Assembly (NCBI GenBank): GCA_013044035.1
Contig: JABEVE010000085.1
Location: 1 to 64,000, forward strand
Reading direction: 5' to 3'
DNA: 64,000 bases
Origin: Burkholderiales bacterium
Lineage (GTDB): Bacteria > Pseudomonadota > Gammaproteobacteria > Burkholderiales > Burkholderiaceae_C
Shown: positions 1 through 64,000 of the stretch, piece after piece
Numbering within the stretch: the stretch's first letter is position 1
Layout of the letters: each line of letters starts with the position of its first letter
Notes under the pieces: model-generated
What the model saw: only the letters and a program-made list of their open reading frames with translations
What the model was told of the DNA's origin: nothing
The model's database searches: none
Translations under genes and position numbers: made by a program

Positions 1-2
1 GC

Positions 3-1670
3 GTAGAGGTCGCAGTTCTCGGGGTTTTGCGCCACGTTGCCGTCCCGCAGTCCCTCGGCCTGACACGCGCGTGTGCCGATACCGAGTTGTGCGCCGATGG
101 CTCGGGCGGTTTGTTCCGCATCGCCTGTGGCCATGCACACGCGCACGCCCAGCTCACGGATTTGCGCGACGAGCGCGGCGGCGTCCGGGCGCGGCGGGTC
201 CGACAGGCCGACCACACCGAGCAAGGCCAGGTTGTTACCCGCTCCGGCGGCCACCGCCAGCACACGCGCGCCGCTGGCCGCGAGCTGGCGCTCCGCGGCG
301 TCGAGCGTGGCCTGCTGCTGCGCGTCGAGATGGCACAGCGGACCGATGACGGTGGCCGCGCCCTTCATCGCGTGCCACGGCTGGTCGTCGACGAGGTACA
401 CCCCCTCGCTGCGACGCGTGCTCGGATCAAAGGGATGAAACGCGCTGCGCGTCGGTGCATCCGCCAGCAGATTGCGCTCGCGCGCCGGGGCGAGCAGGGC
501 GAGGTCGAGCGGGTCTTGGGTGGCGTCGTCGCTGGCCAGCGCGGCGGCGCGCAGCAGCGTGTTGACGTCGGCGTCTGCGGCGAGTACATCCATAGCAGCC
601 GCATTCGCCCCGGGCTCCTCTGGAGGCATGGGACGGCTGGAATCGGCCTTGGGGGATCGCATGAGAGACACCGCCCCGGCATAGCTCAGGCTGTTTTGTG
701 TCAGCGTGCCGGTTTTGTCGCAGACCAGGGTATCCATCGCCGCGGCCTCTTCCACGGCGGGCAGGCGCGTGACCAGCACACCTTGGTGTGCCAGCAGCTG
801 GCTGCTCACGGCGGTCGCCAGGGTGTAGGTGGCGGGCAGAGCCACCGGCACCGAAGCCACCAGCAGCATCAGCGCGAACACGACGGTGTCGAGCAAAGGC
901 AGTTGATGCCACAACGCGAAGCCGACGACCAGTGCCACCAGCACGGCGTCAAACACCACCAGACGCTTGACGATGGCGAAGATGGTGCGCTGCATGTGGC
1001 TGGGGCTGCTGGCACTGCGCACCAGTTCGGCGGTATGGCCGAAAAACGTGCGTGCGCCGGTCGCCGTGACCACCCCCGTGGCTTCGCCCTGGCGCACGAT
1101 GGACCCGGTGTAAGCGGGTTTCCCGGCGCCAGCATCCACGGGCAGCGATTCGCCGGTGAGCGCGGCCTGATCCAGCGCCACAGCACCCACTTGCAGCAGC
1201 AGATCGGCGGGTACGATGTCGCCGGCGCGCACATGCACGATGTCGCCCGGCACCACCTGTTCCGCTGGAACCTGACTCCACCGGCTGTCGCGCAGCACGC
1301 GTGCGCGCACATGCAACTGCTTGCGCAGCAGCGCCAGCGCATCCTGGGCGCGCTGCTCCTGCACGAACGCCACCACGGCGTTGAACACCAGCAGCACGGC
1401 GATGACCAGCGCCTCGAGCCCGCGCCCGAGCACGATCTGCAGCACGATCACGGCCTCGAGCATCCACGGCACCGGAGCCCAGAATTTGACCAGCAGCTGC
1501 CGCCACACGGGCACGATCTGGTCGGCGATGGCATTGGGACCGAAACGAAGGAGGCGCTGCGCCGCATCGGCACTGCGCAGGCCCTCGGCGGGATCCGTGG
1601 GCGGCAGGTCCTGCACCACGACGGGCTGCGGCGGTGCCGTGCCGGCGGCCTGGGTCGGGATGGGTGTCAT
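3..1670 (-). CDS. P-type cation-transporting ATPase, plasma-membrane H+-ATPase-like (C-terminus cut by window edge)
   Basis: About 556 codons are present and the reading frame runs off the left edge. The start is the ATG at 1670, 13 bases after the stop of the DUF4010 gene. Visible landmarks are an N-terminal cation-ATPase segment with the phrase KFWAPVPWMLEA, the actuator TGES loop (residues 172-175), the phosphorylation motif DKTGT (Asp318), the nucleotide-binding KGA (Lys436) and the hinge MATGD near residue 513. This order and the short N-terminus without metal-binding CxxC repeats fit the P3A/proton-efflux group better than heavy-metal ATPases. The ion is inferred from family likeness. 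The gene is last in a four-gene minus-strand operon with acetate kinase, so it may act in acid or low-oxygen adaptation. The last membrane helices lie outside the window. Confidence 0.85.
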   Translation of the reverse strand, partial: MTPIPTQAAGTAPPQPVVVQDLPPTDPAEGLRSADAAQRLLRFGPNAIADQIVPVWRQLLVKFWAPVPWMLEAVIVLQIVLGRGLEALVIAVLLVFNAVVAFVQEQRAQDALALLRKQLHVRARVLRDSRWSQVPAEQVVPGDIVHVRAGDIVPADLLLQVGAVALDQAALTGESLPVDAGAGKPAYTGSIVRQGEATGVVTATGARTFFGHTAELVRSASSPSHMQRTIFAIVKRLVVFDAVLVALVVGFALWHQLPLLDTVVFALMLLVASVPVALPATYTLATAVSSQLLAHQGVLVTRLPAVEEAAAMDTLVCDKTGTLTQNSLSYAGAVSLMRSPKADSSRPMPPEEPGANAAAMDVLAADADVNTLLRAAALASDDATQDPLDLALLAPARERNLLADAPTRSAFHPFDPSTRRSEGVYLVDDQPWHAMKGAATVIGPLCHLDAQQQATLDAAERQLAASGARVLAVAAGAGNNLALLGVVGLSDPPRPDAAALVAQIRELGVRVCMATGDAEQTARAIGAQLGIGTRACQAEGLRDGNVAQNPENCDLY

Positions 1671-1683
1671 GGTGCGTTCACGG

Positions 1684-3147
1684 TCAGAACCATCCGGCCC
1701 AGACCAGCACTGACGCCAGGCAGAGCGCGTACCAGACGACCACGGGCAACATCAGGCGCTGCCGCGCCAGAATCAGGGCGTAGGTGGCATTCACCAGGTT
1801 GTTGACCACCGATGCCACGAGGATGGCGTCGATCATCAACTGCGGAGCAACGACACCATGCGTCGCCACCAGCGACAGGATGAATGGATTGATGTCGGTG
1901 AACCCCACCAGCAGGCTCAGCAGCTTGAGCGTTGCGGCGCCGTAGTGCGTGGTGACGAACTGCGTGATGGCGGCGAAGGCGATGAACAGGGCCGCGAACA
2001 GCAGCGCGATGGACAGGGCCAGCGGGTTGCTCAGGCTCGCGGACTTGCCGCTTCGCCCCGGGCTCGCCGAAGGGGATGAGTCCGTCTGGGGGCGAGCCGG
2101 CATGGGCTTCAGCGGGTCGAGTTGCGGGGCGCCGTGGCCGGGCGCCGATCCGCTGCGGCTGCCGATCCGCCATAGCCCGTAGGCGATCAGGCCGGAACCG
2201 GACACGATGGCGCCGAACGGCAGCAGCAAGGCGCGTGCCGTACCGAGGTGGCCGAGCAGGACGATCAGCACCAGCAGGCGCAGGTACATCATCATGATGG
2301 CGACGACGATGGCCGCTGGGGCCTGCGCCGCAATGCCCGCATCCGTGCGCGATGCACGGCCCAGCACGATGGTGACCGCGGTGCTGGAGTAGAGCCCGCC
2401 GATGATGCCGGTGACCAACGTGCCGGCCTTGGGCCAGATGTAGCGGTGGGCGACATAACCGAGATAGGACAGACCCGAGATGGCCACCACCGCCAGCCAC
2501 ACCTTCTGGTAACTCAGTGTGGGCAGACCTGGCAGCGGCGATGCCGGCATCAACGGCAGCACCAGGCCGGCGATGATGAGAAACTTCGCCAGAGTCACGC
2601 CCTCGGCGCTGGGGAAAGCGTCGGACAGGCGCCGGATGAGCGGCTTTTCGCCCAGCATCAGCATGGTCACGACCATCACCGCTGCCACGAGCCAGTCGGG
2701 CTGGGTCAGCACCAGCGGCCCCAGGGCGTAAGCCAGCAGGGCGACGAGCGAGGGCAGTAGTTCACCGCCCTGGTCGGCGGGCTGGCGCGCGGCGCGCGTG
2801 CTTTGCGACACGCGCGGCCACAAGTCCACCGTCAGCCAGATGGCGAGGGCCACCAGCCCCGCCAGATAAAGCCCGCGCGTGCCCAGCAGATCCGAGGCGA
2901 CGGCTGCAGCCGTCCCACCAGGTGCGGGCGGTTGAAACGGGGGCTGTGCTCCGACGTGGGCCGGAACGCCGTCGAGCAGCCACATGACAAAGCCCAGGGC
3001 GCCGATCAGGGTCAGTGTGCGCGTGGTGCCAAAGCCGATGCTTTCATCCTGCGACCTGCGGTAGCTGTGCAGTTCCAGCCCCAGCACGAAGCTCAGCAGC
3101 ACGGTTACGGCGAACTGCAGCAGCAGCGGGGGCAGGGCGTCGGCCAT
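1684..3147 (-). CDS. MgtC/SapB-type membrane protein with DUF4010 domain
   Basis: The 487-residue product is almost entirely hydrophobic, with about a dozen predicted membrane segments. The first 130 residues resemble the MgtC/SapB fold (a conserved FVLGLELHSYRR stretch and the phrase TRTLTLIGALGF). The rest matches the DUF4010 type (GLYSSTAVTIVLGRAS, INPFILSL). A hydrophilic Pro/Ser-rich loop lies near residues 345-370. Function is not established; MgtC relatives modulate membrane ATPases or growth under Mg limitation. Here it sits 4 bases after acetate kinase and 13 bases before a P-type ATPase, so a partnership with that ATPase is a reasonable guess but only a guess. Confidence 0.8.
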   Translation of the reverse strand: MADALPPLLLQFAVTVLLSFVLGLELHSYRRSQDESIGFGTTRTLTLIGALGFVMWLLDGVPAHVGAQPPFQPPAPGGTAAAVASDLLGTRGLYLAGLVALAIWLTVDLWPRVSQSTRAARQPADQGGELLPSLVALLAYALGPLVLTQPDWLVAAVMVVTMLMLGEKPLIRRLSDAFPSAEGVTLAKFLIIAGLVLPLMPASPLPGLPTLSYQKVWLAVVAISGLSYLGYVAHRYIWPKAGTLVTGIIGGLYSSTAVTIVLGRASRTDAGIAAQAPAAIVVAIMMMYLRLLVLIVLLGHLGTARALLLPFGAIVSGSGLIAYGLWRIGSRSGSAPGHGAPQLDPLKPMPARPQTDSSPSASPGRSGKSASLSNPLALSIALLFAALFIAFAAITQFVTTHYGAATLKLLSLLVGFTDINPFILSLVATHGVVAPQLMIDAILVASVVNNLVNATYALILARQRLMLPVVVWYALCLASVLVWAGWF

Positions 3148-3151
3148 GGTG

Positions 3152-4351
3152 TCAAGCGGCGGCGGGCGCGACCAGGGCAGCGGCTTGCGTGGCCATCACC
3201 GCCTCTTCGTCGGTGGGCAGCGTCAGGATAGGAATGCGGCTGGAGCTGGAGGCGATGTTGAGATGTCCCGACGTGTTGGCGGCCGAGTCGACATCCAGCC
3301 CCAGCCAGCCCAGGCGCTGCACCACGGCTGCGCGAATGCAGGCCTGGTGCGTGCCGATGCCGCCGGTGAACACCAACGCGTCCAGACCGCCGAGCGCAGC
3401 GGAGACTGCCCCGATTTGCCGCACGACGCTGGCGACGAACAGGTCCACCGCCTGCTTCGCGCGCGGGTCCTCGCTGGCGAGCAGGTCGCGCGTATCGGCG
3501 CTGATCCCGGAGACCCCGAGAAGGCCGCTGTGCTCGTAGAGCAGGCTTTGCACATCGTCGGCGCTCAGTCGGTCGTGCAGTACCCATTGCAGCACCAGAC
3601 CGGGGTCGAGCGCGCCGCAACGCGTGCCCATGACCAAGCCGTCGAGCGCGGTGAACCCCATGGTGGTGGTGACGCTTCGCAGGCCACGCAGGCCGCACAG
3701 GCTGGCGCCGCTGCCCAGATGCGCCACCAGCACCGCAGCTTGGGCGCGCTCGCCCAACACGGCCGGCAGGCGGCGGCCGATGGCCTCGAACGAGAGCCCA
3801 TGGAAGCCGTAGCGCTGGTAGCCGCGATCGTGCCAGTCGCGCGGAATGGCGTAGCGCCGCTCCGCATCCGTGTGGCCGGCGTGAAAGGCCGTGTCGAAGC
3901 AGGCCAGTTGCACGGCATCGGGCAAGGCGGCCTGCGCGGCCTGCACACCGGCGAGTCCTGGACCCTGGTGCAGCGGGGCGAGGCTGCTGAGCGCCAGCAA
4001 GTCGCTGAACACCCCGGGTGTGATGCGTGTGGCTTGCGTGTAATGCAGGCCGCCGTGGACGATGCGGTGCGCCACGGCGATGGGTTGGGGTGCGTCGCAA
4101 GTGCTGGCGAGCCAGGCCACGAGCCACGCGGTCTCGGCGCCGATGTCGCCACGCACGGCCCCGGGCGTCAGGCTTCGGACGGGCTTGCCGGCATGGGCGT
4201 AACTCAAGGTGGGCTTGCCCTGAGGGGCGTCGATCTCGCCGCGCAGCAGGGCCGCGGGCAGGCCCGATGGGCGGCGCGCAGCCGTGGCGTCGAACAGCGC
4301 GAATTTCAGGCTGGATGAGCCCGCGTTGATGCAGAGGATGGTGGATGTCAT
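3152..4351 (-). CDS. ackA: Acetate kinase
   Basis: The product makes acetyl phosphate from acetate and ATP, or runs in reverse to make ATP from acetyl phosphate. The start at 4351 gives 399 residues, the family's normal length, and begins just before the hallmark N-terminal segment ILCINAGSSSLKF. Other family blocks follow in order: HRIVHGG, CFDTAFHAGH, YGFHGLSFEA, HLGSGAS, TMGFTALDGLVMGTRCG and FTGGIGTH. The frame extends upstream to 4426, but the ATG at 4351 overlaps the stop of the phosphotransacetylase gene as ATGA, which indicates translational coupling. Acetyl-CoA is therefore converted through acetyl phosphate to acetate and ATP by two adjacent genes. Confidence 0.95.
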   Translation of the reverse strand: MTSTILCINAGSSSLKFALFDATAARRPSGLPAALLRGEIDAPQGKPTLSYAHAGKPVRSLTPGAVRGDIGAETAWLVAWLASTCDAPQPIAVAHRIVHGGLHYTQATRITPGVFSDLLALSSLAPLHQGPGLAGVQAAQAALPDAVQLACFDTAFHAGHTDAERRYAIPRDWHDRGYQRYGFHGLSFEAIGRRLPAVLGERAQAAVLVAHLGSGASLCGLRGLRSVTTTMGFTALDGLVMGTRCGALDPGLVLQWVLHDRLSADDVQSLLYEHSGLLGVSGISADTRDLLASEDPRAKQAVDLFVASVVRQIGAVSAALGGLDALVFTGGIGTHQACIRAAVVQRLGWLGLDVDSAANTSGHLNIASSSSRIPILTLPTDEEAVMATQAAALVAPAAA

Positions 4352-5793
4352 GCGCTGGTGAGGGGGTTTTGCGATGGGGACACTGCCTGCTCTGCGGCCA
4401 CCGCCAGCAGCACCGCCAGCGCACACGATGCCAGGCGTGCATCGGGCAGGTCGGCACGGCTGGTGAGCACCACCGGCACGCGGGTGCCGAGCACGATGCC
4501 GGCGACCTTGGCCTCGGCCAGGTATTCGAGTTGCTTGGCCAGCATGTTGCCGGCTTCCAGGTCGGGCGCGACCAGGATGTCGGCGTCACCGGCCACCTCC
4601 GAGACGATGCCCTTGGTCTGGGCCGCGCGCCTGGACACGGCGTTGTCGAAGGCCAGCGGGCCGTCGAGCAGACCGCCCTGGATCTGGCCACGCTCGGCCA
4701 TCTTGCAAAGTGCCGCGGCGTCGATGGTGGATGGGATCTTCGGGTTCACGGTTTCCACCGCCGAGAGTATGGCGACCTTGGGCCGCGCGATGCCCAGGGC
4801 ATGCGCCAGGTCGATGGCGTTCTGCACGATGTCGCGCTTGGCCTCCAGGTCGGGCGTCACGTTCACCGCCGCGTCGGTCAACAGTTGCAGACGCGGCTGG
4901 CCCACGGCGTCGATCACGAACACATGGCTGATGCGCCGCGCCGTACGCAGGCCATTCCCGGCGTCCACCACAGCGTGCATCAACTCGTCGGAGTGCAGCG
5001 AGCCTTTCATCAAGGCTTGCACCTCGCCAGCGCGCGCCATCGCCACAGCCTTCGTCGCCGCCGCGTGGCTGTGTTCGGTGGCCACGATGGGATAGGTGCC
5101 GAGGTCGATGCCGGCGGCGACGGCGGCTGCGCGGATCTTCGCCTCGGGGCCGACGAACACCGGGGCGATGAGCCCGGCCTGCGCCGCATCCACCGCGCCG
5201 CCCAGCGACACGGCGTCGACCGCATGCACAACCGCCATCGCCAGCGGCGCGCGGCCGCTGGCGGCAGCCTGGGCCTGCGCGACCAGCGCGCGCAGCTTCA
5301 CGCCGGGGTCGCGCAATTCCAGCCGCGGCAAATGCACCCGCGGACGGCTGATCTTTTCAGTCGGCACCAGCACCTGGGCGTCGCCTTGCACCACGGTGTC
5401 GTTGCGCTGGTTGACCACGCTGCAATGCAGGGTGGCGCGCGGGCTGTGGCCGCTGGGCGTATCGATGGCGGTCACGGTCACGGTGACGCGCACCGTGTCG
5501 CCCAGGACAACGGGCTTGAGGAATTGCAGGCTCTGGCCGAGGTAGACCGTGCCCGGCCCAGGCAGTTGCGTCCCCAGCACGTTGGAGATGAGCGCCGCGA
5601 TCCACATGCCGTGGGCCACCACTGCGTGAAAGGGATCGCTGGCGGCGAATGTGGCGTCGACCTGCGAGGGATTCACGTCACCCGACATCAAGGCAAAGGT
5701 CTGCACGTCGTCCATGGTGAAGTTGCGCGTCAGACTCGCGCTGTCCCCGACTTTGAGTTCGGCCAGCGGGTGGTTTTCGATCAGTTCGGTCAT
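4348..5793 (-). CDS. Bifunctional MaoC-like hydratase / phosphate acetyltransferase
   Basis: The 481-residue product has two parts. Residues 1-150 are a MaoC-type hot-dog domain (RNFTMDDVQTFALMSGDVNP, then HGMWIAALISNVLGT). Residues 165-475 are a phosphotransacetylase/phosphate butyryltransferase domain (for example LMKGSLHSDELMHAVV and AGNMLAKQLEYL). This is the short Pta type fused to MaoC that is common in Burkholderiales and differs from E. coli Pta. It transfers acetyl between CoA and phosphate and supplies acetyl phosphate to the kinase encoded next. It is the first gene of the operon, 167 bases downstream of the promoter with an FNR-type box. The role of the MaoC part is not known from the sequence. 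Confidence 0.9.
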   Translation of the reverse strand: MTELIENHPLAELKVGDSASLTRNFTMDDVQTFALMSGDVNPSQVDATFAASDPFHAVVAHGMWIAALISNVLGTQLPGPGTVYLGQSLQFLKPVVLGDTVRVTVTVTAIDTPSGHSPRATLHCSVVNQRNDTVVQGDAQVLVPTEKISRPRVHLPRLELRDPGVKLRALVAQAQAAASGRAPLAMAVVHAVDAVSLGGAVDAAQAGLIAPVFVGPEAKIRAAAVAAGIDLGTYPIVATEHSHAAATKAVAMARAGEVQALMKGSLHSDELMHAVVDAGNGLRTARRISHVFVIDAVGQPRLQLLTDAAVNVTPDLEAKRDIVQNAIDLAHALGIARPKVAILSAVETVNPKIPSTIDAAALCKMAERGQIQGGLLDGPLAFDNAVSRRAAQTKGIVSEVAGDADILVAPDLEAGNMLAKQLEYLAEAKVAGIVLGTRVPVVLTSRADLPDARLASCALAVLLAVAAEQAVSPSQNPLTSA

Positions 5794-5943
5794 GAGGATC
5801 TCAGTGTGGCTGGTGGGTCAGCCGGATTCAGCGCTCGAGCACATAACTTCCGGGCGCTTCCATCCGCGGCGACCGATCACTTTGTGCGCCTCACCATGTC
5901 GGGCCGAGCGGGGTTGCGTGTTTGACTTCATGCCCATCTCCTG

Positions 5944-5962
5944 AAACGGTTCTGCACCGTTT
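5944..5962. repeat. Perfect 7-bp inverted repeat near a predicted transcription start
   Basis: AAACGGT-TCTGC-ACCGTTT. It covers the predicted -10/+1 region of the minus-strand FNR-type promoter, the position of a repressor operator. No regulator can be named. Confidence 0.5.
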
Positions 5963-6001
5963 GTAATGCTGCGCCGCCACAAATCTCTTGATGTGCGTCA
6001 A
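5960..6001 (-). promoter_or_regulatory. FNR/ANR-type activator box and -10 element for the MaoC-Pta/ackA operon
   Basis: The box TTGAT-GTGC-GTCAA (5988-6001) differs from the FNR consensus TTGAT-N4-ATCAA at one base. If it is placed at -41.5 on the minus strand, the -10 position falls on TACAAA (5965 down to 5960), matching TATAAT at four of six bases. This is class II FNR promoter geometry. Low-oxygen induction of the operon is inferred from it. Confidence 0.6.
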
Positions 6002-6173
6002 GCCATCACGGCGCCCCGGTTTGACTCGGCATCGAGCGGGTGGCGCGGTGCACGACGGAACAGCATTGCACAATAACGCGCTGTTGCGACCGACCGAGAC
6101 TTCCGCTGCGCATCCCCCGATGGGATCCAGGGAACTCGCGAGTTGCGCTCCATCACCTTGAGAGGATGTCTTC

Positions 6174-7499
6174 ATGCGAGTTACCGTCATCGGCGCCGGT
6201 TATGTGGGCTTGGTCACTGCTGCGTGCTTTGCCGAAGTGGGCAATACCGTCACCTGCGTCGAGCGTGACCCGAGCCGCATCGCCGCGCTGGCCAAGGCCC
6301 AGGTGCCGTTCTACGAACCGGGTCTGGGCGAACTGGTGGCACGCAACGCCGAGGCCGGGCGCATGCGCTTTGTCTCCAGCCTGGAACAAGGGCTGGAGGA
6401 TGCGCAGGTCTGCTTCGTTGCCGTGGGCACCCCGCCGCTGCCCAGCGGCCAGGCCGACATGAGCCAGGTACGCGGAGCGGCAGCCGAGATTGGCCGTCAT
6501 GTCAACGGCCCCTTGGTCGTGGTGCAGAAATCCACCGCGCCGGTCGGGACCGTGGCCATGGTGCACGGCGTCATCGACGCCGAATTGACCCGGCGCGGCG
6601 CGCGGCATTGGGTCAGTGTGGTGAGCAACCCCGAGTTCCTGAAAGAGGGCTCGGCCATCGAGGACTTTACCCGTGGCGATCGCATCGTGCTGGGCAGCAG
6701 CGATGAGCGCGCGGTGGCCGTCATGCGCGAGTTGTACCGGCCATTCAACCGCAACCACGAAAAGATCATGGTGATGAACCCGGCCAGTTCCGAACTCACC
6801 AAATACGCAGCGAACGCCATGCTGGCCACACGCATTTCGTTCATGAATGAACTGGCGCGCCTGGCCGAAGCCGTGGGCGCCGACATTGAGCAGGTGCGCT
6901 TGGGCATGGGGGTGGATCACCGCATCGGCAGCCACTTCCTATACGCCGGCGCGGGCTATGGCGGCTCGTGCTTCCCCAAGGATGTGAAGGCCCTGGCGTT
7001 CATGGCGCATGAGGCAGGATTGAAGGCCGAGTTGGCCGAGGCGGTGGACGCCGTCAACCAGCGCCAGAAGCAGCGGCTGTTCGAGAAAATTTCGACCCAT
7101 TTCGCCGCCGACGGCCTGAAGGGCAAAACCTTCGCCATCTGGGGCCTGGCGTTCAAGCCCAACACCGATGACATGCGCGACGCCCCCAGCATCGACCTGA
7201 TCGAAGCGCTGCTGGGTGCCGGCGCCAAGGTCCAGGCCTTTGACCCGGTGGCGATGGAATCAGCGGCCCGGCATTGGGGCGAGCGCGCCGGGCTGAGCCT
7301 GGTGAAGAACGCCAAGTCGGCGCTGCAGGATGCCGACGCCCTGGCCGTGGTCACCGAATGGCACGCCTTTCGCTCACCGGACTTCAACCTGCTTGCATCG
7401 CAGTTGCGTGCCAAGGTGGTGTTCGATGGCCGCAACCTGTGGGACCCGCATACCGTGCGCGCCGCCGGCCTGGGCTACTACGGCATCGGCCGGGGCTGA
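6174..7499 (+). CDS. ugd: UDP-glucose 6-dehydrogenase
   Basis: The enzyme oxidises UDP-glucose to UDP-glucuronate with two NAD+, feeding exopolysaccharide or lipopolysaccharide sugars. Its 441 residues are full length. The N-terminal NAD-binding motif is VIGAGYVGLVTA. The catalytic cysteine is Cys266 in GYGGSCFPKDVKAL, and the C-terminal UDP-binding part includes AIWGLAFKPNTDDMRDAPS. A GAGAGG ribosome-binding site precedes the ATG. The 3' end overlaps the oppositely directed ATP-grasp gene by 22 bases. Confidence 0.95.
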   Translation: MRVTVIGAGYVGLVTAACFAEVGNTVTCVERDPSRIAALAKAQVPFYEPGLGELVARNAEAGRMRFVSSLEQGLEDAQVCFVAVGTPPLPSGQADMSQVRGAAAEIGRHVNGPLVVVQKSTAPVGTVAMVHGVIDAELTRRGARHWVSVVSNPEFLKEGSAIEDFTRGDRIVLGSSDERAVAVMRELYRPFNRNHEKIMVMNPASSELTKYAANAMLATRISFMNELARLAEAVGADIEQVRLGMGVDHRIGSHFLYAGAGYGGSCFPKDVKALAFMAHEAGLKAELAEAVDAVNQRQKQRLFEKISTHFAADGLKGKTFAIWGLAFKPNTDDMRDAPSIDLIEALLGAGAKVQAFDPVAMESAARHWGERAGLSLVKNAKSALQDADALAVVTEWHAFRSPDFNLLASQLRAKVVFDGRNLWDPHTVRAAGLGYYGIGRG

Positions 7500-8773
7500 A
7501 GCGCTGCCGTCACGGCCGCGGACGGCTCTGTGTACACCGGAGCGAAGCCGCCGCCGGGAGTGCGGAAATTGGTGGTTTGCCCCTGGTAGAGGCGGGCGCT
7601 GAGCCACTGCACATGGCCGGAATCGGCATAGGCGCGCAGATCGAACTTGAGCGGCTGCGGCGCCGCGGCGTCGCCGATGTGGCGTTCGCCGGGCGGCGAA
7701 AGCGCCTGAGCAACGTAGTCGCCCTGGGTGATCTGCGCCCACACGCCCTTGGTGAGTTTGGCGCCGCGATAAGCGGCGCGGCTGCCAAAGCCGGCCCAGG
7801 GCTTGAAGAACAGCCCACGACGTTCGATCCACAGCCGTGCGGCATTGTCGGCGGTGACGATTTCGGTGTGCGGGATGTGCCTGGCGAGCAAGGAGGCATG
7901 CTCGGTACTGGCCCCGAGTTGCTGCAGCCGCTGCGCATCGCACAACAGCGCCAGGTTGCGCTTGTCGGCGAACAGCGCGTGGGCGCGCGGGTGCGGGGTG
8001 ATGACGACGGCGTCGCTCTCCCAGGCTCGGCGCAGCGCGAGATGGGCCGTATCGTCAAGGTCGAAGTCGGTAAGGCGGTTGTAGACCAGATCGACGCGCG
8101 CATTGCGATGCCAGAGCCACCCCTCCTGCATGCGCAGCTCGGCGGGGTCGGCAATCACCGCAGCGATGCCGGCGCGCTCGAACAGCCGGGCGAACAGCAG
8201 GAATTCGGCGTAGAGATACTGCGCTTCGGGCGCGGTGTCGACGATGGCGACGCGCTCGGGCCTGCCTGCGCGTCCGGCCCGGCTCCACTCCCGCAGGAAC
8301 ATGGCGGCGATGTCGGCCTCGAACGCGTCGACCGACTCGGCGCTGGGCACCATGCCCTGCATCTCCTCGCAGCAGGCGCGCTGCGCCCGCGCCAGCGCCG
8401 CGGAAAGCAGGGCGCCACCGGGGTTGGTGTTGATCTCGATGAGGTGCAGGGTGTCGGCCTCGAGGTGGAAATCGAAGCCAAGGAACACGCCCGGGTTGCC
8501 GGGGTGGTGTTGCGCGGCGGCGGGTGCCGTGGCCAGCACCTCGCGCTGGTAGGCGGGCAGGGCGGCGACGGCCTCGACCGCCTGCACCACGGCGCGCATG
8601 CGCTGGGCATGGCGGCCGGTGACGAACACCGGCTGGGCAGAGAACAGGTACGGGTTGCGCTGTTGCACCAGCGGATACAGCCCGGGCTGGCCCAGCGCGG
8701 ATTCGAGCGCGTGGGCCAGCAGCTTGCGGTCCAGGCTGATGCAGAAGCAGTCGCGATTGAGGCGGTCGATCAT
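7478..8773 (-). CDS. ATP-grasp-like protein with circularly permuted motif order
   Basis: The 431-residue product has ATP-grasp elements in an unusual order. The metal-binding block LIEINTNPGGA comes early (about residue 112), followed by a Rossmann-like segment (VAIVDTAPEAQYLYAEF). The lysine/glycine-rich loop FFKPWAGFGSR and KFDLRAYA come near the C-terminus. In ordinary ATP-grasp enzymes the lysine and lid precede the E-x-N block, so this looks circularly permuted. It lies 18 bases after the amidotransferase gene on the same strand, so the two probably act together, perhaps in joining amino acids into a small peptide. Substrate unknown. Confidence 0.6.
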   Translation of the reverse strand: MIDRLNRDCFCISLDRKLLAHALESALGQPGLYPLVQQRNPYLFSAQPVFVTGRHAQRMRAVVQAVEAVAALPAYQREVLATAPAAAQHHPGNPGVFLGFDFHLEADTLHLIEINTNPGGALLSAALARAQRACCEEMQGMVPSAESVDAFEADIAAMFLREWSRAGRAGRPERVAIVDTAPEAQYLYAEFLLFARLFERAGIAAVIADPAELRMQEGWLWHRNARVDLVYNRLTDFDLDDTAHLALRRAWESDAVVITPHPRAHALFADKRNLALLCDAQRLQQLGASTEHASLLARHIPHTEIVTADNAARLWIERRGLFFKPWAGFGSRAAYRGAKLTKGVWAQITQGDYVAQALSPPGERHIGDAAAPQPLKFDLRAYADSGHVQWLSARLYQGQTTNFRTPGGGFAPVYTEPSAAVTAALQPRPMP

Positions 8774-8791
8774 GGAGTCGGGTACGGGAGG

Positions 8792-10585
8792 TCAGGCCGG
8801 GGCGCCGTCCACATGGACTTGCAGCCACCATTCCAGCAAGGCCAGGTGCCACAGCTTGCTGCCATTGATGCGGGTGAAGTGCTCCGGCGCCTCGGGCGCA
8901 GCCAACAGTTTGTCGACGAAACTGCGCTGGTACAGGCCACGATTGCGGCAGGCGGCCGAGTCGAGCAACCCGCGCATGCGCTGCAGGAACGGCCCGCGCA
9001 CATGCTTGAGTGCGGGCACCGGGAAATAGCCTTTCGGGCGGTCGATCACCGCGTCGGGGATGAGGCCGCGCGACATGGCCTTGAGCGGGAATTTGCCGCC
9101 CTCGCGCAGCTTGAATTCGGGCGGCATGCCGGCCGCAAGCTCCACCAGCGCGCGGTCGAGAAAAGGCACGCGCAGCTCCAGCGCGTGGGCCATGGGCAGG
9201 TTGTCCACGCGCTTGACCGGGTCGTCGACGATGAGGGTGGTGACATCGAAACGCAGCACCTGGTCGAGGAAGGTGTCGGCGCCGGGCCGGGTCAGCGCCT
9301 GCTCCACCAATGCGGACGACACATCCGGCACCTGGAATTCTGGCGCGATCATGCGCAGCCACTCGGTATGGTTGCGGTCGAAGTAATGACGGGCAAAGCG
9401 CTGCAAGGGCTGGCCGGTTTCGGCCTGCATGTTCGGGTACCAGAAATAACCGCCGAACACTTCGTCTGCCCCCTGACCGGCAAGCACGACTTTGACGTCG
9501 CGCCCGACCCATTCGGCCAGCAGGTCGAAGGCTACGACATCGTGGCTGAACATCGGCTCGGTCATGCGCGCGATGGTCTGCGGCAGTCGCTGCAGCACCG
9601 CGCTGTTGGGGATGCTGAGCTTGTGGTGGCGTGTGCCGAAGGCTTGGGCGACGAGATCGGAATACTCGAATTCATCGGCCTTTTCGGTGCCGTCGTCCAG
9701 ACTCTCGAAGCCGATGGAGTAGGTGCGCAAGTCACGCACATGGTCGGCCAGCAGGCCCACCAGAAGGCTGGAATCGAGCCCGCCCGAGAGCAGTACGCCC
9801 ACCGGGACATCGGCGGCATGCACATGGCTGTCCACCGCGCTGCGCAACGCCGCGTGGGTGCGCCGTAGCCACTCGGCCTCGCTCGGCGCCTGGCTTGGAC
9901 GTTGGGCCTGCAGGCTCCAGTAGGGTTGCAGTCGGCGGCTGCCATCGCGCCGCAGACGTAGGGTGTGGGCTGGTTCGAGCTTGCGCACGCCTTGCAAAAT
10001 GGTGCGCGGCGCGGGCACCACGGCGTGCAAGGTGAACAGGTGGTGCAGGGCGATGGGGTCGATCGCTGTGTTGACGCCACCACCGGCCAGCAACGCCGGC
10101 AGGCTGGAGGCGAAGCGCAGGCGTTGGCCGTCTTCCGTCATGTATAGCGGTTTCATGCCGAATCGATCACGGACGAGCATCAGGCTGGCGTCGCGCGGGT
10201 CCCACAGGGCGAACGCGAACATGCCTTCGAAGCGCCGCACGCAGTCCGCGCCCCAGGCGGCGTAGGCCTTCAGAATGACTTCGGTATCGCCATGTGAGAC
10301 AAAACGCTGGCCGGCGCCCTGCAGTTCGTCGCGCAGTTCGCGATAGTTGTAGAGAACGCCGTTGAATACGACCACGCAGCCGGTGCTTGCGTCTCGCATG
10401 GGTTGATCACTCGCAGCACTGAGGTCAATGATGGACAGTCGCCGATGACCAAAGGCCAGCGGCCCCGCGTTCCACTGACCGGCATGATCTGGCCCGCGTG
10501 TTGCCAGTGCCGCCGATATGCGCGCCACGGCGTCAAGGTCGGCAGCAAGGTTGTCGAAACGCAGCTCTCCGCAAATTCCGCACAT
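8792..10585 (-). CDS. Asparagine synthetase-family amidotransferase, N-acetylglutaminylglutamine type
   Basis: The start at 10585 places the glutaminase nucleophile as Cys2 (MCGICGELRF) and gives 597 residues; the longer open frame to 10660 would bury this cysteine and is rejected. The N-terminal Ntn-hydrolase part contains RGPDHAG and GHRRLSIIDLS. The C-terminal synthetase part has the PP-loop LLSGGLDSS. The overall sequence (LALHHLFTLHAV-like segment, VVPAPRTIL) resembles the amidotransferase that makes the osmoprotectant N-acetylglutaminylglutamine amide more than AsnB. The usual fused GNAT/ATP-grasp partner of that pathway is absent; a different ATP-grasp gene follows, so the exact product is uncertain. 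Confidence 0.75.
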   Translation of the reverse strand: MCGICGELRFDNLAADLDAVARISAALATRGPDHAGQWNAGPLAFGHRRLSIIDLSAASDQPMRDASTGCVVVFNGVLYNYRELRDELQGAGQRFVSHGDTEVILKAYAAWGADCVRRFEGMFAFALWDPRDASLMLVRDRFGMKPLYMTEDGQRLRFASSLPALLAGGGVNTAIDPIALHHLFTLHAVVPAPRTILQGVRKLEPAHTLRLRRDGSRRLQPYWSLQAQRPSQAPSEAEWLRRTHAALRSAVDSHVHAADVPVGVLLSGGLDSSLLVGLLADHVRDLRTYSIGFESLDDGTEKADEFEYSDLVAQAFGTRHHKLSIPNSAVLQRLPQTIARMTEPMFSHDVVAFDLLAEWVGRDVKVVLAGQGADEVFGGYFWYPNMQAETGQPLQRFARHYFDRNHTEWLRMIAPEFQVPDVSSALVEQALTRPGADTFLDQVLRFDVTTLIVDDPVKRVDNLPMAHALELRVPFLDRALVELAAGMPPEFKLREGGKFPLKAMSRGLIPDAVIDRPKGYFPVPALKHVRGPFLQRMRGLLDSAACRNRGLYQRSFVDKLLAAPEAPEHFTRINGSKLWHLALLEWWLQVHVDGAPA

Positions 10586-10695
10586 AGCGTGGCAGCCTTC
10601 AGGGCATCGTGAAGCTGCCATTGTCATGGAACCCTGTGCCGCCTGAAGTTGCCCTGGCACCGCGCCGCACGCCTGTTGCAGGCCGTGTCACGGGC

Positions 10696-11445
10696 TCAGG
10701 CTGGCTGCGCGGCGTGAATTTCGAGGCGGTTCTTGCCAGCGCTCTTGGCCGCATACAAGGCGTTGTCGGCCAGCCGCAACGCGCTGCCCAGGTCAGCCTG
10801 CGGGCCATGCACCCCAGTCAGTCCAATACTCACAGAAATGGACAACGGAACGCCCTGGAAATGCAGATTCAGGCCACGAATGCGCTGCAGCAGGTGCTGG
10901 GCGAGTTGTTCCGCGGCCTCCAGCCGGCTGGCGCGGAAGATGCACGCGAATTCCTCACCGCCGATGCGCGCCACCACGTCGGATTCACGCACCGCGGCAC
11001 GGCAGGCCTGGGCAATCTGGCGCAGCACTTCGTCGCCACCCTGATGGCCGAAACGATCGTTGATGGACTTGAAATTATCGACATCCACGATAGCCAGGGC
11101 AAAAGCTGTGTCATCCCGCCGCGCTCGCTCCACCTCCTCGTGCAACATCTGCATGAAGTAGCGGCGGTTATGCAGTTCGGTCAGGTGGTCGCGGTGAATG
11201 ACCTCGTGCAGTTCGGTGTGGGCGCGGTCGAGTTGTTGCAACAGGCGCAGGGTGATGCCCGACATCACCGGGGCAATCAGGGCTGGCGTCAGGAGGGTGA
11301 TGATCCAGGCTGACCGCGTCATCGTGCCATCCAACACGCCATACGTCATGCCGCTGGCGATGCCCGCTGAAACGGCGATGGTCAGCAATGTCAACAGGGC
11401 CACGGTCGACCACAGGCCGTAATGCCGCAGGCAGGCTTTCAGCAT
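10696..11445 (-). CDS. Membrane-bound diguanylate cyclase (GGDEF)
   Basis: The product synthesises cyclic di-GMP. Two hydrophobic segments near the N-terminus (WSTVALLTLLTIAVSAGIA and IITLLTPALIAPVMSGI) are followed by a GGDEF domain with DVDNFKSINDRFGHQGGDEVL and the active-site variant GGEEF. The inhibitory site RxxD is present as RESD, five residues before GGEEF, so product inhibition is likely. The frame is open to a TTG at 11484; I prefer the ATG at 11445 (249 residues), though neither has a clear ribosome-binding site. It lies 110 bases upstream of the amidotransferase gene on the same strand. Confidence 0.88.
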   Translation of the reverse strand: MLKACLRHYGLWSTVALLTLLTIAVSAGIASGMTYGVLDGTMTRSAWIITLLTPALIAPVMSGITLRLLQQLDRAHTELHEVIHRDHLTELHNRRYFMQMLHEEVERARRDDTAFALAIVDVDNFKSINDRFGHQGGDEVLRQIAQACRAAVRESDVVARIGGEEFACIFRASRLEAAEQLAQHLLQRIRGLNLHFQGVPLSISVSIGLTGVHGPQADLGSALRLADNALYAAKSAGKNRLEIHAAQPA

Positions 11446-11652
11446 GGTGGCGGTGGGCAGTGAGCCAGAGCTTGCATGCAGCAATCATAGGGTTCCGAAG
11501 CAACCCGCGACTCCGGGTGCGTCGTGCCGCGATCGGAGCCGGGTGGCTAGAGTCGGGTCGCAAGAGCCGGACCAGGCAGCCGAATCGAGGAGCAGACATC
11601 GTCCATGCCGCCATCATGTCCTGGTCAAGCCGCGCACACGTCAAGACTTCGC

Positions 11653-11658
11653 TAAAAT
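11653..11658 (+). promoter_or_regulatory. Probable -10 element of ssrA
   Basis: TAAAAT lies 9 bases before the mature 5' end of tmRNA. No convincing -35 hexamer is visible at 16-18 bases upstream. Confidence 0.4.
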
Positions 11659-11667
11659 TCACGACAC

Positions 11668-12028
11668 GGGGTCGACCAGGTTTCGACGTGAATGTTGACG
11701 CTGTGGAGTGCATGCCGAGCACCAGTACGCTCGTAAATCCACTGGAAACAAAGTTAAACGCGAACGACGATAGTTTCGCACTCGCAGCTTAATTGCCGCG
11801 AGCCTTGCAACGGCACGCTGATGGGCCGGGGTGGCAACACCTGCAAGGTCATTCACATCAGATCGCGAGTCTGTGCGCCGCGCTCAGTCTCGTTAAATCC
11901 AGCGGATCGCTAGCCTGGAAGCATGTCCATCTGCGTCTCGGCGGTTAAAACCAAATGATGGTACTAAGCATGTAGAGCTTGCAGCAGATAGTTTGCGGAC
12001 GGGGGTTCAATTCCCCCCGGCTCCACCA
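11668..12028 (+). ncRNA. ssrA: Transfer-messenger RNA (tmRNA)
   Basis: The 361-base RNA rescues stalled ribosomes and tags truncated proteins for degradation. The 5' end GGGGTCG pairs with CGGCTCC before the encoded 3' ACCA to make the tRNA-like acceptor stem, and GGTTCAATTCC forms the T-loop. The tag frame at 11760-11792 reads ANDDSFALAA followed by TAA, the form found in Burkholderiales (E. coli has ANDENYALAA). The tRNA-like 3' end is a frequent integration site for genomic islands, and island-type genes begin directly after it. Confidence 0.97.
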
Positions 12029-12074
12029 ATTATTCTTTCTAAGTCGTTGAATTTAAAAGAATTTTTCTTTTTGT

Positions 12075-12242
12075 GGATTTTCAGTTCTTACTGGCGAGCC
12101 ACTCGACTGCTTGGGTTACGCTGCTGCGACGGACGCTGAAGGCATCACGGAGCTGGTGCTGTTCGAGCGCACGCCTGACGGCGGCGTCGTGTGTCTGTAC
12201 AGCGACATCCATGTGGATATGCACATCCGCCCAGCCGCCTGA
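12075..12242 (+). pseudogene. Possible remnant: C-terminal end of an unidentified protein
   Basis: A frame without a start codon reads coding-like sequence ending in VCLYSDIHVDMHIRPAA and a TGA at 12240-12242. The preceding frame closes at about 12050. It could be the tail of a gene truncated during island integration. No family was recognised, and a chance open frame remains possible. Confidence 0.3.
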
Positions 12243-12331
12243 TCGATCCGTAGCAGCGCGGTGCCATCTCGGCAGTCAAAAAACTATTGACAAATTAATG
12301 CCATAGCCTGAAGCAATGATGAAATCCCTCA

Positions 12332-12360
12332 TGGACGTGAAACATTGTTTTAGTTATGAT
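12332..12360 (+). promoter_or_regulatory. Promoter-like pair before the 12463 gene
   Basis: TGGACG (12332-12337) and TATGAT (12355-12360) are separated by 17 bases, and the gene starts about 100 bases downstream. Confidence 0.35.
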
Positions 12361-12384
12361 ATGCACTCGCCATGGTGTAGTTGG

Positions 12385-12421
12385 TATTTTCTATTGATGC
12401 GCATATGTCAATAGAAAAATA
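12385..12421. repeat. Long AT-rich inverted repeat
   Basis: Arms TATTTTCTATTGA (12385-12397) and TCAATAGAAAAATA (12408-12421, one extra A) flank TGCGCATATG. It lies between the promoter-like pair and the 12463 gene, so it could be an operator or an mRNA hairpin. Confidence 0.6.
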
Positions 12422-12462
12422 CAGTTTGAATTGGCGAACGGTCATCAAGAATAATAGAAGGT

Positions 12463-12981
12463 ATGGGAAAAGCAGCACGCCAATCGAAGAGGGAAGCTAG
12501 GGGCCTAGTTGATTTTTGGTCGCCCCGCATGTGGTTGTTCCTATGGGGCTTGCTGGGGGCGGCGGCGGCGGCGTGGTGCGGCGACGTGGTTTATCTTCAC
12601 TCGGGCTGCTTGGCTTGGAGCCATGCGATTTTTGCAGGGCTGCCAGCCATGATGCTGGTTTTGGCCCTCGGACTTTTGCCAATCGGGCTGATGTTGCCGC
12701 TCATCTATTTCGATCGAGACTTGAAAAACAGGGCGACCGAGACTGCCTTCGCGGCGCTAAGTAGTTCGGTTGAACTAAAAAAAACGGCCTCCGCGGTGCT
12801 GGCGATGGCTGAGGCTGCTGTGGGCTCTATCACCAGCATTCTTCGCCTCTTTCTGGCCTGGTCTCCCCAGGGTTTAGGTGTCAACCAGACCCTCGTGTAC
12901 CTCACCCCACGCATCTTGGCACAGCGCCCCATCGCCCCCGCGCTTCGCGAGCGGCCCAATCATTGGTGTGTTGCTATCTGA
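12463..12981 (+). CDS. Hypothetical inner-membrane protein
   Basis: I do not recognise the family. The 172-residue product has a basic N-terminus, two hydrophobic segments (about residues 23-45 and 52-82), then a soluble part with a likely helical region (AALSSSVELKKTASAVLAM). It is the first gene after ssrA and is followed directly by a strong terminator, so it forms its own transcription unit. It lacks the shared ICE box. Because it lies between ssrA and the conjugation genes, it may belong to the island, but this is inference. Confidence 0.55.
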   Translation: MGKAARQSKREARGLVDFWSPRMWLFLWGLLGAAAAAWCGDVVYLHSGCLAWSHAIFAGLPAMMLVLALGLLPIGLMLPLIYFDRDLKNRATETAFAALSSSVELKKTASAVLAMAEAAVGSITSILRLFLAWSPQGLGVNQTLVYLTPRILAQRPIAPALRERPNHWCVAI

Positions 12982-13007
12982 TCATCTGATCTAGGCAATC
13001 CCACCCA

Positions 13008-13040
13008 AAGCCGCCCGCGTACTGCTGGGGCGGCTTTTTT
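13008..13040 (+). terminator. Rho-independent terminator after the 12463 gene
   Basis: The stem GCCGCCC/GGGGCGGC has a loop of about 10 bases and is followed by TTTTTT. Confidence 0.85.
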
Positions 13041-13112
13041 GTTTTCCCACGCCCCGCTCCCAGCAGCGTGCGCAAAAAAGAGCGTGTCCCGAAACGTCAT
13101 CGGAACACCATC

Positions 13113-13547
13113 ATGAACGTCGAACAAGAAATCCAGGTTATTTCATACCAAAAAACGCAAATCGCGGCTGCACTTAATCTCCCCTCGTGCCCCACACGGC
13201 TCAAGCGAGTACAAGTTGCAACTGCGTGGGGAGTCACCAGAACCAGCTTGGCTACAAGCCTGGCTCGCGGCAGGGCGGCGCCGGGGAGCTTTTGGGGCCG
13301 GCGGGCGCAAGCCCTCGACGCTGCAGAGGGGCAGCATAGTATCCCTGCTGACATTGTGGCTAGGGTCATGGCGATCGAGGGCGGGATGCTCCCTCAGGCT
13401 GAGCCCCGCGCTTCAACCTCGGAACAAAAACCCGGCTGCCCCGCCACACTGGGCGCCGCTGCTGCAAGCTTGGAACAGGCCTTTGGGGTGAGGAAACCGG
13501 GGCGCCCGGCAGGAAGCAAGAGCAAAAAACACAGCTGCAAAGGCTGA
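13113..13547 (+). CDS. Hypothetical basic protein with AT-hook-like tail
   Basis: No family recognised. From the ATG at 13113 the product is 144 residues. An upstream GTG at 13068 is in frame but has no ribosome-binding site; the site before 13113 is also weak. The central part (RLKRVQVATAWGVTRTSLA) could be a small helix-turn-helix. The C-terminus KPGRPAGSKSKK resembles an AT-hook, suggesting DNA binding. The next gene begins after a short gap that contains the first copy of the shared ICE box. Confidence 0.5.
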   Translation: MNVEQEIQVISYQKTQIAAALNLPSCPTRLKRVQVATAWGVTRTSLATSLARGRAAPGSFWGRRAQALDAAEGQHSIPADIVARVMAIEGGMLPQAEPRASTSEQKPGCPATLGAAAASLEQAFGVRKPGRPAGSKSKKHSCKG

Positions 13548-13617
13548 GGCCGACACCATGCCCGCCACCGCCAACCAGGCAGTGGGCACGGCTGTTGCCG
13601 CGCCTGCCACACGCCCA

Positions 13618-13638
13618 TGCCGTGCCTACGGCATATCC
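13618..13638 (+). promoter_or_regulatory. ICE box copy 1 (TGCCG-N10-ATATCC)
   Basis: It lies 21 bases before the preferred start of the helicase-like gene. The N10 spacer makes TGCCGT-GCCT-ACGGCA palindromic. Its presence argues that the real start is downstream, at 13660. Confidence 0.6.
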
Positions 13639-13659
13639 AAGTCCACACCAGGGATGGAC

Positions 13660-16449
13660 ATGGACGCGCCAATTTTTACTCTCAACACCATCACCCAGGC
13701 TTCCCGCGAGGCGCGGGCCGCTGAGGAGCTGCAACTTGTGCGCGATGCAATGGCCGCTGCGCTGGCGTCGTACTTCGAGCAGCACGCCGCGCGAATCGCC
13801 TTGTACGAGGAGGCGCGTGAAGTCAACCGGCGCCGCCGAGCCCCTGGCTCGCCTAAGATGCAGATGCCTGCACCCCTGCCCCCGCTTGGGATCCTGGCGA
13901 CGGTCGGCCTGGGCAAAAGCGTGGGTGTCACACCAGTGGTGGGGATGGCGCACTCCGCTGGTCTGCCACTCGTCATTCTGGTGCCAACCCACCAACTTGC
14001 ACAGGAATATGCCGAGCGTTTGAAACCCTTTGGTGCGGTTGTCTACCAGGGGCGGCGTGAGCCGTCTCAGAGCCAGCCGAATGAAGCTCCAAGCGACCCA
14101 GGAGCGCACGCATGCTACCGCTTGGAGCGCGTGGCGGATGCTGGCGACCAGAATCATCGACCGGCGCAGGGGTTATGCGGCAAATGCCCCAACGGGCAGG
14201 CCGGCGTCCTGCAGTTTGTTAGCCGAGACCAGATGCGCCTTCAGCGCGCGGCGGACTTTTTCAAGGCCCGCGGCATGGATCCCGCAAAAACGCCGCCGTG
14301 CCAGTTTCTTTTTCGCGGCCTGCCCGATCAGCTCTCGGCGCGAATCCTGGTGGCGCCAATCGCGGCATTCAGCCAGGCGATGGGCGACTGGCTCGAAGTC
14401 GACCCGTTGTCTGCCGCGATCATGCGTCAGGCACAAAGGCTCGTGATCGTGGACGAACACATACCGATGGCTAGTGAAGTCGAAATCGACGCCGGCGACA
14501 TCAAAGTTTGGCGCAACCGGCTGGATGGGTTGACGGAGCGCCTGGAACAAACGATCGTCGCACTCGGGAAAAAAGACCATCTCACTCTGACTTCGGCGCA
14601 GACCGAAGAGCTGAGCCAGGCGCACTCGATGCTCGAACTGGCGCCAGCGGTCGACAAACTGTTTCGTGACCTCGGCGCGCAGATCGCCGGTGATCAGCCA
14701 ATCGACACCAAGCGCGTGATCGACATGCAGAAGCGGGTTACGAAAGCTGGTGGATTGACCGCAGGCACGGCAAAGTGGGAGAGGGTGAGTTATTCCCACG
14801 ATGATGATGATTTCTTCATTCCCTTGCGGGCCTTGTCTACTTTAGCGCGCAACTGTCAGGCAGGCGCGGTGCGGCAGGAAAAGGGGACGCTGTTTGTTTA
14901 TGAGACGAGCCCGATCGTCGAGTGGGCGCGAGACCGTGGCAGTGTCATTTTCCTCGACGCGACGATGAGCCTGGCGATGCGCCAGTTCATTCAAGCTCGC
15001 GGCGGCAAGGTGCACGAGGCGACCGCGAGCCAGAACATGCACGTCACGCGCATGACCGGGCATTTGTATGCTCGGGGGGATGTAAAAAAAGCCGCCTACC
15101 CCGATGAGGCGCGGGCGCACCTGGCGGAGATTCGCGATCTCATTGCGCCGCAACTGCCAAAACCGGCGGCCATCATCACCCATATGGCATATCTCCGTTA
15201 TTCTCAAGAGGCGCACCGGGCCGACGATGCTGCACAGGTCGCCGCGCAGCAGTTCGAGGCAGACACGGGCGTGCCGGTTGGGTGGTATGGGCGGCACGAC
15301 CGAGGTTTGGACTGCTGGGGCGGGCGGCATCTGGCGTTGGTCGGCATGCCGCTGTTGCCTGAAAACACCGTGGCCGGGCTGTACGCAGCGACGCGCGCGG
15401 CGTTGGCCGACTGTGGCATCCAGTGGCCCGCTTGGGACAAGGTGATGGACAAGGAGAAGCCAGACGCCGACGGTCCGCCGTTGCCGGTGATGGCCGAAGC
15501 GCGCGCCTGGCTGCTCGACGAATATTCACAGACCCTGGCGCAAGCCATCGGACGCAACCGGGCCGTGAATCGCCCTCGGGACGCCGCTCCGCTGCAAGTC
15601 CAGCTTTGGGGTGGCATCCAGACCGTCGAAATGGACTCGGCGATGGCAAAGTACGGTGTCGTGATCCACGATCGCGTTCGCAATCCGCGCAGCGTCGTCG
15701 GCCCGAAGCCGGATCTCGGGGCAGTTGATGAGGCGATTGAGATGGTGCGGGCCGCTGGTCAAAGCGTGAGCGTGCGCAGCGTGCGGGCGGCGCTGGTCGG
15801 CTTGCACCGCAGCGCATCGACAGAATCGATTCAGGGTCGCCTCAAGGCACTTCGCTCTAGCGGCGACCTGCCGGCGGCCACCCGCGTGCGCAGCGAGGAA
15901 GTGATCGCTGCCGCCCTCGCGCATATCCCTACAGAGGCGACCGATCCTTCGCTCGAAACCGTCGCCGCTGCGCACCAGCGCGAGGCGCATGACTGGACCC
16001 AACTGCAGGGGCAAGAAAAGATGGAGGTCGGTATGTGCATCGAGTCCAAAACCTCCGGACTGCACACCGAAACGACTGTACCGAATTCCCATAAAGATAC
16101 TAATAGTGGGAACTCGGAACAGTGCTGCACCACCACCGAACCCCAAACACAGGGGCAAGAAAAGATTTTCTTTGCCCCTGCTTTTGACTTGACCCCCACC
16201 CATGCAACTCTGACGGACGATGAACTCGAAGCCATGCTGCTGCAGGTGGCCGACGCCATTGACGATGAACTGGCGCGGGATGTCGCCCCTGACGACGACC
16301 CAGACCCGGACCGGTCTGGGGGCGGCCCAGGCGTGGGCCGCAAGGGCCGCCTTGGCGGGAACCACGGCCACCTTATGGGCCTCGCCGAACGGCCGCACAC
16401 CCATCACAACACATGGCGTGGCAGCCTGTCACCACCTCCCTTATCTTGA
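13660..16449 (+). CDS. SF2-helicase-like ATPase of the island
   Basis: The start at 13660 follows AGGGA at a good distance and gives 929 residues; the frame is open to 13558 but that part contains the ICE box. Helicase-like motifs appear in order: a Walker A variant ATVGLGKS, Walker B/DExH-like VIVDEH, a motif III-like VIFLDATMS, and a motif VI-like LAQAIGRNRAVNR. A CxxC-containing insert (GLCGKCPNG) may bind zinc. Near residue 690 onward a winged-helix-like stretch is followed by a low-complexity tail carrying two copies of the dispersed GGGGCAAGAAAAG repeat. It may unwind element DNA during replication or transfer; I cannot assign a named family. Confidence 0.6.
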   Translation: MDAPIFTLNTITQASREARAAEELQLVRDAMAAALASYFEQHAARIALYEEAREVNRRRRAPGSPKMQMPAPLPPLGILATVGLGKSVGVTPVVGMAHSAGLPLVILVPTHQLAQEYAERLKPFGAVVYQGRREPSQSQPNEAPSDPGAHACYRLERVADAGDQNHRPAQGLCGKCPNGQAGVLQFVSRDQMRLQRAADFFKARGMDPAKTPPCQFLFRGLPDQLSARILVAPIAAFSQAMGDWLEVDPLSAAIMRQAQRLVIVDEHIPMASEVEIDAGDIKVWRNRLDGLTERLEQTIVALGKKDHLTLTSAQTEELSQAHSMLELAPAVDKLFRDLGAQIAGDQPIDTKRVIDMQKRVTKAGGLTAGTAKWERVSYSHDDDDFFIPLRALSTLARNCQAGAVRQEKGTLFVYETSPIVEWARDRGSVIFLDATMSLAMRQFIQARGGKVHEATASQNMHVTRMTGHLYARGDVKKAAYPDEARAHLAEIRDLIAPQLPKPAAIITHMAYLRYSQEAHRADDAAQVAAQQFEADTGVPVGWYGRHDRGLDCWGGRHLALVGMPLLPENTVAGLYAATRAALADCGIQWPAWDKVMDKEKPDADGPPLPVMAEARAWLLDEYSQTLAQAIGRNRAVNRPRDAAPLQVQLWGGIQTVEMDSAMAKYGVVIHDRVRNPRSVVGPKPDLGAVDEAIEMVRAAGQSVSVRSVRAALVGLHRSASTESIQGRLKALRSSGDLPAATRVRSEEVIAAALAHIPTEATDPSLETVAAAHQREAHDWTQLQGQEKMEVGMCIESKTSGLHTETTVPNSHKDTNSGNSEQCCTTTEPQTQGQEKIFFAPAFDLTPTHATLTDDELEAMLLQVADAIDDELARDVAPDDDPDPDRSGGGPGVGRKGRLGGNHGHLMGLAERPHTHHNTWRGSLSPPPLS
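15909..15928 (+). promoter_or_regulatory. Intragenic copy of the ICE box
   Basis: TGCCG-N9-ATATCC inside the helicase-like gene. Its spacer and flanking base are identical to the copy at 33190. It may be active, a recombination relic, or chance. Confidence 0.35.
16006..16020 (+). repeat. Dispersed repeat CAGGGGCAAGAAAAG
   Basis: This in-gene copy encodes QGQEK. The same 15-mer recurs at 16150 and in near-identical form at several places up to 44302. Confidence 0.6.
16150..16187. repeat. Head-to-head pair of the dispersed repeat
   Basis: CAGGGGCAAGAAAAG (16150-16164) is followed directly by its inverted partner TTTTCTTTGCCCCTG (16167-16180 region), giving a long hairpin within the coding frame. 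The right arm continues as CTTTTG, like the copy at 22247. Confidence 0.65.
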
Positions 16450-16484
16450 TTCTCACGCCAATCAAGACGAAAGACGACGAACGA

Positions 16485-16500
16485 GCAAGCAAGCAAGCAA
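16485..16500 (+). repeat. (GCAA)4 tetranucleotide repeat before a ribosome-binding site
   Basis: Four GCAA units abut the GGAGA ribosome-binding site of the 16513 gene. Slippage here could alter the leader but not the reading frame. Confidence 0.7.
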
Positions 16501-16512
16501 GGAGATCCAACC

Positions 16513-16950
16513 GTGAATGACAAAGCCAACATTACCCCACGCAGGCAGCGCAACGAAACCGTCCGAGCTCACGGACTGCGCCAGGTCGGCGAGAAGCAGT
16601 GGCTCGACCCGGAAACCGCCAAAGCCTGCAAAGAGATGCGCATGGAAATGATGGCGTCACGCGAGCCGACGGCGCAGGCACTGGGGCTGTTCTTCTATCT
16701 GCGCGAGCCTATGCTGAAAGACCCGCATTTTCTGGTTGCCGCGTGGAAGCGTGATCAGCCGCAGCCGGTGCTGTTCGAGCGCCACGCCACCATCGCCGCA
16801 GCGCTCGGTGCCATGCAGCAGGTCTTTCGCCGGGAGCTGGTCAACTACAACGCGACGCCGTGGTCCGAGCTGCACGGTGATGCCGAGGCGTGGCGCTACG
16901 AAACCCGGTCGGCAGCCATCGAGGGTCTTGTCGGGACAGAGTTTTATTGA
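16513..16950 (+). CDS. Hypothetical protein
   Basis: The 145-residue product starts at GTG with a strong AAGGAGA ribosome-binding site 8 bases upstream. No family recognised. It is soluble, with a basic N-terminus (PRRQRNE) and a helical middle (AALGAMQQVFRRELVNY), and ends in GTEFY. It lies between the helicase-like gene and topoisomerase III without its own ICE box, so it is probably cotranscribed with the helicase-like gene. Confidence 0.6.
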   Translation: MNDKANITPRRQRNETVRAHGLRQVGEKQWLDPETAKACKEMRMEMMASREPTAQALGLFFYLREPMLKDPHFLVAAWKRDQPQPVLFERHATIAAALGAMQQVFRRELVNYNATPWSELHGDAEAWRYETRSAAIEGLVGTEFY

Positions 16951-17111
16951 GTCCCAATCGCCGAGATCCCGGCATCGAAGACTTTTATTTCCATCCTGTC
17001 CCCGCAGATTTGGCAGCGGCACTGGACGCCTGAGCGCCCCGATTTCTTTGCCTTTGCCGTGGCGCCGCGCCAGCGGCGTGCCTTGGTTTTGTCTTCTCGC
17101 CCATCCCACGG

Positions 17112-17131
17112 TGCCGCCCCCGCGCATATCC
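17112..17131 (+). promoter_or_regulatory. ICE box copy 2 (TGCCG-N9-ATATCC)
   Basis: It lies 81 bases before topB. The box runs into a small hairpin GCATA-TCCC-TATGC, which is also found at copy 15 (44377). Confidence 0.6.
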
Positions 17132-17212
17132 CTATGCCGGGTGCGGTTCGCGGATTTTCTGCGATTTGCGGGTGGTGCCGACGCACCCGGCTCCTTTTCT
17201 CTGGAGTCCGGG

Positions 17213-19372
17213 ATGCGTCTCATCATCGCTGAAAAACCATCCGTTGCCCAAGCCGTCGCTGGCGTGCTCGGCGGCGCCAGGAAAGCTGACGGGTACATTG
17301 ACTGCTTGAGTCTCAAGACCCGCGTGACCTGGTGCTTCGGACATCTGCTGGAGCAGGCCAAGCCCGAGGACTACGTCGGCGGACGTGTCGATTCCAAACA
17401 CCTGCCTGTCATCCCGGATCGCTGGCAACTGCAGCCGCGCGATGGCGGGGCCGGCAAGCAGGTCAAGGTGATCCGCGATCTGCTCAAAGACACCACCGAG
17501 GTGGTGAACGCTGGCGATGCCGACCGCGAAGGGCAGTTGCTCGTTGATGAGGTCCTGCTGTACCTGGGCTGGAGGGGCAAGACATCGCGTCTGTGGCTGT
17601 CCAGCCTGGACGACGAAAGCGTCCGGCGCGCGCTGGCCACCGTCAAAAGCAACGACGGCATGCGCCCGCTCTATGAATCCGCCCTGGCGCGTCAGCGCGC
17701 TGACTGGCTGATGGGTATGAACTGTTCGATTGCGCTGAGCCGCAATCTGCAAGCCGTGGGTGTCCAGGGTGCCTGGAGTGTCGGCCGGGTGCAGACCCCG
17801 ACCCTGGCACTGCTGGTCGACCGCAAGCGCGAGATCGACCACTTCAAGCCCCGCGACCACTACCAGGTGGAGGCGGCACTGGATGGCGACACGCGTGCGC
17901 TGTGGCAGATCCCCGAGGACTTGCTCATGGATGAGCTGCTTCTGGACAAGGCCGCAGCCGAGGCGGTCGCCAAGGCTGTGCAGGGCCAGAAGACGGCGGT
18001 GGAAAAATTCACCCGTAAGACCGGTGAGCGGGCCGCGCCGCTGCCGTACACACTGGGCGCCTTGCAGAAGGCGGCCAGCAGTCGTCTGGGCCTGTCTGCA
18101 AAGGACACGCTGGCGGCGGCGCAGGAGCTCTATGAGGCCAAGGTTGCCACTTACCCTCGCACCGATTGCCCCTACCTGCCGATGGAGATGCATGGTGCAG
18201 CGGCAGGCATCCTGAAAGCCATCGGCGGCGAGGGCATTGCTGGACTTGACCCGGCGCGCAAGCACGCGGCCTGGAACACTGGCAAGGTCGAGGCGCATCA
18301 CGGCCTGATCCCGACAGGGCAGAATCCGGACGCGGCTAGCCTTTCCGCCAATGCCAAACGCGTGTTCGACTTGATCCGCGAGTCCTACATCCGTCTGTTC
18401 ATGCCACCCGAGAAATTCGAGGCTCGGGAAGCGATCTTCGTCTTCTCGAGCGGTGAGCGTTTCAGGGCCGCGGCGCGCATCGTGTTGGAGCCGGGCTGGA
18501 CGAAGCTCGGCGCGCTGGACGAAGGGGAGGGCGAATCAGCCGAAGCGAACGGCAAGCTGCCGATCCTGGCCGAGGGGCAGGTGCTGACCTGCTCCGCTGC
18601 GCAGATCCTGTCCAAGCGCACTGCGCCGCCGAAGCCCTACACCGACGGCACGCTCATCGCCGCCATGACTGGCGTGCACAGGCTGGTCACGGATCCGAAG
18701 CTCAAGGCGCGACTGAAGGAAACTTCGGGGCTGGGCACCGAGGCGACGCGGGCGTCCATGATCGAGGTACTGATCACGCGCGAGTACGCCGAGCGCCGCA
18801 AGAAGGAAATCCACCCCACCGACCGCGGTGTGCAGCTCATCGACATGCTGCGCAAGGTGGCGCCGGAGCTGGCCGACCCTGGGTACACGGCGCTGCAAGA
18901 AGATGCGCTGGCCGACCTCGCCGCAGGCCGTGCAGCGCTGGCGGAGTTCATGCGGGCCCAGGCGGATGCAGCGCGGGAGTTTTCGCGGGCGCTGCTGGAG
19001 GGCAAGCTGACGGATGCGCAGATGGTCATGCATGCCTGCCCGGCCTGTGACGGTGCGCGCTGCGCCGCACTCAGGAGCAAGGCTGGCAACAACTATCACC
19101 GCTGCATAGATTGCCATGCCGCGTTCGGTGATGACGGTGGCAAGCCAGGCAAGCGGTTTGAGGACAAAGCGGCTGGTGACGCAGTGGCCGAGCGGAAGGC
19201 CGCGGCGCCCGCAGCGGCAGGACCCCAGTGTCCGAGCTGCAAGAAGCCGACGTTCAAGAATGAAACCAAGACCGGCAAGGCGTACTACCGGTGCGGCGGG
19301 TGCAAGGGCGCTTCGTGGCCGGATCGTGGGAACGATAAGAAATTAGGCAACAAGTGGGAGCCGATGAAATGA
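17213..19372 (+). CDS. topB: DNA topoisomerase III
   Basis: The type IA enzyme relaxes and decatenates DNA, and many conjugative elements carry their own copy. The start at 17213 gives 719 residues beginning with the Toprim opening MRLIIAEKPSVAQAVA; the longer upstream frame is non-coding. The Toprim acidic triad segment is NAGDADREGQLL, and the active-site tyrosine lies in KVATYPRTDCPYLP. Two C-terminal zinc-ribbon-like modules are visible (CPACDG...CIDC and CPSCKK...CGGC). The stop overlaps the next start as ATGA. Confidence 0.95.
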   Translation: MRLIIAEKPSVAQAVAGVLGGARKADGYIDCLSLKTRVTWCFGHLLEQAKPEDYVGGRVDSKHLPVIPDRWQLQPRDGGAGKQVKVIRDLLKDTTEVVNAGDADREGQLLVDEVLLYLGWRGKTSRLWLSSLDDESVRRALATVKSNDGMRPLYESALARQRADWLMGMNCSIALSRNLQAVGVQGAWSVGRVQTPTLALLVDRKREIDHFKPRDHYQVEAALDGDTRALWQIPEDLLMDELLLDKAAAEAVAKAVQGQKTAVEKFTRKTGERAAPLPYTLGALQKAASSRLGLSAKDTLAAAQELYEAKVATYPRTDCPYLPMEMHGAAAGILKAIGGEGIAGLDPARKHAAWNTGKVEAHHGLIPTGQNPDAASLSANAKRVFDLIRESYIRLFMPPEKFEAREAIFVFSSGERFRAAARIVLEPGWTKLGALDEGEGESAEANGKLPILAEGQVLTCSAAQILSKRTAPPKPYTDGTLIAAMTGVHRLVTDPKLKARLKETSGLGTEATRASMIEVLITREYAERRKKEIHPTDRGVQLIDMLRKVAPELADPGYTALQEDALADLAAGRAALAEFMRAQADAAREFSRALLEGKLTDAQMVMHACPACDGARCAALRSKAGNNYHRCIDCHAAFGDDGGKPGKRFEDKAAGDAVAERKAAAPAAAGPQCPSCKKPTFKNETKTGKAYYRCGGCKGASWPDRGNDKKLGNKWEPMK

Positions 19373-19959
19373 CGCCGGCGCTCTTACTCCACCTGTGCGC
19401 GCCCCAGGTTTCGGTGGTGACTATGGCGGCCATCATCGAGCAGGAAAGCGGGGGCAATCCGCTTGCGCTGCACGACAATACAACGGCAAAATCATATCGG
19501 CCCGCATCCCGAGCGCAGGCGGCCAAACTGGCGGCCGCCCTGATTCAGCAGGGTCACTCAGTCGATATCGGCCTTGCGCAGATCAACAGTAAAAACCTGC
19601 CGGGACTTAATCTCGATGCAAAACAAGCCCTTGACCCCTGCACCAACATCCATGCGGCTCAGATAATTCTGTTGCGCGGATGGAAACAATCGGGTGGCGA
19701 TTTGCGCGGCGCACTGGCGGCCTATAACACGGGCAATGCCGGGTCCGCGGTTGGGCAGAAATATGCGGCGCGGGTTTTCGGGCAGGCTGGGGTGGTCGTG
19801 CCAGCTATTCCTGGGGGGAAACTTGCGAGCTGGTCGTTTGCCGATTCCGGCGTCGCGACAGGCAGCAGTTTGCCGCCTGTGCGCGCTGTTGTGACATGGA
19901 CCCCGCAGGCCAGCCCATTAACCCCGAGCGCTGGGGCGCTCGCGGTGGCGCTGCGTTGA
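19369..19959 (+). CDS. Lytic transglycosylase of the conjugation system (VirB1-like)
   Basis: The 196-residue product begins at the ATG overlapping the topB stop. The catalytic region reads AAIIEQESGGNP with the general-acid Glu, followed by VDIGLAQIN and AAYNTGN, the standard SLT signature order. It would open peptidoglycan locally for assembly of the mating channel. The C-terminus is Pro/Thr/Ser-rich. No clear cleavable signal peptide, although the N-terminus is hydrophobic. It is convergent with the sigma-like gene. Confidence 0.85.
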   Translation: MTPALLLHLCAPQVSVVTMAAIIEQESGGNPLALHDNTTAKSYRPASRAQAAKLAAALIQQGHSVDIGLAQINSKNLPGLNLDAKQALDPCTNIHAAQIILLRGWKQSGGDLRGALAAYNTGNAGSAVGQKYAARVFGQAGVVVPAIPGGKLASWSFADSGVATGSSLPPVRAVVTWTPQASPLTPSAGALAVALR

Positions 19960-19968
19960 CCACCAGCT

Positions 19969-20601
19969 TCAGACTTGCGCGAGGATCGACTTACGCAAAA
20001 CCGGCATTAATCGCGCGAGATCGTCGCCGAGATTCATCGACTTGATTTTCGCGATAATCTCTTTCTTGCGCTTTGCTTTCATAACGCGATTTTCACGCTC
20101 ACTTAAACCAGTCGCGTCAATCCAATCGGCCGCGCTCGTATCAAATAAAGCAAAGTCTCGCTCACACACCCCGATTTTTCCCAGAATATTTAGCAAATTC
20201 TCCTTGCGGTCCTCGTCTTCTTCGATGATCGCTGTGTCGGAATCCATGATTTCGCGGCGTACATAATCCGTTTCATCCTTATCATGATCCTCGATTCTTT
20301 CTGCGACAGACGGAATTGAGTAGTTGTCTTGGATTATGCCAGGCTGGCAGTATCGCGCGATCTGGTGGAAAAAAGTGACCTGATCAATATCGTCGTTTTC
20401 TGGTTTTTTGTGCAGATAATCCAGCACACGCACAACGATTTCATCTGCGAGATCTTCGAGATTTGAGAACAACCCTCCGTTCGATCGGCTGAACGCAGGG
20501 TGGCTGCTCCACAATCTTGCTGTTCGTTTTGCCTCTGCCATCAAGGCAACTGGGGGCCAGTTGCGGAGCGGTGTGGCTACAAGATCAGGTTTGGTTGCCA
20601 T
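19969..20601 (-). CDS. Sigma-factor-like protein (divergent ECF type), putative
   Basis: The start at 20601 has an AGGAAGA ribosome-binding site and gives 209 residues. Residues about 46-95 look like sigma region 2: LEDLADEIVVRVLDYL corresponds to the AEDLVQEVFLR-type helix, and FFHQIARYCQPGIIQD to the FRAWLYRIARN-type helix. Residues about 140-190 look like region 4 (ERDFALFD, then WIDATGLSERENRVMKAKRK as a helix-turn-helix). An acidic linker lies between them. This assignment is pattern-based and could be wrong; the alternative is an unrelated DNA-binding protein. The gene is visibly AT-richer than its neighbours and points against the conjugation genes. Confidence 0.45.
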   Translation of the reverse strand: MATKPDLVATPLRNWPPVALMAEAKRTARLWSSHPAFSRSNGGLFSNLEDLADEIVVRVLDYLHKKPENDDIDQVTFFHQIARYCQPGIIQDNYSIPSVAERIEDHDKDETDYVRREIMDSDTAIIEEDEDRKENLLNILGKIGVCERDFALFDTSAADWIDATGLSERENRVMKAKRKKEIIAKIKSMNLGDDLARLMPVLRKSILAQV

Positions 20602-20635
20602 TTTCGTCTTCCTTTGCTTTTCGGTGGTTTCAGTT

Positions 20636-21049
20636 TCAAACAGAAAAAATGGGCAGAGCGAGTTCAGATTGCCATGGAGACCCTTTTGGGCGACGCTGGA
20701 TCGGAACATCGATGACGCGTGCAACAGCGCGCGCAGCCCAAATCCCCAGCATCAAAACGAAGCGGAGAAAGTCGGCGATTATTTGGCCGCCAGCGGATCT
20801 GACTTTGTGCGCTAATTTTTCCAGGGCAATCTCCGCATGCCGGGAAACGACATAACCCCGCGCCGCGCCTTTCGCCTCGCTTTTCTTTGCCTGTGAGGCA
20901 AGAAATGCCAAGCGCCGCCCCGCGCGGCCGAGTTTCCATGTTTTGAGAAAAGCAGTATTAGACTTGCAGAGTGCAAGCCAGTTATAACCAGCTTTTTTGT
21001 TTGCAAGAGAATCGATGAGTTCTTGGGTCCGCTGCGCGACTGTTGCCAT
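20636..21049 (-). CDS. Hypothetical basic protein, upstream partner of the sigma-like gene
   Basis: From the ATG at 21049 (AGGAGC ribosome-binding site) the product is 137 residues. It is rich in Lys, Arg and Ala, with a short hydrophobic stretch FLRFVLMLGIWAARAVA near residue 100. The remainder suggests an amphipathic helical protein (QRTQELIDSLANKKAGYNW). It lies 34 bases before the sigma-like gene on the same strand, so the two form a small operon divergent from trbB. An anti-sigma role is conceivable given the single hydrophobic segment, but nothing else supports it. Confidence 0.55.
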   Translation of the reverse strand: MATVAQRTQELIDSLANKKAGYNWLALCKSNTAFLKTWKLGRAGRRLAFLASQAKKSEAKGAARGYVVSRHAEIALEKLAHKVRSAGGQIIADFLRFVLMLGIWAARAVARVIDVPIQRRPKGSPWQSELALPIFSV

Positions 21050-21127
21050 TGCTTTGCTCCTATAGTGCAGTGACCACATTTTTCAGCACGTCGGAGAATT
21101 AAAGCAAATCGCAACACATAATCGGCA

Positions 21128-21180
21128 AGGAACAACGAATAATCAACAAACAAACAGCTGAGGAACAGCGCAGGAACAAC
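21128..21180. repeat. Three direct repeats AGGAACARC in the divergent region
   Basis: Copies lie at 21128-21136, 21161-21169 and 21172-21180, between the sigma-like operon and trbB. They could be regulator-binding or iteron-like sites. Confidence 0.45.
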
Positions 21181-21250
21181 AAAAAACACCAAGCAACTAG
21201 CCCAAAGACGTTGATTGGCGCACCACCCCCGAAAAGAAAATGTTTGTAAC

Positions 21251-21270
21251 TGCCGCCCCGCTCGATACCC
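21251..21270 (+). promoter_or_regulatory. ICE box copy 3 (TGCCG-N9-ATACCC)
   Basis: It lies 22 bases before trbB. This is the C variant of ATAYCC. Confidence 0.55.
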
Positions 21271-21292
21271 CAGCATCAATCAGGAGTAGGGA

Positions 21293-22246
21293 ATGAGCAG
21301 CGAACAACAAACGTCGAAGGCGCGGCAGACTGAGGCGCTGCGCCGCGCGCTGGGTCCGCAAATCCTTGGATTTCTTGAGGACACGAAGGTTGTCGAGATC
21401 ATGCTCAACCCGGACGGTAGCCTCTGGGTGGACCGGCTCGGAGCAGGCATGGAACGGATCGGTGAAGTGCCTGCTGTGCAGGCGCTGACCATCGTCAGCA
21501 CCGTTGCGGCCATGCTCGATACCGTGGTGACACCCGAGCGCCCCATCCTTGAATGCGAACTGCCTTTGGATGGCAGTCGCTTTGAATCCCTGATTCCTCC
21601 TCTGGTTGAGCGTGCGAGCTTTGCGTTGCGGAAGAAGGCGGCGCTGGTCTTTACCTTAGCCGACTATGTGGCCAAGGGAATCATGACCCAAGCGCAACGC
21701 CAAGCGATTGAAGATGCCGTCGCGGCGCGACAGAATATTCTTGTGAGCGGGGGCACCGGATCTGGGAAGACTACGGCAGCTAACGCCATCCTGGACGCCG
21801 TTGCAAAAATCGACCGTGAGCACCGCGTCGTCGTGATTGAAGACACCCGCGAACTGCAAGTCAACGCCGAAAACGTCGTGTTCCTGCGCACCAGCGACAA
21901 CACCGACATGACGCGGCTGCTGCGCGCCACCATGCGCCTGCGCCCGGACCGTATCGTGGTGGGCGAGGTGCGTGACGGCAGCGCCCTGGCTTTGCTGAAA
22001 GCTTGGAATACCGGACATCCTGGCGGAGTGGGGACGGTGCATGCCAACGACGCCAGCGCGGCGCTGATCCGCATCGGCCAGCTAATACAGGAAGCGGGTG
22101 TGCCGCCGAATCCTGAATTGATCTCCGAAGCGGTCAACATCGTCGTCTCGATCAAGCGCACGGCCACAGGACGCAAAGTCGAGGAAGTCGTAGCGGTGCG
22201 CGGATGGTCGGCCGGTGGTGGATTCCACGTCGAGCGACTGGCCTGA
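21293..22246 (+). CDS. trbB: Conjugative transfer ATPase TrbB (VirB11 family)
   Basis: This hexameric ATPase at the inner face of the type IV secretion channel powers pilus assembly and DNA transfer. The 317 residues include Walker A SGGTGSGKTT, an Asp-box (VVIEDTRELQ), the region RLRPDRIVVGEVRDG with Walker B, and the His-box GGVGTVHAND. The ribosome-binding site is AGGAG 10 bases before the ATG. It opens the rightward mating-pair gene cluster but is separated from trbC by mobilisation genes, unlike the IncP order. Confidence 0.95.
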   Translation: MSSEQQTSKARQTEALRRALGPQILGFLEDTKVVEIMLNPDGSLWVDRLGAGMERIGEVPAVQALTIVSTVAAMLDTVVTPERPILECELPLDGSRFESLIPPLVERASFALRKKAALVFTLADYVAKGIMTQAQRQAIEDAVAARQNILVSGGTGSGKTTAANAILDAVAKIDREHRVVVIEDTRELQVNAENVVFLRTSDNTDMTRLLRATMRLRPDRIVVGEVRDGSALALLKAWNTGHPGGVGTVHANDASAALIRIGQLIQEAGVPPNPELISEAVNIVVSIKRTATGRKVEEVVAVRGWSAGGGFHVERLA

Positions 22247-22267
22247 TTTTCTTTGCCCCTGCTTTTG
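22247..22267 (-). repeat. Dispersed repeat, inverted copy after trbB
   Basis: TTTTCTTTGCCCCTGCTTTTG follows the trbB stop by no gap, 20 bases before ICE box copy 4. It is nearly the same as the right arm at 16167. Confidence 0.6.
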
Positions 22268-22287
22268 TCTTGAAGCCGCGCGGGTGT

Positions 22288-22309
22288 TGCCGCCCGCGGG
22301 CATATCTCC
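22288..22309 (+). promoter_or_regulatory. ICE box copy 4 (TGCCG-N9-ATATCtCC)
   Basis: It lies 25 bases before the MobC-like gene. Its ATCTCC (22304-22309) is perfectly complementary to that gene's ribosome-binding site GGAGAT (22325-22330). Confidence 0.55.
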
Positions 22310-22334
22310 CTAAGCACCCATTACGGAGATTCCC

Positions 22335-22721
22335 ATGCCCGCGTCATCAAGCAGCAAGAACAAACCAGCCCGCGACCCACGCGACCTGTTTTTCCACTTC
22401 CGCTGCACGCGCGCCGAAATCGACACGATCAACGCTCACGCGGCGCAAGCTGGCATGCGCCCCGGCGTCTTCGTGCGCGACCTCGCTTTGTCTGGCGGCA
22501 AGCTGCGCATCGTGTCGCGCGTCGATGAAAGTGCCGTTTTTGAGCTGCGCCGCCTGGGCGCGATGCTCAAAGGCCTTTACCCCAAGACCGCAAACTGGAC
22601 GAATGAAGAAAAGCGCCGCCATTGGGACGCCATGAAAGCCGTGCTGGAGCATGCCGAAACGCTGTCTGGCGACGCAAAGGGTCCTGCAGAACGCGGTGGG
22701 CAACAAGCCGGGCCAGCCTGA
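22335..22721 (+). CDS. MobC/TraJ-like relaxosome accessory protein
   Basis: The 128-residue product has the ribbon-helix-helix pattern of plasmid mobilisation proteins: FFHFRCTRAEIDTINAHA, then AGMRPGVFVRDLALSG. Such proteins bind oriT and help the relaxase load. It begins with a GGAGAT ribosome-binding site, and its stop overlaps the relaxase start by one base (TGATG), typical of relaxosome pairs. The oriT is probably nearby but I could not define a nic site. Confidence 0.75.
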   Translation: MPASSSSKNKPARDPRDLFFHFRCTRAEIDTINAHAAQAGMRPGVFVRDLALSGGKLRIVSRVDESAVFELRRLGAMLKGLYPKTANWTNEEKRRHWDAMKAVLEHAETLSGDAKGPAERGGQQAGPA

Positions 22722-24631
22722 TGCTTGCCAAAGTCATCAAGCTCAACAACGCGCGCGGCGGGCGAGTCTCCGCGCACCACGGCGTGCAATACATTTTTCG
22801 TGATGGCGGCGAAGAGCACGCGCTGGAGCGCGATGTCGCTGGCGGCAGTTTCAACATGGAGCTCGGCGAGCTGGACTTGACCGACCCGCTAGATCGCGGT
22901 CTCGCGATCCGCATGATGGACTACACGGCTGAAGCGGGGCGCCTGCGTAACCGGTTCACCTCCAATCCCTTTTACCACTATGCGCTGTCCTGGCGCGAGG
23001 GCGAGCGCCCGACCCAGGAGCAGTGCCGGGATGCCGCCGCCCATACGCTCAAAGCGCTGGGCTTGCATGAAAACCAAGCGGTTTGGGGCCTGCACACCGA
23101 CCGCCAACATCATTGGCATATCCACGTTATCGCCAATCGAGTCCACCCCGAAAAACTCAGCCTCTCCGGACCACCTAAACTCGACTTTCTGGTTCTGGAT
23201 AAAGCCTGCCGCGAGCTCGAGCTGGCGCAGGATTGGGCGCACGACAACGGCCCCTATGTCGTCATCGACGGCGCGATCCAGCGTCTGAGTAAAAGCCAGC
23301 GCGAACAATTGGGCCTGCGCAAGACCGACCGGGCACCAACGCCCGGCGCGCGCGCAGCGGAAGTCCACACCGGTGTTCCAAGCCTGTCAGACTGGCTCGG
23401 CCAGCGCGCAAAAGATGAGTTGCTTGCCGCGAATTCCTGGCGTGAACTGCACAAGGTGCTGGCCGAGCGTGGCTGCACGCTGCGGTTAAGCGGCGGCGGC
23501 TTGGTCATCGACACCAAACTGCCAGATGGCCGCGTCACAAGCACCAAAGCCAGCGGCGTGCATTACAGCCTGAGCTTAGGCCGCCTAGAAAAAAAATTCG
23601 GCAGCCCATTCTCTCACCCCGACCTTTCCGCCGCCCAGCCACATCCCGCGAAGACTTACGCCCGCTTCGTTGATAACGTGCGGGCTGGAACGGAGCCTGG
23701 CCTGCAGGACATTCCAGGCCGCACCGGATCGACCCCGGAGCGTCAAGCTAAGCGCGAGGCCCGCGCCCTGGCGCGCAAGGAACTGGCGGACACCTACAAA
23801 CGCGAGCAAGTGGTGCAGAAGCAAGCGCGCAGCACGCTGGTGTCCAGCATGCGCGCGCATCATCGGGGCGAACGCCTCGCGCTCAGGCAGGAACTCAAGG
23901 CCATCAAGCCCGCCCGTATTGCTCAGTTGACTGCCGAGCACGGCAGCAAACAGATCGCGCAAGGGCTGTGGGCTGCCGAAGCCGTCATCCGTCGGCAAGA
24001 ACTGCAAAAGCGGCAAAAGGCCGAGCGCACATCGCTGACGAAGGATGCGCCACACCTGGACTGGCTGACGTGGTTGGAACGCCAAGCCATGGCTGGCGAT
24101 GAAGCGGCGGCGTCGGCGCTGCGCGGCATCAAGTACCGTGAGGGGCGACAGAAAAACAAGGGCAAAAATGGCTTCGAGGGGGAAGACCTCGACCCGTTGC
24201 GCGCGTATGCCGCCGCAGGCTCGATTGGCGGCGCACCGCCAGAGCCAACGGCAGGGGCGAAGAAAGGCTTCGCGCTGGAGGACGCCCGCATCGAGGTCGA
24301 TCGCCGCCACCAACGCATCGAGTACAGCGATCAAGCCGGGCGCGTGCGTATGACCGACTCCGGCCCGCGGGTCGATGTGCACATCACTGATGCCGACACG
24401 ATCGAAGCGGGTTTGCGCCTCGCCGCGCAAAAATTCGGCGGCGACGTGTTCATCACTGGCGATGTCGCATTCCGTGAGCAAGCTGCGCGACAAGCGGCTC
24501 GCCTGGGTGTGGGTGTCCAGGACGCCGACCTGCAGCACATCGTTGAGCAAGAGCGCGAACAGATCGCGGTCGAGCGCACGCCTTCCCGTCCAGCACGTCC
24601 GGCCCCGCCTCGCGATCCGCTGGCGCGCTGA
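22721..24631 (+). CDS. Conjugative relaxase (MOBP, VirD2/TraI-like) with C-terminal LPD7 domain
   Basis: The 636-residue product nicks oriT and pilots the transferred strand. The relaxase metal-binding motif III is HTDRQHHWHIHVIANRVHP near residue 127, preceded by a WxLHTD-type strand. A middle Arg/Lys-rich helical region (residues about 340-480) follows. Residues about 530-620 form an LPD7-like module (IEYSDQAGRVRMTDSGPRV, AAQKFGGDVFITGD) also present in the protein at 36146. The C-terminus is positively charged, ending PLAR. The start at 22721 is fixed by overlap with the MobC-like stop. Confidence 0.9.
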   Translation: MLAKVIKLNNARGGRVSAHHGVQYIFRDGGEEHALERDVAGGSFNMELGELDLTDPLDRGLAIRMMDYTAEAGRLRNRFTSNPFYHYALSWREGERPTQEQCRDAAAHTLKALGLHENQAVWGLHTDRQHHWHIHVIANRVHPEKLSLSGPPKLDFLVLDKACRELELAQDWAHDNGPYVVIDGAIQRLSKSQREQLGLRKTDRAPTPGARAAEVHTGVPSLSDWLGQRAKDELLAANSWRELHKVLAERGCTLRLSGGGLVIDTKLPDGRVTSTKASGVHYSLSLGRLEKKFGSPFSHPDLSAAQPHPAKTYARFVDNVRAGTEPGLQDIPGRTGSTPERQAKREARALARKELADTYKREQVVQKQARSTLVSSMRAHHRGERLALRQELKAIKPARIAQLTAEHGSKQIAQGLWAAEAVIRRQELQKRQKAERTSLTKDAPHLDWLTWLERQAMAGDEAAASALRGIKYREGRQKNKGKNGFEGEDLDPLRAYAAAGSIGGAPPEPTAGAKKGFALEDARIEVDRRHQRIEYSDQAGRVRMTDSGPRVDVHITDADTIEAGLRLAAQKFGGDVFITGDVAFREQAARQAARLGVGVQDADLQHIVEQEREQIAVERTPSRPARPAPPRDPLAR

Positions 24632-24639
24632 GCACGCTG

Positions 24640-24659
24640 TGCCGCTCTATCGCATATCC
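24640..24659 (+). promoter_or_regulatory. ICE box copy 5 (TGCCG-N9-ATATCC)
   Basis: It lies 61 bases before trbC and 8 bases after the relaxase stop. Confidence 0.6.
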
Positions 24660-24720
24660 ACTCAAGCAAGGCTTTTGCCGCGCGATGTCAACCAGTCACT
24701 CGATCATGAAAGGATCCGCT

Positions 24721-25059
24721 ATGAAGTTCTCCACCATCCGTCACATACGCGCCGCCGTTGTGCGTCGCCTGTCCCTCGCTGCCGCCGTGTTCGCGGCGAC
24801 AACTGTGGAAGCCCTCGCAGCCACCTCGGGCGGGCTGCCTTGGGACACCCCCATCCAGACCCTGCAAAACGACCTGACTGGCCCGGTCGCCACTGGCATC
24901 AGCGTCATCGCGTTTCTTGCCGCCGGCGCCGCCTTGGTGTTCGGCGAAGAGTTGGGCGGCATCGCCAAGAAAGCCCTGTACGTTGTACTGGGCGTGGCGA
25001 TGATCGTGATGGGCAACAAGTTCCTCTCGGCCCTCGGCTTGTCCGGCGCGGTGATTTAA
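24721..25059 (+). CDS. trbC: Major pilin TrbC (VirB2 family)
   Basis: The 112-residue pre-pilin starts at the ATG preceded by AAAGGA. It has a long basic signal segment (RHIRAAVVRRLSLAAAVFAATT) with probable cleavage after EALAA. Two hydrophobic helices follow (GISVIAFLAAGAALVFG and ALYVVLGVAMIVMGNKFL). In IncP systems TrbC is trimmed and cyclised by the TraF peptidase, and a TraF gene is present at 45061. Confidence 0.9.
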   Translation: MKFSTIRHIRAAVVRRLSLAAAVFAATTVEALAATSGGLPWDTPIQTLQNDLTGPVATGISVIAFLAAGAALVFGEELGGIAKKALYVVLGVAMIVMGNKFLSALGLSGAVI

Positions 25060-25068
25060 GGAGTCGCC

Positions 25069-25371
25069 GTGGACGATCAGGACATTTCCGCGCCGATCCA
25101 CGGGTCGCTCAACCGCCCGCTGCTCATGCTGGGCGGTGAGCGCACCCTGGTGCTCGGTCTGATGACCCTCGCCGGGGTCTTCGTGTTTTCGCTGGCCAAG
25201 CTGTGGGCGGCGGGTCTCGGGATCGGTCTCTGGGTGCTGGGCACTTGGGCGCTGTCCCGCGCCGCGTCATTCGATCCGCAGCTTTCCAAAACCGGACGCC
25301 GCTCTCTCGCATTCAAACGCTTTTACGCCGGTCGTGCGACGCCGTTTGGCAAGTCGCGCGAGTGGAAGTAA
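25069..25371 (+). CDS. trbD: Conjugal transfer protein TrbD (VirB3 family)
   Basis: The 100-residue product starts at GTG with AAGGAG upstream, 9 bases after the trbC stop. The N-terminus (IHGSLNRPLLMLGGERTLVLG) and one or two membrane segments are typical of VirB3/TrbD, which associates with the TrbE ATPase at the inner membrane. Confidence 0.9.
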   Translation: MDDQDISAPIHGSLNRPLLMLGGERTLVLGLMTLAGVFVFSLAKLWAAGLGIGLWVLGTWALSRAASFDPQLSKTGRRSLAFKRFYAGRATPFGKSREWK

Positions 25372-25388
25372 CCAACCAAGGAACCCCC

Positions 25389-27836
25389 ATGCTTGCTCTC
25401 AAGGAATTTCGAGACCGCGCCGCCGGTTTGCCTGATCTGCTGCCGTGGGCAGCCTTGGTCGATGACGGCATTGTGCTCACCAAATCAGGCGCATTGCTCG
25501 CTGGCTGGTGGTATCAGGGCCCTGATCTGGACTCCGCTACCAAGGGCGAACTCGGCGCCATGGCCGCGCGCATCAACAACGCGCTGTCGCTCGATGACGG
25601 TTGGGTGGTGAACTGCGACGCGATCCGCCAGCAGGCCCCTGGCTACGCCAAGACCGGCGCATTCCCCGACCGCACCACGCGCCTGATCGATGACCTGCGC
25701 CGAGCGCGGCATGAAGGCCAGCATGCGGGGTTTGAGAGCCGCTTCGCGCTCACCATCTCCTGGTTCCCCGATGCCGATGCGGCAGACAAGGCTGCGTCAA
25801 TGTTTATTGATGGCGGTGAAAAATCCGGCGCCGCCGCGCGCAACCTGCAGCGCTTCAAAGATGGTATCCGCGAGGTCGAATCACGCCTGTCTACAGTCGT
25901 CAAGATCAAGCGTATGACGGACTCGATCGATGAACACACTGGCGCCGTCACCAGCCCACTACTTGGCTACCTCGAATCTTGCGTCACATTGCATGCGCCG
26001 CGCGTGGTCCGGATGCCGGAAGTGCCGATGTACCTGGACGCCGTGATTGGCCAACACGACTTCACCACGGGCTTTGAGCCGCGCCTCGATGGCCGCCCGA
26101 TGGTCTGCCTGGCCGTCGAAGGCTTCCCCGCCTTCTCCGCCCCTGGCATCCTCGATTTCCTCTCCCGCCTGCCGGTGGCCTACCGCTGGAGCAATCGTTT
26201 CATTTACCTCTCGCAGGCTCAGGCCGATAAGGTGCTGAATTCCTACCGCAGCAAGTGGGCACAGAAACGCAAGAGCATGATGAACCTGGTGCGCGAAGCC
26301 TCGGGCGGCGCGGCGACGCACTTGAATATGCACGCGGTCGAGCAGACCGAAGACACCGTGGCCGCAATCAGCGAAAACCAGTCGGGTGCTGTGCGTTTCG
26401 GCTACTACACAAGCGTCATTTTGCTAGCGCATGACGACAGCGCAGCGCTTGACGAGATCGCCCGCGAAGTGCGAAAGATTATTGAGAGCGCTGGGTTCAG
26501 GGCGCGCATCGAGACGGTCAACGCGGTGGAAGCTTATCTTGGCACGATGCCGGGCAACACCCACGCCAACGTGCGCCGCCCGTTGATCAACACCCTGAAC
26601 CTGGCGCACATGCTGCCGTTCACAGCAGTGTGGGCCGGATCGGACCGCAACCCTTGTCCGTTCTACCCGCCCAATAGCCCGCCACTGCTGTACGCCAAGA
26701 CCGACGGGGCTACCCCGTTCCGCTTGACTCTGCATGCGGGTGATCTGGGGCATACCGTCATCCTGGGGCCGACCGGATCTGGTAAGTCCACCTTGCTGTC
26801 CACCCTTGTTGCGCAGCAGTTTCGCTACAAGCATGCGCAGGTATTCGCCTTCGACAAGGGCTATTCCATGTTGCCCCTGTGCTGGGGTGCAGGTGGCCAG
26901 CATTACGACATCGGCGGCGAGCATGGCGACCTGGCGTTCTGCCCGCTGGGCCGTGTGGATGAGCCCAACGAACAAGCCTGGGCCGCTGAATGGATCGAGC
27001 AGCTGTGCGAGCTGCAGGGAGTGCGGATCACGCCGGAGCATCGCCAGAAGATTTACCGTGCGATTGTGCAACTCGGCCAGTCCACCGACGCAATGTCGCA
27101 GCGCACCATGACCAACCTGCTGATTCAACTGCAGGATGCTGAACTGCGCGATGCGCTGGGCTACTACACCGTCAGCGGCGCGGCAGGGCATCTGTTGGAC
27201 GCCGAAACCGATGCGCTTGCCGAAGATCCGTTCCAGGTGTTCGAGATGGAGCATCTGATGAACAAGGGCGACAAGGTGGTGCTGCCGGTGCTGTCCTATC
27301 TATTCCACCGGATTGAACAGCGCTTCAAGGGCCAGCCGACGCTACTGGTCCTGGACGAAGCCTGGATCATGCTCGGCCACCCCGCGTTCAAGGCCAAGAT
27401 CCGCGAGTGGCTGAAGGTCTTGCGCAAGGCGAATGTCGCCGTGGTGTTCGCAACCCAGTCCCTCACTGACTTAACTAAGTCGGGGATCGCTGACGTGATC
27501 TTCGAGTCCTGTCCGACCAAGATCCTGCTGCCCAACCCGGAAGCGATGACCGAGAACATCCGACCGCTGTATGAGGGCATCGGCTTGAACCACCGGCAGA
27601 TTGAGATTCTGACGAGGGCAACGCCCAAACGACAGTATTACGTCATTCACCCCGACGGCCGTCGCTTGTTCGAGCTTGGGCTGTCCGCACCGGAGATCGC
27701 GTTCGTCGGCGCGTCGGGCAAGGAAGACGTTGTCCGCATCCGCGAACTGCGCGGCTCGCTGGGTGATGCCTGGCCAGCGCAGTGGCTGCGCGAGCGCGGG
27801 CAGTTCGACGCGGCCCAGAAGTGGGAGGGTTATTAA
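25389..27836 (+). CDS. trbE: Type IV secretion ATPase TrbE (VirB4 family)
   Basis: The 815-residue ATPase energises pilus biogenesis and substrate transfer. The start at 25389 follows AAGGAA and is 17 bases after trbD; the longer frame upstream overlaps trbD and is rejected. An N-terminal VirB4 domain is followed by Walker A GPTGSGKST at about residue 461, Walker B LLVLDEAWIML, and the ATQSLTDL motif. Length and motif order are normal for IncP TrbE. Confidence 0.95.
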   Translation: MLALKEFRDRAAGLPDLLPWAALVDDGIVLTKSGALLAGWWYQGPDLDSATKGELGAMAARINNALSLDDGWVVNCDAIRQQAPGYAKTGAFPDRTTRLIDDLRRARHEGQHAGFESRFALTISWFPDADAADKAASMFIDGGEKSGAAARNLQRFKDGIREVESRLSTVVKIKRMTDSIDEHTGAVTSPLLGYLESCVTLHAPRVVRMPEVPMYLDAVIGQHDFTTGFEPRLDGRPMVCLAVEGFPAFSAPGILDFLSRLPVAYRWSNRFIYLSQAQADKVLNSYRSKWAQKRKSMMNLVREASGGAATHLNMHAVEQTEDTVAAISENQSGAVRFGYYTSVILLAHDDSAALDEIAREVRKIIESAGFRARIETVNAVEAYLGTMPGNTHANVRRPLINTLNLAHMLPFTAVWAGSDRNPCPFYPPNSPPLLYAKTDGATPFRLTLHAGDLGHTVILGPTGSGKSTLLSTLVAQQFRYKHAQVFAFDKGYSMLPLCWGAGGQHYDIGGEHGDLAFCPLGRVDEPNEQAWAAEWIEQLCELQGVRITPEHRQKIYRAIVQLGQSTDAMSQRTMTNLLIQLQDAELRDALGYYTVSGAAGHLLDAETDALAEDPFQVFEMEHLMNKGDKVVLPVLSYLFHRIEQRFKGQPTLLVLDEAWIMLGHPAFKAKIREWLKVLRKANVAVVFATQSLTDLTKSGIADVIFESCPTKILLPNPEAMTENIRPLYEGIGLNHRQIEILTRATPKRQYYVIHPDGRRLFELGLSAPEIAFVGASGKEDVVRIRELRGSLGDAWPAQWLRERGQFDAAQKWEGY

Positions 27837-27877
27837 TGCAGGGCGCCGAGGCTGGCGGCCCTGCAGGCGCAAGGCCA

Positions 27878-27897
27878 TGCCGCACATTGCGATACCC
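27878..27897 (+). promoter_or_regulatory. ICE box copy 6 (TGCCG-N9-ATACCC)
   Basis: It lies 41 bases before the 27939 gene. Confidence 0.5.
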
Positions 27898-27938
27898 ACT
27901 TAAGCGGACACCCGTTCGCTGCGAACCACGACCACATC

Positions 27939-28265
27939 ATGAACGCTGACCACTATTTCATCAAAAAGTTTGAAGATGCCGCCCGCGATAACAATGCCAT
28001 TCGGGAAGTGCTCAGGCTAATAGAAAACTTGGAGGATGCCACCCGCGAGAACAATGCCCTGCGGGAAGTGCTCCGGCTAATAGGCCTCGACGCTCAAAAG
28101 TGCATCAAAGCCGTGAACTCCCCGAAGGAAGACTTCTGGTATCGCGCGACGCTGGGATCCATATCCACCTCAATCAATCCGGAAGACCTCGCTCAGCGCG
28201 GCGTTGGCCTGAAAGCCGCGGCTTCTATGGATTCAGTCCTTTCTTCGCTCCGGATCCAATCGTAG
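27939..28265 (+). CDS. Small hypothetical protein with a duplicated amphipathic helix
   Basis: No family recognised. The 108-residue product carries two 20-residue repeats of the type EDAxRxNNAxREVLRLI, encoded by a 60-base tandem duplication, probably forming a coiled coil. The C-terminal half is unremarkable. It lies between trbE and the secreted repeat protein with its own ICE box, in the place where IncP elements have trbF. It does not look like TrbF (no membrane segment). Confidence 0.55.
   Translation: MNADHYFIKKFEDAARDNNAIREVLRLIENLEDATRENNALREVLRLIGLDAQKCIKAVNSPKEDFWYRATLGSISTSINPEDLAQRGVGLKAAASMDSVLSSLRIQS
27969..28088 (+). repeat. 60-bp tandem duplication within the 27939 gene
   Basis: Units 27969-28028 and 28029-28088 share most bases, including AACAATGCC and GGGAAGTGCTC. 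Confidence 0.85.
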
Positions 28266-28315
28266 TCAGCCAGCGCCTCGGCCCGGCCTGCGTGCGGCGG
28301 GTTGAATGCGCGGTG

Positions 28316-28336
28316 TGCCGTGTCCACGGCATACCC
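28316..28336 (+). promoter_or_regulatory. ICE box copy 7 (TGCCG-N10-ATACCC)
   Basis: It lies 28 bases before the 28365 gene. The N10 spacer makes CCGTG-TC-CACGG palindromic. Confidence 0.55.
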
Positions 28337-28342
28337 ATACAA

Positions 28343-28357
28343 CAGGGGCAAGAAAGG
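28343..28357 (+). repeat. Dispersed repeat copy CAGGGGCAAGAAAGG
   Basis: It lies between box copy 7 and the start codon and supplies the AAAGGA ribosome-binding site of the next gene. Confidence 0.6.
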
Positions 28358-28364
28358 ACCTTCC

Positions 28365-29759
28365 ATGAGAAAAACCATTCTCGCCGCCGCGCTGGCGGCA
28401 TTACCGTTTCTGGTGCTCGCGCAGACTGCGCCTGCGCCCGTCCCGGATCCCACAGCGCAACAGGCGCTGAGCGCCGCGGCGAATCAGAACGCCACCAGCG
28501 CCTACAACGCTGGCATTGGCTATTACGACCAGCAGGCATACCAGGCCGCGGCGAACACGGCGCAAAGCATTTCTAACCAGGATGCGGCAAACATCGGTAG
28601 CAGCTACATCGCCCCCGGCGGCACGGGTGTGGGATTTGGATTTAGCGATGCCTGGCAGCAAGCAGCAGACCAGGCGCAGTCCGTCGCGAACGAAAACCAG
28701 GCGCTAGCCGAAGGCGAGATTCCTGTGCAGCAGCAAAGCCAGACATCTCAAAACGCCGCATATAGCGCCGAGGTTGCCGCGGCGCCGGCTGTTGCGCAAG
28801 CGAATAGCGCTGCTGCGCAGTCCGCGGCTTCGGCGGGTGCGGCGCAGTCCAACAACAGCATCGCGCAGAGCACTGGTGTTCAGCAAGGACAGCCCACGGT
28901 CACGAACAACACCGGCGAGTATCTGCTTGCTGGGGCTGCGACTCAAGCGGCGATGAACGGGTTTAGCACCACAGGCTTCGCGGCTAACAAAACCGCCTAC
29001 CAGGACGCACAGAATGCCGCGTCCTGCGGTAATCCAGGGTGCGCGGCGGGATGGATGGCGGCCAACGCTGTCGAGCAAAACATCGCCAACGGCGCTTACG
29101 CCGCGAATGTTGCCGCAGCGCCAGTGCTAAGCACTGTGTTGACCACGGCCGCCGCTGCATCCGCGCTATCCAGCGCGGCAGGAACGCTGCAGCAGATCCA
29201 GTCCATGACGGGCGTGCAGCAGGGGCAGACTACGGGTTCGACCGACACCCGGCAAGCACTCACGCAAACAGCGTCGCAGACCGGCGTGCAACAGGGCCAA
29301 TCCGCGACGATGGCCAGCGCCGACACGTCCTACACCAGCGCTGCGGACTCGCAGCAAGCCACGTTGAATGCGGCCAGTCAACAGAACCAGAACGATGCTT
29401 TGACTGCGGCGCAGGCGGGTATTGCAGGCCTCAACGCCGAGTATTCGGGCAACGCCGCTAGCGAGATTGCCAGCTATGACAACAGCCAGGCGCAGTCCAC
29501 AGGCGACCCGACCTGGACGCAGGCCGCTGGCATCGCGCAGCAGCAGGTTGACCAACAGCAGGGCATCTACAGCACCCAGCAGGCGATCCAGACTTCGGCG
29601 ACGAACGACGGGAACGCGACGTACAGCGCCGCGACCGCAGTCGCGCCAGGCATTGGAAACACCCTCAACACCGCAGCCAGCACGGCTGCGACGACGAATG
29701 CGGTAAACACGTTGCAGCAGATCGGCGCGGCCACTGGCGTGCCACAGAACGGACAGTAA
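28365..29759 (+). CDS. Secreted Ala/Gln/Asn-rich repeat protein of the mating apparatus
   Basis: The start at 28365 (AAAGGA upstream) gives 464 residues with a clear Sec signal peptide (KTILAAALAALPFLVLA, cleavage after AQTA or nearby). The mature protein is almost all Ala, Gln, Asn, Ser, Thr and Gly. It contains three copies of TGVQQGQ and an ending TGVPQNGQ. One Cys pair (SCGNPGC) could form a disulfide. No known family recognised. It sits between trbE and trbJ, 12 bases upstream of trbJ, so it is probably exported with the pilus components; a surface adhesin or pilus-associated role is inference. The high repeat content could also reflect a structural fibre. Confidence 0.65.
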   Translation: MRKTILAAALAALPFLVLAQTAPAPVPDPTAQQALSAAANQNATSAYNAGIGYYDQQAYQAAANTAQSISNQDAANIGSSYIAPGGTGVGFGFSDAWQQAADQAQSVANENQALAEGEIPVQQQSQTSQNAAYSAEVAAAPAVAQANSAAAQSAASAGAAQSNNSIAQSTGVQQGQPTVTNNTGEYLLAGAATQAAMNGFSTTGFAANKTAYQDAQNAASCGNPGCAAGWMAANAVEQNIANGAYAANVAAAPVLSTVLTTAAAASALSSAAGTLQQIQSMTGVQQGQTTGSTDTRQALTQTASQTGVQQGQSATMASADTSYTSAADSQQATLNAASQQNQNDALTAAQAGIAGLNAEYSGNAASEIASYDNSQAQSTGDPTWTQAAGIAQQQVDQQQGIYSTQQAIQTSATNDGNATYSAATAVAPGIGNTLNTAASTAATTNAVNTLQQIGAATGVPQNGQ

Positions 29760-29771
29760 CCGGAGATCGTC

Positions 29772-30461
29772 ATGACCATAAAGAAATCCATCCTCGCCCT
29801 GACCGCACTCGCGGTCATCTCCACGACGCCCGCCCACGCCACGGGCATGATCGCAGGGGCCACATTCCCCGAGCAGATCACGCAGGAACTGACTCTAGTC
29901 GAGCAGTATGCGACACAAGCGCAGCAGCTTCAGGCGCAGTTCCAGATGGTCTACAACCAGGCGATGAGCCTGAAAAATCTGCCAACTCAAATTTGGCCGA
30001 ACATCGCGGGTCAGTTGCAGTCGCTGGTTAACCTCGTCGGGCAGGCTCAAGGACTGACCTACGCGGCGCAAAACACTGCTGCCGGGGTTCAGCAGCAGTA
30101 CGGCGTGAACGGGCAGGATTACCAAACGAATTTGTCGCAATGGAATGGCAACCTGACCAGCCAGATCCAGCAGGCGCTCAATTCCTATGGCTTGCAAGCG
30201 CAAGACTTCCAGACCCAGCAACAAGCCCTGCAGCAGATCCAGACCGCCAGCCAGTCGGCGACGGGGCGCATGCAAGTGCTGCAAGCCGGCAACCAGATTT
30301 CCGGAATGATGGTCAACCAGTTGCAGGGTCTGCAGCAAACCATGATGACCAACAGCCAGGTCGAGTTCAACGCGATCGGCGCGAAAAACGCGCAGGACTT
30401 GCAAAAAAACCAGATCAATCAGCAGTTCCTGACGGGAACGACCGGAGCCGGCTTCTACTGA
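29772..30461 (+). CDS. trbJ: Conjugal transfer protein TrbJ (VirB5 family)
   Basis: The 229-residue periplasmic, pilus-tip-type protein has a signal peptide (KKSILALTALAVISTTPAHA). The TrbJ-type helical repeats follow (FPEQITQELTLVEQYATQAQQ, LQSLVNLVGQAQGL). It ends in TTGAGFY, the same seven residues as the lipoprotein encoded next. It is 12 bases downstream of the secreted repeat gene, with GGAGA as ribosome-binding site. Confidence 0.9.
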   Translation: MTIKKSILALTALAVISTTPAHATGMIAGATFPEQITQELTLVEQYATQAQQLQAQFQMVYNQAMSLKNLPTQIWPNIAGQLQSLVNLVGQAQGLTYAAQNTAAGVQQQYGVNGQDYQTNLSQWNGNLTSQIQQALNSYGLQAQDFQTQQQALQQIQTASQSATGRMQVLQAGNQISGMMVNQLQGLQQTMMTNSQVEFNAIGAKNAQDLQKNQINQQFLTGTTGAGFY

Positions 30462-30474
30462 TGCTTCTACTGAT
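30451..30474 (+). repeat. 12-bp tandem duplication across the trbJ stop
   Basis: GCTTCTACTGAT occurs twice in direct succession. The first copy contains the trbJ stop codon; the second repeats it in the same frame. Confidence 0.8.
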
Positions 30475-30475
30475 C

Positions 30476-30495
30476 TGCCGCCTTGGGTAATATGC
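30476..30495 (+). promoter_or_regulatory. ICE box copy 8, imperfect (TGCCG-N9-ATATGC)
   Basis: It lies 91 bases before the lipoprotein gene. One base of the ATAYCC half is changed, so this copy is the least secure. Confidence 0.35.
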
Positions 30496-30586
30496 ACAGT
30501 ACAGACGGCCTTCGGGCGCGAGTGCAGGGCGACTCATCGAAACAGCCCCAGTTCTCAATCACTCTTCCTCGCGCAAGGAGCGCCCC

Positions 30587-31081
30587 ATGAAACCGTCTGC
30601 ACGTCATCCCATCCCAGTCATGCTTCTCGTTGCCGCCGCCACGCTGTCGGGTTGCGGGCAACAGGCCCCGTCTGCCACCGCGCCTGGCGTGGGCCAGATC
30701 GCTGGGGTCAAGATCAACACCGATGAAGGCCCGTTTGGTGGGCAAACGGTCGCCTGGTACGAGGCGCAGTTGAACAGCCATCCCAACCCGCAGTCCGTTG
30801 CCGATCCCGCCTGGCAGGAAGGTTTGTGGTGTGCCGGACGGGATGCCCAAGGCAATGCCACGGTGAGCGCCGATGCCGTTGGGAAGCGGCAGGGCACGGT
30901 GTCTTGCCAGAACTTCTATCGCGGCGTGAACCTGGCGCAAGGGCCCTATGCCGGGCATGGGCACGCCTGGTTCAAGACGCACCCAAAGCAGCGCGGCATC
31001 GAGTCTGGCTGGTGCCGGGCGACGGGCAACACCACGGGAGCCTGCTTCGCCGTGGAAACCACGGGCGCGGGGTTTTACTGA
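30587..31081 (+). CDS. Lipoprotein in the TrbK position
   Basis: The 164-residue product has a lipobox (AATLSGC, acylated Cys about residue 24). The mature part has four more Cys residues (WCAGRD, VSCQNFY, WCRAT, ACFAV), suggesting disulfides. Its place between trbJ and trbL matches the entry-exclusion lipoprotein gene trbK of IncP plasmids, but TrbK is much shorter, so function is inferred from position. It ends in TTGAGFY like TrbJ, encoded with different codons. Confidence 0.6.
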   Translation: MKPSARHPIPVMLLVAAATLSGCGQQAPSATAPGVGQIAGVKINTDEGPFGGQTVAWYEAQLNSHPNPQSVADPAWQEGLWCAGRDAQGNATVSADAVGKRQGTVSCQNFYRGVNLAQGPYAGHGHAWFKTHPKQRGIESGWCRATGNTTGACFAVETTGAGFY

Positions 31082-31287
31082 TCGACGGTCCGCTGTCTGG
31101 ACAATCGCCGCACGTCGGCCCGCTGGTTCTGTCTGGCCCGCTGGTCACCCGGCGTGCTGGATAGGAACACCAGACCGCCCCCATCGCAACGCGATGCACG
31201 GAGATGCCCGCTCGCAGTGCGCTCAAAACACAGCGACGGAAATTCGCGCTCAAGTTCGCGCAGCAGTTTGGTTGTTGATCGAGTCAT
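31075..31287 (-). CDS. HicA-like small protein
   Basis: This 70-residue minus-strand gene starts at 31287 and ends convergent with, and overlapping by 7 bases, the lipoprotein gene. The sequence TTKLLRELEREFPSL, GHLRASRC, GGGLVFLSSTPGDQRARQN matches the small HicA/dsRBD-like proteins common in phages and mobile elements (typical wording GHYK, GGIVFLSATPSDHRA). The invariant His of HicA toxins is present (SGHLR). No HicB partner is adjacent. A perfect inverted repeat lies 7 bases upstream. Confidence 0.65.
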   Translation of the reverse strand: MTRSTTKLLRELEREFPSLCFERTASGHLRASRCDGGGLVFLSSTPGDQRARQNQRADVRRLSRQRTVDQ

Positions 31288-31293
31288 GGGCGG

Positions 31294-31314
31294 GTATGCC
31301 GGATTCCGGCATAC
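31294..31314. promoter_or_regulatory. Perfect 9-bp inverted repeat, probable operator
   Basis: GTATGCCGG-ATT-CCGGCATAC lies immediately upstream of the HicA-like gene. It also contains TGCCG-N9-ATAC, a partial ICE box lacking the final CC. Confidence 0.5.
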
Positions 31315-31327
31315 GTCAGCGCCCGTC

Positions 31328-31350
31328 TTTCTTTGCCCCTGCTGTTGTCT
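31328..31350 (-). repeat. Dispersed repeat, inverted copy before trbL
   Basis: TTTCTTTGCCCCTGCTGTTG, 19 bases before ICE box copy 9; this is the same arrangement as at 22247. Confidence 0.6.
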
Positions 31351-31368
31351 CTTTCGCCATCGCCCATC

Positions 31369-31388
31369 TGCCGCCTCGCCGCATATCC
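31369..31388 (+). promoter_or_regulatory. ICE box copy 9 (TGCCG-N9-ATATCC)
   Basis: It lies 28 bases before trbL and abuts the hairpin that covers the trbL ribosome-binding site. Confidence 0.6.
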
Positions 31389-31412
31389 ACCTGTCAACCC
31401 TCTCGACAGGTG
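31388..31412 (+). promoter_or_regulatory. Hairpin sequestering the trbL ribosome-binding site
   Basis: CACCTGTC (31388-31395) pairs perfectly with GACAGGTG (31405-31412). AGGTG is the only plausible ribosome-binding site, 4 bases before the ATG at 31417. Confidence 0.6.
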
Positions 31413-31416
31413 AACC

Positions 31417-33129
31417 ATGAAATGCAATCAACCCGTCCACTGGCTGCTGCCGATCCTGCTGCTCAGCCTTGCCTTGCCATCCGCTTACGCCGGTACCGGT
31501 GTTCTCGATCAGATTCAAGGCACATTCCAGTCCGCCTCGACGGGCTGGATGTCCGCCTCGCTGAATCTCGCCCGCCCGCTGTTTTTCGGCGTGGCCGGGC
31601 TGGAGTTTGCTTGGGCTGCGATCAATTACACGCTGCGCAAAAACGATCTCGGCGAACTGCTGACATCGATGACGCTCAAGATTCTCGGCATCGCGTTCTT
31701 TGCGATGCTGTTGTCGGAAGCTCCAACCTGGATCCCGCCCATCATCAACAGCTTCACCCAGGCGGGGCAGACGGTCGGCGGCGGCGGGGCTACGTCGATC
31801 TCCGGCGCGGTCGGGCCCTCGGAAATCCTGACGCAGGGCGTCGATACTGCGGCCAAGGTAGTCTCGGTCGCCAACTCGATCACCGGACAGCAAACGGCGG
31901 CCGGCGTCAGTATTTTGCACCCCGGCAACTCGATTGCGGCGATTGGCTCATCCCTGCTGTCTTCGATCTTCATTGGTCTGTCTGGGCTGATGATCATCCT
32001 CGGTTTTCTCGCGATCGCCATCCAGTTGCTGATCACAACCATCGAGAGTTACATCGTGATCGGCGGTGGCGCGCTGATGCTGGGGTTCGCCGGGAGCCGC
32101 TGGACCTTGCCGTTTGCCGAGAAGTATTTTGGTTATGCGGTCAGTGTTGGCATCAAGCTGTTCACCATCTATCTGGTCGCCGGGTTCGGCGGGCAGCTTG
32201 CCAACATCATCATCCAGCACTGGGCAACCGTCGCAGCGGCGGCGCCGCCCAACAATACCGTGGGGCCATTGGATTTCCTCACCGCTGGCGCAACGTCGCT
32301 GGCTTACGGAGCAGTCGGCTATATGGTGCCTGGTATCGCTGGTTCGATGATGAACGGCTCTCCCTCCATGAGCCTTGCGAATGCCGGCGCCGCTGCTGGT
32401 GGCATGGCGGCGGCTCCAATTGCTGCCGGGCTGGCGGGCGCTGCGGCGGGCATGCAGGCGGGTGGCATGGCTGCCGGTCTCTTCAACCGCACGCAGTCCG
32501 CCGCAAAGGGTGGCATTGGCGGAAGTGCCATGCCTCCCGGCGGGCCGGCCGGCGGCGTGTCGGGTACGTCTCGGCTGGAGTCCCTGGCGACGGGCGCGGG
32601 TTCCGGCATGCAGGCCGCAGGCAAAGGCATCAGCGCCGCCGGCACTGCCGCCGGAGCGGGCATCAAGGCCGCCTCGGTTGCCGCGAATGCCATCCCTGTT
32701 GCTGGGCAGGCAATTGCCGCCGCGGGACAGGCCGTAGGGCCGGCCGTCGAGATGGCTGGAAAAGCGGCAGGCAAAGGTCTTGAGGCTGCAGGGCAGGCGA
32801 CCAAGGGGGCCGGCAAGGCAGCAGGCAACGCGGCTGAAGCGGCTGGGCAAGCCGTCAACGCTAGGCCTGGCGGCAACGGCTTCGCCTCTTCATCAACCCC
32901 CATCAGTGCGAATTCCGATGGGCCGACCGCGAACAGTGGAGCGGATGCGTCCGCGGCGCAGCGCCAGTTCGAGAAAGACAATGCGCCGCCAGAAAAGGGT
33001 CAGAGCATGGGAGACAAGCTCAAGGATGGGGCGCAGAGCTTCCAGCATGAATCGAACCGGCGCAAGCCTGGGTTGTCACACGACGGCCAGAGCGGCGGCG
33101 TGAGCATCCGGATGAATCACATCGATTGA
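31417..33129 (+). CDS. trbL: Conjugal transfer membrane protein TrbL (VirB6 family)
   Basis: The 570-residue polytopic inner-membrane protein forms part of the DNA path. It has a signal-like N-terminus (WLLPILLLSLALPSAYA) and then about six membrane segments up to residue 310 (for example GLSGLMIILGFLAIAIQLLI and VSVGIKLFTIYLVAGFGG). A long Ala/Gly-rich tail follows with many AAGKG/AAGQA repeats, ending in a charged hydrophilic segment. This organisation is standard for TrbL. Confidence 0.92.
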   Translation: MKCNQPVHWLLPILLLSLALPSAYAGTGVLDQIQGTFQSASTGWMSASLNLARPLFFGVAGLEFAWAAINYTLRKNDLGELLTSMTLKILGIAFFAMLLSEAPTWIPPIINSFTQAGQTVGGGGATSISGAVGPSEILTQGVDTAAKVVSVANSITGQQTAAGVSILHPGNSIAAIGSSLLSSIFIGLSGLMIILGFLAIAIQLLITTIESYIVIGGGALMLGFAGSRWTLPFAEKYFGYAVSVGIKLFTIYLVAGFGGQLANIIIQHWATVAAAAPPNNTVGPLDFLTAGATSLAYGAVGYMVPGIAGSMMNGSPSMSLANAGAAAGGMAAAPIAAGLAGAAAGMQAGGMAAGLFNRTQSAAKGGIGGSAMPPGGPAGGVSGTSRLESLATGAGSGMQAAGKGISAAGTAAGAGIKAASVAANAIPVAGQAIAAAGQAVGPAVEMAGKAAGKGLEAAGQATKGAGKAAGNAAEAAGQAVNARPGGNGFASSSTPISANSDGPTANSGADASAAQRQFEKDNAPPEKGQSMGDKLKDGAQSFQHESNRRKPGLSHDGQSGGVSIRMNHID

Positions 33130-33149
33130 TTGTTTTGGCACCTGCTTTT

Positions 33150-33182
33150 GCCTGGCCAGCCGCAAGGTTCGCCGGGTTTTTT
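33150..33182 (+). terminator. Rho-independent terminator after trbL
   Basis: GCCTGGC/GCCGGGT stem with a loop CAGCCGCAAGGTTC, then six T. The loop is nearly the same as in the terminator at 44325. Confidence 0.7.
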
Positions 33183-33189
33183 CATGTCA

Positions 33190-33209
33190 TGCCGCCCTCG
33201 CGCATATCC
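33190..33209 (+). promoter_or_regulatory. ICE box copy 10 (TGCCG-N9-ATATCC)
   Basis: It lies 29 bases before the primase-like gene and 7 bases after a terminator. Directly after it CCAGTG/CACTGG (33210-33230) forms a hairpin whose 3' arm overlaps the GGAGA ribosome-binding site. Confidence 0.65.
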
Positions 33210-33238
33210 CCAGTGACGCAGCGCCACTGGAGATTTTT

Positions 33239-34432
33239 ATGTCTGCATTCGAGCAGTCTGTCCTGTCTAGCCTGGAAGCTCACGGTTGGGCGATTGGAAA
33301 ACCGCGCCAGGCGCGCGAGGGCACGATGTACCGAGCCAACGATGGTGCCGGATCAACCGATGCGCAAACCGTCTTGATCAAAGACAGCATCGCGGTGATC
33401 ACGTCGCATCGCGGCGGCGTGGATCTCCCCGCGCCATGGCGGGCGGGTCGAGAAGCAAAGGATGGATCCCCAACCGCCTATATCACGGCACGCGACCTGG
33501 GGATTGATCTGGGGTCGATCCAGCATGCGCCGCGGCGAGCGTCTGTGCCTGCAGCCGTCATCGAGCCGGTTGACGAGGCCTGTATTACGGGAGTTCGCGC
33601 AGCATGGAACGCCAAAGCGTTCCCGCGCGACGATCACCCGCAGTTCGTCAAGGGCGGCTCCTGGGTGCATTCGTGCGGCCTCCGCGAGTTTCCGCTCGGA
33701 CATCGGCATGCGGGCGATCTGATCGCTCCACTGTTCCGCCCGACCACGCCGGGGTCGCTGTCAATCGAACTGTGTGGCGCGCAGCAACTGTTGCGGGACA
33801 CCAGCAAAACCCCGGACAAATACATCGTCGCGGGATCGCGACCTGCGGGCGCCTTCGTGCCACTGCCGCTGCGCCAGAACTTTTTTACGAACAGCAAAGC
33901 GGGCGCGGCCCTTGGCGAAGACTGGCTGCCACCAAGTGCGCGCATCGTTGTCACCGAAGGTGTGCGCACTGGGCAGGCGGTGCGTACGGCAACGGCGGGC
34001 TGGAGCGTGCCTTGCGGCCATGGCAAGGACACCGTCGTGCTTGCCGCGCTGGCGGCGAACAACCTGCCCGCCGTGGCGCGCTGGCTCAAATCTTCCGGTC
34101 TTGCAGCCAAGCACGAGGTGGTGTTCGCCACAGACAACGATCTTGCGAAGTCCAATTTCATCGGCATCCGCAAAGCCATCGAAGCGGCGGAGTTGTGCGG
34201 CGGCAGGGTCGCCGTGGCGGACAACCAAAAGGCCGGCTTCGACGCCCACGACCTACTGAAGGAGCGCAAACACGACCTGCGCGCGGGCATGGCGGCTGTG
34301 CGCGAGTTCATCGACTCCGCGCGGGCGCCGGAGCAGGTGCGCGCGGATCGCGCGGAGGCGTTCGAGGTGCGGCAGCAAAACCAAAGCAGGGGCAAGGAAA
34401 GCGGCAGGCAGGATGCCGGACTTGAGCGCTGA
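33239..34432 (+). CDS. Toprim-domain primase-like protein
   Basis: The 397-residue product has a Toprim core in its C-terminal half: VVTEGVRTGQAVRTAT (catalytic Glu), a NLPAVARWL helix, then VVFATDNDLAKSN (DxD) and GFDAHDLL. This pattern is found in plasmid primases and phage primase-helicases. Plasmid primases of this type can be sent to the recipient to prime the complementary strand. It ends in AGLER, close to the IER tail of three other cargo proteins. It carries a dispersed-repeat copy near its 3' end. Confidence 0.7.
   Translation: MSAFEQSVLSSLEAHGWAIGKPRQAREGTMYRANDGAGSTDAQTVLIKDSIAVITSHRGGVDLPAPWRAGREAKDGSPTAYITARDLGIDLGSIQHAPRRASVPAAVIEPVDEACITGVRAAWNAKAFPRDDHPQFVKGGSWVHSCGLREFPLGHRHAGDLIAPLFRPTTPGSLSIELCGAQQLLRDTSKTPDKYIVAGSRPAGAFVPLPLRQNFFTNSKAGAALGEDWLPPSARIVVTEGVRTGQAVRTATAGWSVPCGHGKDTVVLAALAANNLPAVARWLKSSGLAAKHEVVFATDNDLAKSNFIGIRKAIEAAELCGGRVAVADNQKAGFDAHDLLKERKHDLRAGMAAVREFIDSARAPEQVRADRAEAFEVRQQNQSRGKESGRQDAGLER
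34387..34401 (+). repeat. Dispersed repeat copy CAGGGGCAAGGAAAG
   Basis: It lies inside the end of the primase-like gene. Confidence 0.5.
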
Positions 34433-34467
34433 CCGGCGCGCTGCTCTGCCTTGCTTGTGCCATTCCG

Positions 34468-34488
34468 TGCCGTGTCCACGACATATCC
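34468..34488 (+). promoter_or_regulatory. ICE box copy 11 (TGCCG-N10-ATATCC)
   Basis: It lies 29 bases before the 34518 gene. Its TGTCCACGAC spacer is almost identical to those of copies 7 and 12. Confidence 0.6.
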
Positions 34489-34517
34489 CTCTCGCCCTCA
34501 TCACCTGGAAAGTTTCC

Positions 34518-35261
34518 ATGAATAAACCACATTTCACTTCGATGGCCTTGGATGTTCTCAAAGCGTTTACCGATGCCGATTTTGATGTTGCCATCAGCAG
34601 CGCACTCTATGGCAAGGAAACATCATTTCTGATTCCTGTCGTTGCCCCCGTTGGCGACACCCTGCAACTTGTTTCGGCGCAGGAGTTACGCCTCCATGGT
34701 GCAGATCGGGCCGAGATCCGCACGCTGGATCTCGGCATCGACGTGGAGAAAAACCATCCCGCAGCTTTTGCGGCTCCCTGGCGGTTTCAGGCATTCCATC
34801 AGTGCCTTGCGGCCTGCGGAACGCTCTCGAAGCGCGACATGCTGAGCAAAGCGGGGCTTTATGGGCAGATGGTCATCACCCAGAGTCTTCAGTCTGCACT
34901 GGGAATCAGCGGGCAAGGCGCACGCAACGCCATCGCAGCCTTGCGCCCGGAAAACTTTCGTGCGGTGGCCGCTGACATGCGTGCCATGGGATTCGACGTC
35001 GTGATCGTGCCCGACAACACCGCTCTGTCCCGCGCGCTGGCCCGCAATGCCGCACGGGAAACCGGCGCCCGCGTTGCCAACGTGCCATTTCAACCCTGGC
35101 AAAACAACGTCATGTCGGCTCTGATCGACGCGAGCGTACAGGTACAGGATATCTCTGCGGATGTGCGTCGCCTGATTTTTGAACCGATTTCCAACGCGGC
35201 ACCGCCCCCGGCCATAGGACTGACCCACCCCATCCGTGCCACCACGGACATTGAACGCTAA
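34518..35261 (+). CDS. Hypothetical cargo protein A (paralogue of the 35275 gene)
   Basis: From the ATG at 34518 (GGAAAG upstream) the product is 247 residues. No named family. Residues about 120-200 (VITQSLQSALGI, LRPENFRAVAADMR, VVIVPDNTALSRALARNAA) align by eye with the next protein, and the hydrophobic strand ending in PDN recalls a Toprim DxD strand. The C-terminus is TTDIER. It is coupled to the paralogue (13-base gap). It may assist the Toprim primase-like protein, but that is inference from proximity. Confidence 0.6.
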   Translation: MNKPHFTSMALDVLKAFTDADFDVAISSALYGKETSFLIPVVAPVGDTLQLVSAQELRLHGADRAEIRTLDLGIDVEKNHPAAFAAPWRFQAFHQCLAACGTLSKRDMLSKAGLYGQMVITQSLQSALGISGQGARNAIAALRPENFRAVAADMRAMGFDVVIVPDNTALSRALARNAARETGARVANVPFQPWQNNVMSALIDASVQVQDISADVRRLIFEPISNAAPPPAIGLTHPIRATTDIER

Positions 35262-35274
35262 TCAGGAGATTGTC

Positions 35275-36078
35275 ATGTTCAAAAGCGCGGAATTCGAAGC
35301 CGACTTCGGTAAGCAAAGCCCCGAGTCCACCCGTCAGGGAATGTCCGCAGCAATGCGCGGCGAGCCTGCACAGTTTGCTGTCCCCGTGTTTCGCATCATT
35401 GGCGACACGATGTGCATGGACGGCGCACAGAAGGTGGAGGTCAACCCCGACAAGGCGGCGATTTATCCCGGGTCCCAGTTCGGCGCAGCCTCGTTCTCGA
35501 TCATCCCGGTCACCGAAGCCATGCGCTTCAAAATGATGACCGGCGAGGCGATGGCCGCCAAAGACGCACCAGACCCTGCCGAGTTCGGTGGACAGGTGGT
35601 CGTGACGCATTCGGTTGCTTCCGCCCTGGCGATCTACCACGCCACGGGCGAGCGCGCCATCGTCATGCCGGCCTTCACCCCGGAAAACATGAAGACTGTG
35701 GCCGAGTTCGCTAAGAACGCGCTCAAGGCCAAGGACATCGTGGTGGTGCCGGACAACACACCGCAGTCCAAACGCGCAGCCCGCGAGGCTGCACAAGCCG
35801 TGGATGGAAAGGTCGCTCAGATCGATTACGGGGCCGAGCAAAAGAACCTGCTTGGCGTCATGGCGGAAGCGCACCAGTGGGCGGACAAACTGTTTCCCTC
35901 GCCAGAAACCGTGCTTGATGAAGTCCGGCGCGACAAAGCTGTGCAGGACGCCGCGAAGCGATACATACGTGAGCCGATAGCCAACGCCCTGAAGTGGGAC
36001 AAGTCTCCCATTCCGACACTGATCCAGGGCCGCCCGGTTGCTGTGCAACGCCAGCCCGTTGCGGACATCGAGCGGTAG
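35275..36078 (+). CDS. Hypothetical cargo protein B (paralogue of the 34518 gene)
   Basis: The 267-residue product begins at the ATG after CAGGAGA. Its core VVVTHSVASALAIYHATGER, FTPENMKTVAEFAK, IVVVPDNTPQSKRAAREAA is shared with the upstream protein and looks Toprim-like. Flanking regions differ, so divergence is old. It ends VADIER, the same tail as its paralogue although the preceding 30 residues are unlike. It probably belongs to the same transcription unit as 34518. Confidence 0.6.
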   Translation: MFKSAEFEADFGKQSPESTRQGMSAAMRGEPAQFAVPVFRIIGDTMCMDGAQKVEVNPDKAAIYPGSQFGAASFSIIPVTEAMRFKMMTGEAMAAKDAPDPAEFGGQVVVTHSVASALAIYHATGERAIVMPAFTPENMKTVAEFAKNALKAKDIVVVPDNTPQSKRAAREAAQAVDGKVAQIDYGAEQKNLLGVMAEAHQWADKLFPSPETVLDEVRRDKAVQDAAKRYIREPIANALKWDKSPIPTLIQGRPVAVQRQPVADIER

Positions 36079-36084
36079 GCAGTT

Positions 36085-36105
36085 TGCCGTGTCCACGCCA
36101 TAACC
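36085..36105 (+). promoter_or_regulatory. ICE box copy 12 (TGCCG-N10-ATAACC)
   Basis: It lies 40 bases before the 36146 gene. The variable Y position is A here. Confidence 0.5.
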
Positions 36106-36145
36106 CTGCATCCGCAAACCATCAAGCTCTCACCAGGAGAACCAC

Positions 36146-37789
36146 ATGAGCGCACTTGACACACTCGACACGCTGATCAGCCAGGCCCAATCGGACACCT
36201 CTTCCAAGCCGCAACTCGAAACGCAGGAGGCGCCCGCCGCTTCTCTTGCCCCTGGTGTTGCCGTGGCCCCTGATTCCGTGCCTGCCGCCGACGCCGAGTT
36301 GTCGGTGGAGCAGCACAAGCGCCTGGACCTGCTGCACGAGTACGAGGAACTGTCCGCCCCGGCGCGCACCGAGCGCAACGCCGCGATCGATGCGTTCGAT
36401 GCCGACTGGCGCGAGCGCTGGATAAAGCTGCAGAGCGAGGTCGAGGAAGCCCGCGCCAAGCGCTCGGAATCGCTGACTGCCGAGGGCGTGGATGCGCATT
36501 TGCACGAGAGCCTGCTGGCGAAGGAAACGGCCGCCCTGGTGGAAGACTTCGAAGCGCGCAAGGACGCCGCGGCCCGCGATCTGGACAAGTCCATGCCACG
36601 TCCGGCCCGCTGGGTCGATTTCCTGATTGAAAAGGCGCAGGAGAACCCCGGCGATCCGGTGCTGGAATCACTTCTGGAAGAAGCGAAGAAGGCCCCGGAT
36701 CCAGGCATTGAAGGATTCGGCGGCGTGCCTGCCAAAGCCGTCACCCTGGCCGACCTCGTGCACAACATCGACAAGGACGGCCAGATTCACTACAAGCGCG
36801 GCCTGCGCACTGTGATCCATGATCGCGGCTCTCGTCTGGACGTGCAGCGCAACGATGACCGGGACATCGAAGCGGCCCTCAAGATTTCCGCGCAGAAGTT
36901 CGACCTGCAAAAGGGGCTGATGCTGACCGGCGATCTGGCTTTCAAAGTCAAGGCCGCCGAGATCGCTGGCAAGCTGGGCTACCCGTTACAGAACAGCGAA
37001 CCCGAAGTGCTGATGGCCTGGAAAAAGGGCCGTGACATGAACCCGCAATTCAAGCGTGCGGTCCTGCCAAGCGTCGAGCGCGGCATCACCGGCGATCTGG
37101 CCGTGGTCAAGCCCATTGTCGAACGCACCGGCCCGGTGCAACTGCGCGCTGATCCGCTGACGGTTGGAGAGGCCGACAAGTTGGGCGTCACGCTCAATGG
37201 AGACGGTGTGGTGGTGATGCCTGCTGAGCGCGTGCTGGCAGCAGGGGCCGCATTCCGCGACACCCAGAACTCTGCGCTGCGCGTACTGGCCGAGGCCGAT
37301 CTACGCAAGCCTGATGGCGGCGTTGATATCGGCAAGCTCAAAGAGCTCGCGCCCAACCTTACAAGCAACGGCTCCCTCACTGAACTGGCACGGGATGTGG
37401 TGATCGTGCGCGATGACCGGGTGATCCGCACCCGTGAATCGCTGGATAAAGAGCTGGAGCCGGTGTTCAAGGTGGCTTACATGACCGCTGGCGAGCGCGC
37501 GCGGGAGAACGAGGAAGTGGCCGCGAGCATCGCCAAAGCGCAGGGGGCTGGGCTCGCCGCAGCGCAGGAACAGGCGCAGGCGGCGGATGAAAAGAGCCTG
37601 CTGGTGCGCAACGCCGATCAATCGCTGGACAAAGAACTGGCGGAGAAGGCGGCGAAGAAGGATGGCCGCGAAGAGAAAGAGGAGCAGCGCGAGATCAAGT
37701 CCGACGAAAAGGCCATTCCCGCGCCTGCCGTCTTCCGCTCCGGGCGCACCGGTCGGAGCCTGGACGTGGGCCAGGGCATCGGGCTCTGA
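36146..37789 (+). CDS. LPD7-domain protein
   Basis: The 547-residue soluble product starts after CCAGGAGA. Its first 190 residues are charged and probably coiled coil ([18 protein letters not shown]). Residues about 210-300 hold an LPD7-like module ([40 protein letters not shown]) akin to the relaxase C-terminus. The rest is Lys/Glu-rich, ending GQGIGL. LPD domains are found in large polyvalent proteins of mobile elements thought to enter the recipient with DNA. Exact function unknown. Confidence 0.65.
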
Positions 37790-37791
37790 GC

Positions 37792-38163
37792 ATGGATCGC
37801 CCGGCGCAGGCGCAACGCGACGAGTTGGTGCGCAATGCGCTGGCAAGAGACGACCGGCTCGTTCGGCATCTTGCCGACTGGATCGGTCGCGATCTGTCTG
37901 GCTACGACAGGCAGAACGGCCTGCCGTGGCGGATTGAAAGCGAGATCGCCCTGATGCTGAACGGAATCAACGAACTTTTGGAGAAGACTATGAACGCTGC
38001 CACACCAGTCGAAATTCTCAAGCGCGATGCGCAGCTTTTGGGCGCCGTCGTCGATCACGATCTCGCACCCGTCCCCGCTGATGCCGTTGATGCTTCTGCG
38101 CATGAGCGGGATCTGCTGGACGCCCTGGAACTTGGTGTCGAGCCCGTTGGACTGGGAGTCTGA
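37792..38163 (+). CDS. Small hypothetical protein between the LPD7 and ArdC genes
   Basis: The 123-residue product starts 2 bases after the LPD7 stop, and the ArdC gene starts 2 bases after its own stop, so translation is coupled across all three. No family recognised; it is acidic and predicted helical (RLVRHLADWIGRDLSGY, IALMLNGINELLEK). Confidence 0.6.
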   Translation: MDRPAQAQRDELVRNALARDDRLVRHLADWIGRDLSGYDRQNGLPWRIESEIALMLNGINELLEKTMNAATPVEILKRDAQLLGAVVDHDLAPVPADAVDASAHERDLLDALELGVEPVGLGV

Positions 38164-38165
38164 AC

Positions 38166-39977
38166 ATGAACATCGAGGTTGATGACCTGAACCCGGACCT
38201 GCGGCTTGGTGTGCAGGCGTATAGCTTTCTCGCTGCCGATAGGGGGTCTGGAGCGTATCCGTTCCCCGACTTCGCGGACATTGTGAACGCACGCTACAAC
38301 TCGCCTAACGCGCGGGCAATCGCCGATGCGTTCCGGGCTGTGCCAGGGGGCGTTTTGACGATTAACCCTGATCGGACGGTATCCGTCGATCTGCCGGATC
38401 CTCGTGCGATGGCACTTCAGCAAGATGCGCTTGACGAATCGCTGACTCCGGTCGCAACCACGCCCGCGCCGACGCGCAGCGCACAGGAAGTGGCAAGAAA
38501 AGAGCCAGCACCAGACAAGGCCCCGCCGCGCGACTTCCGGCAGGAGTTCACCGACAAGGTGATTGCGGCGATCGAGTCCGGCCAGGCGCTGCCCTGGGAT
38601 AAGCCTTGGCACACCATGCAGGGACTCCCGCGCAATGCGGTATCTGGCAAGACCTACGCAGGCGGTAACCGAGTGGTGCTGGGCCTGGTGGCAATGGAGA
38701 AGGGGTACACCGACCCGCGCTGGATGACCGTCAAGCAATCGAACGACCTGGGTGGTTTTGTCCGCAAAGGCGAGAAGGGCGTGATGATCGAGCGTTGGGA
38801 CAGCAAGCCGTTTTGGCAACGTCGGGATGTCGAACTCAAGCTCGGTGGACGCCCCGTAATGGTGGATGCGAAGCGCGGCGTAGATGCGGCGGGTGTGCAT
38901 CTCGTTGGTGGCCAAGTAGTTCCTGCGGCGCAGATCACGGTCAAGCATGACGGCAAGGACTACACCTGGAAGCAGGCCGAGCGTGCGTTGGATCTGCTGG
39001 TGGGCCGCAACTATGTCGTGTTCAACGCAGAGCAATGCGAGGGCCTGAAACTGGAGCCGCTGGCGCCGCGTCAGGACATTCCGATGGACAAGCGCGGCGA
39101 GCAGTTGATGACAGCGATGCAGGAAGATGGTGTGCGCTTCGTACACCAGGGGTCGCAGGCGTACTACTCGCCCGCCGGCGACCTGATCGCACTGCCTCAA
39201 CGCGAGACCTTCAAGTCGGTGGAAGGCTACTACGGCACGGCACTGCATGAGATGGGACACGCCACTGGCGCTGAGAAGCGCCTGAACCGCGACGGCATCA
39301 CGGGCGGCCACGCCTTCGGATCCGAGGGCTACGCACGCGAAGAGTTGAGGGCTGAGTTGTTTTCCGCGTTCATGTCGGCCGAAACCGGCATTCCTCATGA
39401 CGATGACCAGCACACGGCGTATCTCCAGTCGTGGGCCAAGGCGCTGAAGCAGGACAAGAACGAAATCTTCCGGGCCGCCGCCGAGGCTGGCAAAGCGGTG
39501 GACTATGTGCTGGGCAAAGAGCAGGACTTGCTGCAGAAGATCGATCGCATTTACGGACAGCTTGTCGGGCCGGACACGGCGGATTTGTCGAAAGCACCGC
39601 ATGAGTTGACGATTGCCGAGTTCAGCAAAATAGCCCACGCGGAAAAGCTGGGGCCTGGCCACGGTCGGCAGTGGGAGGTGTTCTACGGCAAGGAGTCTCT
39701 GGGGTTCGCTGATGGGCTAGCCATCGAGGGCGCTTACCGGCAGGTGCATGAGCGTGAGGTGAACAACGCGCTGTATGGCAATCAGCCGGATTCGCCAGAT
39801 TTTTTGCGCAAGTCCATGCCGCCCCCGCATGTGCTGGCCGACTATCCAGCGCTGCAAAAGTTGTGGGCGCGCGTGATTGATGCGCAACAGCCTGATGCTA
39901 CGAAGCATCAACACCCTGCGCCGCATCCGCCACAGCTCCGCGGTCCGGCCCGGCGAGACGCGGAGATTGAGCGCTGA
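38166..39977 (+). CDS. ardC: ArdC-like antirestriction protein with zincin metallopeptidase domain
   Basis: The 603-residue product has an N-terminal element-specific region (1-110). An ArdC-type ssDNA-binding domain follows (FTDKVIAAIESGQALPWDKPW, GGNRVVLGLVAMEKG, VRKGEKGVMIERW), then a metallopeptidase domain with HEMGH (His361, Glu362, His365) and a downstream EELRAELFSAFM glutamate. ArdC proteins protect incoming DNA from restriction and are known to move to recipients with the transferred strand in other systems. A C-terminal extension ends in DAEIER. It is longer than plasmid ArdC (about 300 residues). Confidence 0.85.
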   Translation: MNIEVDDLNPDLRLGVQAYSFLAADRGSGAYPFPDFADIVNARYNSPNARAIADAFRAVPGGVLTINPDRTVSVDLPDPRAMALQQDALDESLTPVATTPAPTRSAQEVARKEPAPDKAPPRDFRQEFTDKVIAAIESGQALPWDKPWHTMQGLPRNAVSGKTYAGGNRVVLGLVAMEKGYTDPRWMTVKQSNDLGGFVRKGEKGVMIERWDSKPFWQRRDVELKLGGRPVMVDAKRGVDAAGVHLVGGQVVPAAQITVKHDGKDYTWKQAERALDLLVGRNYVVFNAEQCEGLKLEPLAPRQDIPMDKRGEQLMTAMQEDGVRFVHQGSQAYYSPAGDLIALPQRETFKSVEGYYGTALHEMGHATGAEKRLNRDGITGGHAFGSEGYAREELRAELFSAFMSAETGIPHDDDQHTAYLQSWAKALKQDKNEIFRAAAEAGKAVDYVLGKEQDLLQKIDRIYGQLVGPDTADLSKAPHELTIAEFSKIAHAEKLGPGHGRQWEVFYGKESLGFADGLAIEGAYRQVHEREVNNALYGNQPDSPDFLRKSMPPPHVLADYPALQKLWARVIDAQQPDATKHQHPAPHPPQLRGPARRDAEIER

Positions 39978-39984
39978 CGCGCCG

Positions 39985-40004
39985 TGCCGCCCGCTTGCAT
40001 ATCC
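39985..40004 (+). promoter_or_regulatory. ICE box copy 13 (TGCCG-N9-ATATCC)
   Basis: It lies 39 bases before the 40044 gene and 7 bases after the ArdC stop. Confidence 0.6.
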
Positions 40005-40015
40005 CTGCAAGCGGG
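39990..40015 (+). repeat. Perfect 10-bp hairpin presenting TATCCC as loop
   Basis: CCCGCTTGCA (39990-39999) and TGCAAGCGGG (40006-40015) pair around TATCCC. The conserved half of the box is thus the loop. Confidence 0.7.
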
Positions 40016-40043
40016 GCTTCCGCTTGCCCTCGGTAATTAAGCT

Positions 40044-40631
40044 ATGAAAAAGCTCATCCTCTCCTCAACCCTGGCCGCCGCTTTGTGCGCTTTGGCCCCT
40101 GCCTCGTTTGCCGCCACCACCGTGTCGGCCGGCGTGGATCGCATGAATATTGGCGGCGGACGTGCAATGAATGAACTCAACGTCGGCGTGATCAACCAAA
40201 GTGGCGGCATGCTGTACAGCGCCACGGCGGCGCTGAGCAGCCCGTTTGGCGGAATTAACGGCGTGCAGTCGCGCTCGTTTGCTGCAAGCGTTGGCACCGT
40301 CGCGGCGTCTGCCGGCTCAGTTGAGCTGGCGCCGACGATGGAGATTGGCTACGACAAGCTCGGCGACGGCGCGGTTAAGCACGTCGCCGCTGGAGTCGGC
40401 GCGATGTACGGCGCAGGCGACGTGACCGTTTTTGGCGGACTCAAACTCGGTCGAGCCTTTGGAGCCAACAACGGTTTCGATAGCGGAGCTTACACCGCCG
40501 AAGACATCGGGGTCGGCTATCGCGTCGGCCCAGGCTTGGTCACGGTTGCCCTGAGCAACACGCAGCTGCCGACCGTCGGCGGGCACATCAACGAAAACCG
40601 CGCCGCTGTGGGTTTTACGGAGGCCTTCTAA
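40044..40631 (+). CDS. Exported, probable outer-membrane beta-barrel protein
   Basis: The 195-residue product has a signal peptide (KKLILSSTLAAALCALAPASFA). The mature chain is Gly/Ala-rich with alternating hydrophobic residues (VTVFGGLKLGRAFG, GVGYRVGPGLVTVALS) and ends in phenylalanine (GFTEAF), the classic outer-membrane insertion signature. No named family. It is an isolated unit in the conjugation block with its own ICE box before and terminator after, so it may change the cell surface, for example in exclusion or contact. That role is inference. Confidence 0.6.
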   Translation: MKKLILSSTLAAALCALAPASFAATTVSAGVDRMNIGGGRAMNELNVGVINQSGGMLYSATAALSSPFGGINGVQSRSFAASVGTVAASAGSVELAPTMEIGYDKLGDGAVKHVAAGVGAMYGAGDVTVFGGLKLGRAFGANNGFDSGAYTAEDIGVGYRVGPGLVTVALSNTQLPTVGGHINENRAAVGFTEAF

Positions 40632-40670
40632 AAACACAGACAACTCCGCGCGCTTTGTCGCATAGCCTAA

Positions 40671-40707
40671 GCCCGGCCCGCAGTGATGCGCGCCGGGTTT
40701 TGCTTTT
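40671..40707 (+). terminator. Rho-independent terminator after the 40044 gene
   Basis: GCCCGGC/GCCGGGT stem followed by TTTGCTTTTT. It is closely related to the terminator at 45014. Confidence 0.75.
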
Positions 40708-40718
40708 TGGCCTTGTTA

Positions 40719-40738
40719 TGCCGGTGTTTTGCATATCC
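40719..40738 (+). promoter_or_regulatory. ICE box copy 14 (TGCCG-N9-ATATCC)
   Basis: It lies 12 bases after a terminator and 32 bases before the UvrD-like gene. TCCGT at its end can pair with ACGGA of the ribosome-binding site. Confidence 0.65.
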
Positions 40739-40770
40739 GTGCATCGGAATCCGAGATACGGAGATGCGGC

Positions 40771-42393
40771 ATGAAGGAACGATCGGAACAGCTAACGGGC
40801 ATCGTTCGCGCGGCCATTAACAAAGGCAAGCTCAACCCGACGGCTGAACAGGCTGCCGCGGTTTCCGCTTTTGCCACCGGCGGCAGCCTCAAGATTGTTG
40901 CTGGAGCCGGCACGGGCAAGACCTCGACGCTTAAGCTGATCAGCGAATCCACGGCGAGGCGCGGCGTCTACATCGCATTCAACACCGCTATGGCGGACGA
41001 TGCGAAGCGGCGCATGCCGCAGAACGTCGCCGCATCAACCGCCCATTCGCTGGCGTTCCGCAACGTCGATCCGGGCTTTCGCAGCAAGATCGGCTCTCGC
41101 CTGCCTGCGAGCATGGCGGCAGAAGCCGGCGGCGTTCGCGGCATGCTGGAACTTCCTGGGAACAACAGGGATGGCGGACAGTTAGTGATTGCTCAAGCAA
41201 CAGCGGGCTACTTCATGCTGGATTGGGTGCGTCGCCACTGCATGAGCGCCGATGCGCAAATCACAACGCTTACCGCTCCAGTAGGTCGCATGCTGGATAT
41301 TATGGGTATCGACCGAGAGCGCGCTACGTCGGAGGACTGGAAGCGGGCGCGGGATATCGCGGGGTTCTTGTTGCCCGCTACGGAAAAAGTGTGGGGTCGC
41401 ATGAGCAATCCGCGCGACACGTTCCCCGCGTCGCACGACACTTACCTCAAAGTGTGGGCGACATCGAATCCGCAGATCAATGCTGATTTCATATTGTTCG
41501 ACGAAGCGCAAGACGCTAATGCGCTCATGCTGCAGATCGTCGGCGCGCAATCCGCTCAGAAGATTTATGTGGGCGATCCAAACCAGCAAATCTATGCATG
41601 GCGCGGCGCGGTCAACGCTATGCAGAGCATCAAGACCGACCATGAAGCTCAGCTGACGGAATCCTTTCGCTTTGGGCCTGAGATTGCCGAGTTTGCCAAC
41701 CACGCCCTGGCGCTTTGCGGCTCCGACATGCGACTGACGGGCAGAGCTACTGCCGGGCGCGATTTCGGCGGCGGCAAACCCATGGTCGCGACACTTTGCC
41801 GCACGAACGCCTCTGTTGTGCGGGAATTGACGATGACCAGGGATATTTCAAAGGTTCACGTCGCCGGCGGCGTCTCGCAAATCGTCGGTCTGCTGAACGG
41901 CATGCGCGATCTGCGCGACAACGATCGCACGGGCAACCCTGAGTTATGCCATTTCAAAGGCTGGAAAGAACTCGTCGCGCACGCATCGGCAGAGTCTGAC
42001 GATCTCTCAGCGCTGTTCAAGCTCACCGATGGCGGTGACCGGATTGAGCCGTTGGCCGAGATGCTGGAGAAAACGGCGCGGGTTGCGCGGCCCGATTCGC
42101 ATGTGATATCCACCGCGCACAAGTGCAAAGGCCTTGAGTGGGTCGATGTGAACCTGGCGGAGGACTTCCGCACCCCATCTCACGCGCGTTGGTCCCAAGA
42201 AGAAGCCAACCTGCTGTACGTGGCGGGTACGCGCGGCATGCGGTCGTTATCGCTGGATGACGCGCTTGCCTCGGCCCTGGAAAGCCAGTCGAGCTACCGG
42301 GAGGCGAGCCAGCATCGGCAATCTGAGACGGAGCGAGCGCCGAAAAAACCCTCACCCCATCGCTCGCTGGAAGAAATCGGCGTGGATTTTTGA
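40771..42393 (+). CDS. UvrD/Rep-family helicase
   Basis: The start at 40771 has CGGAGA upstream and gives 540 residues. Superfamily 1 motifs are in order: Walker A VAGAGTGKTSTL, DEAQDAN, VGDPNQQIYAWRGA, TESFRFG, STAHKCKGLEWVDV and LLYVAGTRGMRSL. It is shorter than UvrD and lacks large 2B insertions. It probably unwinds element DNA or counters recombination in the recipient. It is followed after 23 bases by the coupling-protein gene. Confidence 0.85.
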   Translation: MKERSEQLTGIVRAAINKGKLNPTAEQAAAVSAFATGGSLKIVAGAGTGKTSTLKLISESTARRGVYIAFNTAMADDAKRRMPQNVAASTAHSLAFRNVDPGFRSKIGSRLPASMAAEAGGVRGMLELPGNNRDGGQLVIAQATAGYFMLDWVRRHCMSADAQITTLTAPVGRMLDIMGIDRERATSEDWKRARDIAGFLLPATEKVWGRMSNPRDTFPASHDTYLKVWATSNPQINADFILFDEAQDANALMLQIVGAQSAQKIYVGDPNQQIYAWRGAVNAMQSIKTDHEAQLTESFRFGPEIAEFANHALALCGSDMRLTGRATAGRDFGGGKPMVATLCRTNASVVRELTMTRDISKVHVAGGVSQIVGLLNGMRDLRDNDRTGNPELCHFKGWKELVAHASAESDDLSALFKLTDGGDRIEPLAEMLEKTARVARPDSHVISTAHKCKGLEWVDVNLAEDFRTPSHARWSQEEANLLYVAGTRGMRSLSLDDALASALESQSSYREASQHRQSETERAPKKPSPHRSLEEIGVDF

Positions 42394-42416
42394 AATTCAA
42401 CATTAGGGGCAAAGAC

Positions 42417-44306
42417 ATGGCATCGACCTCGCATCAACCGGACCTGTATCACATCCCTCGCGCGCAGAAGGACATCACACGTTTTGTCTGGACGGCGCTG
42501 GGCCTGTTCACCCTGATCGTGCTGGCGTCCATGTGGGCGGCAACTGAGTACACCGCTTGGGCGCTGCAATGGAGCCCGATGCTTGGCAAGCCCATGCTCG
42601 CACCCGCCATCTATTTCCCGTCCGACGTTCTGGTCTGGACGTGGAAATACAACTCGCTGGAGTACGGTCTGGCCGTCATGAAAGTGTTCGAGAACGCGCA
42701 CATGATCATGGGTGTTGGGGGTTTGCTGTCTTTGCTGCTGCCGGTTGCTCTTGCATTTCGACGCACGCGCAAGGCGGCGGGAGAAAAGAACGATCTGCAC
42801 GGCTCGGCGCACTGGGCAGAGCCCGAAGAGGTTGAGGCCACGGGTCTACTGCCGAATGAGAAAAATGCGGGCGGCGTGTTCTTTGGCGACTACGACGACC
42901 AGTACCTGCGGCACGCCGGGCCGGAGCACATCCTGGCCTTTGCCCCGACCCGATCCGGCAAAGGGGTTGGCATCATTCTGCCAACACTGCTGTCTTGGAA
43001 GCACTCTGTCCTGGTGAACGATATCAAAGGCGAATGCTGGCATTTCACCGCTGGCTGGCGCAGCAAGGCACTTGGCCAGCGCTGCATCAAGTTCGACCCT
43101 GCTAATCCCGGATCGGCCCGGTTCAACCCGCTGGCCGAAATCCGAATGGACGGCAATCTGATCAAGGATGTGCAGAACATCGCCACCATGATCGTCGATC
43201 CGGACGGAAAGGGGCTGAACGACCACTGGGCCAAGACAGGCTTTGACCTGATGACCGGAATCGTTCTGTTCGTGCTGCTGTATGACCCGATCCAGGACAA
43301 GTCGCTGGCGACAGTGCAGGCCATCCTGTCCGACGGCGGGCCGATTCGCGAACTGGCCGAGCAACTGGCTGATGCGTCCGAAGGAGAGGAGGGCGGTAAG
43401 CGCATGGAAGGGTCTGCCGCAGTGATGACGGCGATCCGCGACACGGCGCACGCGATGCTCAATGATGGGCTGGCTGATGAGTTCTCCGCGCACGGCTGGC
43501 GTGCTGCGGCGCAGGCGGCGCAATCGTTCTTGAACAAGGCGGCAAATGAGGCGTCCGGCGTGCAGTCCACCGCGCTGTCGTTTCTGTCGCTGTATCGCGA
43601 TCCGATTGTGGCTGAGAACACGCGAGGCTCGGATTTCACGCTGGAGTCATTGATGCGGCAGGCCACAAGCCTGTACCTGGTCGTGTCGCCGTCGGATAAA
43701 GATCGCCTCAAGCCGCTGCTACGCCTGATCCTGAACCAGACTGTGCGCCGGTTGACCGAGAGCATGGACTTTGACGCCAGTGGCGGCAAGTCGCGCTATC
43801 CCCATCGCCTGCTGCTGGCGATCGATGAGTTTCCGTCGCTCGGCAAGTTGGATGTCTTTCAAGAAGCCCTGGCGTTCATCGCTGGCTACGGCATGAAGGC
43901 GTTGCTGATCGTGCAGGACTTGAGCCAGCTCTACGCTGCATACACCAAGGACGAGTCGATTATCAGCAACTGCCACATCCGCATCGCCTACGCGCCGAAC
44001 AAGATTGAGACGGCGGAACTGCTGTCGAAGATGGCGGGCACGGCGACGGTGGAGCACACGCAGCGGCAGTATTCAGGCAACCGCCTGGCCGTCGTTCTGC
44101 AGAACGTGAACACCAACGAGCAAATCGTGTCACGTCCGCTCCTGACGGCGGACGAGTGCATGCGCCTGCCCCCCGAGGATGAACTGGTGTTCGTGGCCGG
44201 CCACGCACCGATTTACGCGAAAAAGATCATTTACTACCAGGACCCGGAGTTCGCCGCCCGCTGCGCAATCCCGGCGCCAAAGGAGACAGGCAGGGGCAAG
44301 GACTGA
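42417..44306 (+). CDS. traG: Type IV coupling protein (VirD4/TraG family)
   Basis: The 629-residue product starts at 42417 after AGGGG. Two N-terminal membrane segments are followed by the Walker A motif APTRSGKGVG, the IKGECW region, Walker B LLLAIDEFPSLGKL and IVQDLSQLYAAY. It recruits the relaxosome and protein substrates to the secretion channel, so it would be the reader of any C-terminal translocation signal. In IncP plasmids traG is near traF, as here. The C-terminus carries a dispersed-repeat copy. Confidence 0.95.
   Translation: MASTSHQPDLYHIPRAQKDITRFVWTALGLFTLIVLASMWAATEYTAWALQWSPMLGKPMLAPAIYFPSDVLVWTWKYNSLEYGLAVMKVFENAHMIMGVGGLLSLLLPVALAFRRTRKAAGEKNDLHGSAHWAEPEEVEATGLLPNEKNAGGVFFGDYDDQYLRHAGPEHILAFAPTRSGKGVGIILPTLLSWKHSVLVNDIKGECWHFTAGWRSKALGQRCIKFDPANPGSARFNPLAEIRMDGNLIKDVQNIATMIVDPDGKGLNDHWAKTGFDLMTGIVLFVLLYDPIQDKSLATVQAILSDGGPIRELAEQLADASEGEEGGKRMEGSAAVMTAIRDTAHAMLNDGLADEFSAHGWRAAAQAAQSFLNKAANEASGVQSTALSFLSLYRDPIVAENTRGSDFTLESLMRQATSLYLVVSPSDKDRLKPLLRLILNQTVRRLTESMDFDASGGKSRYPHRLLLAIDEFPSLGKLDVFQEALAFIAGYGMKALLIVQDLSQLYAAYTKDESIISNCHIRIAYAPNKIETAELLSKMAGTATVEHTQRQYSGNRLAVVLQNVNTNEQIVSRPLLTADECMRLPPEDELVFVAGHAPIYAKKIIYYQDPEFAARCAIPAPKETGRGKD
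44291..44302 (+). repeat. Dispersed repeat copy CAGGGGCAAGGA
   Basis: It encodes the last residues of the coupling protein. Confidence 0.45.
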
Positions 44307-44324
44307 GCCTTCCTGTCGCAGTCA

Positions 44325-44357
44325 GCCCGGCCAGCCGCAAGGTTTGCCGGGCTTTTT
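44325..44357 (+). terminator. Rho-independent terminator after traG
   Basis: GCCCGGC/GCCGGGC stem, loop CAGCCGCAAGGTTT, then TTTTT. Confidence 0.85.
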
Positions 44358-44364
44358 CAATTTG

Positions 44365-44384
44365 TGCCGGTCTCCTGCATATCC
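44365..44384 (+). promoter_or_regulatory. ICE box copy 15 (TGCCG-N9-ATATCC)
   Basis: It lies 7 bases after a terminator and 71 bases before the 44456 gene. GCATATC (44377-44383) is complementary to GATATGC (44446-44452), which overlaps the GGAGA ribosome-binding site. Confidence 0.65.
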
Positions 44385-44455
44385 CTATGCGCAGGGCATC
44401 CGCTCCGCGCTGACTGCACGGGTCACACCGTGCCCATCTCTTGGAGATATGCATC

Positions 44456-44992
44456 ATGATGAAAGAAAATGGCAAGCTAGCGAAACCCATCCTCATCGCT
44501 ACGGCTGGGAGGAATAAAGACACGAGCGATGAGGCCGAAAAGGCGTCCGAAAAGGCGATCCAGTCGGCTATTGACGCCGCGCGCGGGTCGATTCAAAAAA
44601 ACGTCCCAACCCCCGCGGACATTTGGGTGGCGGCAGACAACGCAGAGAAAAAACTGGAGTCTCTCAAGATCCCGGTGGCCGACCGTCCGGGCGCGATCGT
44701 TCATTTTCGCCCCGAGGGGCCGAGCGCCAAGTCGTACAAGTATGCCCAGAACACGATTGAGATGCAGGCCGAGCGCAAGCGCGACGGCTGGGTAATGACC
44801 CACGTCGGCCGCACGCTGGTCTACCCACAGCAACCCGAGACCGAGCGGTTGTTCCTGACACCAAAGCAGCGCGACATCGCGATGGAGCGCGGCATGATGG
44901 TGCTCCAGCAGAAGTTCTCTGTGCAGGAGCCTCGGCAGCCAAAGCCGCAGGCTCAGCGCGCGCCTGAGCAGGGCGTCGGCATCGGCGGGTAA
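44456..44992 (+). CDS. Hypothetical protein between traG and traF
   Basis: The 178-residue product starts at one of two adjacent ATG codons after GGAGA. No family recognised. It is soluble, with a helical Ala/Glu/Lys-rich N-terminus, a middle segment VADRPGAIVHFRPEGPSAKS, and a Gln/Pro-rich tail ending GVGIGG. It has its own box and terminator, so it is a single-gene unit. Confidence 0.55.
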   Translation: MMKENGKLAKPILIATAGRNKDTSDEAEKASEKAIQSAIDAARGSIQKNVPTPADIWVAADNAEKKLESLKIPVADRPGAIVHFRPEGPSAKSYKYAQNTIEMQAERKRDGWVMTHVGRTLVYPQQPETERLFLTPKQRDIAMERGMMVLQQKFSVQEPRQPKPQAQRAPEQGVGIGG

Positions 44993-45013
44993 TCCGTCTG
45001 CAACGTGAATCAA

Positions 45014-45050
45014 GCCCGGCCAGCAGGGATGCGCGCCGGGCTTTCTTTTT
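45014..45050 (+). terminator. Rho-independent terminator before traF
   Basis: GCCCGGC/GCCGGGC stem followed by TTTCTTTTT. The traF ribosome-binding site starts at the next base, so traF depends on read-through or an unrecognised promoter. Confidence 0.8.
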
Positions 45051-45060
45051 GGAGAGTCAC

Positions 45061-45594
45061 ATGACCATCAACATTCGTTGTCCAAGCTGGGGGCGCTTGC
45101 GCTGGCCGGCTCTCGCCGCCGCCGTTGCGGCGTCTGCCATCGGTTCGGCCTGGGCAACTGGCTGGCGGTACAACAGCACGCCGAGCGAGCCCATGGGTCT
45201 TTATCGCCTCACGCCCGTGAAGGCGCAGACCGTCATTCACCGCGGCGACCTGATTTCCTTTTGCCCCCCGGTGCCGCTTTATCCGTTCATGGTGCATGGC
45301 GCGTGTCCGAATGGCGGCGCCCCCTTTTTGAAGACCGTCGTTGGCGTGCCGGGCGATGTGGTGGTCGTGTCCGCAGCGGGGGTGTCTGTCAACGGACGTC
45401 TGTTGCCGCAGAGCAAGGTGATCGTGCGTCCGAAGGCGTGGCCAGGGCTGACGCTACCGGCTGACTTCGGTGTGCACCGGCTGGCGGCTGGCGCGTATTG
45501 GACGTTCGGCTCCGGTGATCCGAAGGTCTCGTTTGATAGTCGAAACTGGGGGGTGGTGCGACGGGGTCGCATTATTGCCAGGTCGGCTGGCTGA
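45061..45594 (+). CDS. traF: TraF-type S26 peptidase (pilin maturation)
   Basis: From the ATG at 45061 (GGAGAG upstream) the product is 177 residues. An N-terminal membrane anchor (WPALAAAVAASAIGSAWA) is followed by the serine motif NSTPSEPMGLYRL and the lysine motif FLKTVVGVPGDVV, the Ser/Lys dyad of signal-peptidase-like enzymes. In IncP plasmids TraF trims and circularises the TrbC pilin. It is the last conjugation gene before the nested defence island. Confidence 0.9.
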   Translation: MTINIRCPSWGRLRWPALAAAVAASAIGSAWATGWRYNSTPSEPMGLYRLTPVKAQTVIHRGDLISFCPPVPLYPFMVHGACPNGGAPFLKTVVGVPGDVVVVSAAGVSVNGRLLPQSKVIVRPKAWPGLTLPADFGVHRLAAGAYWTFGSGDPKVSFDSRNWGVVRRGRIIARSAG

Positions 45595-45647
45595 GTTCGC
45601 TACGCTTGCGGTTGCCCATTGCAAAGTCCTGCGAAGCAACACGCCAC

Positions 45648-45887
45648 ATGAACGCAGTAGAAATCGAAGCCGCCATCTCTGAACTCGCTCTCCAGGCTTT
45701 TGACGCCGAAGAGTTCCCCTATGCGTTCCTGGCTGCTTTTGGCAACAAGGACACGACCCTCAAACGACTGCGGTCGAGCAATAACAACGCTTCGGATCTA
45801 CCCGGCGGCGTCCTCCAGCGCGTCACCACCCGGCTCCGCCTTTGCAGCTTGCAGGCCACTCAGGGACGCCCTTCCTGCCGAGTTTGA
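45648..45887 (+). pseudogene. Truncated class I DNA methyltransferase, N-terminal fragment
   Basis: The first 58 codons read as the N-terminus of a class I SAM-dependent DNA methyltransferase of restriction or defence loci (VEIEAAISELALQAFDAEEF, AFGNKDTTLKRLRS, GGVLQR). From about 45822 the frame continues with unrelated sequence to a stop at 45887. The remainder of the gene is absent. The break is the left border of the defence block and implies that an older defence gene was cut when the present operon arrived. Confidence 0.6.
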
Positions 45888-45996
45888 ACTCGGAAATCTC
45901 CGAGCCCTTGATCACCTTGAGCTTCCAATCATCGCCGTCGCGGTCTAGCTCTTCAATCGAGACGGACGCGATCAGCCTGCGAGTTTCCAATTGCAC
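45823..45996 (-). CDS. Small minus-strand open reading frame next to the junction
   Basis: It starts at GTG (45996) with a good AAGGAG 8 bases upstream and encodes 57 residues (QLETRRLIASVSIEELDRDG and so on). No family recognised. Its stop lies at the junction with the truncated methyltransferase, so it may be a complete short gene or the N-terminal part of one cut at the border. It is divergent from the WYL regulator gene. Confidence 0.4.
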   Translation of the reverse strand: MQLETRRLIASVSIEELDRDGDDWKLKVIKGSEISEFKLGRKGVPEWPASCKGGAGW

Positions 45997-46128
45997 TGGA
46001 TGCTCTCCTTGGCGCACTTTGGTTGGGACTAATTCATGGTCCGTATCAAATTGATGCGCGTGGTATTCTTTTTCTGATCGGCGTGATCTTTGCTTCGCCG
46101 ACGGGCCCAGGGCCCGAGAAAGGGGCGC

Positions 46129-47025
46129 TTGGCCACACCACTGGATGTCTCGCAGACGCAGCGCGAACGCCTCGCGTTTCTTGAGCTGCGCGCGTTCTTC
46201 ACGGGCGAGCTCCGCAGGGGAGACATCGAAGCTCGCTTCGGCATCAAGCCGGCCGCGGCTTCGCGCGACCTGAGCCTCTACCGGGACATTGCGCCCGCCA
46301 ATCTGGAATACGACCAAGCCTCGCGCTGCTACCGACCCAGCCGGGCCTTCAAGCCGGTCCACGACTTCCATTCCGAGCGGGTGCTCGCTTGGCTCTTGCA
46401 GGGGTTCGCCGACGGGCTCGATCTAGGGCTCAAGCAGGCCGCTCCATGCGAGGGCCCCGGCCAGTGGGTGAAGCCCGACATGGCAGTGCTTGGGGCCATC
46501 ACACGCTCGATGTGCGCCAAGCAGGCTCTCCGGGTCAGCTACCTGTCGCTGTCGTCAGGATCTAAGCGCCGGGAGATCGTGCCGGTCGCTCTGGCCGACA
46601 ACGGCCTGCGTTGGCATGTCCGGTCGTTCGACCGAGAGCGGCAGCGGTTTTCCGACTTCGTGCTCACGCGCATCGCCAAGGCTGAAGTGATCGATGGCGA
46701 AGTTGCCGAGGCCGAATCGCTGGCGGCCGATGAGCAGTGGGTGAGGATGGTCGAGATGGAGGTGGTGCCCCATCCCGGTGTCAAGCAGCCCAAGGCGGTT
46801 GAAGCCGACTATGGAATGGAGGATGGCGTCATGCGGGTCAAGGCACGCGCGGCGCTGGCGGGCTACGTCCTGCGTAGATGGTCGGTCGATTCAAGCCCGG
46901 ACCACAGACTAGACCCGGCTTCGCATCATTTGTGGCTGCGCAACCCCCAGACCCTTTATGGAGTCGAGAGCTCGGCTCTGGCCCCCGGATTCGCAGGTTC
47001 CGCGGGCGACAGCGCTGAAGCATGA
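46129..47025 (+). CDS. WYL-domain transcriptional regulator of the defence operon
   Basis: The best start is TTG at 46129 with AAAGGGG upstream (298 residues); a TTG at 46090 is an alternative. An N-terminal winged helix (RGDIEARFGIKPAAASRDLSL) precedes a WYL domain (LRVSYLSLSSGSKRREIVPV, LRWHVRSFDRERQRFSDFVL) and a C-terminal WCX-like part. Such proteins repress BREX, CBASS and similar anti-phage operons. It is the first gene of the operon, 27 bases before the helicase gene. Confidence 0.85.
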   Translation: MATPLDVSQTQRERLAFLELRAFFTGELRRGDIEARFGIKPAAASRDLSLYRDIAPANLEYDQASRCYRPSRAFKPVHDFHSERVLAWLLQGFADGLDLGLKQAAPCEGPGQWVKPDMAVLGAITRSMCAKQALRVSYLSLSSGSKRREIVPVALADNGLRWHVRSFDRERQRFSDFVLTRIAKAEVIDGEVAEAESLAADEQWVRMVEMEVVPHPGVKQPKAVEADYGMEDGVMRVKARAALAGYVLRRWSVDSSPDHRLDPASHHLWLRNPQTLYGVESSALAPGFAGSAGDSAEA

Positions 47026-47052
47026 CAAGAACAGGCAAGCAGGGACAACAGA

Positions 47053-50000
47053 ATGAAACTTGAACAGATCGCCAAGGGCGCTCAGATATCCGGCATCGAG
47101 CCTGGCAAGGTGGTGCGGGTGGTCAGCGCCGACTCGTTGGGCGACAACGCCGTGACCGTCGTCTACAAGGCTGACGACGGCCGCTTGGGCGAGCGGGTGC
47201 TGTTTCGCTCGAACGAATCCGAGCTGAGCATCGCATCGGTCGGCAAGCCTTGGAGCTTCGACGCGGACGGCGCCGACTTCAAGCTCGCGGCCGAGGCCTA
47301 CCGGATCAACTTGGCGCACCTCTTCGACCCCATGATGGCGGTCCACACGTCCAACGTCGAGCCGCTTCCTCACCAGATCACCGCGGTTTACGAGTCGATG
47401 TTGCCAAGGCAACCCCTGCGGTATGTGCTCGCAGACGATCCCGGCGCCGGCAAGACCATCATGGCGGGCCTATTGATCCGCGAGCTGCTCATGCGGGCCG
47501 ACGCCGCCCGCATCCTGATCGTCTCGCCGGGGAGCTTGGTGGAGCAGTGGCAGGACGAACTGTTCGAGAAGTTCGGGCTCTCGTTCTCGCTGTTCAGCCG
47601 CGACCTGATGGATCAAAGCCGATCGGGCAACCCTTTCGACGACCACGATCTCTTGGTCGCCAGGCTCGACCAGCTCTCAAGAAGCGAAGAGCTCCAAGAG
47701 AAGATTCGCAATTCGCGTTGGGACCTGATCGTGGTGGACGAAGCCCACAAGCTCTCAGCCACGTGGTTCGGCGCCAAGATCAACGAGACCAAGCGATTCA
47801 AGCTGGGCCAGCTTTTGGGTTCGGTCACCCGCCACTTCCTGCTGATGACGGCCACGCCCCACAACGGCAAGGAGGAGGACTTCCAGCTCTTCATGTCGCT
47901 TCTCGACTCGGACCGCTTCTACGGCAAGTTCCGCGACGGCGCCCACAAGGTGGATGTGTCCGATTTGATGCGTCGCATGGTCAAGGAAGACCTGTTGAAG
48001 TTCGACGGCACGCGGCTATTCCCAGAGCGCATGGCCTACACAGCCAACTACAAGCTGTCGGAAGCCGAGGCCCAGCTCTACAACGACGTGACGACCTACG
48101 TCAAAGAGGAAATGAACAGGGCGGACCAGCTCGACGGCAAGCGCAAAGGCACCGTCGGCTTCGCCTTAACGGCCCTGCAACGCCGATTGGCATCGAGCCC
48201 CGAGGCGATCTATCAATCGTTGAAGCGTCGCCGCGAGAAGCTCAAGCGCCGGATCGAAGAAGAGAAGATCAAGCAGCGCGGGGGCGGCAAGGCGTTGGCC
48301 GAAACTTACGCGGACAAGGCGTCCGAGGATATTTGGGATTCGGCTGACGACATGGCCCCGGAGGACTACGAGGAGTTCGAGGAGGAGGTCGTTGACCAAG
48401 CCACCGCAGCCCAAACCATCGCCGAACTCGAAGCCGAAGTGTTCACGCTGGGGCACCTCGAAGAGCAAGCCAAGACCTTGGTCCACTCAGGCCAGGACCG
48501 CAAGTGGGAAGAGCTCCGCGAGCTCTTGCAGAACACGCCCGAGATGCGCGGCCCCGATGGCTTGCAGCGCAAGCTCATCATCTTCACCGAGCACCGCGAC
48601 ACGCTGAACTATCTGGCCGACCGGATTCGGGGCCTGTTGGGCAAGCATGAAGCCGTCGTGATGATTCATGGCGGAGTCCACCGGGAGGATCGGCGCAAGG
48701 TTCAGGAGCTGTTCCGCAACGACAAGGACACGCGGGTCTTGCTCGCCACCGACGCGGCGGGCGAAGGCGTGAACTTGCAGAACGCCCACCTGATGGTGAA
48801 CTACGACTTGCCTTGGAACCCGAACCGCTTGGAGCAGCGCTTCGGCCGCATCCACCGCATCGGGCAAACGCAGGTTTGCCACCTGTGGAACATGGTCGCC
48901 GCCGAGACCCGCGAGGGCGACGTGTTCCAAAAGCTCTTCGACAAGATCGAGATCGAGCGCAAGGCCTTGGGTGGGCGTGTATTCGACATCTTGGGAGAGG
49001 TCTTCGATGGCGTGAGCCTGCGGGACCTGTTGATCGAGGCGATCCGCTATGGTGAAGACCCGGCCCGCAAGCTCCACCTCCGTGAAGTCGTCGCGACCGC
49101 TTTGGAGACCGAAAAGCTGCGCGAGATCATCAAGCGCAACGCCTTGGCCGAGGAGGTCATGAGCGAGGAGCGGCTCTTCGCCCTCAAAGAAGAGATGGAG
49201 AAGGCAGAGGCCCGCAAGCTCCAGCCCTATTTCATCCGCTCATTCTTCGCCCAAGCCTTCGAGCGTCTTGGCGGGGATCTGCGCCCGCGTGGATCGGGCC
49301 GCTACGAGATCACGTTTGTTCCCGCCACCATCCGCGAGCGCGACCGCCAGATTTCAGGCCGCGACCGGCGCAACATGAATCCTGTGGTGACCAAATACGA
49401 GCGGGTCTGCTTCGAGAAGAACAAGGTCCGCGTCGAGGACAAGCCCAATGAAGCGGTGGCAAGCCTCTTGCACCCGGCCCATCCGCTCATGCAGTCGGTG
49501 GTGGACCTGATGATCGAGCAGCACCGGGGCAAGCTCAAACAAGGCGCCGTGCTGGTGGACCCCAACGACGAGGGCATTGATCCGAAGCTCCTGTTCCTAA
49601 TCGATCATTCGGTCAAGGAGGGCGGCGAGTCGGGCTTGGTTGTATCGCGCCGCTTGCAGTTCGTGACCATCGACCGCCACGGCCAAATCTGCAATGCCGG
49701 TTGGGCTCCCCACTTGGACCTCAATCCCATCGAGCCGGATCAACGCGCGATGGTCGCCACAGAGATCGACGCCGACTGGATCAAGAGGGACTTGGAGGAG
49801 GCGGCTTTAAGCCATGCGTCCGACAAGCTGGTGCCCGAGCACTTCGAGGAAGTCAGGGAGCGCCGCGAGCGCCAGATCGACAAGAACCTCGCGGCGATCC
49901 ACGAGCGGCTGGTCAAGGAGATCGACTATTGGTCCGACCGCCACGAGAAGCTCAAAACGGACCTGTCCGCGGGCAAGGACGTGCGTCTTCCCTTGCAGAA

Positions 50001-50574
50001 CGTTCGGCGCACGATTGACGAGCTGACCGTCCGCCTTGAAACCCGCACCAAGGGACTGCAAGCCATGCGGCACGTGGTCTCGGGCATGCCGGTGGTGGTG
50101 GGCGGCGCCCTCGTGATTCCGGCAGGGCTCATCGCCATGCGCAGCGGCGAGGCGGAAGGCCCGACATGGTCAGCCGATGCACAAGCCCGAGCCCGCGTCG
50201 AGAAGGTCGCCATGGAGGCCGTCCGCAAGGCGGAGGAGACCAAGGGCCATCAGGTGATTGACGTGTCCGCTGAGAAGTGCGGTTGGGATTTGACGGCGAT
50301 TGTTCCCGTGGCCGAGGGGAAGCTCCCGCAGGCCCGCCACATCGAGGTCAAGGGCAGATCAAAAGGCCAATCGACCATCACAGTCACCCGCAACGAAATC
50401 CTCTACGGACTCAACCAGGCCGAGAAATTCATCTTGGCCATCGTGATCGTCGATGGCGACGACCATGAAGGCCCCCATTACGTCCGCAACCCATTCACGC
50501 AAGAGCCTGATTGGGCAGTGACCAGCATCAACTTGGACCTCGCGTCCCTGCTCGAAAGGGCGCAAGCATCATGA
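47053..50574 (+). CDS. SNF2-family helicase of the defence operon
   Basis: The 1173-residue product has a helicase core. Motif I is [15 protein letters not shown], motif II VVDEAHK, motif [13 protein letters not shown]; the C-terminal lobe has [16 protein letters not shown] and [14 protein letters not shown]. Long charged linkers precede and follow, and a C-terminal nuclease-like or DUF3883-like part ([30 protein letters not shown]) is suggested by the E-x-K motif EVKGR. Similar helicases occur in DISARM-type and related methylase-based defence systems. It overlaps the methylase start as ATGA. Confidence 0.85.
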
Positions 50575-53432
50575 CAATACCAATCAAAGCGCCAAAGAAA
50601 CTTATCGAGGTGGCGTTGCCGCTTGACGATATCAATGTCGCGGCAGGGCGCGAAAAATCCATTCGCAAAGGACACCCGGCGATGCTTCACTTATGGTGGG
50701 CACGCCGACCGTTAGCGGCCGCCCGTGCGGTCATCTTCTCGCAGATGGTGAACGACCCCGGTTACGAGCGCAATCTTGGGCGCGGTGTGAATAAGGAGCG
50801 CGCGAAGATCGAGCGGGATCGTCTTTTCGGACTGATTCGAAGGCTGGTGGTTTGGGAAAACACCGGGAACACAGCACTTTTTGATGAGGCGAAAGCTGAG
50901 ATCGACAGGAGCTGGCGCGAGACCTGCGAACTCAACCGGAGCCACCCGCAGGCGGCAGAGCTGTTCAATCCTGAGCGGTTACCGGAATTCCACGATCCGT
51001 TCGCTGGTGGTGGAGCTATACCTCTTGAAGCGCAACGCCTCGGTCTTTCAAGCAATGCATCAGACCTGAACCCAGTCGCCGTCTTGATCAACAAGGCGAT
51101 GATCGAAATACCTCCGAAATTCGCAGGCAGAGCTCCTATCGGACCGCTGCCTGTGGCGAATCACCAAGAGAACATGGTCGAGGAATGGTCCGGTGCAGCC
51201 GGGCTATCCGAGGATGTTCTTCGATATGGCAGCTGGATGCGTGCCGAAGCGGCCCGCCGAGTCGATAGCTTCTATCCACAAGTCGAACTTCCAAGCGACT
51301 TGGGCGGTGGAAAAGCCAACGTCATCGCATGGCTGTGGGCTCGCTCAGTCGCGAGCCCAAATCCAGCTTATTCGCATGTCCAGGTGCCGCTTGTATCGAG
51401 CTATGTAGTCAGTGCCAAGAGGGACGCTGATGCTTGGATCGTTCCCATCGTAAAGGGCGATACCTACAAGTTCACGCTCGGGACGGGCAAGGCGCCAGAT
51501 GGCGCATCTGACGGGACGAAGGCTCAGGGTCGCGGCGCGAACTTCCTTTGCTTGCTTTCTGGAACCCCTATTGGAGGAGACTACATAAAAGCCGAAGGAA
51601 TGGCGGGCCGAATGGGCGCCAAGCTGATTGCGATTGTGGCCGACGGGCCGAAAGGCCGGGTCTACCTTGCGCCTACCGAAGAGGATGAACGAATCGCCGC
51701 TTCCGCGACTCCTGAGTGGAAGCCCGGTGGCGAAGTTCCACCAAGACTGACTGGCGGAACGTGCGTGCCTTATGGATTCAAACAGTGGGGGGACTTGTTC
51801 ACCAAGCGGCAGCTTTTGGCTCTGACGACTTTTTCGAATTTGGTCACCGAGGTCCGCGAGCGTGTTCTCGCTGATGCGCTGGCCGCTGGCATGCCGAACG
51901 ACGGACTAAGCCTCGAGGATGGAGGTTCTGGCGCAGCGGCCTATGCGGATGCCATTGCCATCTACCTAGGGCTTTCCGTGGACAAGGCTGCCGACTACAA
52001 CAGTTGTCTGGTTGCATGGAGTCCAACAAGAGACCAGCTCAAGACTACCTTTGCGCGGCAAGCATTGCCAATGATTTGGGACTTTGCGGAAGCGAACCCT
52101 TTTGCAGGCGCAGCGGGAGATATTTGGATTTCGATTCAAGGCATCGCCAAGTCTATGCAGGGCTTACCCGCGCGAGGCAGAGGCAAGGTGACCCAAGCAA
52201 ACGCCCAAGCTCAAGAGATCAGCACAGGGAAGGTGATTTCCACCGATCCGCCTTACTACGACAACATCGCTTATGCGGACTTGTCGGACTTTTTCTATGT
52301 CTGGCTTCGCAAGGCGCTCAAGCCCATTTATCCAAGCCTGTTTTCGACAATGGCGGTTCCCAAGGCCGAAGAGCTTGTAGCCGCCTCATACCGCCATGGT
52401 TCCAAGGAGAAAGCTGAGGTCTTCTTCTTGGATGGAATGACACAGGCGATGCATAGGCTCGCTCAACAAGCCCACCCAGCGTTCCCAACAACGATCTACT
52501 ACGCGTTCAAGCAATCCGCAACAACCGATGTCGGGACCGGAAACACGGGCTGGGAAACATTTCTCGAGGCTGTTTTGCGAGCCGGATTCGCCATTTCGGG
52601 GACTTGGCCCATGCGGACGGAGCGGGATGCCCGGTCTATTGGCATCGGGGCCAATGCATTGGCTTCAAGCATCATCTTGGTTTGTCGTCAACGGCCAAGC
52701 GACGCCCAGTCGGTATCGCGAAGAGACTTCTTGCGTGAACTGAAGGAGGAGCTAGCTGAGGCCGTGGACGCCATGATCGGTGGGTCGGAGGGCATATCCC
52801 CAGTTGCTCCCGTTGACTTGGCGCAGGCTGTTATCGGGCCTGGCATGGCGATCTTCTCGAAGTATTCCGCCGTGCTCGAAGCAGACGGCAGCCCCATGAC
52901 GGTCCATACGGCGCTGACTCTGATCAATCGCATGCTGACTGAGGGCGCTGATGACTTCGACGCTGATACGCAGTTCTGCTTGGGTTGGTTTGACGAACAG
53001 GGTTGGGCGGCAGGCGAGTTTGGAAAGGCGGACGTGCTTACGCGTGCAAAAGGAACCTCAGTCGATCACGTAAAGAACGCTGGCGTAGTCGAGGCCACGG
53101 CTGGGAAGGTGCGTCTGCTAAAGCCTGCCGAATATCCGGGTGATTGGCTGCCCGAAAACGATAACAACACGCCTGTATGGGAAGCGTTGCACCAAATGAT
53201 CCGAGAGCTTCGCGCAGCAGGCGAATCGGCCGCCGGAGCGCTACTAGCTGGCATGCCTCAACGCGCGGACCCGATTCGGAACTTGGCGTATCGCCTTTAC
53301 ACCCTTTGTGAGCGCAAGGGCTGGGCTGATGACGCTCGCGCTTACAACGAACTGATCACCTCTTGGACAGGCATCGAAGCCGCGTCGCATGAGAAGGGCC
53401 ACTACGGCTCGCAAATGTCTATCGAGGAATAA
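50571..53432 (+). CDS. DUF1156-type adenine DNA methylase
   Basis: The 953-residue product starts at the overlapping ATG. The DUF1156 N-terminus is recognisable ([34 protein letters not shown]). The SAM-binding motif I reads [17 protein letters not shown], and the catalytic motif IV is [13 protein letters not shown]. Such COG1743-type methylases are a core of several predicted anti-phage systems in which self DNA is marked. It is 12 bases before the ATPase gene. Confidence 0.88.
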
Positions 53433-53444
53433 GGGAGAAAAACA

Positions 53445-56360
53445 ATGAGTCTGAAACCTTGGCGCGAAATCGCCGTTCCCCATGAAGATGTCTTGAAGGG
53501 CACCTTCCAACAAGCCGAGTTCGCCGCTGACATCTCCAAGGTGCATCAGGGCATCGCGACGCCAGAGTATCAGGACGCGGCCCTGTTCTTCCAGCGGACC
53601 TTCATTACCGAAGGTATGCGCCTATTGCTCGACTCTGTCGTCAAACGGCTGGCGGGTAAGGGTGGCGATCCAGTTGTTCAGTTGCAGACCGCTTTTGGCG
53701 GCGGCAAGACCCACACGCTGTTGGCTGTCTACCACTTAGCCAAAGGGGCAACACCCGCAAGCAAGATGCAAGGCATCCCGCCGATCTTGGATGCGGCAGG
53801 CATCACCGAGCTGCCCACGGCCAGAGTCGCGGTTCTAGATGGCGTGGACTTGCTGGACCTCGCGAGCAAGCCGCGCGTGCATGGCAAGACCACCGTCAAA
53901 ACGATTTGGGGCGAGATGGCCTGGCAGTTGGGAGGCGAAGCTGCTTTCGCTAAGCTCGCCGAGGCCGACCGCGACGGCACGGCTCCCGGCAAGAGCGTTC
54001 TGGCCGACATCATTGGCGGCAGTGCGCCTTGCATCATCTTGATGGATGAGCTGGTCCGTTATGTATCGCAGTTCGAAGAGGGCAAGAGCCTGTCGGGTGG
54101 CACCTACGACACGCAGCTTTCGTTCATCCAGTCGCTCACCGAAGCCTTGAAGGCCGTTCCCAATGCGATCCTGTTGGCTTCGCTGCCGTTCTCGGACCGG
54201 GAGGCTGGCAGCCAGCAGGGCGTGAAGGCTCTCAGGGCCTTGGAGCACTATTTTGGCCGCGTGCAGGCCCTTTGGAAGCCGGTGGCGACCGAGGAGGCCT
54301 TTGAGATCGTCCGCAGGCGCTTGTTCGCCGATGTCACGGATCGCCTCGCCGCCGAGGAGGTGTGCCGGGCCTATGCCGACTACTACACGGCCAACGCGGG
54401 CGACTTCCCGCCCGAGACCCAAGACAGCGGCTACTTGGAGCGGCTGAAACACGCTTACCCGATCCACCCCGAAGTCTTCGACCGCCTTTATGAGGACTGG
54501 TCTTCTCTTGACAACTTCCAGCGCACGCGTGGTGTCTTGAAGCTGATGGCGAAGGTGATCCACCGACTATGGACCACTGGCAACAATGATTTGATGATTC
54601 AGCCGGGCAGCTTGCCGCTGTTCGATTCGGATACCCGAAACGAAGCGATCTACTACCTGCCGCAGGGCTGGGACCCGGTTCTGGAACGCGACATCGACGG
54701 CGAGCGGGCCGCCACCACCGAGCTCGACAACGCCCGGCCCCTGTTCGGTTCGATCCATGCTTGCCGCCGTATCGCGCGGGCGGTGTTTCTGGGATCAGCC
54801 CCCGACGCGGGAGCCGTGGGCGGGGCCAAGCATCACAGGGGCATCGAGCTGGAGCGGATGCTCTTGGGCTGCGCCCAGCCCGGCCAAGTGCTGGGGCACT
54901 ACAAGGACGGTGTGCGGGCCTTGGTGGACCGGCTTCAATACCTCAACAGTGCCAACAACCGCTTTTGGTTCGACACCCGTCCCAACCTTCGGCGCGAGAT
55001 GGAGGACCGCAAGCGCCGCTTCGACCTGCGCGAGGATGTTTATCCCTTCATCAAGGACAAGCTGCGCTTCGCCAGTGGCGTGTTTGGCGGAACCCATGTG
55101 TTCACGTCCTCTGCCGACGTGCCGGACGACTGGCAGCTCAGGCTTGTGGTGCTTCCGCCCGAGGCGACTTTCAGCAAGGGAGCCCAGAGTCCCGCGATTG
55201 ATGCCGCCACCGCGATCTTGAAGAACCGAGGTGAGCAGCCTAGGCAGAAGCAAAACCGGCTGATCTTCTTGGCCCCCGACACCGACAGCATTTCAAGGTT
55301 GAAGGACCAGGTGACCTCGTCGCTCGCGTGGAAGTCCATAGTTGACGACGTGAAGGAGGGGCGGCTCAACCTTGACGGGCACCAGACCAAGCAGGCGTCG
55401 GTCAGCCTCGACCAGGCCAACGACGCTTTGGGCCCCATGGTGCGCGAGACCTTCAAATGGCTGCTGGCCCCCTTGCAGGAGGCCAAGCCCGGCAAGGGCA
55501 TCGGCGAAATCCAGTGGGACCACTTCCAGATCAATCCGGCTGCGGTGAATCGCACCGAGGAGATCGAGAAGGTCCTCAAAGAGCACGAGCTCCTCATCAC
55601 CGAATGGGCGCCGATCCACTTGGCCAAGATGCTTCAAACGTGGTTCTGGAAGGACGACGCGACGGCGGTCAGCGCGTTGGAGACATGGCAAAAGACGTGC
55701 TGCTATCTTTATCTCCCGAGGCTGCGCGAAGCCGACACCCTGCGGGCGACCATCGCAGCGGGCGTGTCCTCGCGCGACTTCTTCGGCATCGCCTATGGCC
55801 GAGAGGAAGGCCGCTTTCAGGGCTTCAACTTCGCCCAAAGCACCACGCCCATCCTTGACGATGCGTTGCTGCTGATCGAGCCCAAGGCGGCATCGGCATT
55901 TGCGGCCAAGCTCGCCGAGGAGGCAGCCGAGCGCGAGGTCGCAGCCAAAGCGAAGGAAGCGGGCGGCTCTGGCACTGGTGGAGGCTCCAAAGGTGAATCC
56001 ACAGGCGGGACTTCTACGACCACGACCGGCACGGGTGGAGGATCAACCGGCTCTGGCGGTGGCGGTTCGACTGGCACCGGAACAGGCACAGGAATGGGCG
56101 GCGGCACTGGCGGGGCGGCATCCACCAAGAAGACGATGTTCTTTGGTTCGGTGGAGCTTGATCCCATCAAGGCCAAGCTGCAGTTTTCCGATGTGGCTGA
56201 GGAAGTGCTGATTCTGTTCACCCAAAAGCCCGGCGTGAAGGTGCGCATTTCCATTGAGATCGAGGCCGAGTCGCCAGGAGGTTTTGACGATGGCATCCAA
56301 CGGGCCGTGCGGGAGAACTGCGACCAGTTGAAGTTCAAGAACCGAGCCTTTGAGGACTGA
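53445..56360 (+). CDS. DUF499 ATPase of the defence operon
   Basis: The 971-residue product starts after GGGAGAAA. The N-terminus matches DUF499 proteins ([17 protein letters not shown]). Walker A is [11 protein letters not shown] and Walker [12 protein letters not shown]. Residues about 845-895 form a low-complexity Gly/Ser/Thr linker, after which a short folded domain closes the protein. DUF499 ATPases accompany DUF1156 methylases and SNF2 helicases. Reaction unknown; a AAA-like motor role is inference. Confidence 0.85.
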
Positions 56361-56425
56361 GCGGGCCGAAAGAGCCACGACACCTCGCAGCCAAACATAA
56401 CAACAATGATGTTCAGGGATGACCA

Positions 56426-58300
56426 ATGACGACCTATTCGACGCAGAGCGAGATTGCCATCACCGATGTCCGCGTGAGCAACTTTCGCTCGCTCGCAAAC
56501 ATCGAAGTCGAGCTCAACGACCTCACGGTTTTGATCGGCGCCAACAATGCGGGCAAGACCAGTTTTCTCGACGCCATGTTTGCGGCCATCGGCTCGGGCC
56601 GCAAAGCGTTGGGTCAGGACGATGTGCGCCTCGCGACCGGAGAAGCGCTTGCGCCGAAAGAGCGAAAGGTCATCATCGACTTGCGCATTCGGCCTGTTGG
56701 TCCAGATGGGAAGGTGTTGGGCAATTTTCCTCCAGGAAGCTTTTGGACGGCTCTTTGGGGGAGTGGGATCGCTCTCGATCCAGTCGAGTTCTACGAATTT
56801 GCGCCCATCAGGACGTGCCTCTCATGGAGCGGTTCGAAGGCCGAGTATGTCGTCGAACGCAACTTCCTGAAGGAATGGCGCGAGTTCAAGGATTGGATCG
56901 ACACGCCGGTTCAGACCACGCCGGTTCGCGCGGCTCAGGTTGAACCCATTGCGTTGCACTTCATCGATGCCAAGCGCGATCTCGACGATGACCTTCGCAA
57001 GCAAGGTTCGTTTTGGCGGCGACTGACCGACGATCTAGGGCTGTCGGCGGCTGATGTCACGGAGCTTGAAACGGCGCTGTCAGGCATCAATCAGACCATC
57101 GTCGATAAGAGCGAAATTCTTCAGCACTTGAAGACGAATCTGGCCGATTTGCAGAAGGTCGTCGCAGCGGACAGCGCGGGAATTGACATCGCCCCAGTCG
57201 CAAGAAAGCTTCGCGACTTGTCGAAGGGCGTGGATATATCGTTCTCGACATCCGGTGCCCAGTCGTTTCCGCTCGCTCGCCACGGCATGGGCACGCGCAG
57301 CCTAGCCTCTCTCCTTGTGTTTCGCGCGTTTGCCTCATGGCGGCACGCCAAGGCCACCAGCGGCGGAGACAAGGTCCATCCGATACTTGCGCTCGAAGAG
57401 CCCGAGTCGCATCTCCATCCCCAAGCTCAGCGCTCGCTATTCGGGCACATCAAGGCCATTGCAGGGCAGCGCATCGTCAGCACGCATTCACCCTATTTCG
57501 CTGGCCAGGCCCAGCTTGAAGACCTACGGTTGTTCATCAAGAAGGGCGGCGACACGGTCTCAACCAAGCTCGACCTGTCGCAGTTGTCGAAGGCCGATGA
57601 CCGGCGCAAGGTTCAGGAGTCGGTGATTGATTCGCGTGGGGACATCCTCTTCGCTCGCGCGTTGGTCCTTTTCGAAGGCCAGACCGAGGAGCAGGCGTTG
57701 CCCATTTGGGCGCAGGAATACTGGGGCGCGTCGATCCATGAGTTGGGATTCAGCTTTGCCAGGGCGAACGGAACGGACTACTTTCCGTTCATTTGGCTTG
57801 CGAAGGGCCTCGACATTCCTTGGTATTTGATTGCCGACGGAGAGGCGCAGCCACTAAAAAACCTTGAAGACGCGTTGAAGAAGGCGAGTCTTCCCGATAC
57901 GTCCAAGTCGCCGAACGTCGTTGTATTGCCGGGCGGCAACAACTTTGAAACCCAGCTCATTGCGGAGGGCTATATGGTCGAAATTGAAGCCGCGCTTGAT
58001 GCGACATCGGGCGAAGCGGCATTCTTGGACGGCTTCATCAAGAAGAACCACGGACTGAGCTACGGGAAGTTCAAGGACGGCACAGACAAGGGAACGCGCG
58101 ACTACAAGAGCGCCGGAGGGCGTGAGCGCGCCGCCGCAGATGCCATGAAGGGGCAAAAAACGAGGCTTGCGAAGCCACTGGCACACCAAATCGTCAGGCA
58201 CGCTGATCCACTTCGGCGATTTCCTTCGACCATCGCCGCCTTGTTTAAGACCATTGGCACAGCTCATGGTTTGACCAAAGCAGGAGGCGTAACGCCATGA
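56426..58300 (+). CDS. OLD-family ATPase/nuclease, Gabija GajA-like
   Basis: The 624-residue product has an ABC-like ATPase (VSNFRSLANIEVEL, Walker A LIGANNAGKTSF, signature-like LARHGMGTRSL, Walker B LALEEPESHLHPQAQ, STHSPYF). A Toprim nuclease domain follows (ALVLFEGQTEEQALPIW with the catalytic Glu, then YLIADGEA). The stop overlaps the UvrD-helicase start as ATGA. The OLD plus UvrD pair is the composition of the Gabija anti-phage system, in which GajA nicks DNA when nucleotides are depleted. Confidence 0.8.
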   Translation: MTTYSTQSEIAITDVRVSNFRSLANIEVELNDLTVLIGANNAGKTSFLDAMFAAIGSGRKALGQDDVRLATGEALAPKERKVIIDLRIRPVGPDGKVLGNFPPGSFWTALWGSGIALDPVEFYEFAPIRTCLSWSGSKAEYVVERNFLKEWREFKDWIDTPVQTTPVRAAQVEPIALHFIDAKRDLDDDLRKQGSFWRRLTDDLGLSAADVTELETALSGINQTIVDKSEILQHLKTNLADLQKVVAADSAGIDIAPVARKLRDLSKGVDISFSTSGAQSFPLARHGMGTRSLASLLVFRAFASWRHAKATSGGDKVHPILALEEPESHLHPQAQRSLFGHIKAIAGQRIVSTHSPYFAGQAQLEDLRLFIKKGGDTVSTKLDLSQLSKADDRRKVQESVIDSRGDILFARALVLFEGQTEEQALPIWAQEYWGASIHELGFSFARANGTDYFPFIWLAKGLDIPWYLIADGEAQPLKNLEDALKKASLPDTSKSPNVVVLPGGNNFETQLIAEGYMVEIEAALDATSGEAAFLDGFIKKNHGLSYGKFKDGTDKGTRDYKSAGGRERAAADAMKGQKTRLAKPLAHQIVRHADPLRRFPSTIAALFKTIGTAHGLTKAGGVTP

Positions 58301-60159
58301 CCACTCAACGCAGCATTCGCCTTTCCAGTCAACAGGCCTCTGTCGTCAATCACGTCGATGGCCCGCTTTTGGTCGTCGCTGGTCCCGGTTCAGGCAAAAC
58401 ACGAGTCCTGACCGAGCGCATCCGGTCGCTTTTATCCAATGTTCCGGGGCATTTTCGAGTGTTGGCGTTGACCTTCACGAACAAGGCCGCCGATGAGATG
58501 AGGGAGCGGTTGGCCGATCTGGGCGATGCCCGTCAAAGGGCATTCATAGGGACCTTGCACAGCTTTTGCCTTGACATGTTGACTGAGCGGGGGAAGCTGG
58601 TCGGCGTTGAGGGCATGCCCAACATCTTCGAACAGTTCAAGGACCGCAAGGAGATTCTGCTTAACGCGATCAAGGAAGACCCGACCCTGGAGGAAGAGCT
58701 TGATCAGGTGGGCGATGCGAAAGCGCGCGGCAAGCGCGTCGATGAGTGGCTTCAGGGGATTTCTTGGATCAAGGCCCATCCCATTACCTGCGCGGTCGTG
58801 GAGGACGAGCTTGAGCGGCGGGTCTTGGATGCCTATGACAACGGCCTGCGGGCAAGCAATGCATACGACTTCGACGACCTGCTTCTTTTGGTCTACCGAT
58901 TGCTGAGCGGCAACCCCAAGCTCGCCGAGTTCTATCAGCGGCTTTACAAGTTTGTGTGCATCGATGAGGCCCAAGACTTGAATGAAGCCCAGTATGCGGT
59001 GATCTGCGCTTTATGTGGGGAATCATTCAAGAACGTGATGATGGTCGGGGACCCCAAGCAATCGATCTATGGCTTCAACACGTCCAGTCCGGAATACATG
59101 GACAGGTTTAAGGCGGACTTCAATGCCAAAGAGGTCGGCTTGACTGAGAACTTCCGCTCGTCAAAAGCCGTGGTTGAAGTGGCCCGCGCGTTGGATTCGA
59201 ACTACCTTGTCGCAGCCCAGTTGCCGATTCAAGGGCTGGCCGAGGTCATTGAAGGTGACGACGAGGCGGACGAGGCCAAGCGAATCGTCGATTCGATCCA
59301 ATGGCTCTTTGACAACGGGCACACGGATGTCGAGGGCGATATCGAGCCGTCCAAGTGCGCGATTCTGGGGCGCACGCGATTCGCACTGCTTGCGGTCGAG
59401 AAAGAGCTGCGCGAGCGTTCGATTCCCTTTTACAAGCGCCTGACGGCCAATCACGAAAACGAATCCGAGGTGGTCGATGACTTTCAGCTTGCGTTGCGAG
59501 TGGTCGCGAATCCGAGGGACCACTTGCACTTCGCGGCATTGGCGAAGAAGTGGAAGGTTGCCGAACCGGCGCCGTCCAGCGATGCGGCCCAAACCCTGGC
59601 TGCCATGGCATCCGCAGCCGTTTCAGTGGCTGGCAGGGCTCAGGCGGTTGTCGCCGCCATTGCAAGCGTATTGCGCAACACGTCTCGACTTGATTTGATG
59701 CCTGCTTTTGCGGTTCTCAGGGGATACGCGGACACGCTCGAAGAGGGCGAGAAGCTGCCGATCTATGAGGATGCCGAAGTGTTCAAGCAGGAGTGGGATC
59801 AATACCTGCGCTCGGACTCTTCCAGCCAGACCATCGCGGGCTTCATGAGCAGCAAAGCTCTCGGGGCGACACAGAAGGCCAGTCGCGAGGGCGTCGCCTT
59901 GTTGACTGTTCATTCGTCGAAGGGTTTGGAGTTCGATGTGGTGTTCGTCGCGGGCATGGCGCAGGGATCGTTTCCGGACTATCGGTCCACGTCGGGGAAG
60001 GAACTTCTCGAAGAGCGGCGCAACGCATTTGTGGCTGTCACTCGGTCTAAACGGCTATTGTTCCTAACTTATCCGAGGATGCGGATGATGCCGTGGGGGG
60101 ATCAACGCAGGCAGTCGCCATCGCAGTTCCTCCGAGAAGCAGGTTTGATTGCCGGATGA
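58297..60159 (+). CDS. UvrD-like helicase, Gabija GajB-like
   Basis: The 620-residue product has SF1 helicase motifs: VVAGPGSGKTRVL, DEAQDLNEAQ, VGDPKQSIYGF, TENFRSSKAV, TVHSSKGLEFDVVFVAG and AFVAVTRSKRLLFLTYP. It is longer than typical GajB (about 500 residues) and retains a fuller UvrD architecture. It overlaps both neighbours by ATGA, so it is translated in strict coupling with the OLD protein and the small protein downstream. Confidence 0.82.
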   Translation: MTTQRSIRLSSQQASVVNHVDGPLLVVAGPGSGKTRVLTERIRSLLSNVPGHFRVLALTFTNKAADEMRERLADLGDARQRAFIGTLHSFCLDMLTERGKLVGVEGMPNIFEQFKDRKEILLNAIKEDPTLEEELDQVGDAKARGKRVDEWLQGISWIKAHPITCAVVEDELERRVLDAYDNGLRASNAYDFDDLLLLVYRLLSGNPKLAEFYQRLYKFVCIDEAQDLNEAQYAVICALCGESFKNVMMVGDPKQSIYGFNTSSPEYMDRFKADFNAKEVGLTENFRSSKAVVEVARALDSNYLVAAQLPIQGLAEVIEGDDEADEAKRIVDSIQWLFDNGHTDVEGDIEPSKCAILGRTRFALLAVEKELRERSIPFYKRLTANHENESEVVDDFQLALRVVANPRDHLHFAALAKKWKVAEPAPSSDAAQTLAAMASAAVSVAGRAQAVVAAIASVLRNTSRLDLMPAFAVLRGYADTLEEGEKLPIYEDAEVFKQEWDQYLRSDSSSQTIAGFMSSKALGATQKASREGVALLTVHSSKGLEFDVVFVAGMAQGSFPDYRSTSGKELLEERRNAFVAVTRSKRLLFLTYPRMRMMPWGDQRRQSPSQFLREAGLIAG

Positions 60160-60512
60160 GCTCGACAGGAACAATCACCATCGCGGCGCTCGACACGCCC
60201 GAGGAGATGCGCGAGCTCTTGGAGTCCCTCGCCAACGATGACGAGAGCGACTTTCGGCGAGTGCTTGATCTCGATGTTTCCCATATCGACCAGCGAGCTC
60301 AGACCTTCGATGTTCGGTTTGTGGATGTCGAGATCGCTGGCGATCTCATCCATGCCCATTACGAGATGGACTACAACGTCTACAACGGCTGCAAGGACAT
60401 GGACATCGACGACTCCTATGAAGGATTCGTCACCGGAGTCCGAACTGCGGCAGGGTGGGAATTTGACGAGTTCGTTCCGCCACCCAAGCGCGACACGGTG
60501 GACGAGTTCTGA
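60156..60512 (+). CDS. Small acidic hypothetical protein of the defence operon
   Basis: The start at 60156 overlaps the helicase stop as ATGA; 118 residues. It is strongly acidic (EEMRELLESLANDDESDF, YNGCKDMDIDDSYEGF) with alternating beta-like segments. No family recognised. Tight coupling implies it is part of the system, perhaps a regulator or inhibitor, but this is inference. Confidence 0.65.
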   Translation: MSSTGTITIAALDTPEEMRELLESLANDDESDFRRVLDLDVSHIDQRAQTFDVRFVDVEIAGDLIHAHYEMDYNVYNGCKDMDIDDSYEGFVTGVRTAAGWEFDEFVPPPKRDTVDEF

Positions 60513-60573
60513 GAAAGCTCGCCGCCATTTTCAAATTCTGAATCAACAGCACGTCAAGAAGGGGGAGGTTGCC

Positions 60574-62544
60574 ATGAAGCTAACAAAAGTCCGCGTCCAG
60601 AACTATCGGTCCGTCGAGGACAGCGGGGAATTTGAGGTCGGCGACCTCACATGTTTGGTCGGCAAGAACGAGGCGGGCAAGACGGCGCTTCTGAGCGCGA
60701 TGCGAGGACTCAAACCCTCGCAGCCGTTTGAATTTGATGAGCCCATCGACTACCCCCGGCGCTTTTCGACTCGATTCGATGACCGTCATGAGGACGGAAC
60801 GGCAGAGGTCATTCGAACATGGTGGCGGCTTGAAGCCGCGGACTTGGCTGCCGTTGAAAAGCGATTTGGGGCTGGGGTCTTAAAGGGTGACACGTTTCAG
60901 GCCCACTTTGGATTTCGATACGAGGACGACAGCCGTATTTGGGTGATCGATGTCGATAGCGCCAAGGTGCTCGAAAACATGCTGACCAAGCATGCCCTCG
61001 ACGCGACCGAGCGCAACGTCCTGCATGGCGTGGCGGATGGGCCAGGAGCAGACAAAGCTCTATCGGGCTTGGCTGAGAGAACGCCGAAGCAGGAGGCGCT
61101 CTTGCAAGACATCAAGAAGTGCCGGGATTCGAGCTTCTCCAAGGGGGTGATCGATGTCCTGTCAGCCAGGCAGCCCAAGTTCTTCTTCACCTCGCACTTC
61201 GAGCGCATGTCGGGCATGGTCTCGATTCAGAAGCTCCAACAAGACAAGCAGAACAAGACTGTTTCAGTCGGCGACCAGATTTTTCTAGCCTTCCTCGAAT
61301 ACGCGGGGACGACGCTTGAAGAACTGTTGGAGGCGGATCGCCGTGAGACCTTGAAGGCAACTTGCGAGGCCGCCAGCAATGAGATTACCGAGGAAATCTT
61401 CCAGTTCTGGAGCCAGAACAACGCATTGGAAGTGGCCATCGACATCGACAGTGGAAAGGCAAAGGACCCCGCGCCGTTCAACACGGGCACCGTGGCGGAA
61501 ATCCGGATCAAGAACAACAATCACAAGGCGACGCTGCCTTTGTCCGAGCGCAGCGCGGGCTTTGTTTGGTTCTTCTCCTTCCTCGCCCAGTTCAAGCAGT
61601 TGAGGAAGACTCCGGGCAACGGCAATGCCATCATCTTGCTGGACGAGCCGGGTCTGACCCTGCACGGGAAGGCGCAGGGCGATTTGCTGCGCTACATCGT
61701 CGAGCGGCTTCTGCCGGACCACCAAGTCATTTTCACCACCCACTCGCCCTTCATGGTGCCGATGGACCGACTTGCCGATGTTCGAATCGTGGAGGACGTA
61801 GTCATCGAGAAGCCGGGCAAGCGGCCCGAGGTCAAAGGCACAAAGGTTCGATCCGATGTGTTGGAGGTCAACGACGACACGCTCTTCCCCTTGCAGGCCG
61901 CGTTGGGATACGAGATCACGCAGTCGCTATTCATAGGAGCCAACACGCTGTTGGTGGAGGGCGCGTCCGACATCATCTATCTGCAAGTTCTTTCGCAGGC
62001 GCTGAGAAAGCGAGGCAGGGACGGGCTCAGCGAGAAGTGGACGATTTGCCCCGTGGGCGGCATCGACAAGATCGCGCCCTTTGTGCGCCTTTTCGGCGGC
62101 AACAAGCTCAACGTGGCGGTACTCTCAGACATGGCCAAGGGCGAGGTGGGAAAGATCGATAAGCTGCGCCGGTCCGACATCATGAAGGCGGGGCAGTTTT
62201 TCACTGTGGCCGACTTCGTGGCTCAAAGCGAAGCCGATGTGGAGGACCTGTTCGATCCAGAGCTGTTCGTGGCCATGCTCAACGGCGCATATGCGCCGCC
62301 CAAGTCGCACCTTGTCACCGTCGATTCCTTGGACAAGGCCGATCAGGCAACGCCGAGGTCCGTTAAGAAGGCCGAGGCTCTCTTCAAGCTCATGCCTGCG
62401 GAGGTTCCCGAGTTCGATCACTTTGGACCCGCGCGGTGGCTGATGCGCAATCCAGATGCATTGGATGGCGACTCGGCCGCGGTGAAGGCGACGCTGGATC
62501 GCTTTGAGAACGTCGTTCAGACCTACAACAAATTGTTGGCGTAA
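60574..62544 (+). CDS. Second OLD-like ATPase/Toprim protein
   Basis: The start at 60574 has a GGGGGAGG ribosome-binding site and gives 656 residues; the longer frame overlaps the previous gene and is rejected. Walker A is LVGKNEAGKTALL, the signature-like LSERSAGFVWFF follows, then Walker B IILLDEPGLTLHGKAQ and TTHSPFM. The Toprim part starts at LLVEGASDIIYLQVL. It differs from the first OLD protein in length and linkers, so it is not a recent duplicate. It closes the operon. Confidence 0.8.
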   Translation: MKLTKVRVQNYRSVEDSGEFEVGDLTCLVGKNEAGKTALLSAMRGLKPSQPFEFDEPIDYPRRFSTRFDDRHEDGTAEVIRTWWRLEAADLAAVEKRFGAGVLKGDTFQAHFGFRYEDDSRIWVIDVDSAKVLENMLTKHALDATERNVLHGVADGPGADKALSGLAERTPKQEALLQDIKKCRDSSFSKGVIDVLSARQPKFFFTSHFERMSGMVSIQKLQQDKQNKTVSVGDQIFLAFLEYAGTTLEELLEADRRETLKATCEAASNEITEEIFQFWSQNNALEVAIDIDSGKAKDPAPFNTGTVAEIRIKNNNHKATLPLSERSAGFVWFFSFLAQFKQLRKTPGNGNAIILLDEPGLTLHGKAQGDLLRYIVERLLPDHQVIFTTHSPFMVPMDRLADVRIVEDVVIEKPGKRPEVKGTKVRSDVLEVNDDTLFPLQAALGYEITQSLFIGANTLLVEGASDIIYLQVLSQALRKRGRDGLSEKWTICPVGGIDKIAPFVRLFGGNKLNVAVLSDMAKGEVGKIDKLRRSDIMKAGQFFTVADFVAQSEADVEDLFDPELFVAMLNGAYAPPKSHLVTVDSLDKADQATPRSVKKAEALFKLMPAEVPEFDHFGPARWLMRNPDALDGDSAAVKATLDRFENVVQTYNKLLA

Positions 62545-62565
62545 GCGACGATGGATCAGAAGGGA

Positions 62566-62595
62566 TCAGCGCTCAATCCCCACGCCGCTGTTCGT
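62566..62595 (-). other. In-frame extension after the trbI stop, encoding TNSGVGIER
   Basis: Directly after the trbI TAA (62598-62596) the same frame continues for nine codons, TNSGVGIER, to a TGA (62568-62566). The tail matches the IER ending of the cargo proteins. It places the right border of the defence insertion between 62545 and 62566. Confidence 0.4.
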
Positions 62596-63921
62596 TTAGT
62601 AATCCGAATACGGCGGCAGAATCATCGTCCGGTTGACCAGCACATTGAACGTGTAGCCAGGCCGGATGTTCAGCGTCGGTTGAATGTTCAGGTTCTTGTT
62701 GAGCAGGTTCGTGCCGACGGTATTGATCTGTTGCGACAAGGCACCCGCAGCTTGCTGCCCAGCGCTCGGCGTCGTGAGTGCGTTGCCGGTCTGTGGTTGG
62801 CTCAACTGCGCACCAACCCCCAGCATGCTCATCAGAATGGCGCTGCCGAAAATGCGTGCGTAGTGGTTGTCCACCTGATCTGACAAACCGCTTTCGCCTT
62901 GCCCGTCTGCGCCGATCATGCCCTTGAGATCGATCATCGATCCGTTGGGAAAGATCAGCCGGTTCCAGGCCACCAGCACGCGGCTCTGGCCGTAGGCTAC
63001 GTCACTGCTGTATGCCCCAATGACCTTCGTGCCCTGCGGGATCAGGACGACACTGGGGTTCAAACTGTCATACACAGTCTGACGCACCATCCCGGTGATC
63101 GTGCCTGGCAAGTCACTGTCAATGCCAGTTTGCAGGACGGCAGGGATGACCGAACCGGCGAACAGTTCATGGTTGGATGCTTTGGGCTGCACTGCGGCTT
63201 GCAGATAACCGTTGTCGTCCTTGTTCTGCTGCACGTCCAGGAAGCCTTGATTGCCGGACTGCGTGCTCGCGCCACCCATCCCATTTGCCCCATTCATCCC
63301 ACCGAGCGCGGCCATCAGCTTGCGCACGTTGGGATCGTTCGCGGCTTGCGGGTTTTGCGCCATGGCTTGTGCCAGCTGATGCTGCAACGCCAGCAAGTCT
63401 TGCGGGCTGGTTTGCCGGCTGTTTGCTCCGGAAGTCTGCATCAAGCCTTTTCCGCCCACTCCAGTCTCAGCCAGATTGGCGCTTTGGTCCGCCAGCACAA
63501 GCCCCTCCAGGCGCTTGTAATGCTGATCAACCAGCCACTGGTGATATTTCTGCGCCGGCGTCAGGGCTGTGGGCTGGCCTGGTTGCAGGGTGGCACCCTG
63601 CGGATGCGCAAGGGCAGACCCTGCGCCGCTAGCTGCGGACGCAGCGGGGGAGGATGCGGCAGTCGCCTGTGGGGCAGCGCCGCGCACGCTGAACGCGCTG
63701 GCCTGCGCTTGGGCCTGGGAAGGGCTCGGAGCCGGAGGCGTACTCATTCCGACCTGATCCGTGCTGCTGGCCGCCAACGTTTCGGATGGGGCGGACTTGT
63801 TGCCAGACGTGGCAATACCGATCAGGATCAGCGCGCTCAGTACGGTCAATCCGCCGAACATCAGCGTCTTGCTTTTCTTCGACAGGCGCTTGCCTTGCTT
63901 GGGGTCGGCTTTGAGCTTCAT
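62596..63921 (-). CDS. trbI: Conjugal transfer protein TrbI (VirB10 family)
   Basis: The 441-residue product forms the envelope-spanning core of the channel. A short cytoplasmic basic N-terminus and one membrane segment (LMFGGLTVLSALILIGIA) are followed by a Pro/Ala-rich linker. The C-terminal VirB10 domain includes AGSVIPAVLQTGIDSDLPG, YDSLNPSVVLIPQGTKVIG and LVAWNRLIFPNG, ending in the antenna-type region and NRTMILPPYSDY. AAAGG precedes the ATG at 63921. The frame stays open to the window edge, so a longer N-terminus is possible. An overlapping frame ending ATGA could instead be the end of the upstream gene. Confidence 0.9.
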   Translation of the reverse strand: MKLKADPKQGKRLSKKSKTLMFGGLTVLSALILIGIATSGNKSAPSETLAASSTDQVGMSTPPAPSPSQAQAQASAFSVRGAAPQATAASSPAASAASGAGSALAHPQGATLQPGQPTALTPAQKYHQWLVDQHYKRLEGLVLADQSANLAETGVGGKGLMQTSGANSRQTSPQDLLALQHQLAQAMAQNPQAANDPNVRKLMAALGGMNGANGMGGASTQSGNQGFLDVQQNKDDNGYLQAAVQPKASNHELFAGSVIPAVLQTGIDSDLPGTITGMVRQTVYDSLNPSVVLIPQGTKVIGAYSSDVAYGQSRVLVAWNRLIFPNGSMIDLKGMIGADGQGESGLSDQVDNHYARIFGSAILMSMLGVGAQLSQPQTGNALTTPSAGQQAAGALSQQINTVGTNLLNKNLNIQPTLNIRPGYTFNVLVNRTMILPPYSDY

Positions 63922-64000
63922 GCCTTTACCTTTGTTGTTGGCTTTTCCGCCCTTGCTTTTGCCTGGCCCGATGACGTCAGCGATTGGCGGAAGTTCTGCA

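Follow-up and report, generated by a model that had tools for sequence, protein, structure and literature searches.

The window, as the whole analysed stretch of 64,000 nucleotides from a Burkholderiales bacterium is called here, carries a mobile element with a conjugative block, and an assignment of this element to the ICEclc type was rejected on its Trb-type transfer genes. A short box, TGCCG-N9/10-ATAYCC, stands ahead of many genes of the block, and a divergent two-gene operon sits between virB1 and trbB. A second element (G399:C180, here R) is collinear with that of the window. The features are as follows.

13618-13638, + strand: box with gap 10, ahead of a 929-aa gene (ATG 13660)
15909-15928, + strand: exact box, an exception, within ORF 13558-16449; next start 1284 nt away
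17112-17131, + strand: box ahead of the topoisomerase gene (ATG 17213)
19969-20601, - strand: second operon gene, sigma-factor-like protein of 210 aa, proposed to recognise the box
20636-21049, - strand: first gene of the divergent operon, the partner gene, 137 aa
21068-21084, - strand: conserved block TGTGGTCACT (- strand), immediately 5' of the partner gene
21251-21270, + strand: box ahead of trbB (ATG 21293); trbB box also in R (one mismatch) and in genome G244
22288-22307, + strand: ATATCT variant, ahead of a traJ/NikA-like gene; R 14171 has the same variant
24640-24659, + strand: box ahead of trbC
27878-27897, + strand: box ahead of a 108-aa gene; R has no box-preceded homologue
28316-28336, + strand: box with gap 10, ahead of a 464-aa gene; R has no box-preceded homologue
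30476-30495, + strand: degenerate box (ATATGC), ahead of a trbK-like gene; R 23059 is intact (ATATCC)
31292-31311, - strand: exact box, an exception, 4 nt before the ATG of an ORF (70 aa) not among the known genes
31369-31388, + strand: box ahead of trbL; trbL in R is also boxed
33190-33209, + strand: box 3' of a terminator-like hairpin, ahead of a 397-aa gene; the true R homologue has no listed box
34468-34488, + strand: box with gap 10, ahead of a 247-aa gene
36085-36105, + strand: ATAACC form with gap 10, ahead of the LPD7 gene; R 30734 is also ATAACC
39985-40004, + strand: box ahead of a 195-aa gene
40719-40738, + strand: box 3' of a terminator-like hairpin, ahead of a UvrD-like helicase gene
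44365-44384, + strand: box 3' of a terminator-like hairpin, ahead of a 178-aa gene

Some boxes show dyad symmetry, for example TGCCGTG-NN-CACGGCA at 28316.

The window contains 14 exact matches to the pattern (13 on the + strand and one on the -), compared with a mean of 0.07 and a maximum of 1 in 100 shuffles of the window, and the box first reported by a sequence-only reading is thus real. The 15 copies listed in that reading include 12 exact ones and three imperfect ones (22288, 36085, 30476), and two exact matches, 15909 and 31292, had been missed. All listed copies are indeed on the + strand; the exact box at 31292 and, past the window, the boxes at 65770 and 66003 are on the - strand. 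In the whole genome (3.70 Mb) there are 24 exact boxes, 17 of them on the element's contig, C30, and seven elsewhere, and the pattern read backwards has three matches. Exact boxes are absent from the window both to the left of 13618 and from 44384 to its end, defence operon included, in agreement with the earlier statement for the left arm and that operon.

A start codon on the same strand follows the box end by 21-81 bases in 15 of the 17 exact boxes of contig C30, with gene starts chosen by the authors, and this falls inside the range of 21-91 bases given before. One chosen start, 65972 (- strand), is one base out; it belongs to an imperfect box that is not among these 15. Beyond the window box strand follows gene strand: the box at 65770-65789 and a TACCG variant at 66003-66022, both on the - strand, precede - strand ORFs, and the boxes at 66771 and 67801, on the + strand, precede + strand genes. 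Enrichment over shuffles, distribution in the genome and placement before starts together led to the rejection of chance repeats.

The search in a related element that had been proposed with the motif found box-preceded homologues in R for 15 of the 19 box genes, with differing spacers; the remaining four have no sound box-preceded homologue there. All three imperfect boxes of the window have boxed homologous genes in R, and a score matrix built from the boxes of the window's element finds 20 R sites at a score of at least 16, whereas each of eight Markov controls gave 0-2. The box is not common to all relatives. Eight comparison genomes that encode a relaxase related at 32-42% identity have 3 to 11 scattered exact boxes each, and two of the exact boxes of G244 precede ORFs. 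Related elements have a different shared box ahead of the same kinds of genes. A relaxase search of genome_contigs found no relatives.

A second conserved feature lies at a fixed distance behind the box. A pyrimidine-purine pair occupies bases 4 and 5 past the box in 44 of 50 sites (16/19, 17/20, and 11/11 in the three sets), compared with a fraction of 0.24 at other bases and 21/50 at the next best offset. In bases 4-7 the columns Y, R, W, and S are filled in 47, 45, 40, and 44 of the 50 sites, respectively. These sites were picked by the box; the set omits the exact box 15909, the near-site 20838, 30476, and those R sites that do not precede a gene, and it retains 31311 (- strand) and R 16476, which look leaderless. 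Transcription starts show such a pyrimidine-purine step, and taken with its enrichment, placement, strand and conservation, the box is most likely a promoter core.

The known promoter classes fit poorly. Ordinary sigma-70 promoters were rejected, because sigma-70-type scans gave no hit in 31000-45000 (2.7 in shuffles) and none in 19900-21320, and no conserved -35 is seen in the window's element. The 60 bases upstream of its boxes hold no strongly conserved block, two columns lying just over the mark; R boxes have T-rich columns 8-10 bases 5' of TGCCG. Sigma-54 (-24/-12) promoters have GG-N10-GC with fixed spacing, and they were rejected because in the window's element T precedes the G in 18/18 boxes and the gap can be 9 or 10. 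In ECF promoters the -35 and -10 elements are about 16-18 bp apart, and the TGCCG-to-ATAYCC gap of 9-10 is shorter; a spacing near the ECF value, 18-19 bp, is obtained only with bases 4-7 past the box as the -10 element. A sigma-factor reading with such a geometry, with TGCCG as -35, Y-R-W-S as -10, and a start about 13 bases past the box, would draw on this spacing and on the four conserved columns. It appears improbable, however, as it would place ATAYCC, which together with TGCCG is the best conserved part, in the spacer, and a few ribosome-binding-like stretches begin 8-12 bases past the box (R 61327, window 21251).

The box may also be read as the operator of an element-wide repressor covering weak host promoters, for which roughly one site per transcription unit and the near-palindromic copies 31292 and 28316 would be fitting. 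This reading is given very little probability, because the boxes of the window's element come without a conserved -35/-10 pair to be covered, and the start signature comes after the box itself.

Hairpins occur on both sides of the boxes. The sequence before 33190, 40719, and 44365 folds as a hairpin (z -2.6, -3.3, and -4.8, respectively) with T-runs after, and in these three cases little room is left for an upstream promoter. Rho-independent terminators had been proposed at all three places; the folds and T-runs agree with this, but a terminator scan with loops up to 8 lists only two weaker hairpins (40692, 40707) before 40719 and nothing before 33190 or 44365, its total being 15 against 13.3 in shuffles. 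Downstream of the boxes, 14 of 48 leaders reach or exceed the folding of the top 5% of their shuffles, in a set with author-chosen start codons that leaves out 31311 (- strand) and R 16476 and includes two leaders with a wrong end (R 58996, L047 7529). The trbL leader hairpin is found in both elements. These hairpins, often right after the box, would suit a box that belongs to the 5' leader and works at the RNA level, but such a role is quite unlikely: 34 of the 48 leaders fall below the fold mark, the terminator-like hairpins end just 5' of three boxes, and in an Rfam scan of the window only tmRNA reached threshold. A known RNA family was rejected for the box on the same scan.

The divergent two-gene operon is present in all three loci known to have the box before trbB, and it is newly recognised here as accompanying that box. 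The operon alignment (A2) has matches in three of 22 directly searched genomes, which are the holders of those three loci, and is absent from the other 19; it also matches one of 399 genomes of the order, one of 13 of the genus of G244, and two of 299 in G399's family, namely G399 and one genome that has the coordinates of G244. The co-occurrence of operon and box covers three loci, which are also those that went into the profile. No relatives of the sigma-like protein were found in viral_contigs (alignment) or among plasmids (protein), and its profile gave three weak, unrelated matches among sequences of solved structures. No box is seen ahead of the operon, which is thus probably under separate control.

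The 210-aa product is suggested to resemble ECF sigma factors, with weak support from models, scores, and sequence. The R copy matches TIGR02937 (sigma70-ECF) over nearly its full length at E 0.013, its 15.1 bits falling well short of the cut-off of 42.9, and no copy matches an ECF family profile over cut-off. NCBIfam gave no family for the window or G244 copy, a Pfam scan of two copies yielded no meaningful match, and a profile comparison with the five ECF factors of the genome did not rise above shuffles (21/150 reach it locally, 5/150 globally). The structures predicted for the window and R proteins have pLDDT of 62 and 58, both models being built on the same three sequences, and were used in a fold search run without a control protein. 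Among ranks 1-10 of the window model, nine are either sigma factors or complexes of RNA polymerase, the match falling on a chain that we take by convention to be sigma, the matches themselves carrying entry titles; rank 8 is one chain of a complex for RNA-guided transcription. For the R model, ranks 1-25 are all of this sigma-bearing kind, among them a chain of 3hug (RslA with the -35-binding domain of sigma) at a TM of 0.58 by target length, and rank 26 is unrelated. All structure matches have E of 0.04 or more, and as full-length TM values are mostly 0.15-0.3 with rmsd >10 A, they do not reproduce the arrangement of domains. Among the best viral structure matches are several phage proteins called sigma factors, one at rank 1, all at E 0.06 or worse. 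Phage-encoded sigma factors are comparable, by structure match, as sigma factors owned by mobile elements, the carriers in that case being phages.

The ICE master controls described in the papers cited here, SetCD and BisDC, are activators (PMC4344509; PMC9286271; PMC7423338). The box could likewise be an operator bound by an activator of the element's own, which would recruit the host's ordinary RNA polymerase holoenzyme, with the operon encoding the activator pair. Shared boxes precede transfer operons in the SetCD and ICEclc (BisDC) systems (PMC4344509; PMC9286271), in SXT/R391 with poorly conserved -35/-10 elements (PMC4344509), and a 27-bp motif is described as common to 8/9 bimodally expressed promoters of ICEclc (PMC9286271; PMC7423338), a likeness by description. 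The dyad-symmetric boxes would suit an activator too, and the two-gene locus adjoins the transfer genes. SetCD is reminiscent of FlhDC, however, and its box is described as immediately upstream of or overlapping the -35 (PMC4344509), whereas here 4 bases lie between the box end and the inferred start. A search for the BisC domain DUF2857 (PF11198) gave no hit in this genome, nor did it detect any control, Pfam gave no FlhC/BisC-like match among the operon proteins, and the predicted fold, itself weak, resembles that of sigma factors. An activator is considered somewhat unlikely.

For a sigma factor of this kind, a close described case is SigN (ZpdN) of the Bacillus subtilis plasmid pBS32, a weak ECF homologue driving many plasmid operons from one promoter consensus (PMC6751061). 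The likeness, by description, lies in a plasmid-encoded ECF-like factor with one shared promoter consensus; the promoter letters given for SigN are unlike the box, and the regulon tabulated there consists for the most part of genes for nucleotide synthesis, DNA-related genes, and genes of unknown function, the table naming no conjugation machine (PMC6751061).

With moderate confidence, the box is read here as the core of a private promoter class of the element, run by an element-encoded, divergent ECF-type sigma factor. ATAYCC would form the -10-like part, transcription would start at the purine 5 bases past it, and TGCCG, at about -24, would be a second contact. The product of 19969-20601 (- strand) would guide host RNA polymerase to the boxes, and most transfer units would be switched on together. 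The 20636-21049 product is a possible inhibitor or co-factor of the sigma factor; that it is an anti-sigma factor or co-factor is a guess. Against this reading, a start at base 5 puts TGCCG near -24 and not -35, which differs from ECF promoters, the two exact boxes 15909 and 31292 do not stand ahead of a known gene, and the homologues in R of four of the 19 box genes are not soundly boxed. Of the options first listed for the motif (dimeric activator site, unusual promoter, or RNA element), the unusual promoter is favoured by the fixed distance to the pyrimidine-purine signature, the orientation with genes, the conservation in 15/19, and the lack of a strongly conserved upstream block in the window's element.

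Each part of the private-promoter reading is directly testable, as it specifies which gene would encode the regulator, where the promoters would lie, and at which base transcription should begin. It is possible, and proposed tentatively, that the element's own divergent sigma factor controls the entire type IV secretion and DNA-processing programme through private promoters with half-sites 9-10 bp apart. As related elements have a different shared box, the private promoter code may differ from lineage to lineage, and this family of elements may swap it between lineages. From the shared box and the adjoining sigma-like gene, the transfer genes may thus run on a private promoter code; if so, a dedicated sigma factor would shield them from host control and could account for their coordinated switching.

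To the right of a tmRNA gene in the window lies a Trb-type conjugative element, for which this gene may be the insertion site; the window's contig extends to 71.5 kb. The names of the transfer genes were assigned from Pfam and NCBIfam matches. The features are as follows.

11668-12028, tmRNA gene, just left of the element
19969-20601 (-), sigma-like gene, and 20636-21049 (-), its partner; this pair lies between virB1 and trbB, on the strand opposite to both
46090-53432, start of a defence-like block: WYL protein, SNF2/NOV_C helicase, DUF1156 protein
Transfer genes: topoisomerase, VirB1, TrbB, NikA-like TraJ, TraI-type relaxase, TrbC, TrbE, TrbJ, TrbL, ArdC-type, UvrD-type, TraG, TraF-type peptidase, TrbI, TrbG/CagX, TrbF/VirB8
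TrbK/Eex-like lipoprotein, also among the transfer genes, with a match below cut-off

The start of the topoisomerase ORF (16736-17112), which we take to resemble the end of a tyrosine integrase, has 41 residues matching locus L049 (93%). An ISL3-type transposase is found at L001:10194-11441, close to a contig end.

Exact copies of the box TGCCG-N9/10-ATAYCC number 14 in the window, while shuffles gave a mean of 0.07 and at most 1, which confirms the shared box described by the sequence-only reading. Across the genome (3.70 Mb) there are 24 exact boxes, against three matches to the pattern read backwards; the 24 include 17 on the window's contig, six on other contigs and one on the small contig C58 that precedes a possible GTG start. 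Fifteen of the 17 end 21-81 bases ahead of a same-strand start, measured to gene starts chosen by us, whereas the intervals 15-95 bases ahead of starts make up 2.8% of strand positions (P 8e-22); the proposed location shortly upstream of starts thus holds. The exceptions, not before a known start, are 15909 and 31292(-). The box at 15909-15928, with 20 letters identical to box 33190, sits inside a long ORF, in its 3' part, and is perhaps an internal promoter. No exact match occurs in the defence-like block (46090-53432), again as claimed. The boxes had also been placed all on the + strand, which holds for the copies listed in that reading and fails past the window: there, the - strand trbF gene has a - strand box and two + strand genes have + boxes, so the box strand follows the gene.

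Relaxase matches were found in 8 of 299 family genomes besides the own genome (40-42% identity within the genus itself and in genus g49, 32-35% elsewhere), and these carry 3 to 11 exact boxes each, scattered. A stricter pattern gave 10 matches in the window's genome and 0-5 in every other of 399 family genomes. Of 80 loci retained from a search of genome_contigs with trbB, 18 (L050-L067) were scanned for near-boxes. In L050, from a betaproteobacterial MAG, boxes precede the same genes as in the window's element. Its contig (G399:C180, 88.9 kb; here R) is collinear with the element, and identity is 60-95% for most of the transfer proteins that the two share. Using a matrix from 18 window-element boxes, 20 sites in R score at least 16; the eight Markov controls yielded 0-2 apiece. 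Box-preceded homologues exist in R for 15 of 19 box genes (including 30476 and four past the window), or for 16 if the 33190 gene is included, whose sole box-preceded match is weak (E 0.001) and to another gene; its better homologue (R 27902) has no box listed. None was found in R for the genes at 27878, 28316 and 66022(-), the last being compared from a start one base off and therefore not a fair test. Spacer sequences between the half-sites differ between the two elements; the gap is 10 in 16/20 R boxes and 9 in 14/18 window-element boxes, and TT stands directly ahead of TGCCG in all 20 R boxes. In a further genome, G244, box-bearing fragments have the box ahead of a topoisomerase gene, ahead of trbB and at an additional ORF.

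Gap-9 boxes also occur on C58 of the window's genome (L049:5672-) and on G399 contigs C60 (L135), C160 (L137) and C353 (L136), most of them preceding possible starts. Judging by these fragments, each of the two genomes seems to contain parts of a second element of this kind.

Fifty boxes were aligned (19 from the window's contig, 20 from R, 11 from other fragments), leaving out exact site 15909, near-site 20838, 30476 and R sites not before a gene, and retaining the leaderless-looking sites 31311(-) and R 16476. Counted after the box, base 4 is a pyrimidine in 47/50 and base 5 a purine in 45/50; the pair occurs in 44/50, against a frequency of 0.24 at bases 10-39 and 21/50 at the second-best offset (P 3e-21 on the assumption of independent sites, which does not hold for related ones). 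Bacterial transcription start sites look like this. At R 16476 and 31311(-) an ATG follows 4 bases after the box, and leaderless messages would therefore result. Upstream, window-element boxes have no notable column besides two weak ones (-23, -2), and R boxes are preceded by T-rich and CG columns at -10 to -1 relative to TGCCG. If base 5 is +1, ATAYCC lies at -10 to -5 and TGCCG at about -25 to -20. The contact made by ordinary ECF factors is with the -35 region. Either the sigma-like factor or a partner would touch -24, or the true -10 would be bases 4-7 after the box, with transcription beginning ~13 bases on.

As for an RNA element, 14 of 48 box-gene leaders (the wrong end being used for two) fold no worse than the top 5% of their own shuffles, and the trbL leader hairpin is nearly identical in the window's element and R. 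Leader folding exceeds chance, yet is not general.

The gene pair 20636-21049/19969-20601, of which the second encodes the protein proposed to recognise the box, occupies the corresponding position in R (34-36% identity) and G244 (48-56%), and at a meaningful score in no other locus fetched up to that comparison. Searches with an alignment built from these three loci, in partly overlapping genome sets, found it in 3 of 22 genomes (those holding the three loci), 1/399 order genomes, 1/13 in the genus of G244 and 2/299 among genomes of G399's family, one of them sharing the coordinates of G244. No box was seen ahead of the operon; a block conserved in all three loci (window 21068-21084, TGTGGTCACT on the - strand) is a likely site for its own control.

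The predicted helices of the sigma-like protein would, in our reading, fit a sigma-2 plus sigma-4 plan; its models have pLDDT 62 (window) and 58 (R). Sigma factors or RNA polymerase complexes make up 9 of the first 10 PDB matches for the window protein and the first 25 for R, with E 0.04 and worse and full-length TM mostly 0.15-0.3; in the complexes the matched chain is, by convention, presumably the sigma chain. The best viral structure matches include phage proteins annotated by name as sigma factors (E 0.06 and worse). NCBIfam matched the R copy only, far below cut-off (TIGR02937, E 0.013; SigZ, E 0.021), and the R stretch AEDRAQEICLRVLGRL is similar by eye to AEDVSQETFLRAYRAI of an ECF factor in the window's genome. 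A Pfam scan gave nothing sensible, and hhalign against ECF factors was not above shuffles. The 19969-20601 product is predicted to be a sigma factor, which is likely and not proven.

Shared boxes are known in SXT/R391 elements (PMC4344509) and ICEclc (PMC9286271), and SigN is a plasmid-encoded sigma factor (PMC6751061). An ICE-encoded sigma factor driving transfer genes was not found in the literature searched, which was covered in part. In related elements another shared box, roughly CGCAGAGTCNGGGYARGGCGCC, stands near trbB and ahead of genes that include trbC and trbF. A scan with up to 2 mismatches gave 16 matches, 10 of which look alike; boxes of this kind lie at:

L023:5844-
L026:6671+ and 2655-
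L027:9659-
L030:2485-
L031:14160- and 6580-
L035:16240+
L051:9708+ and 5694-

The principle in these related elements is the same as in the window's element, with different letters.
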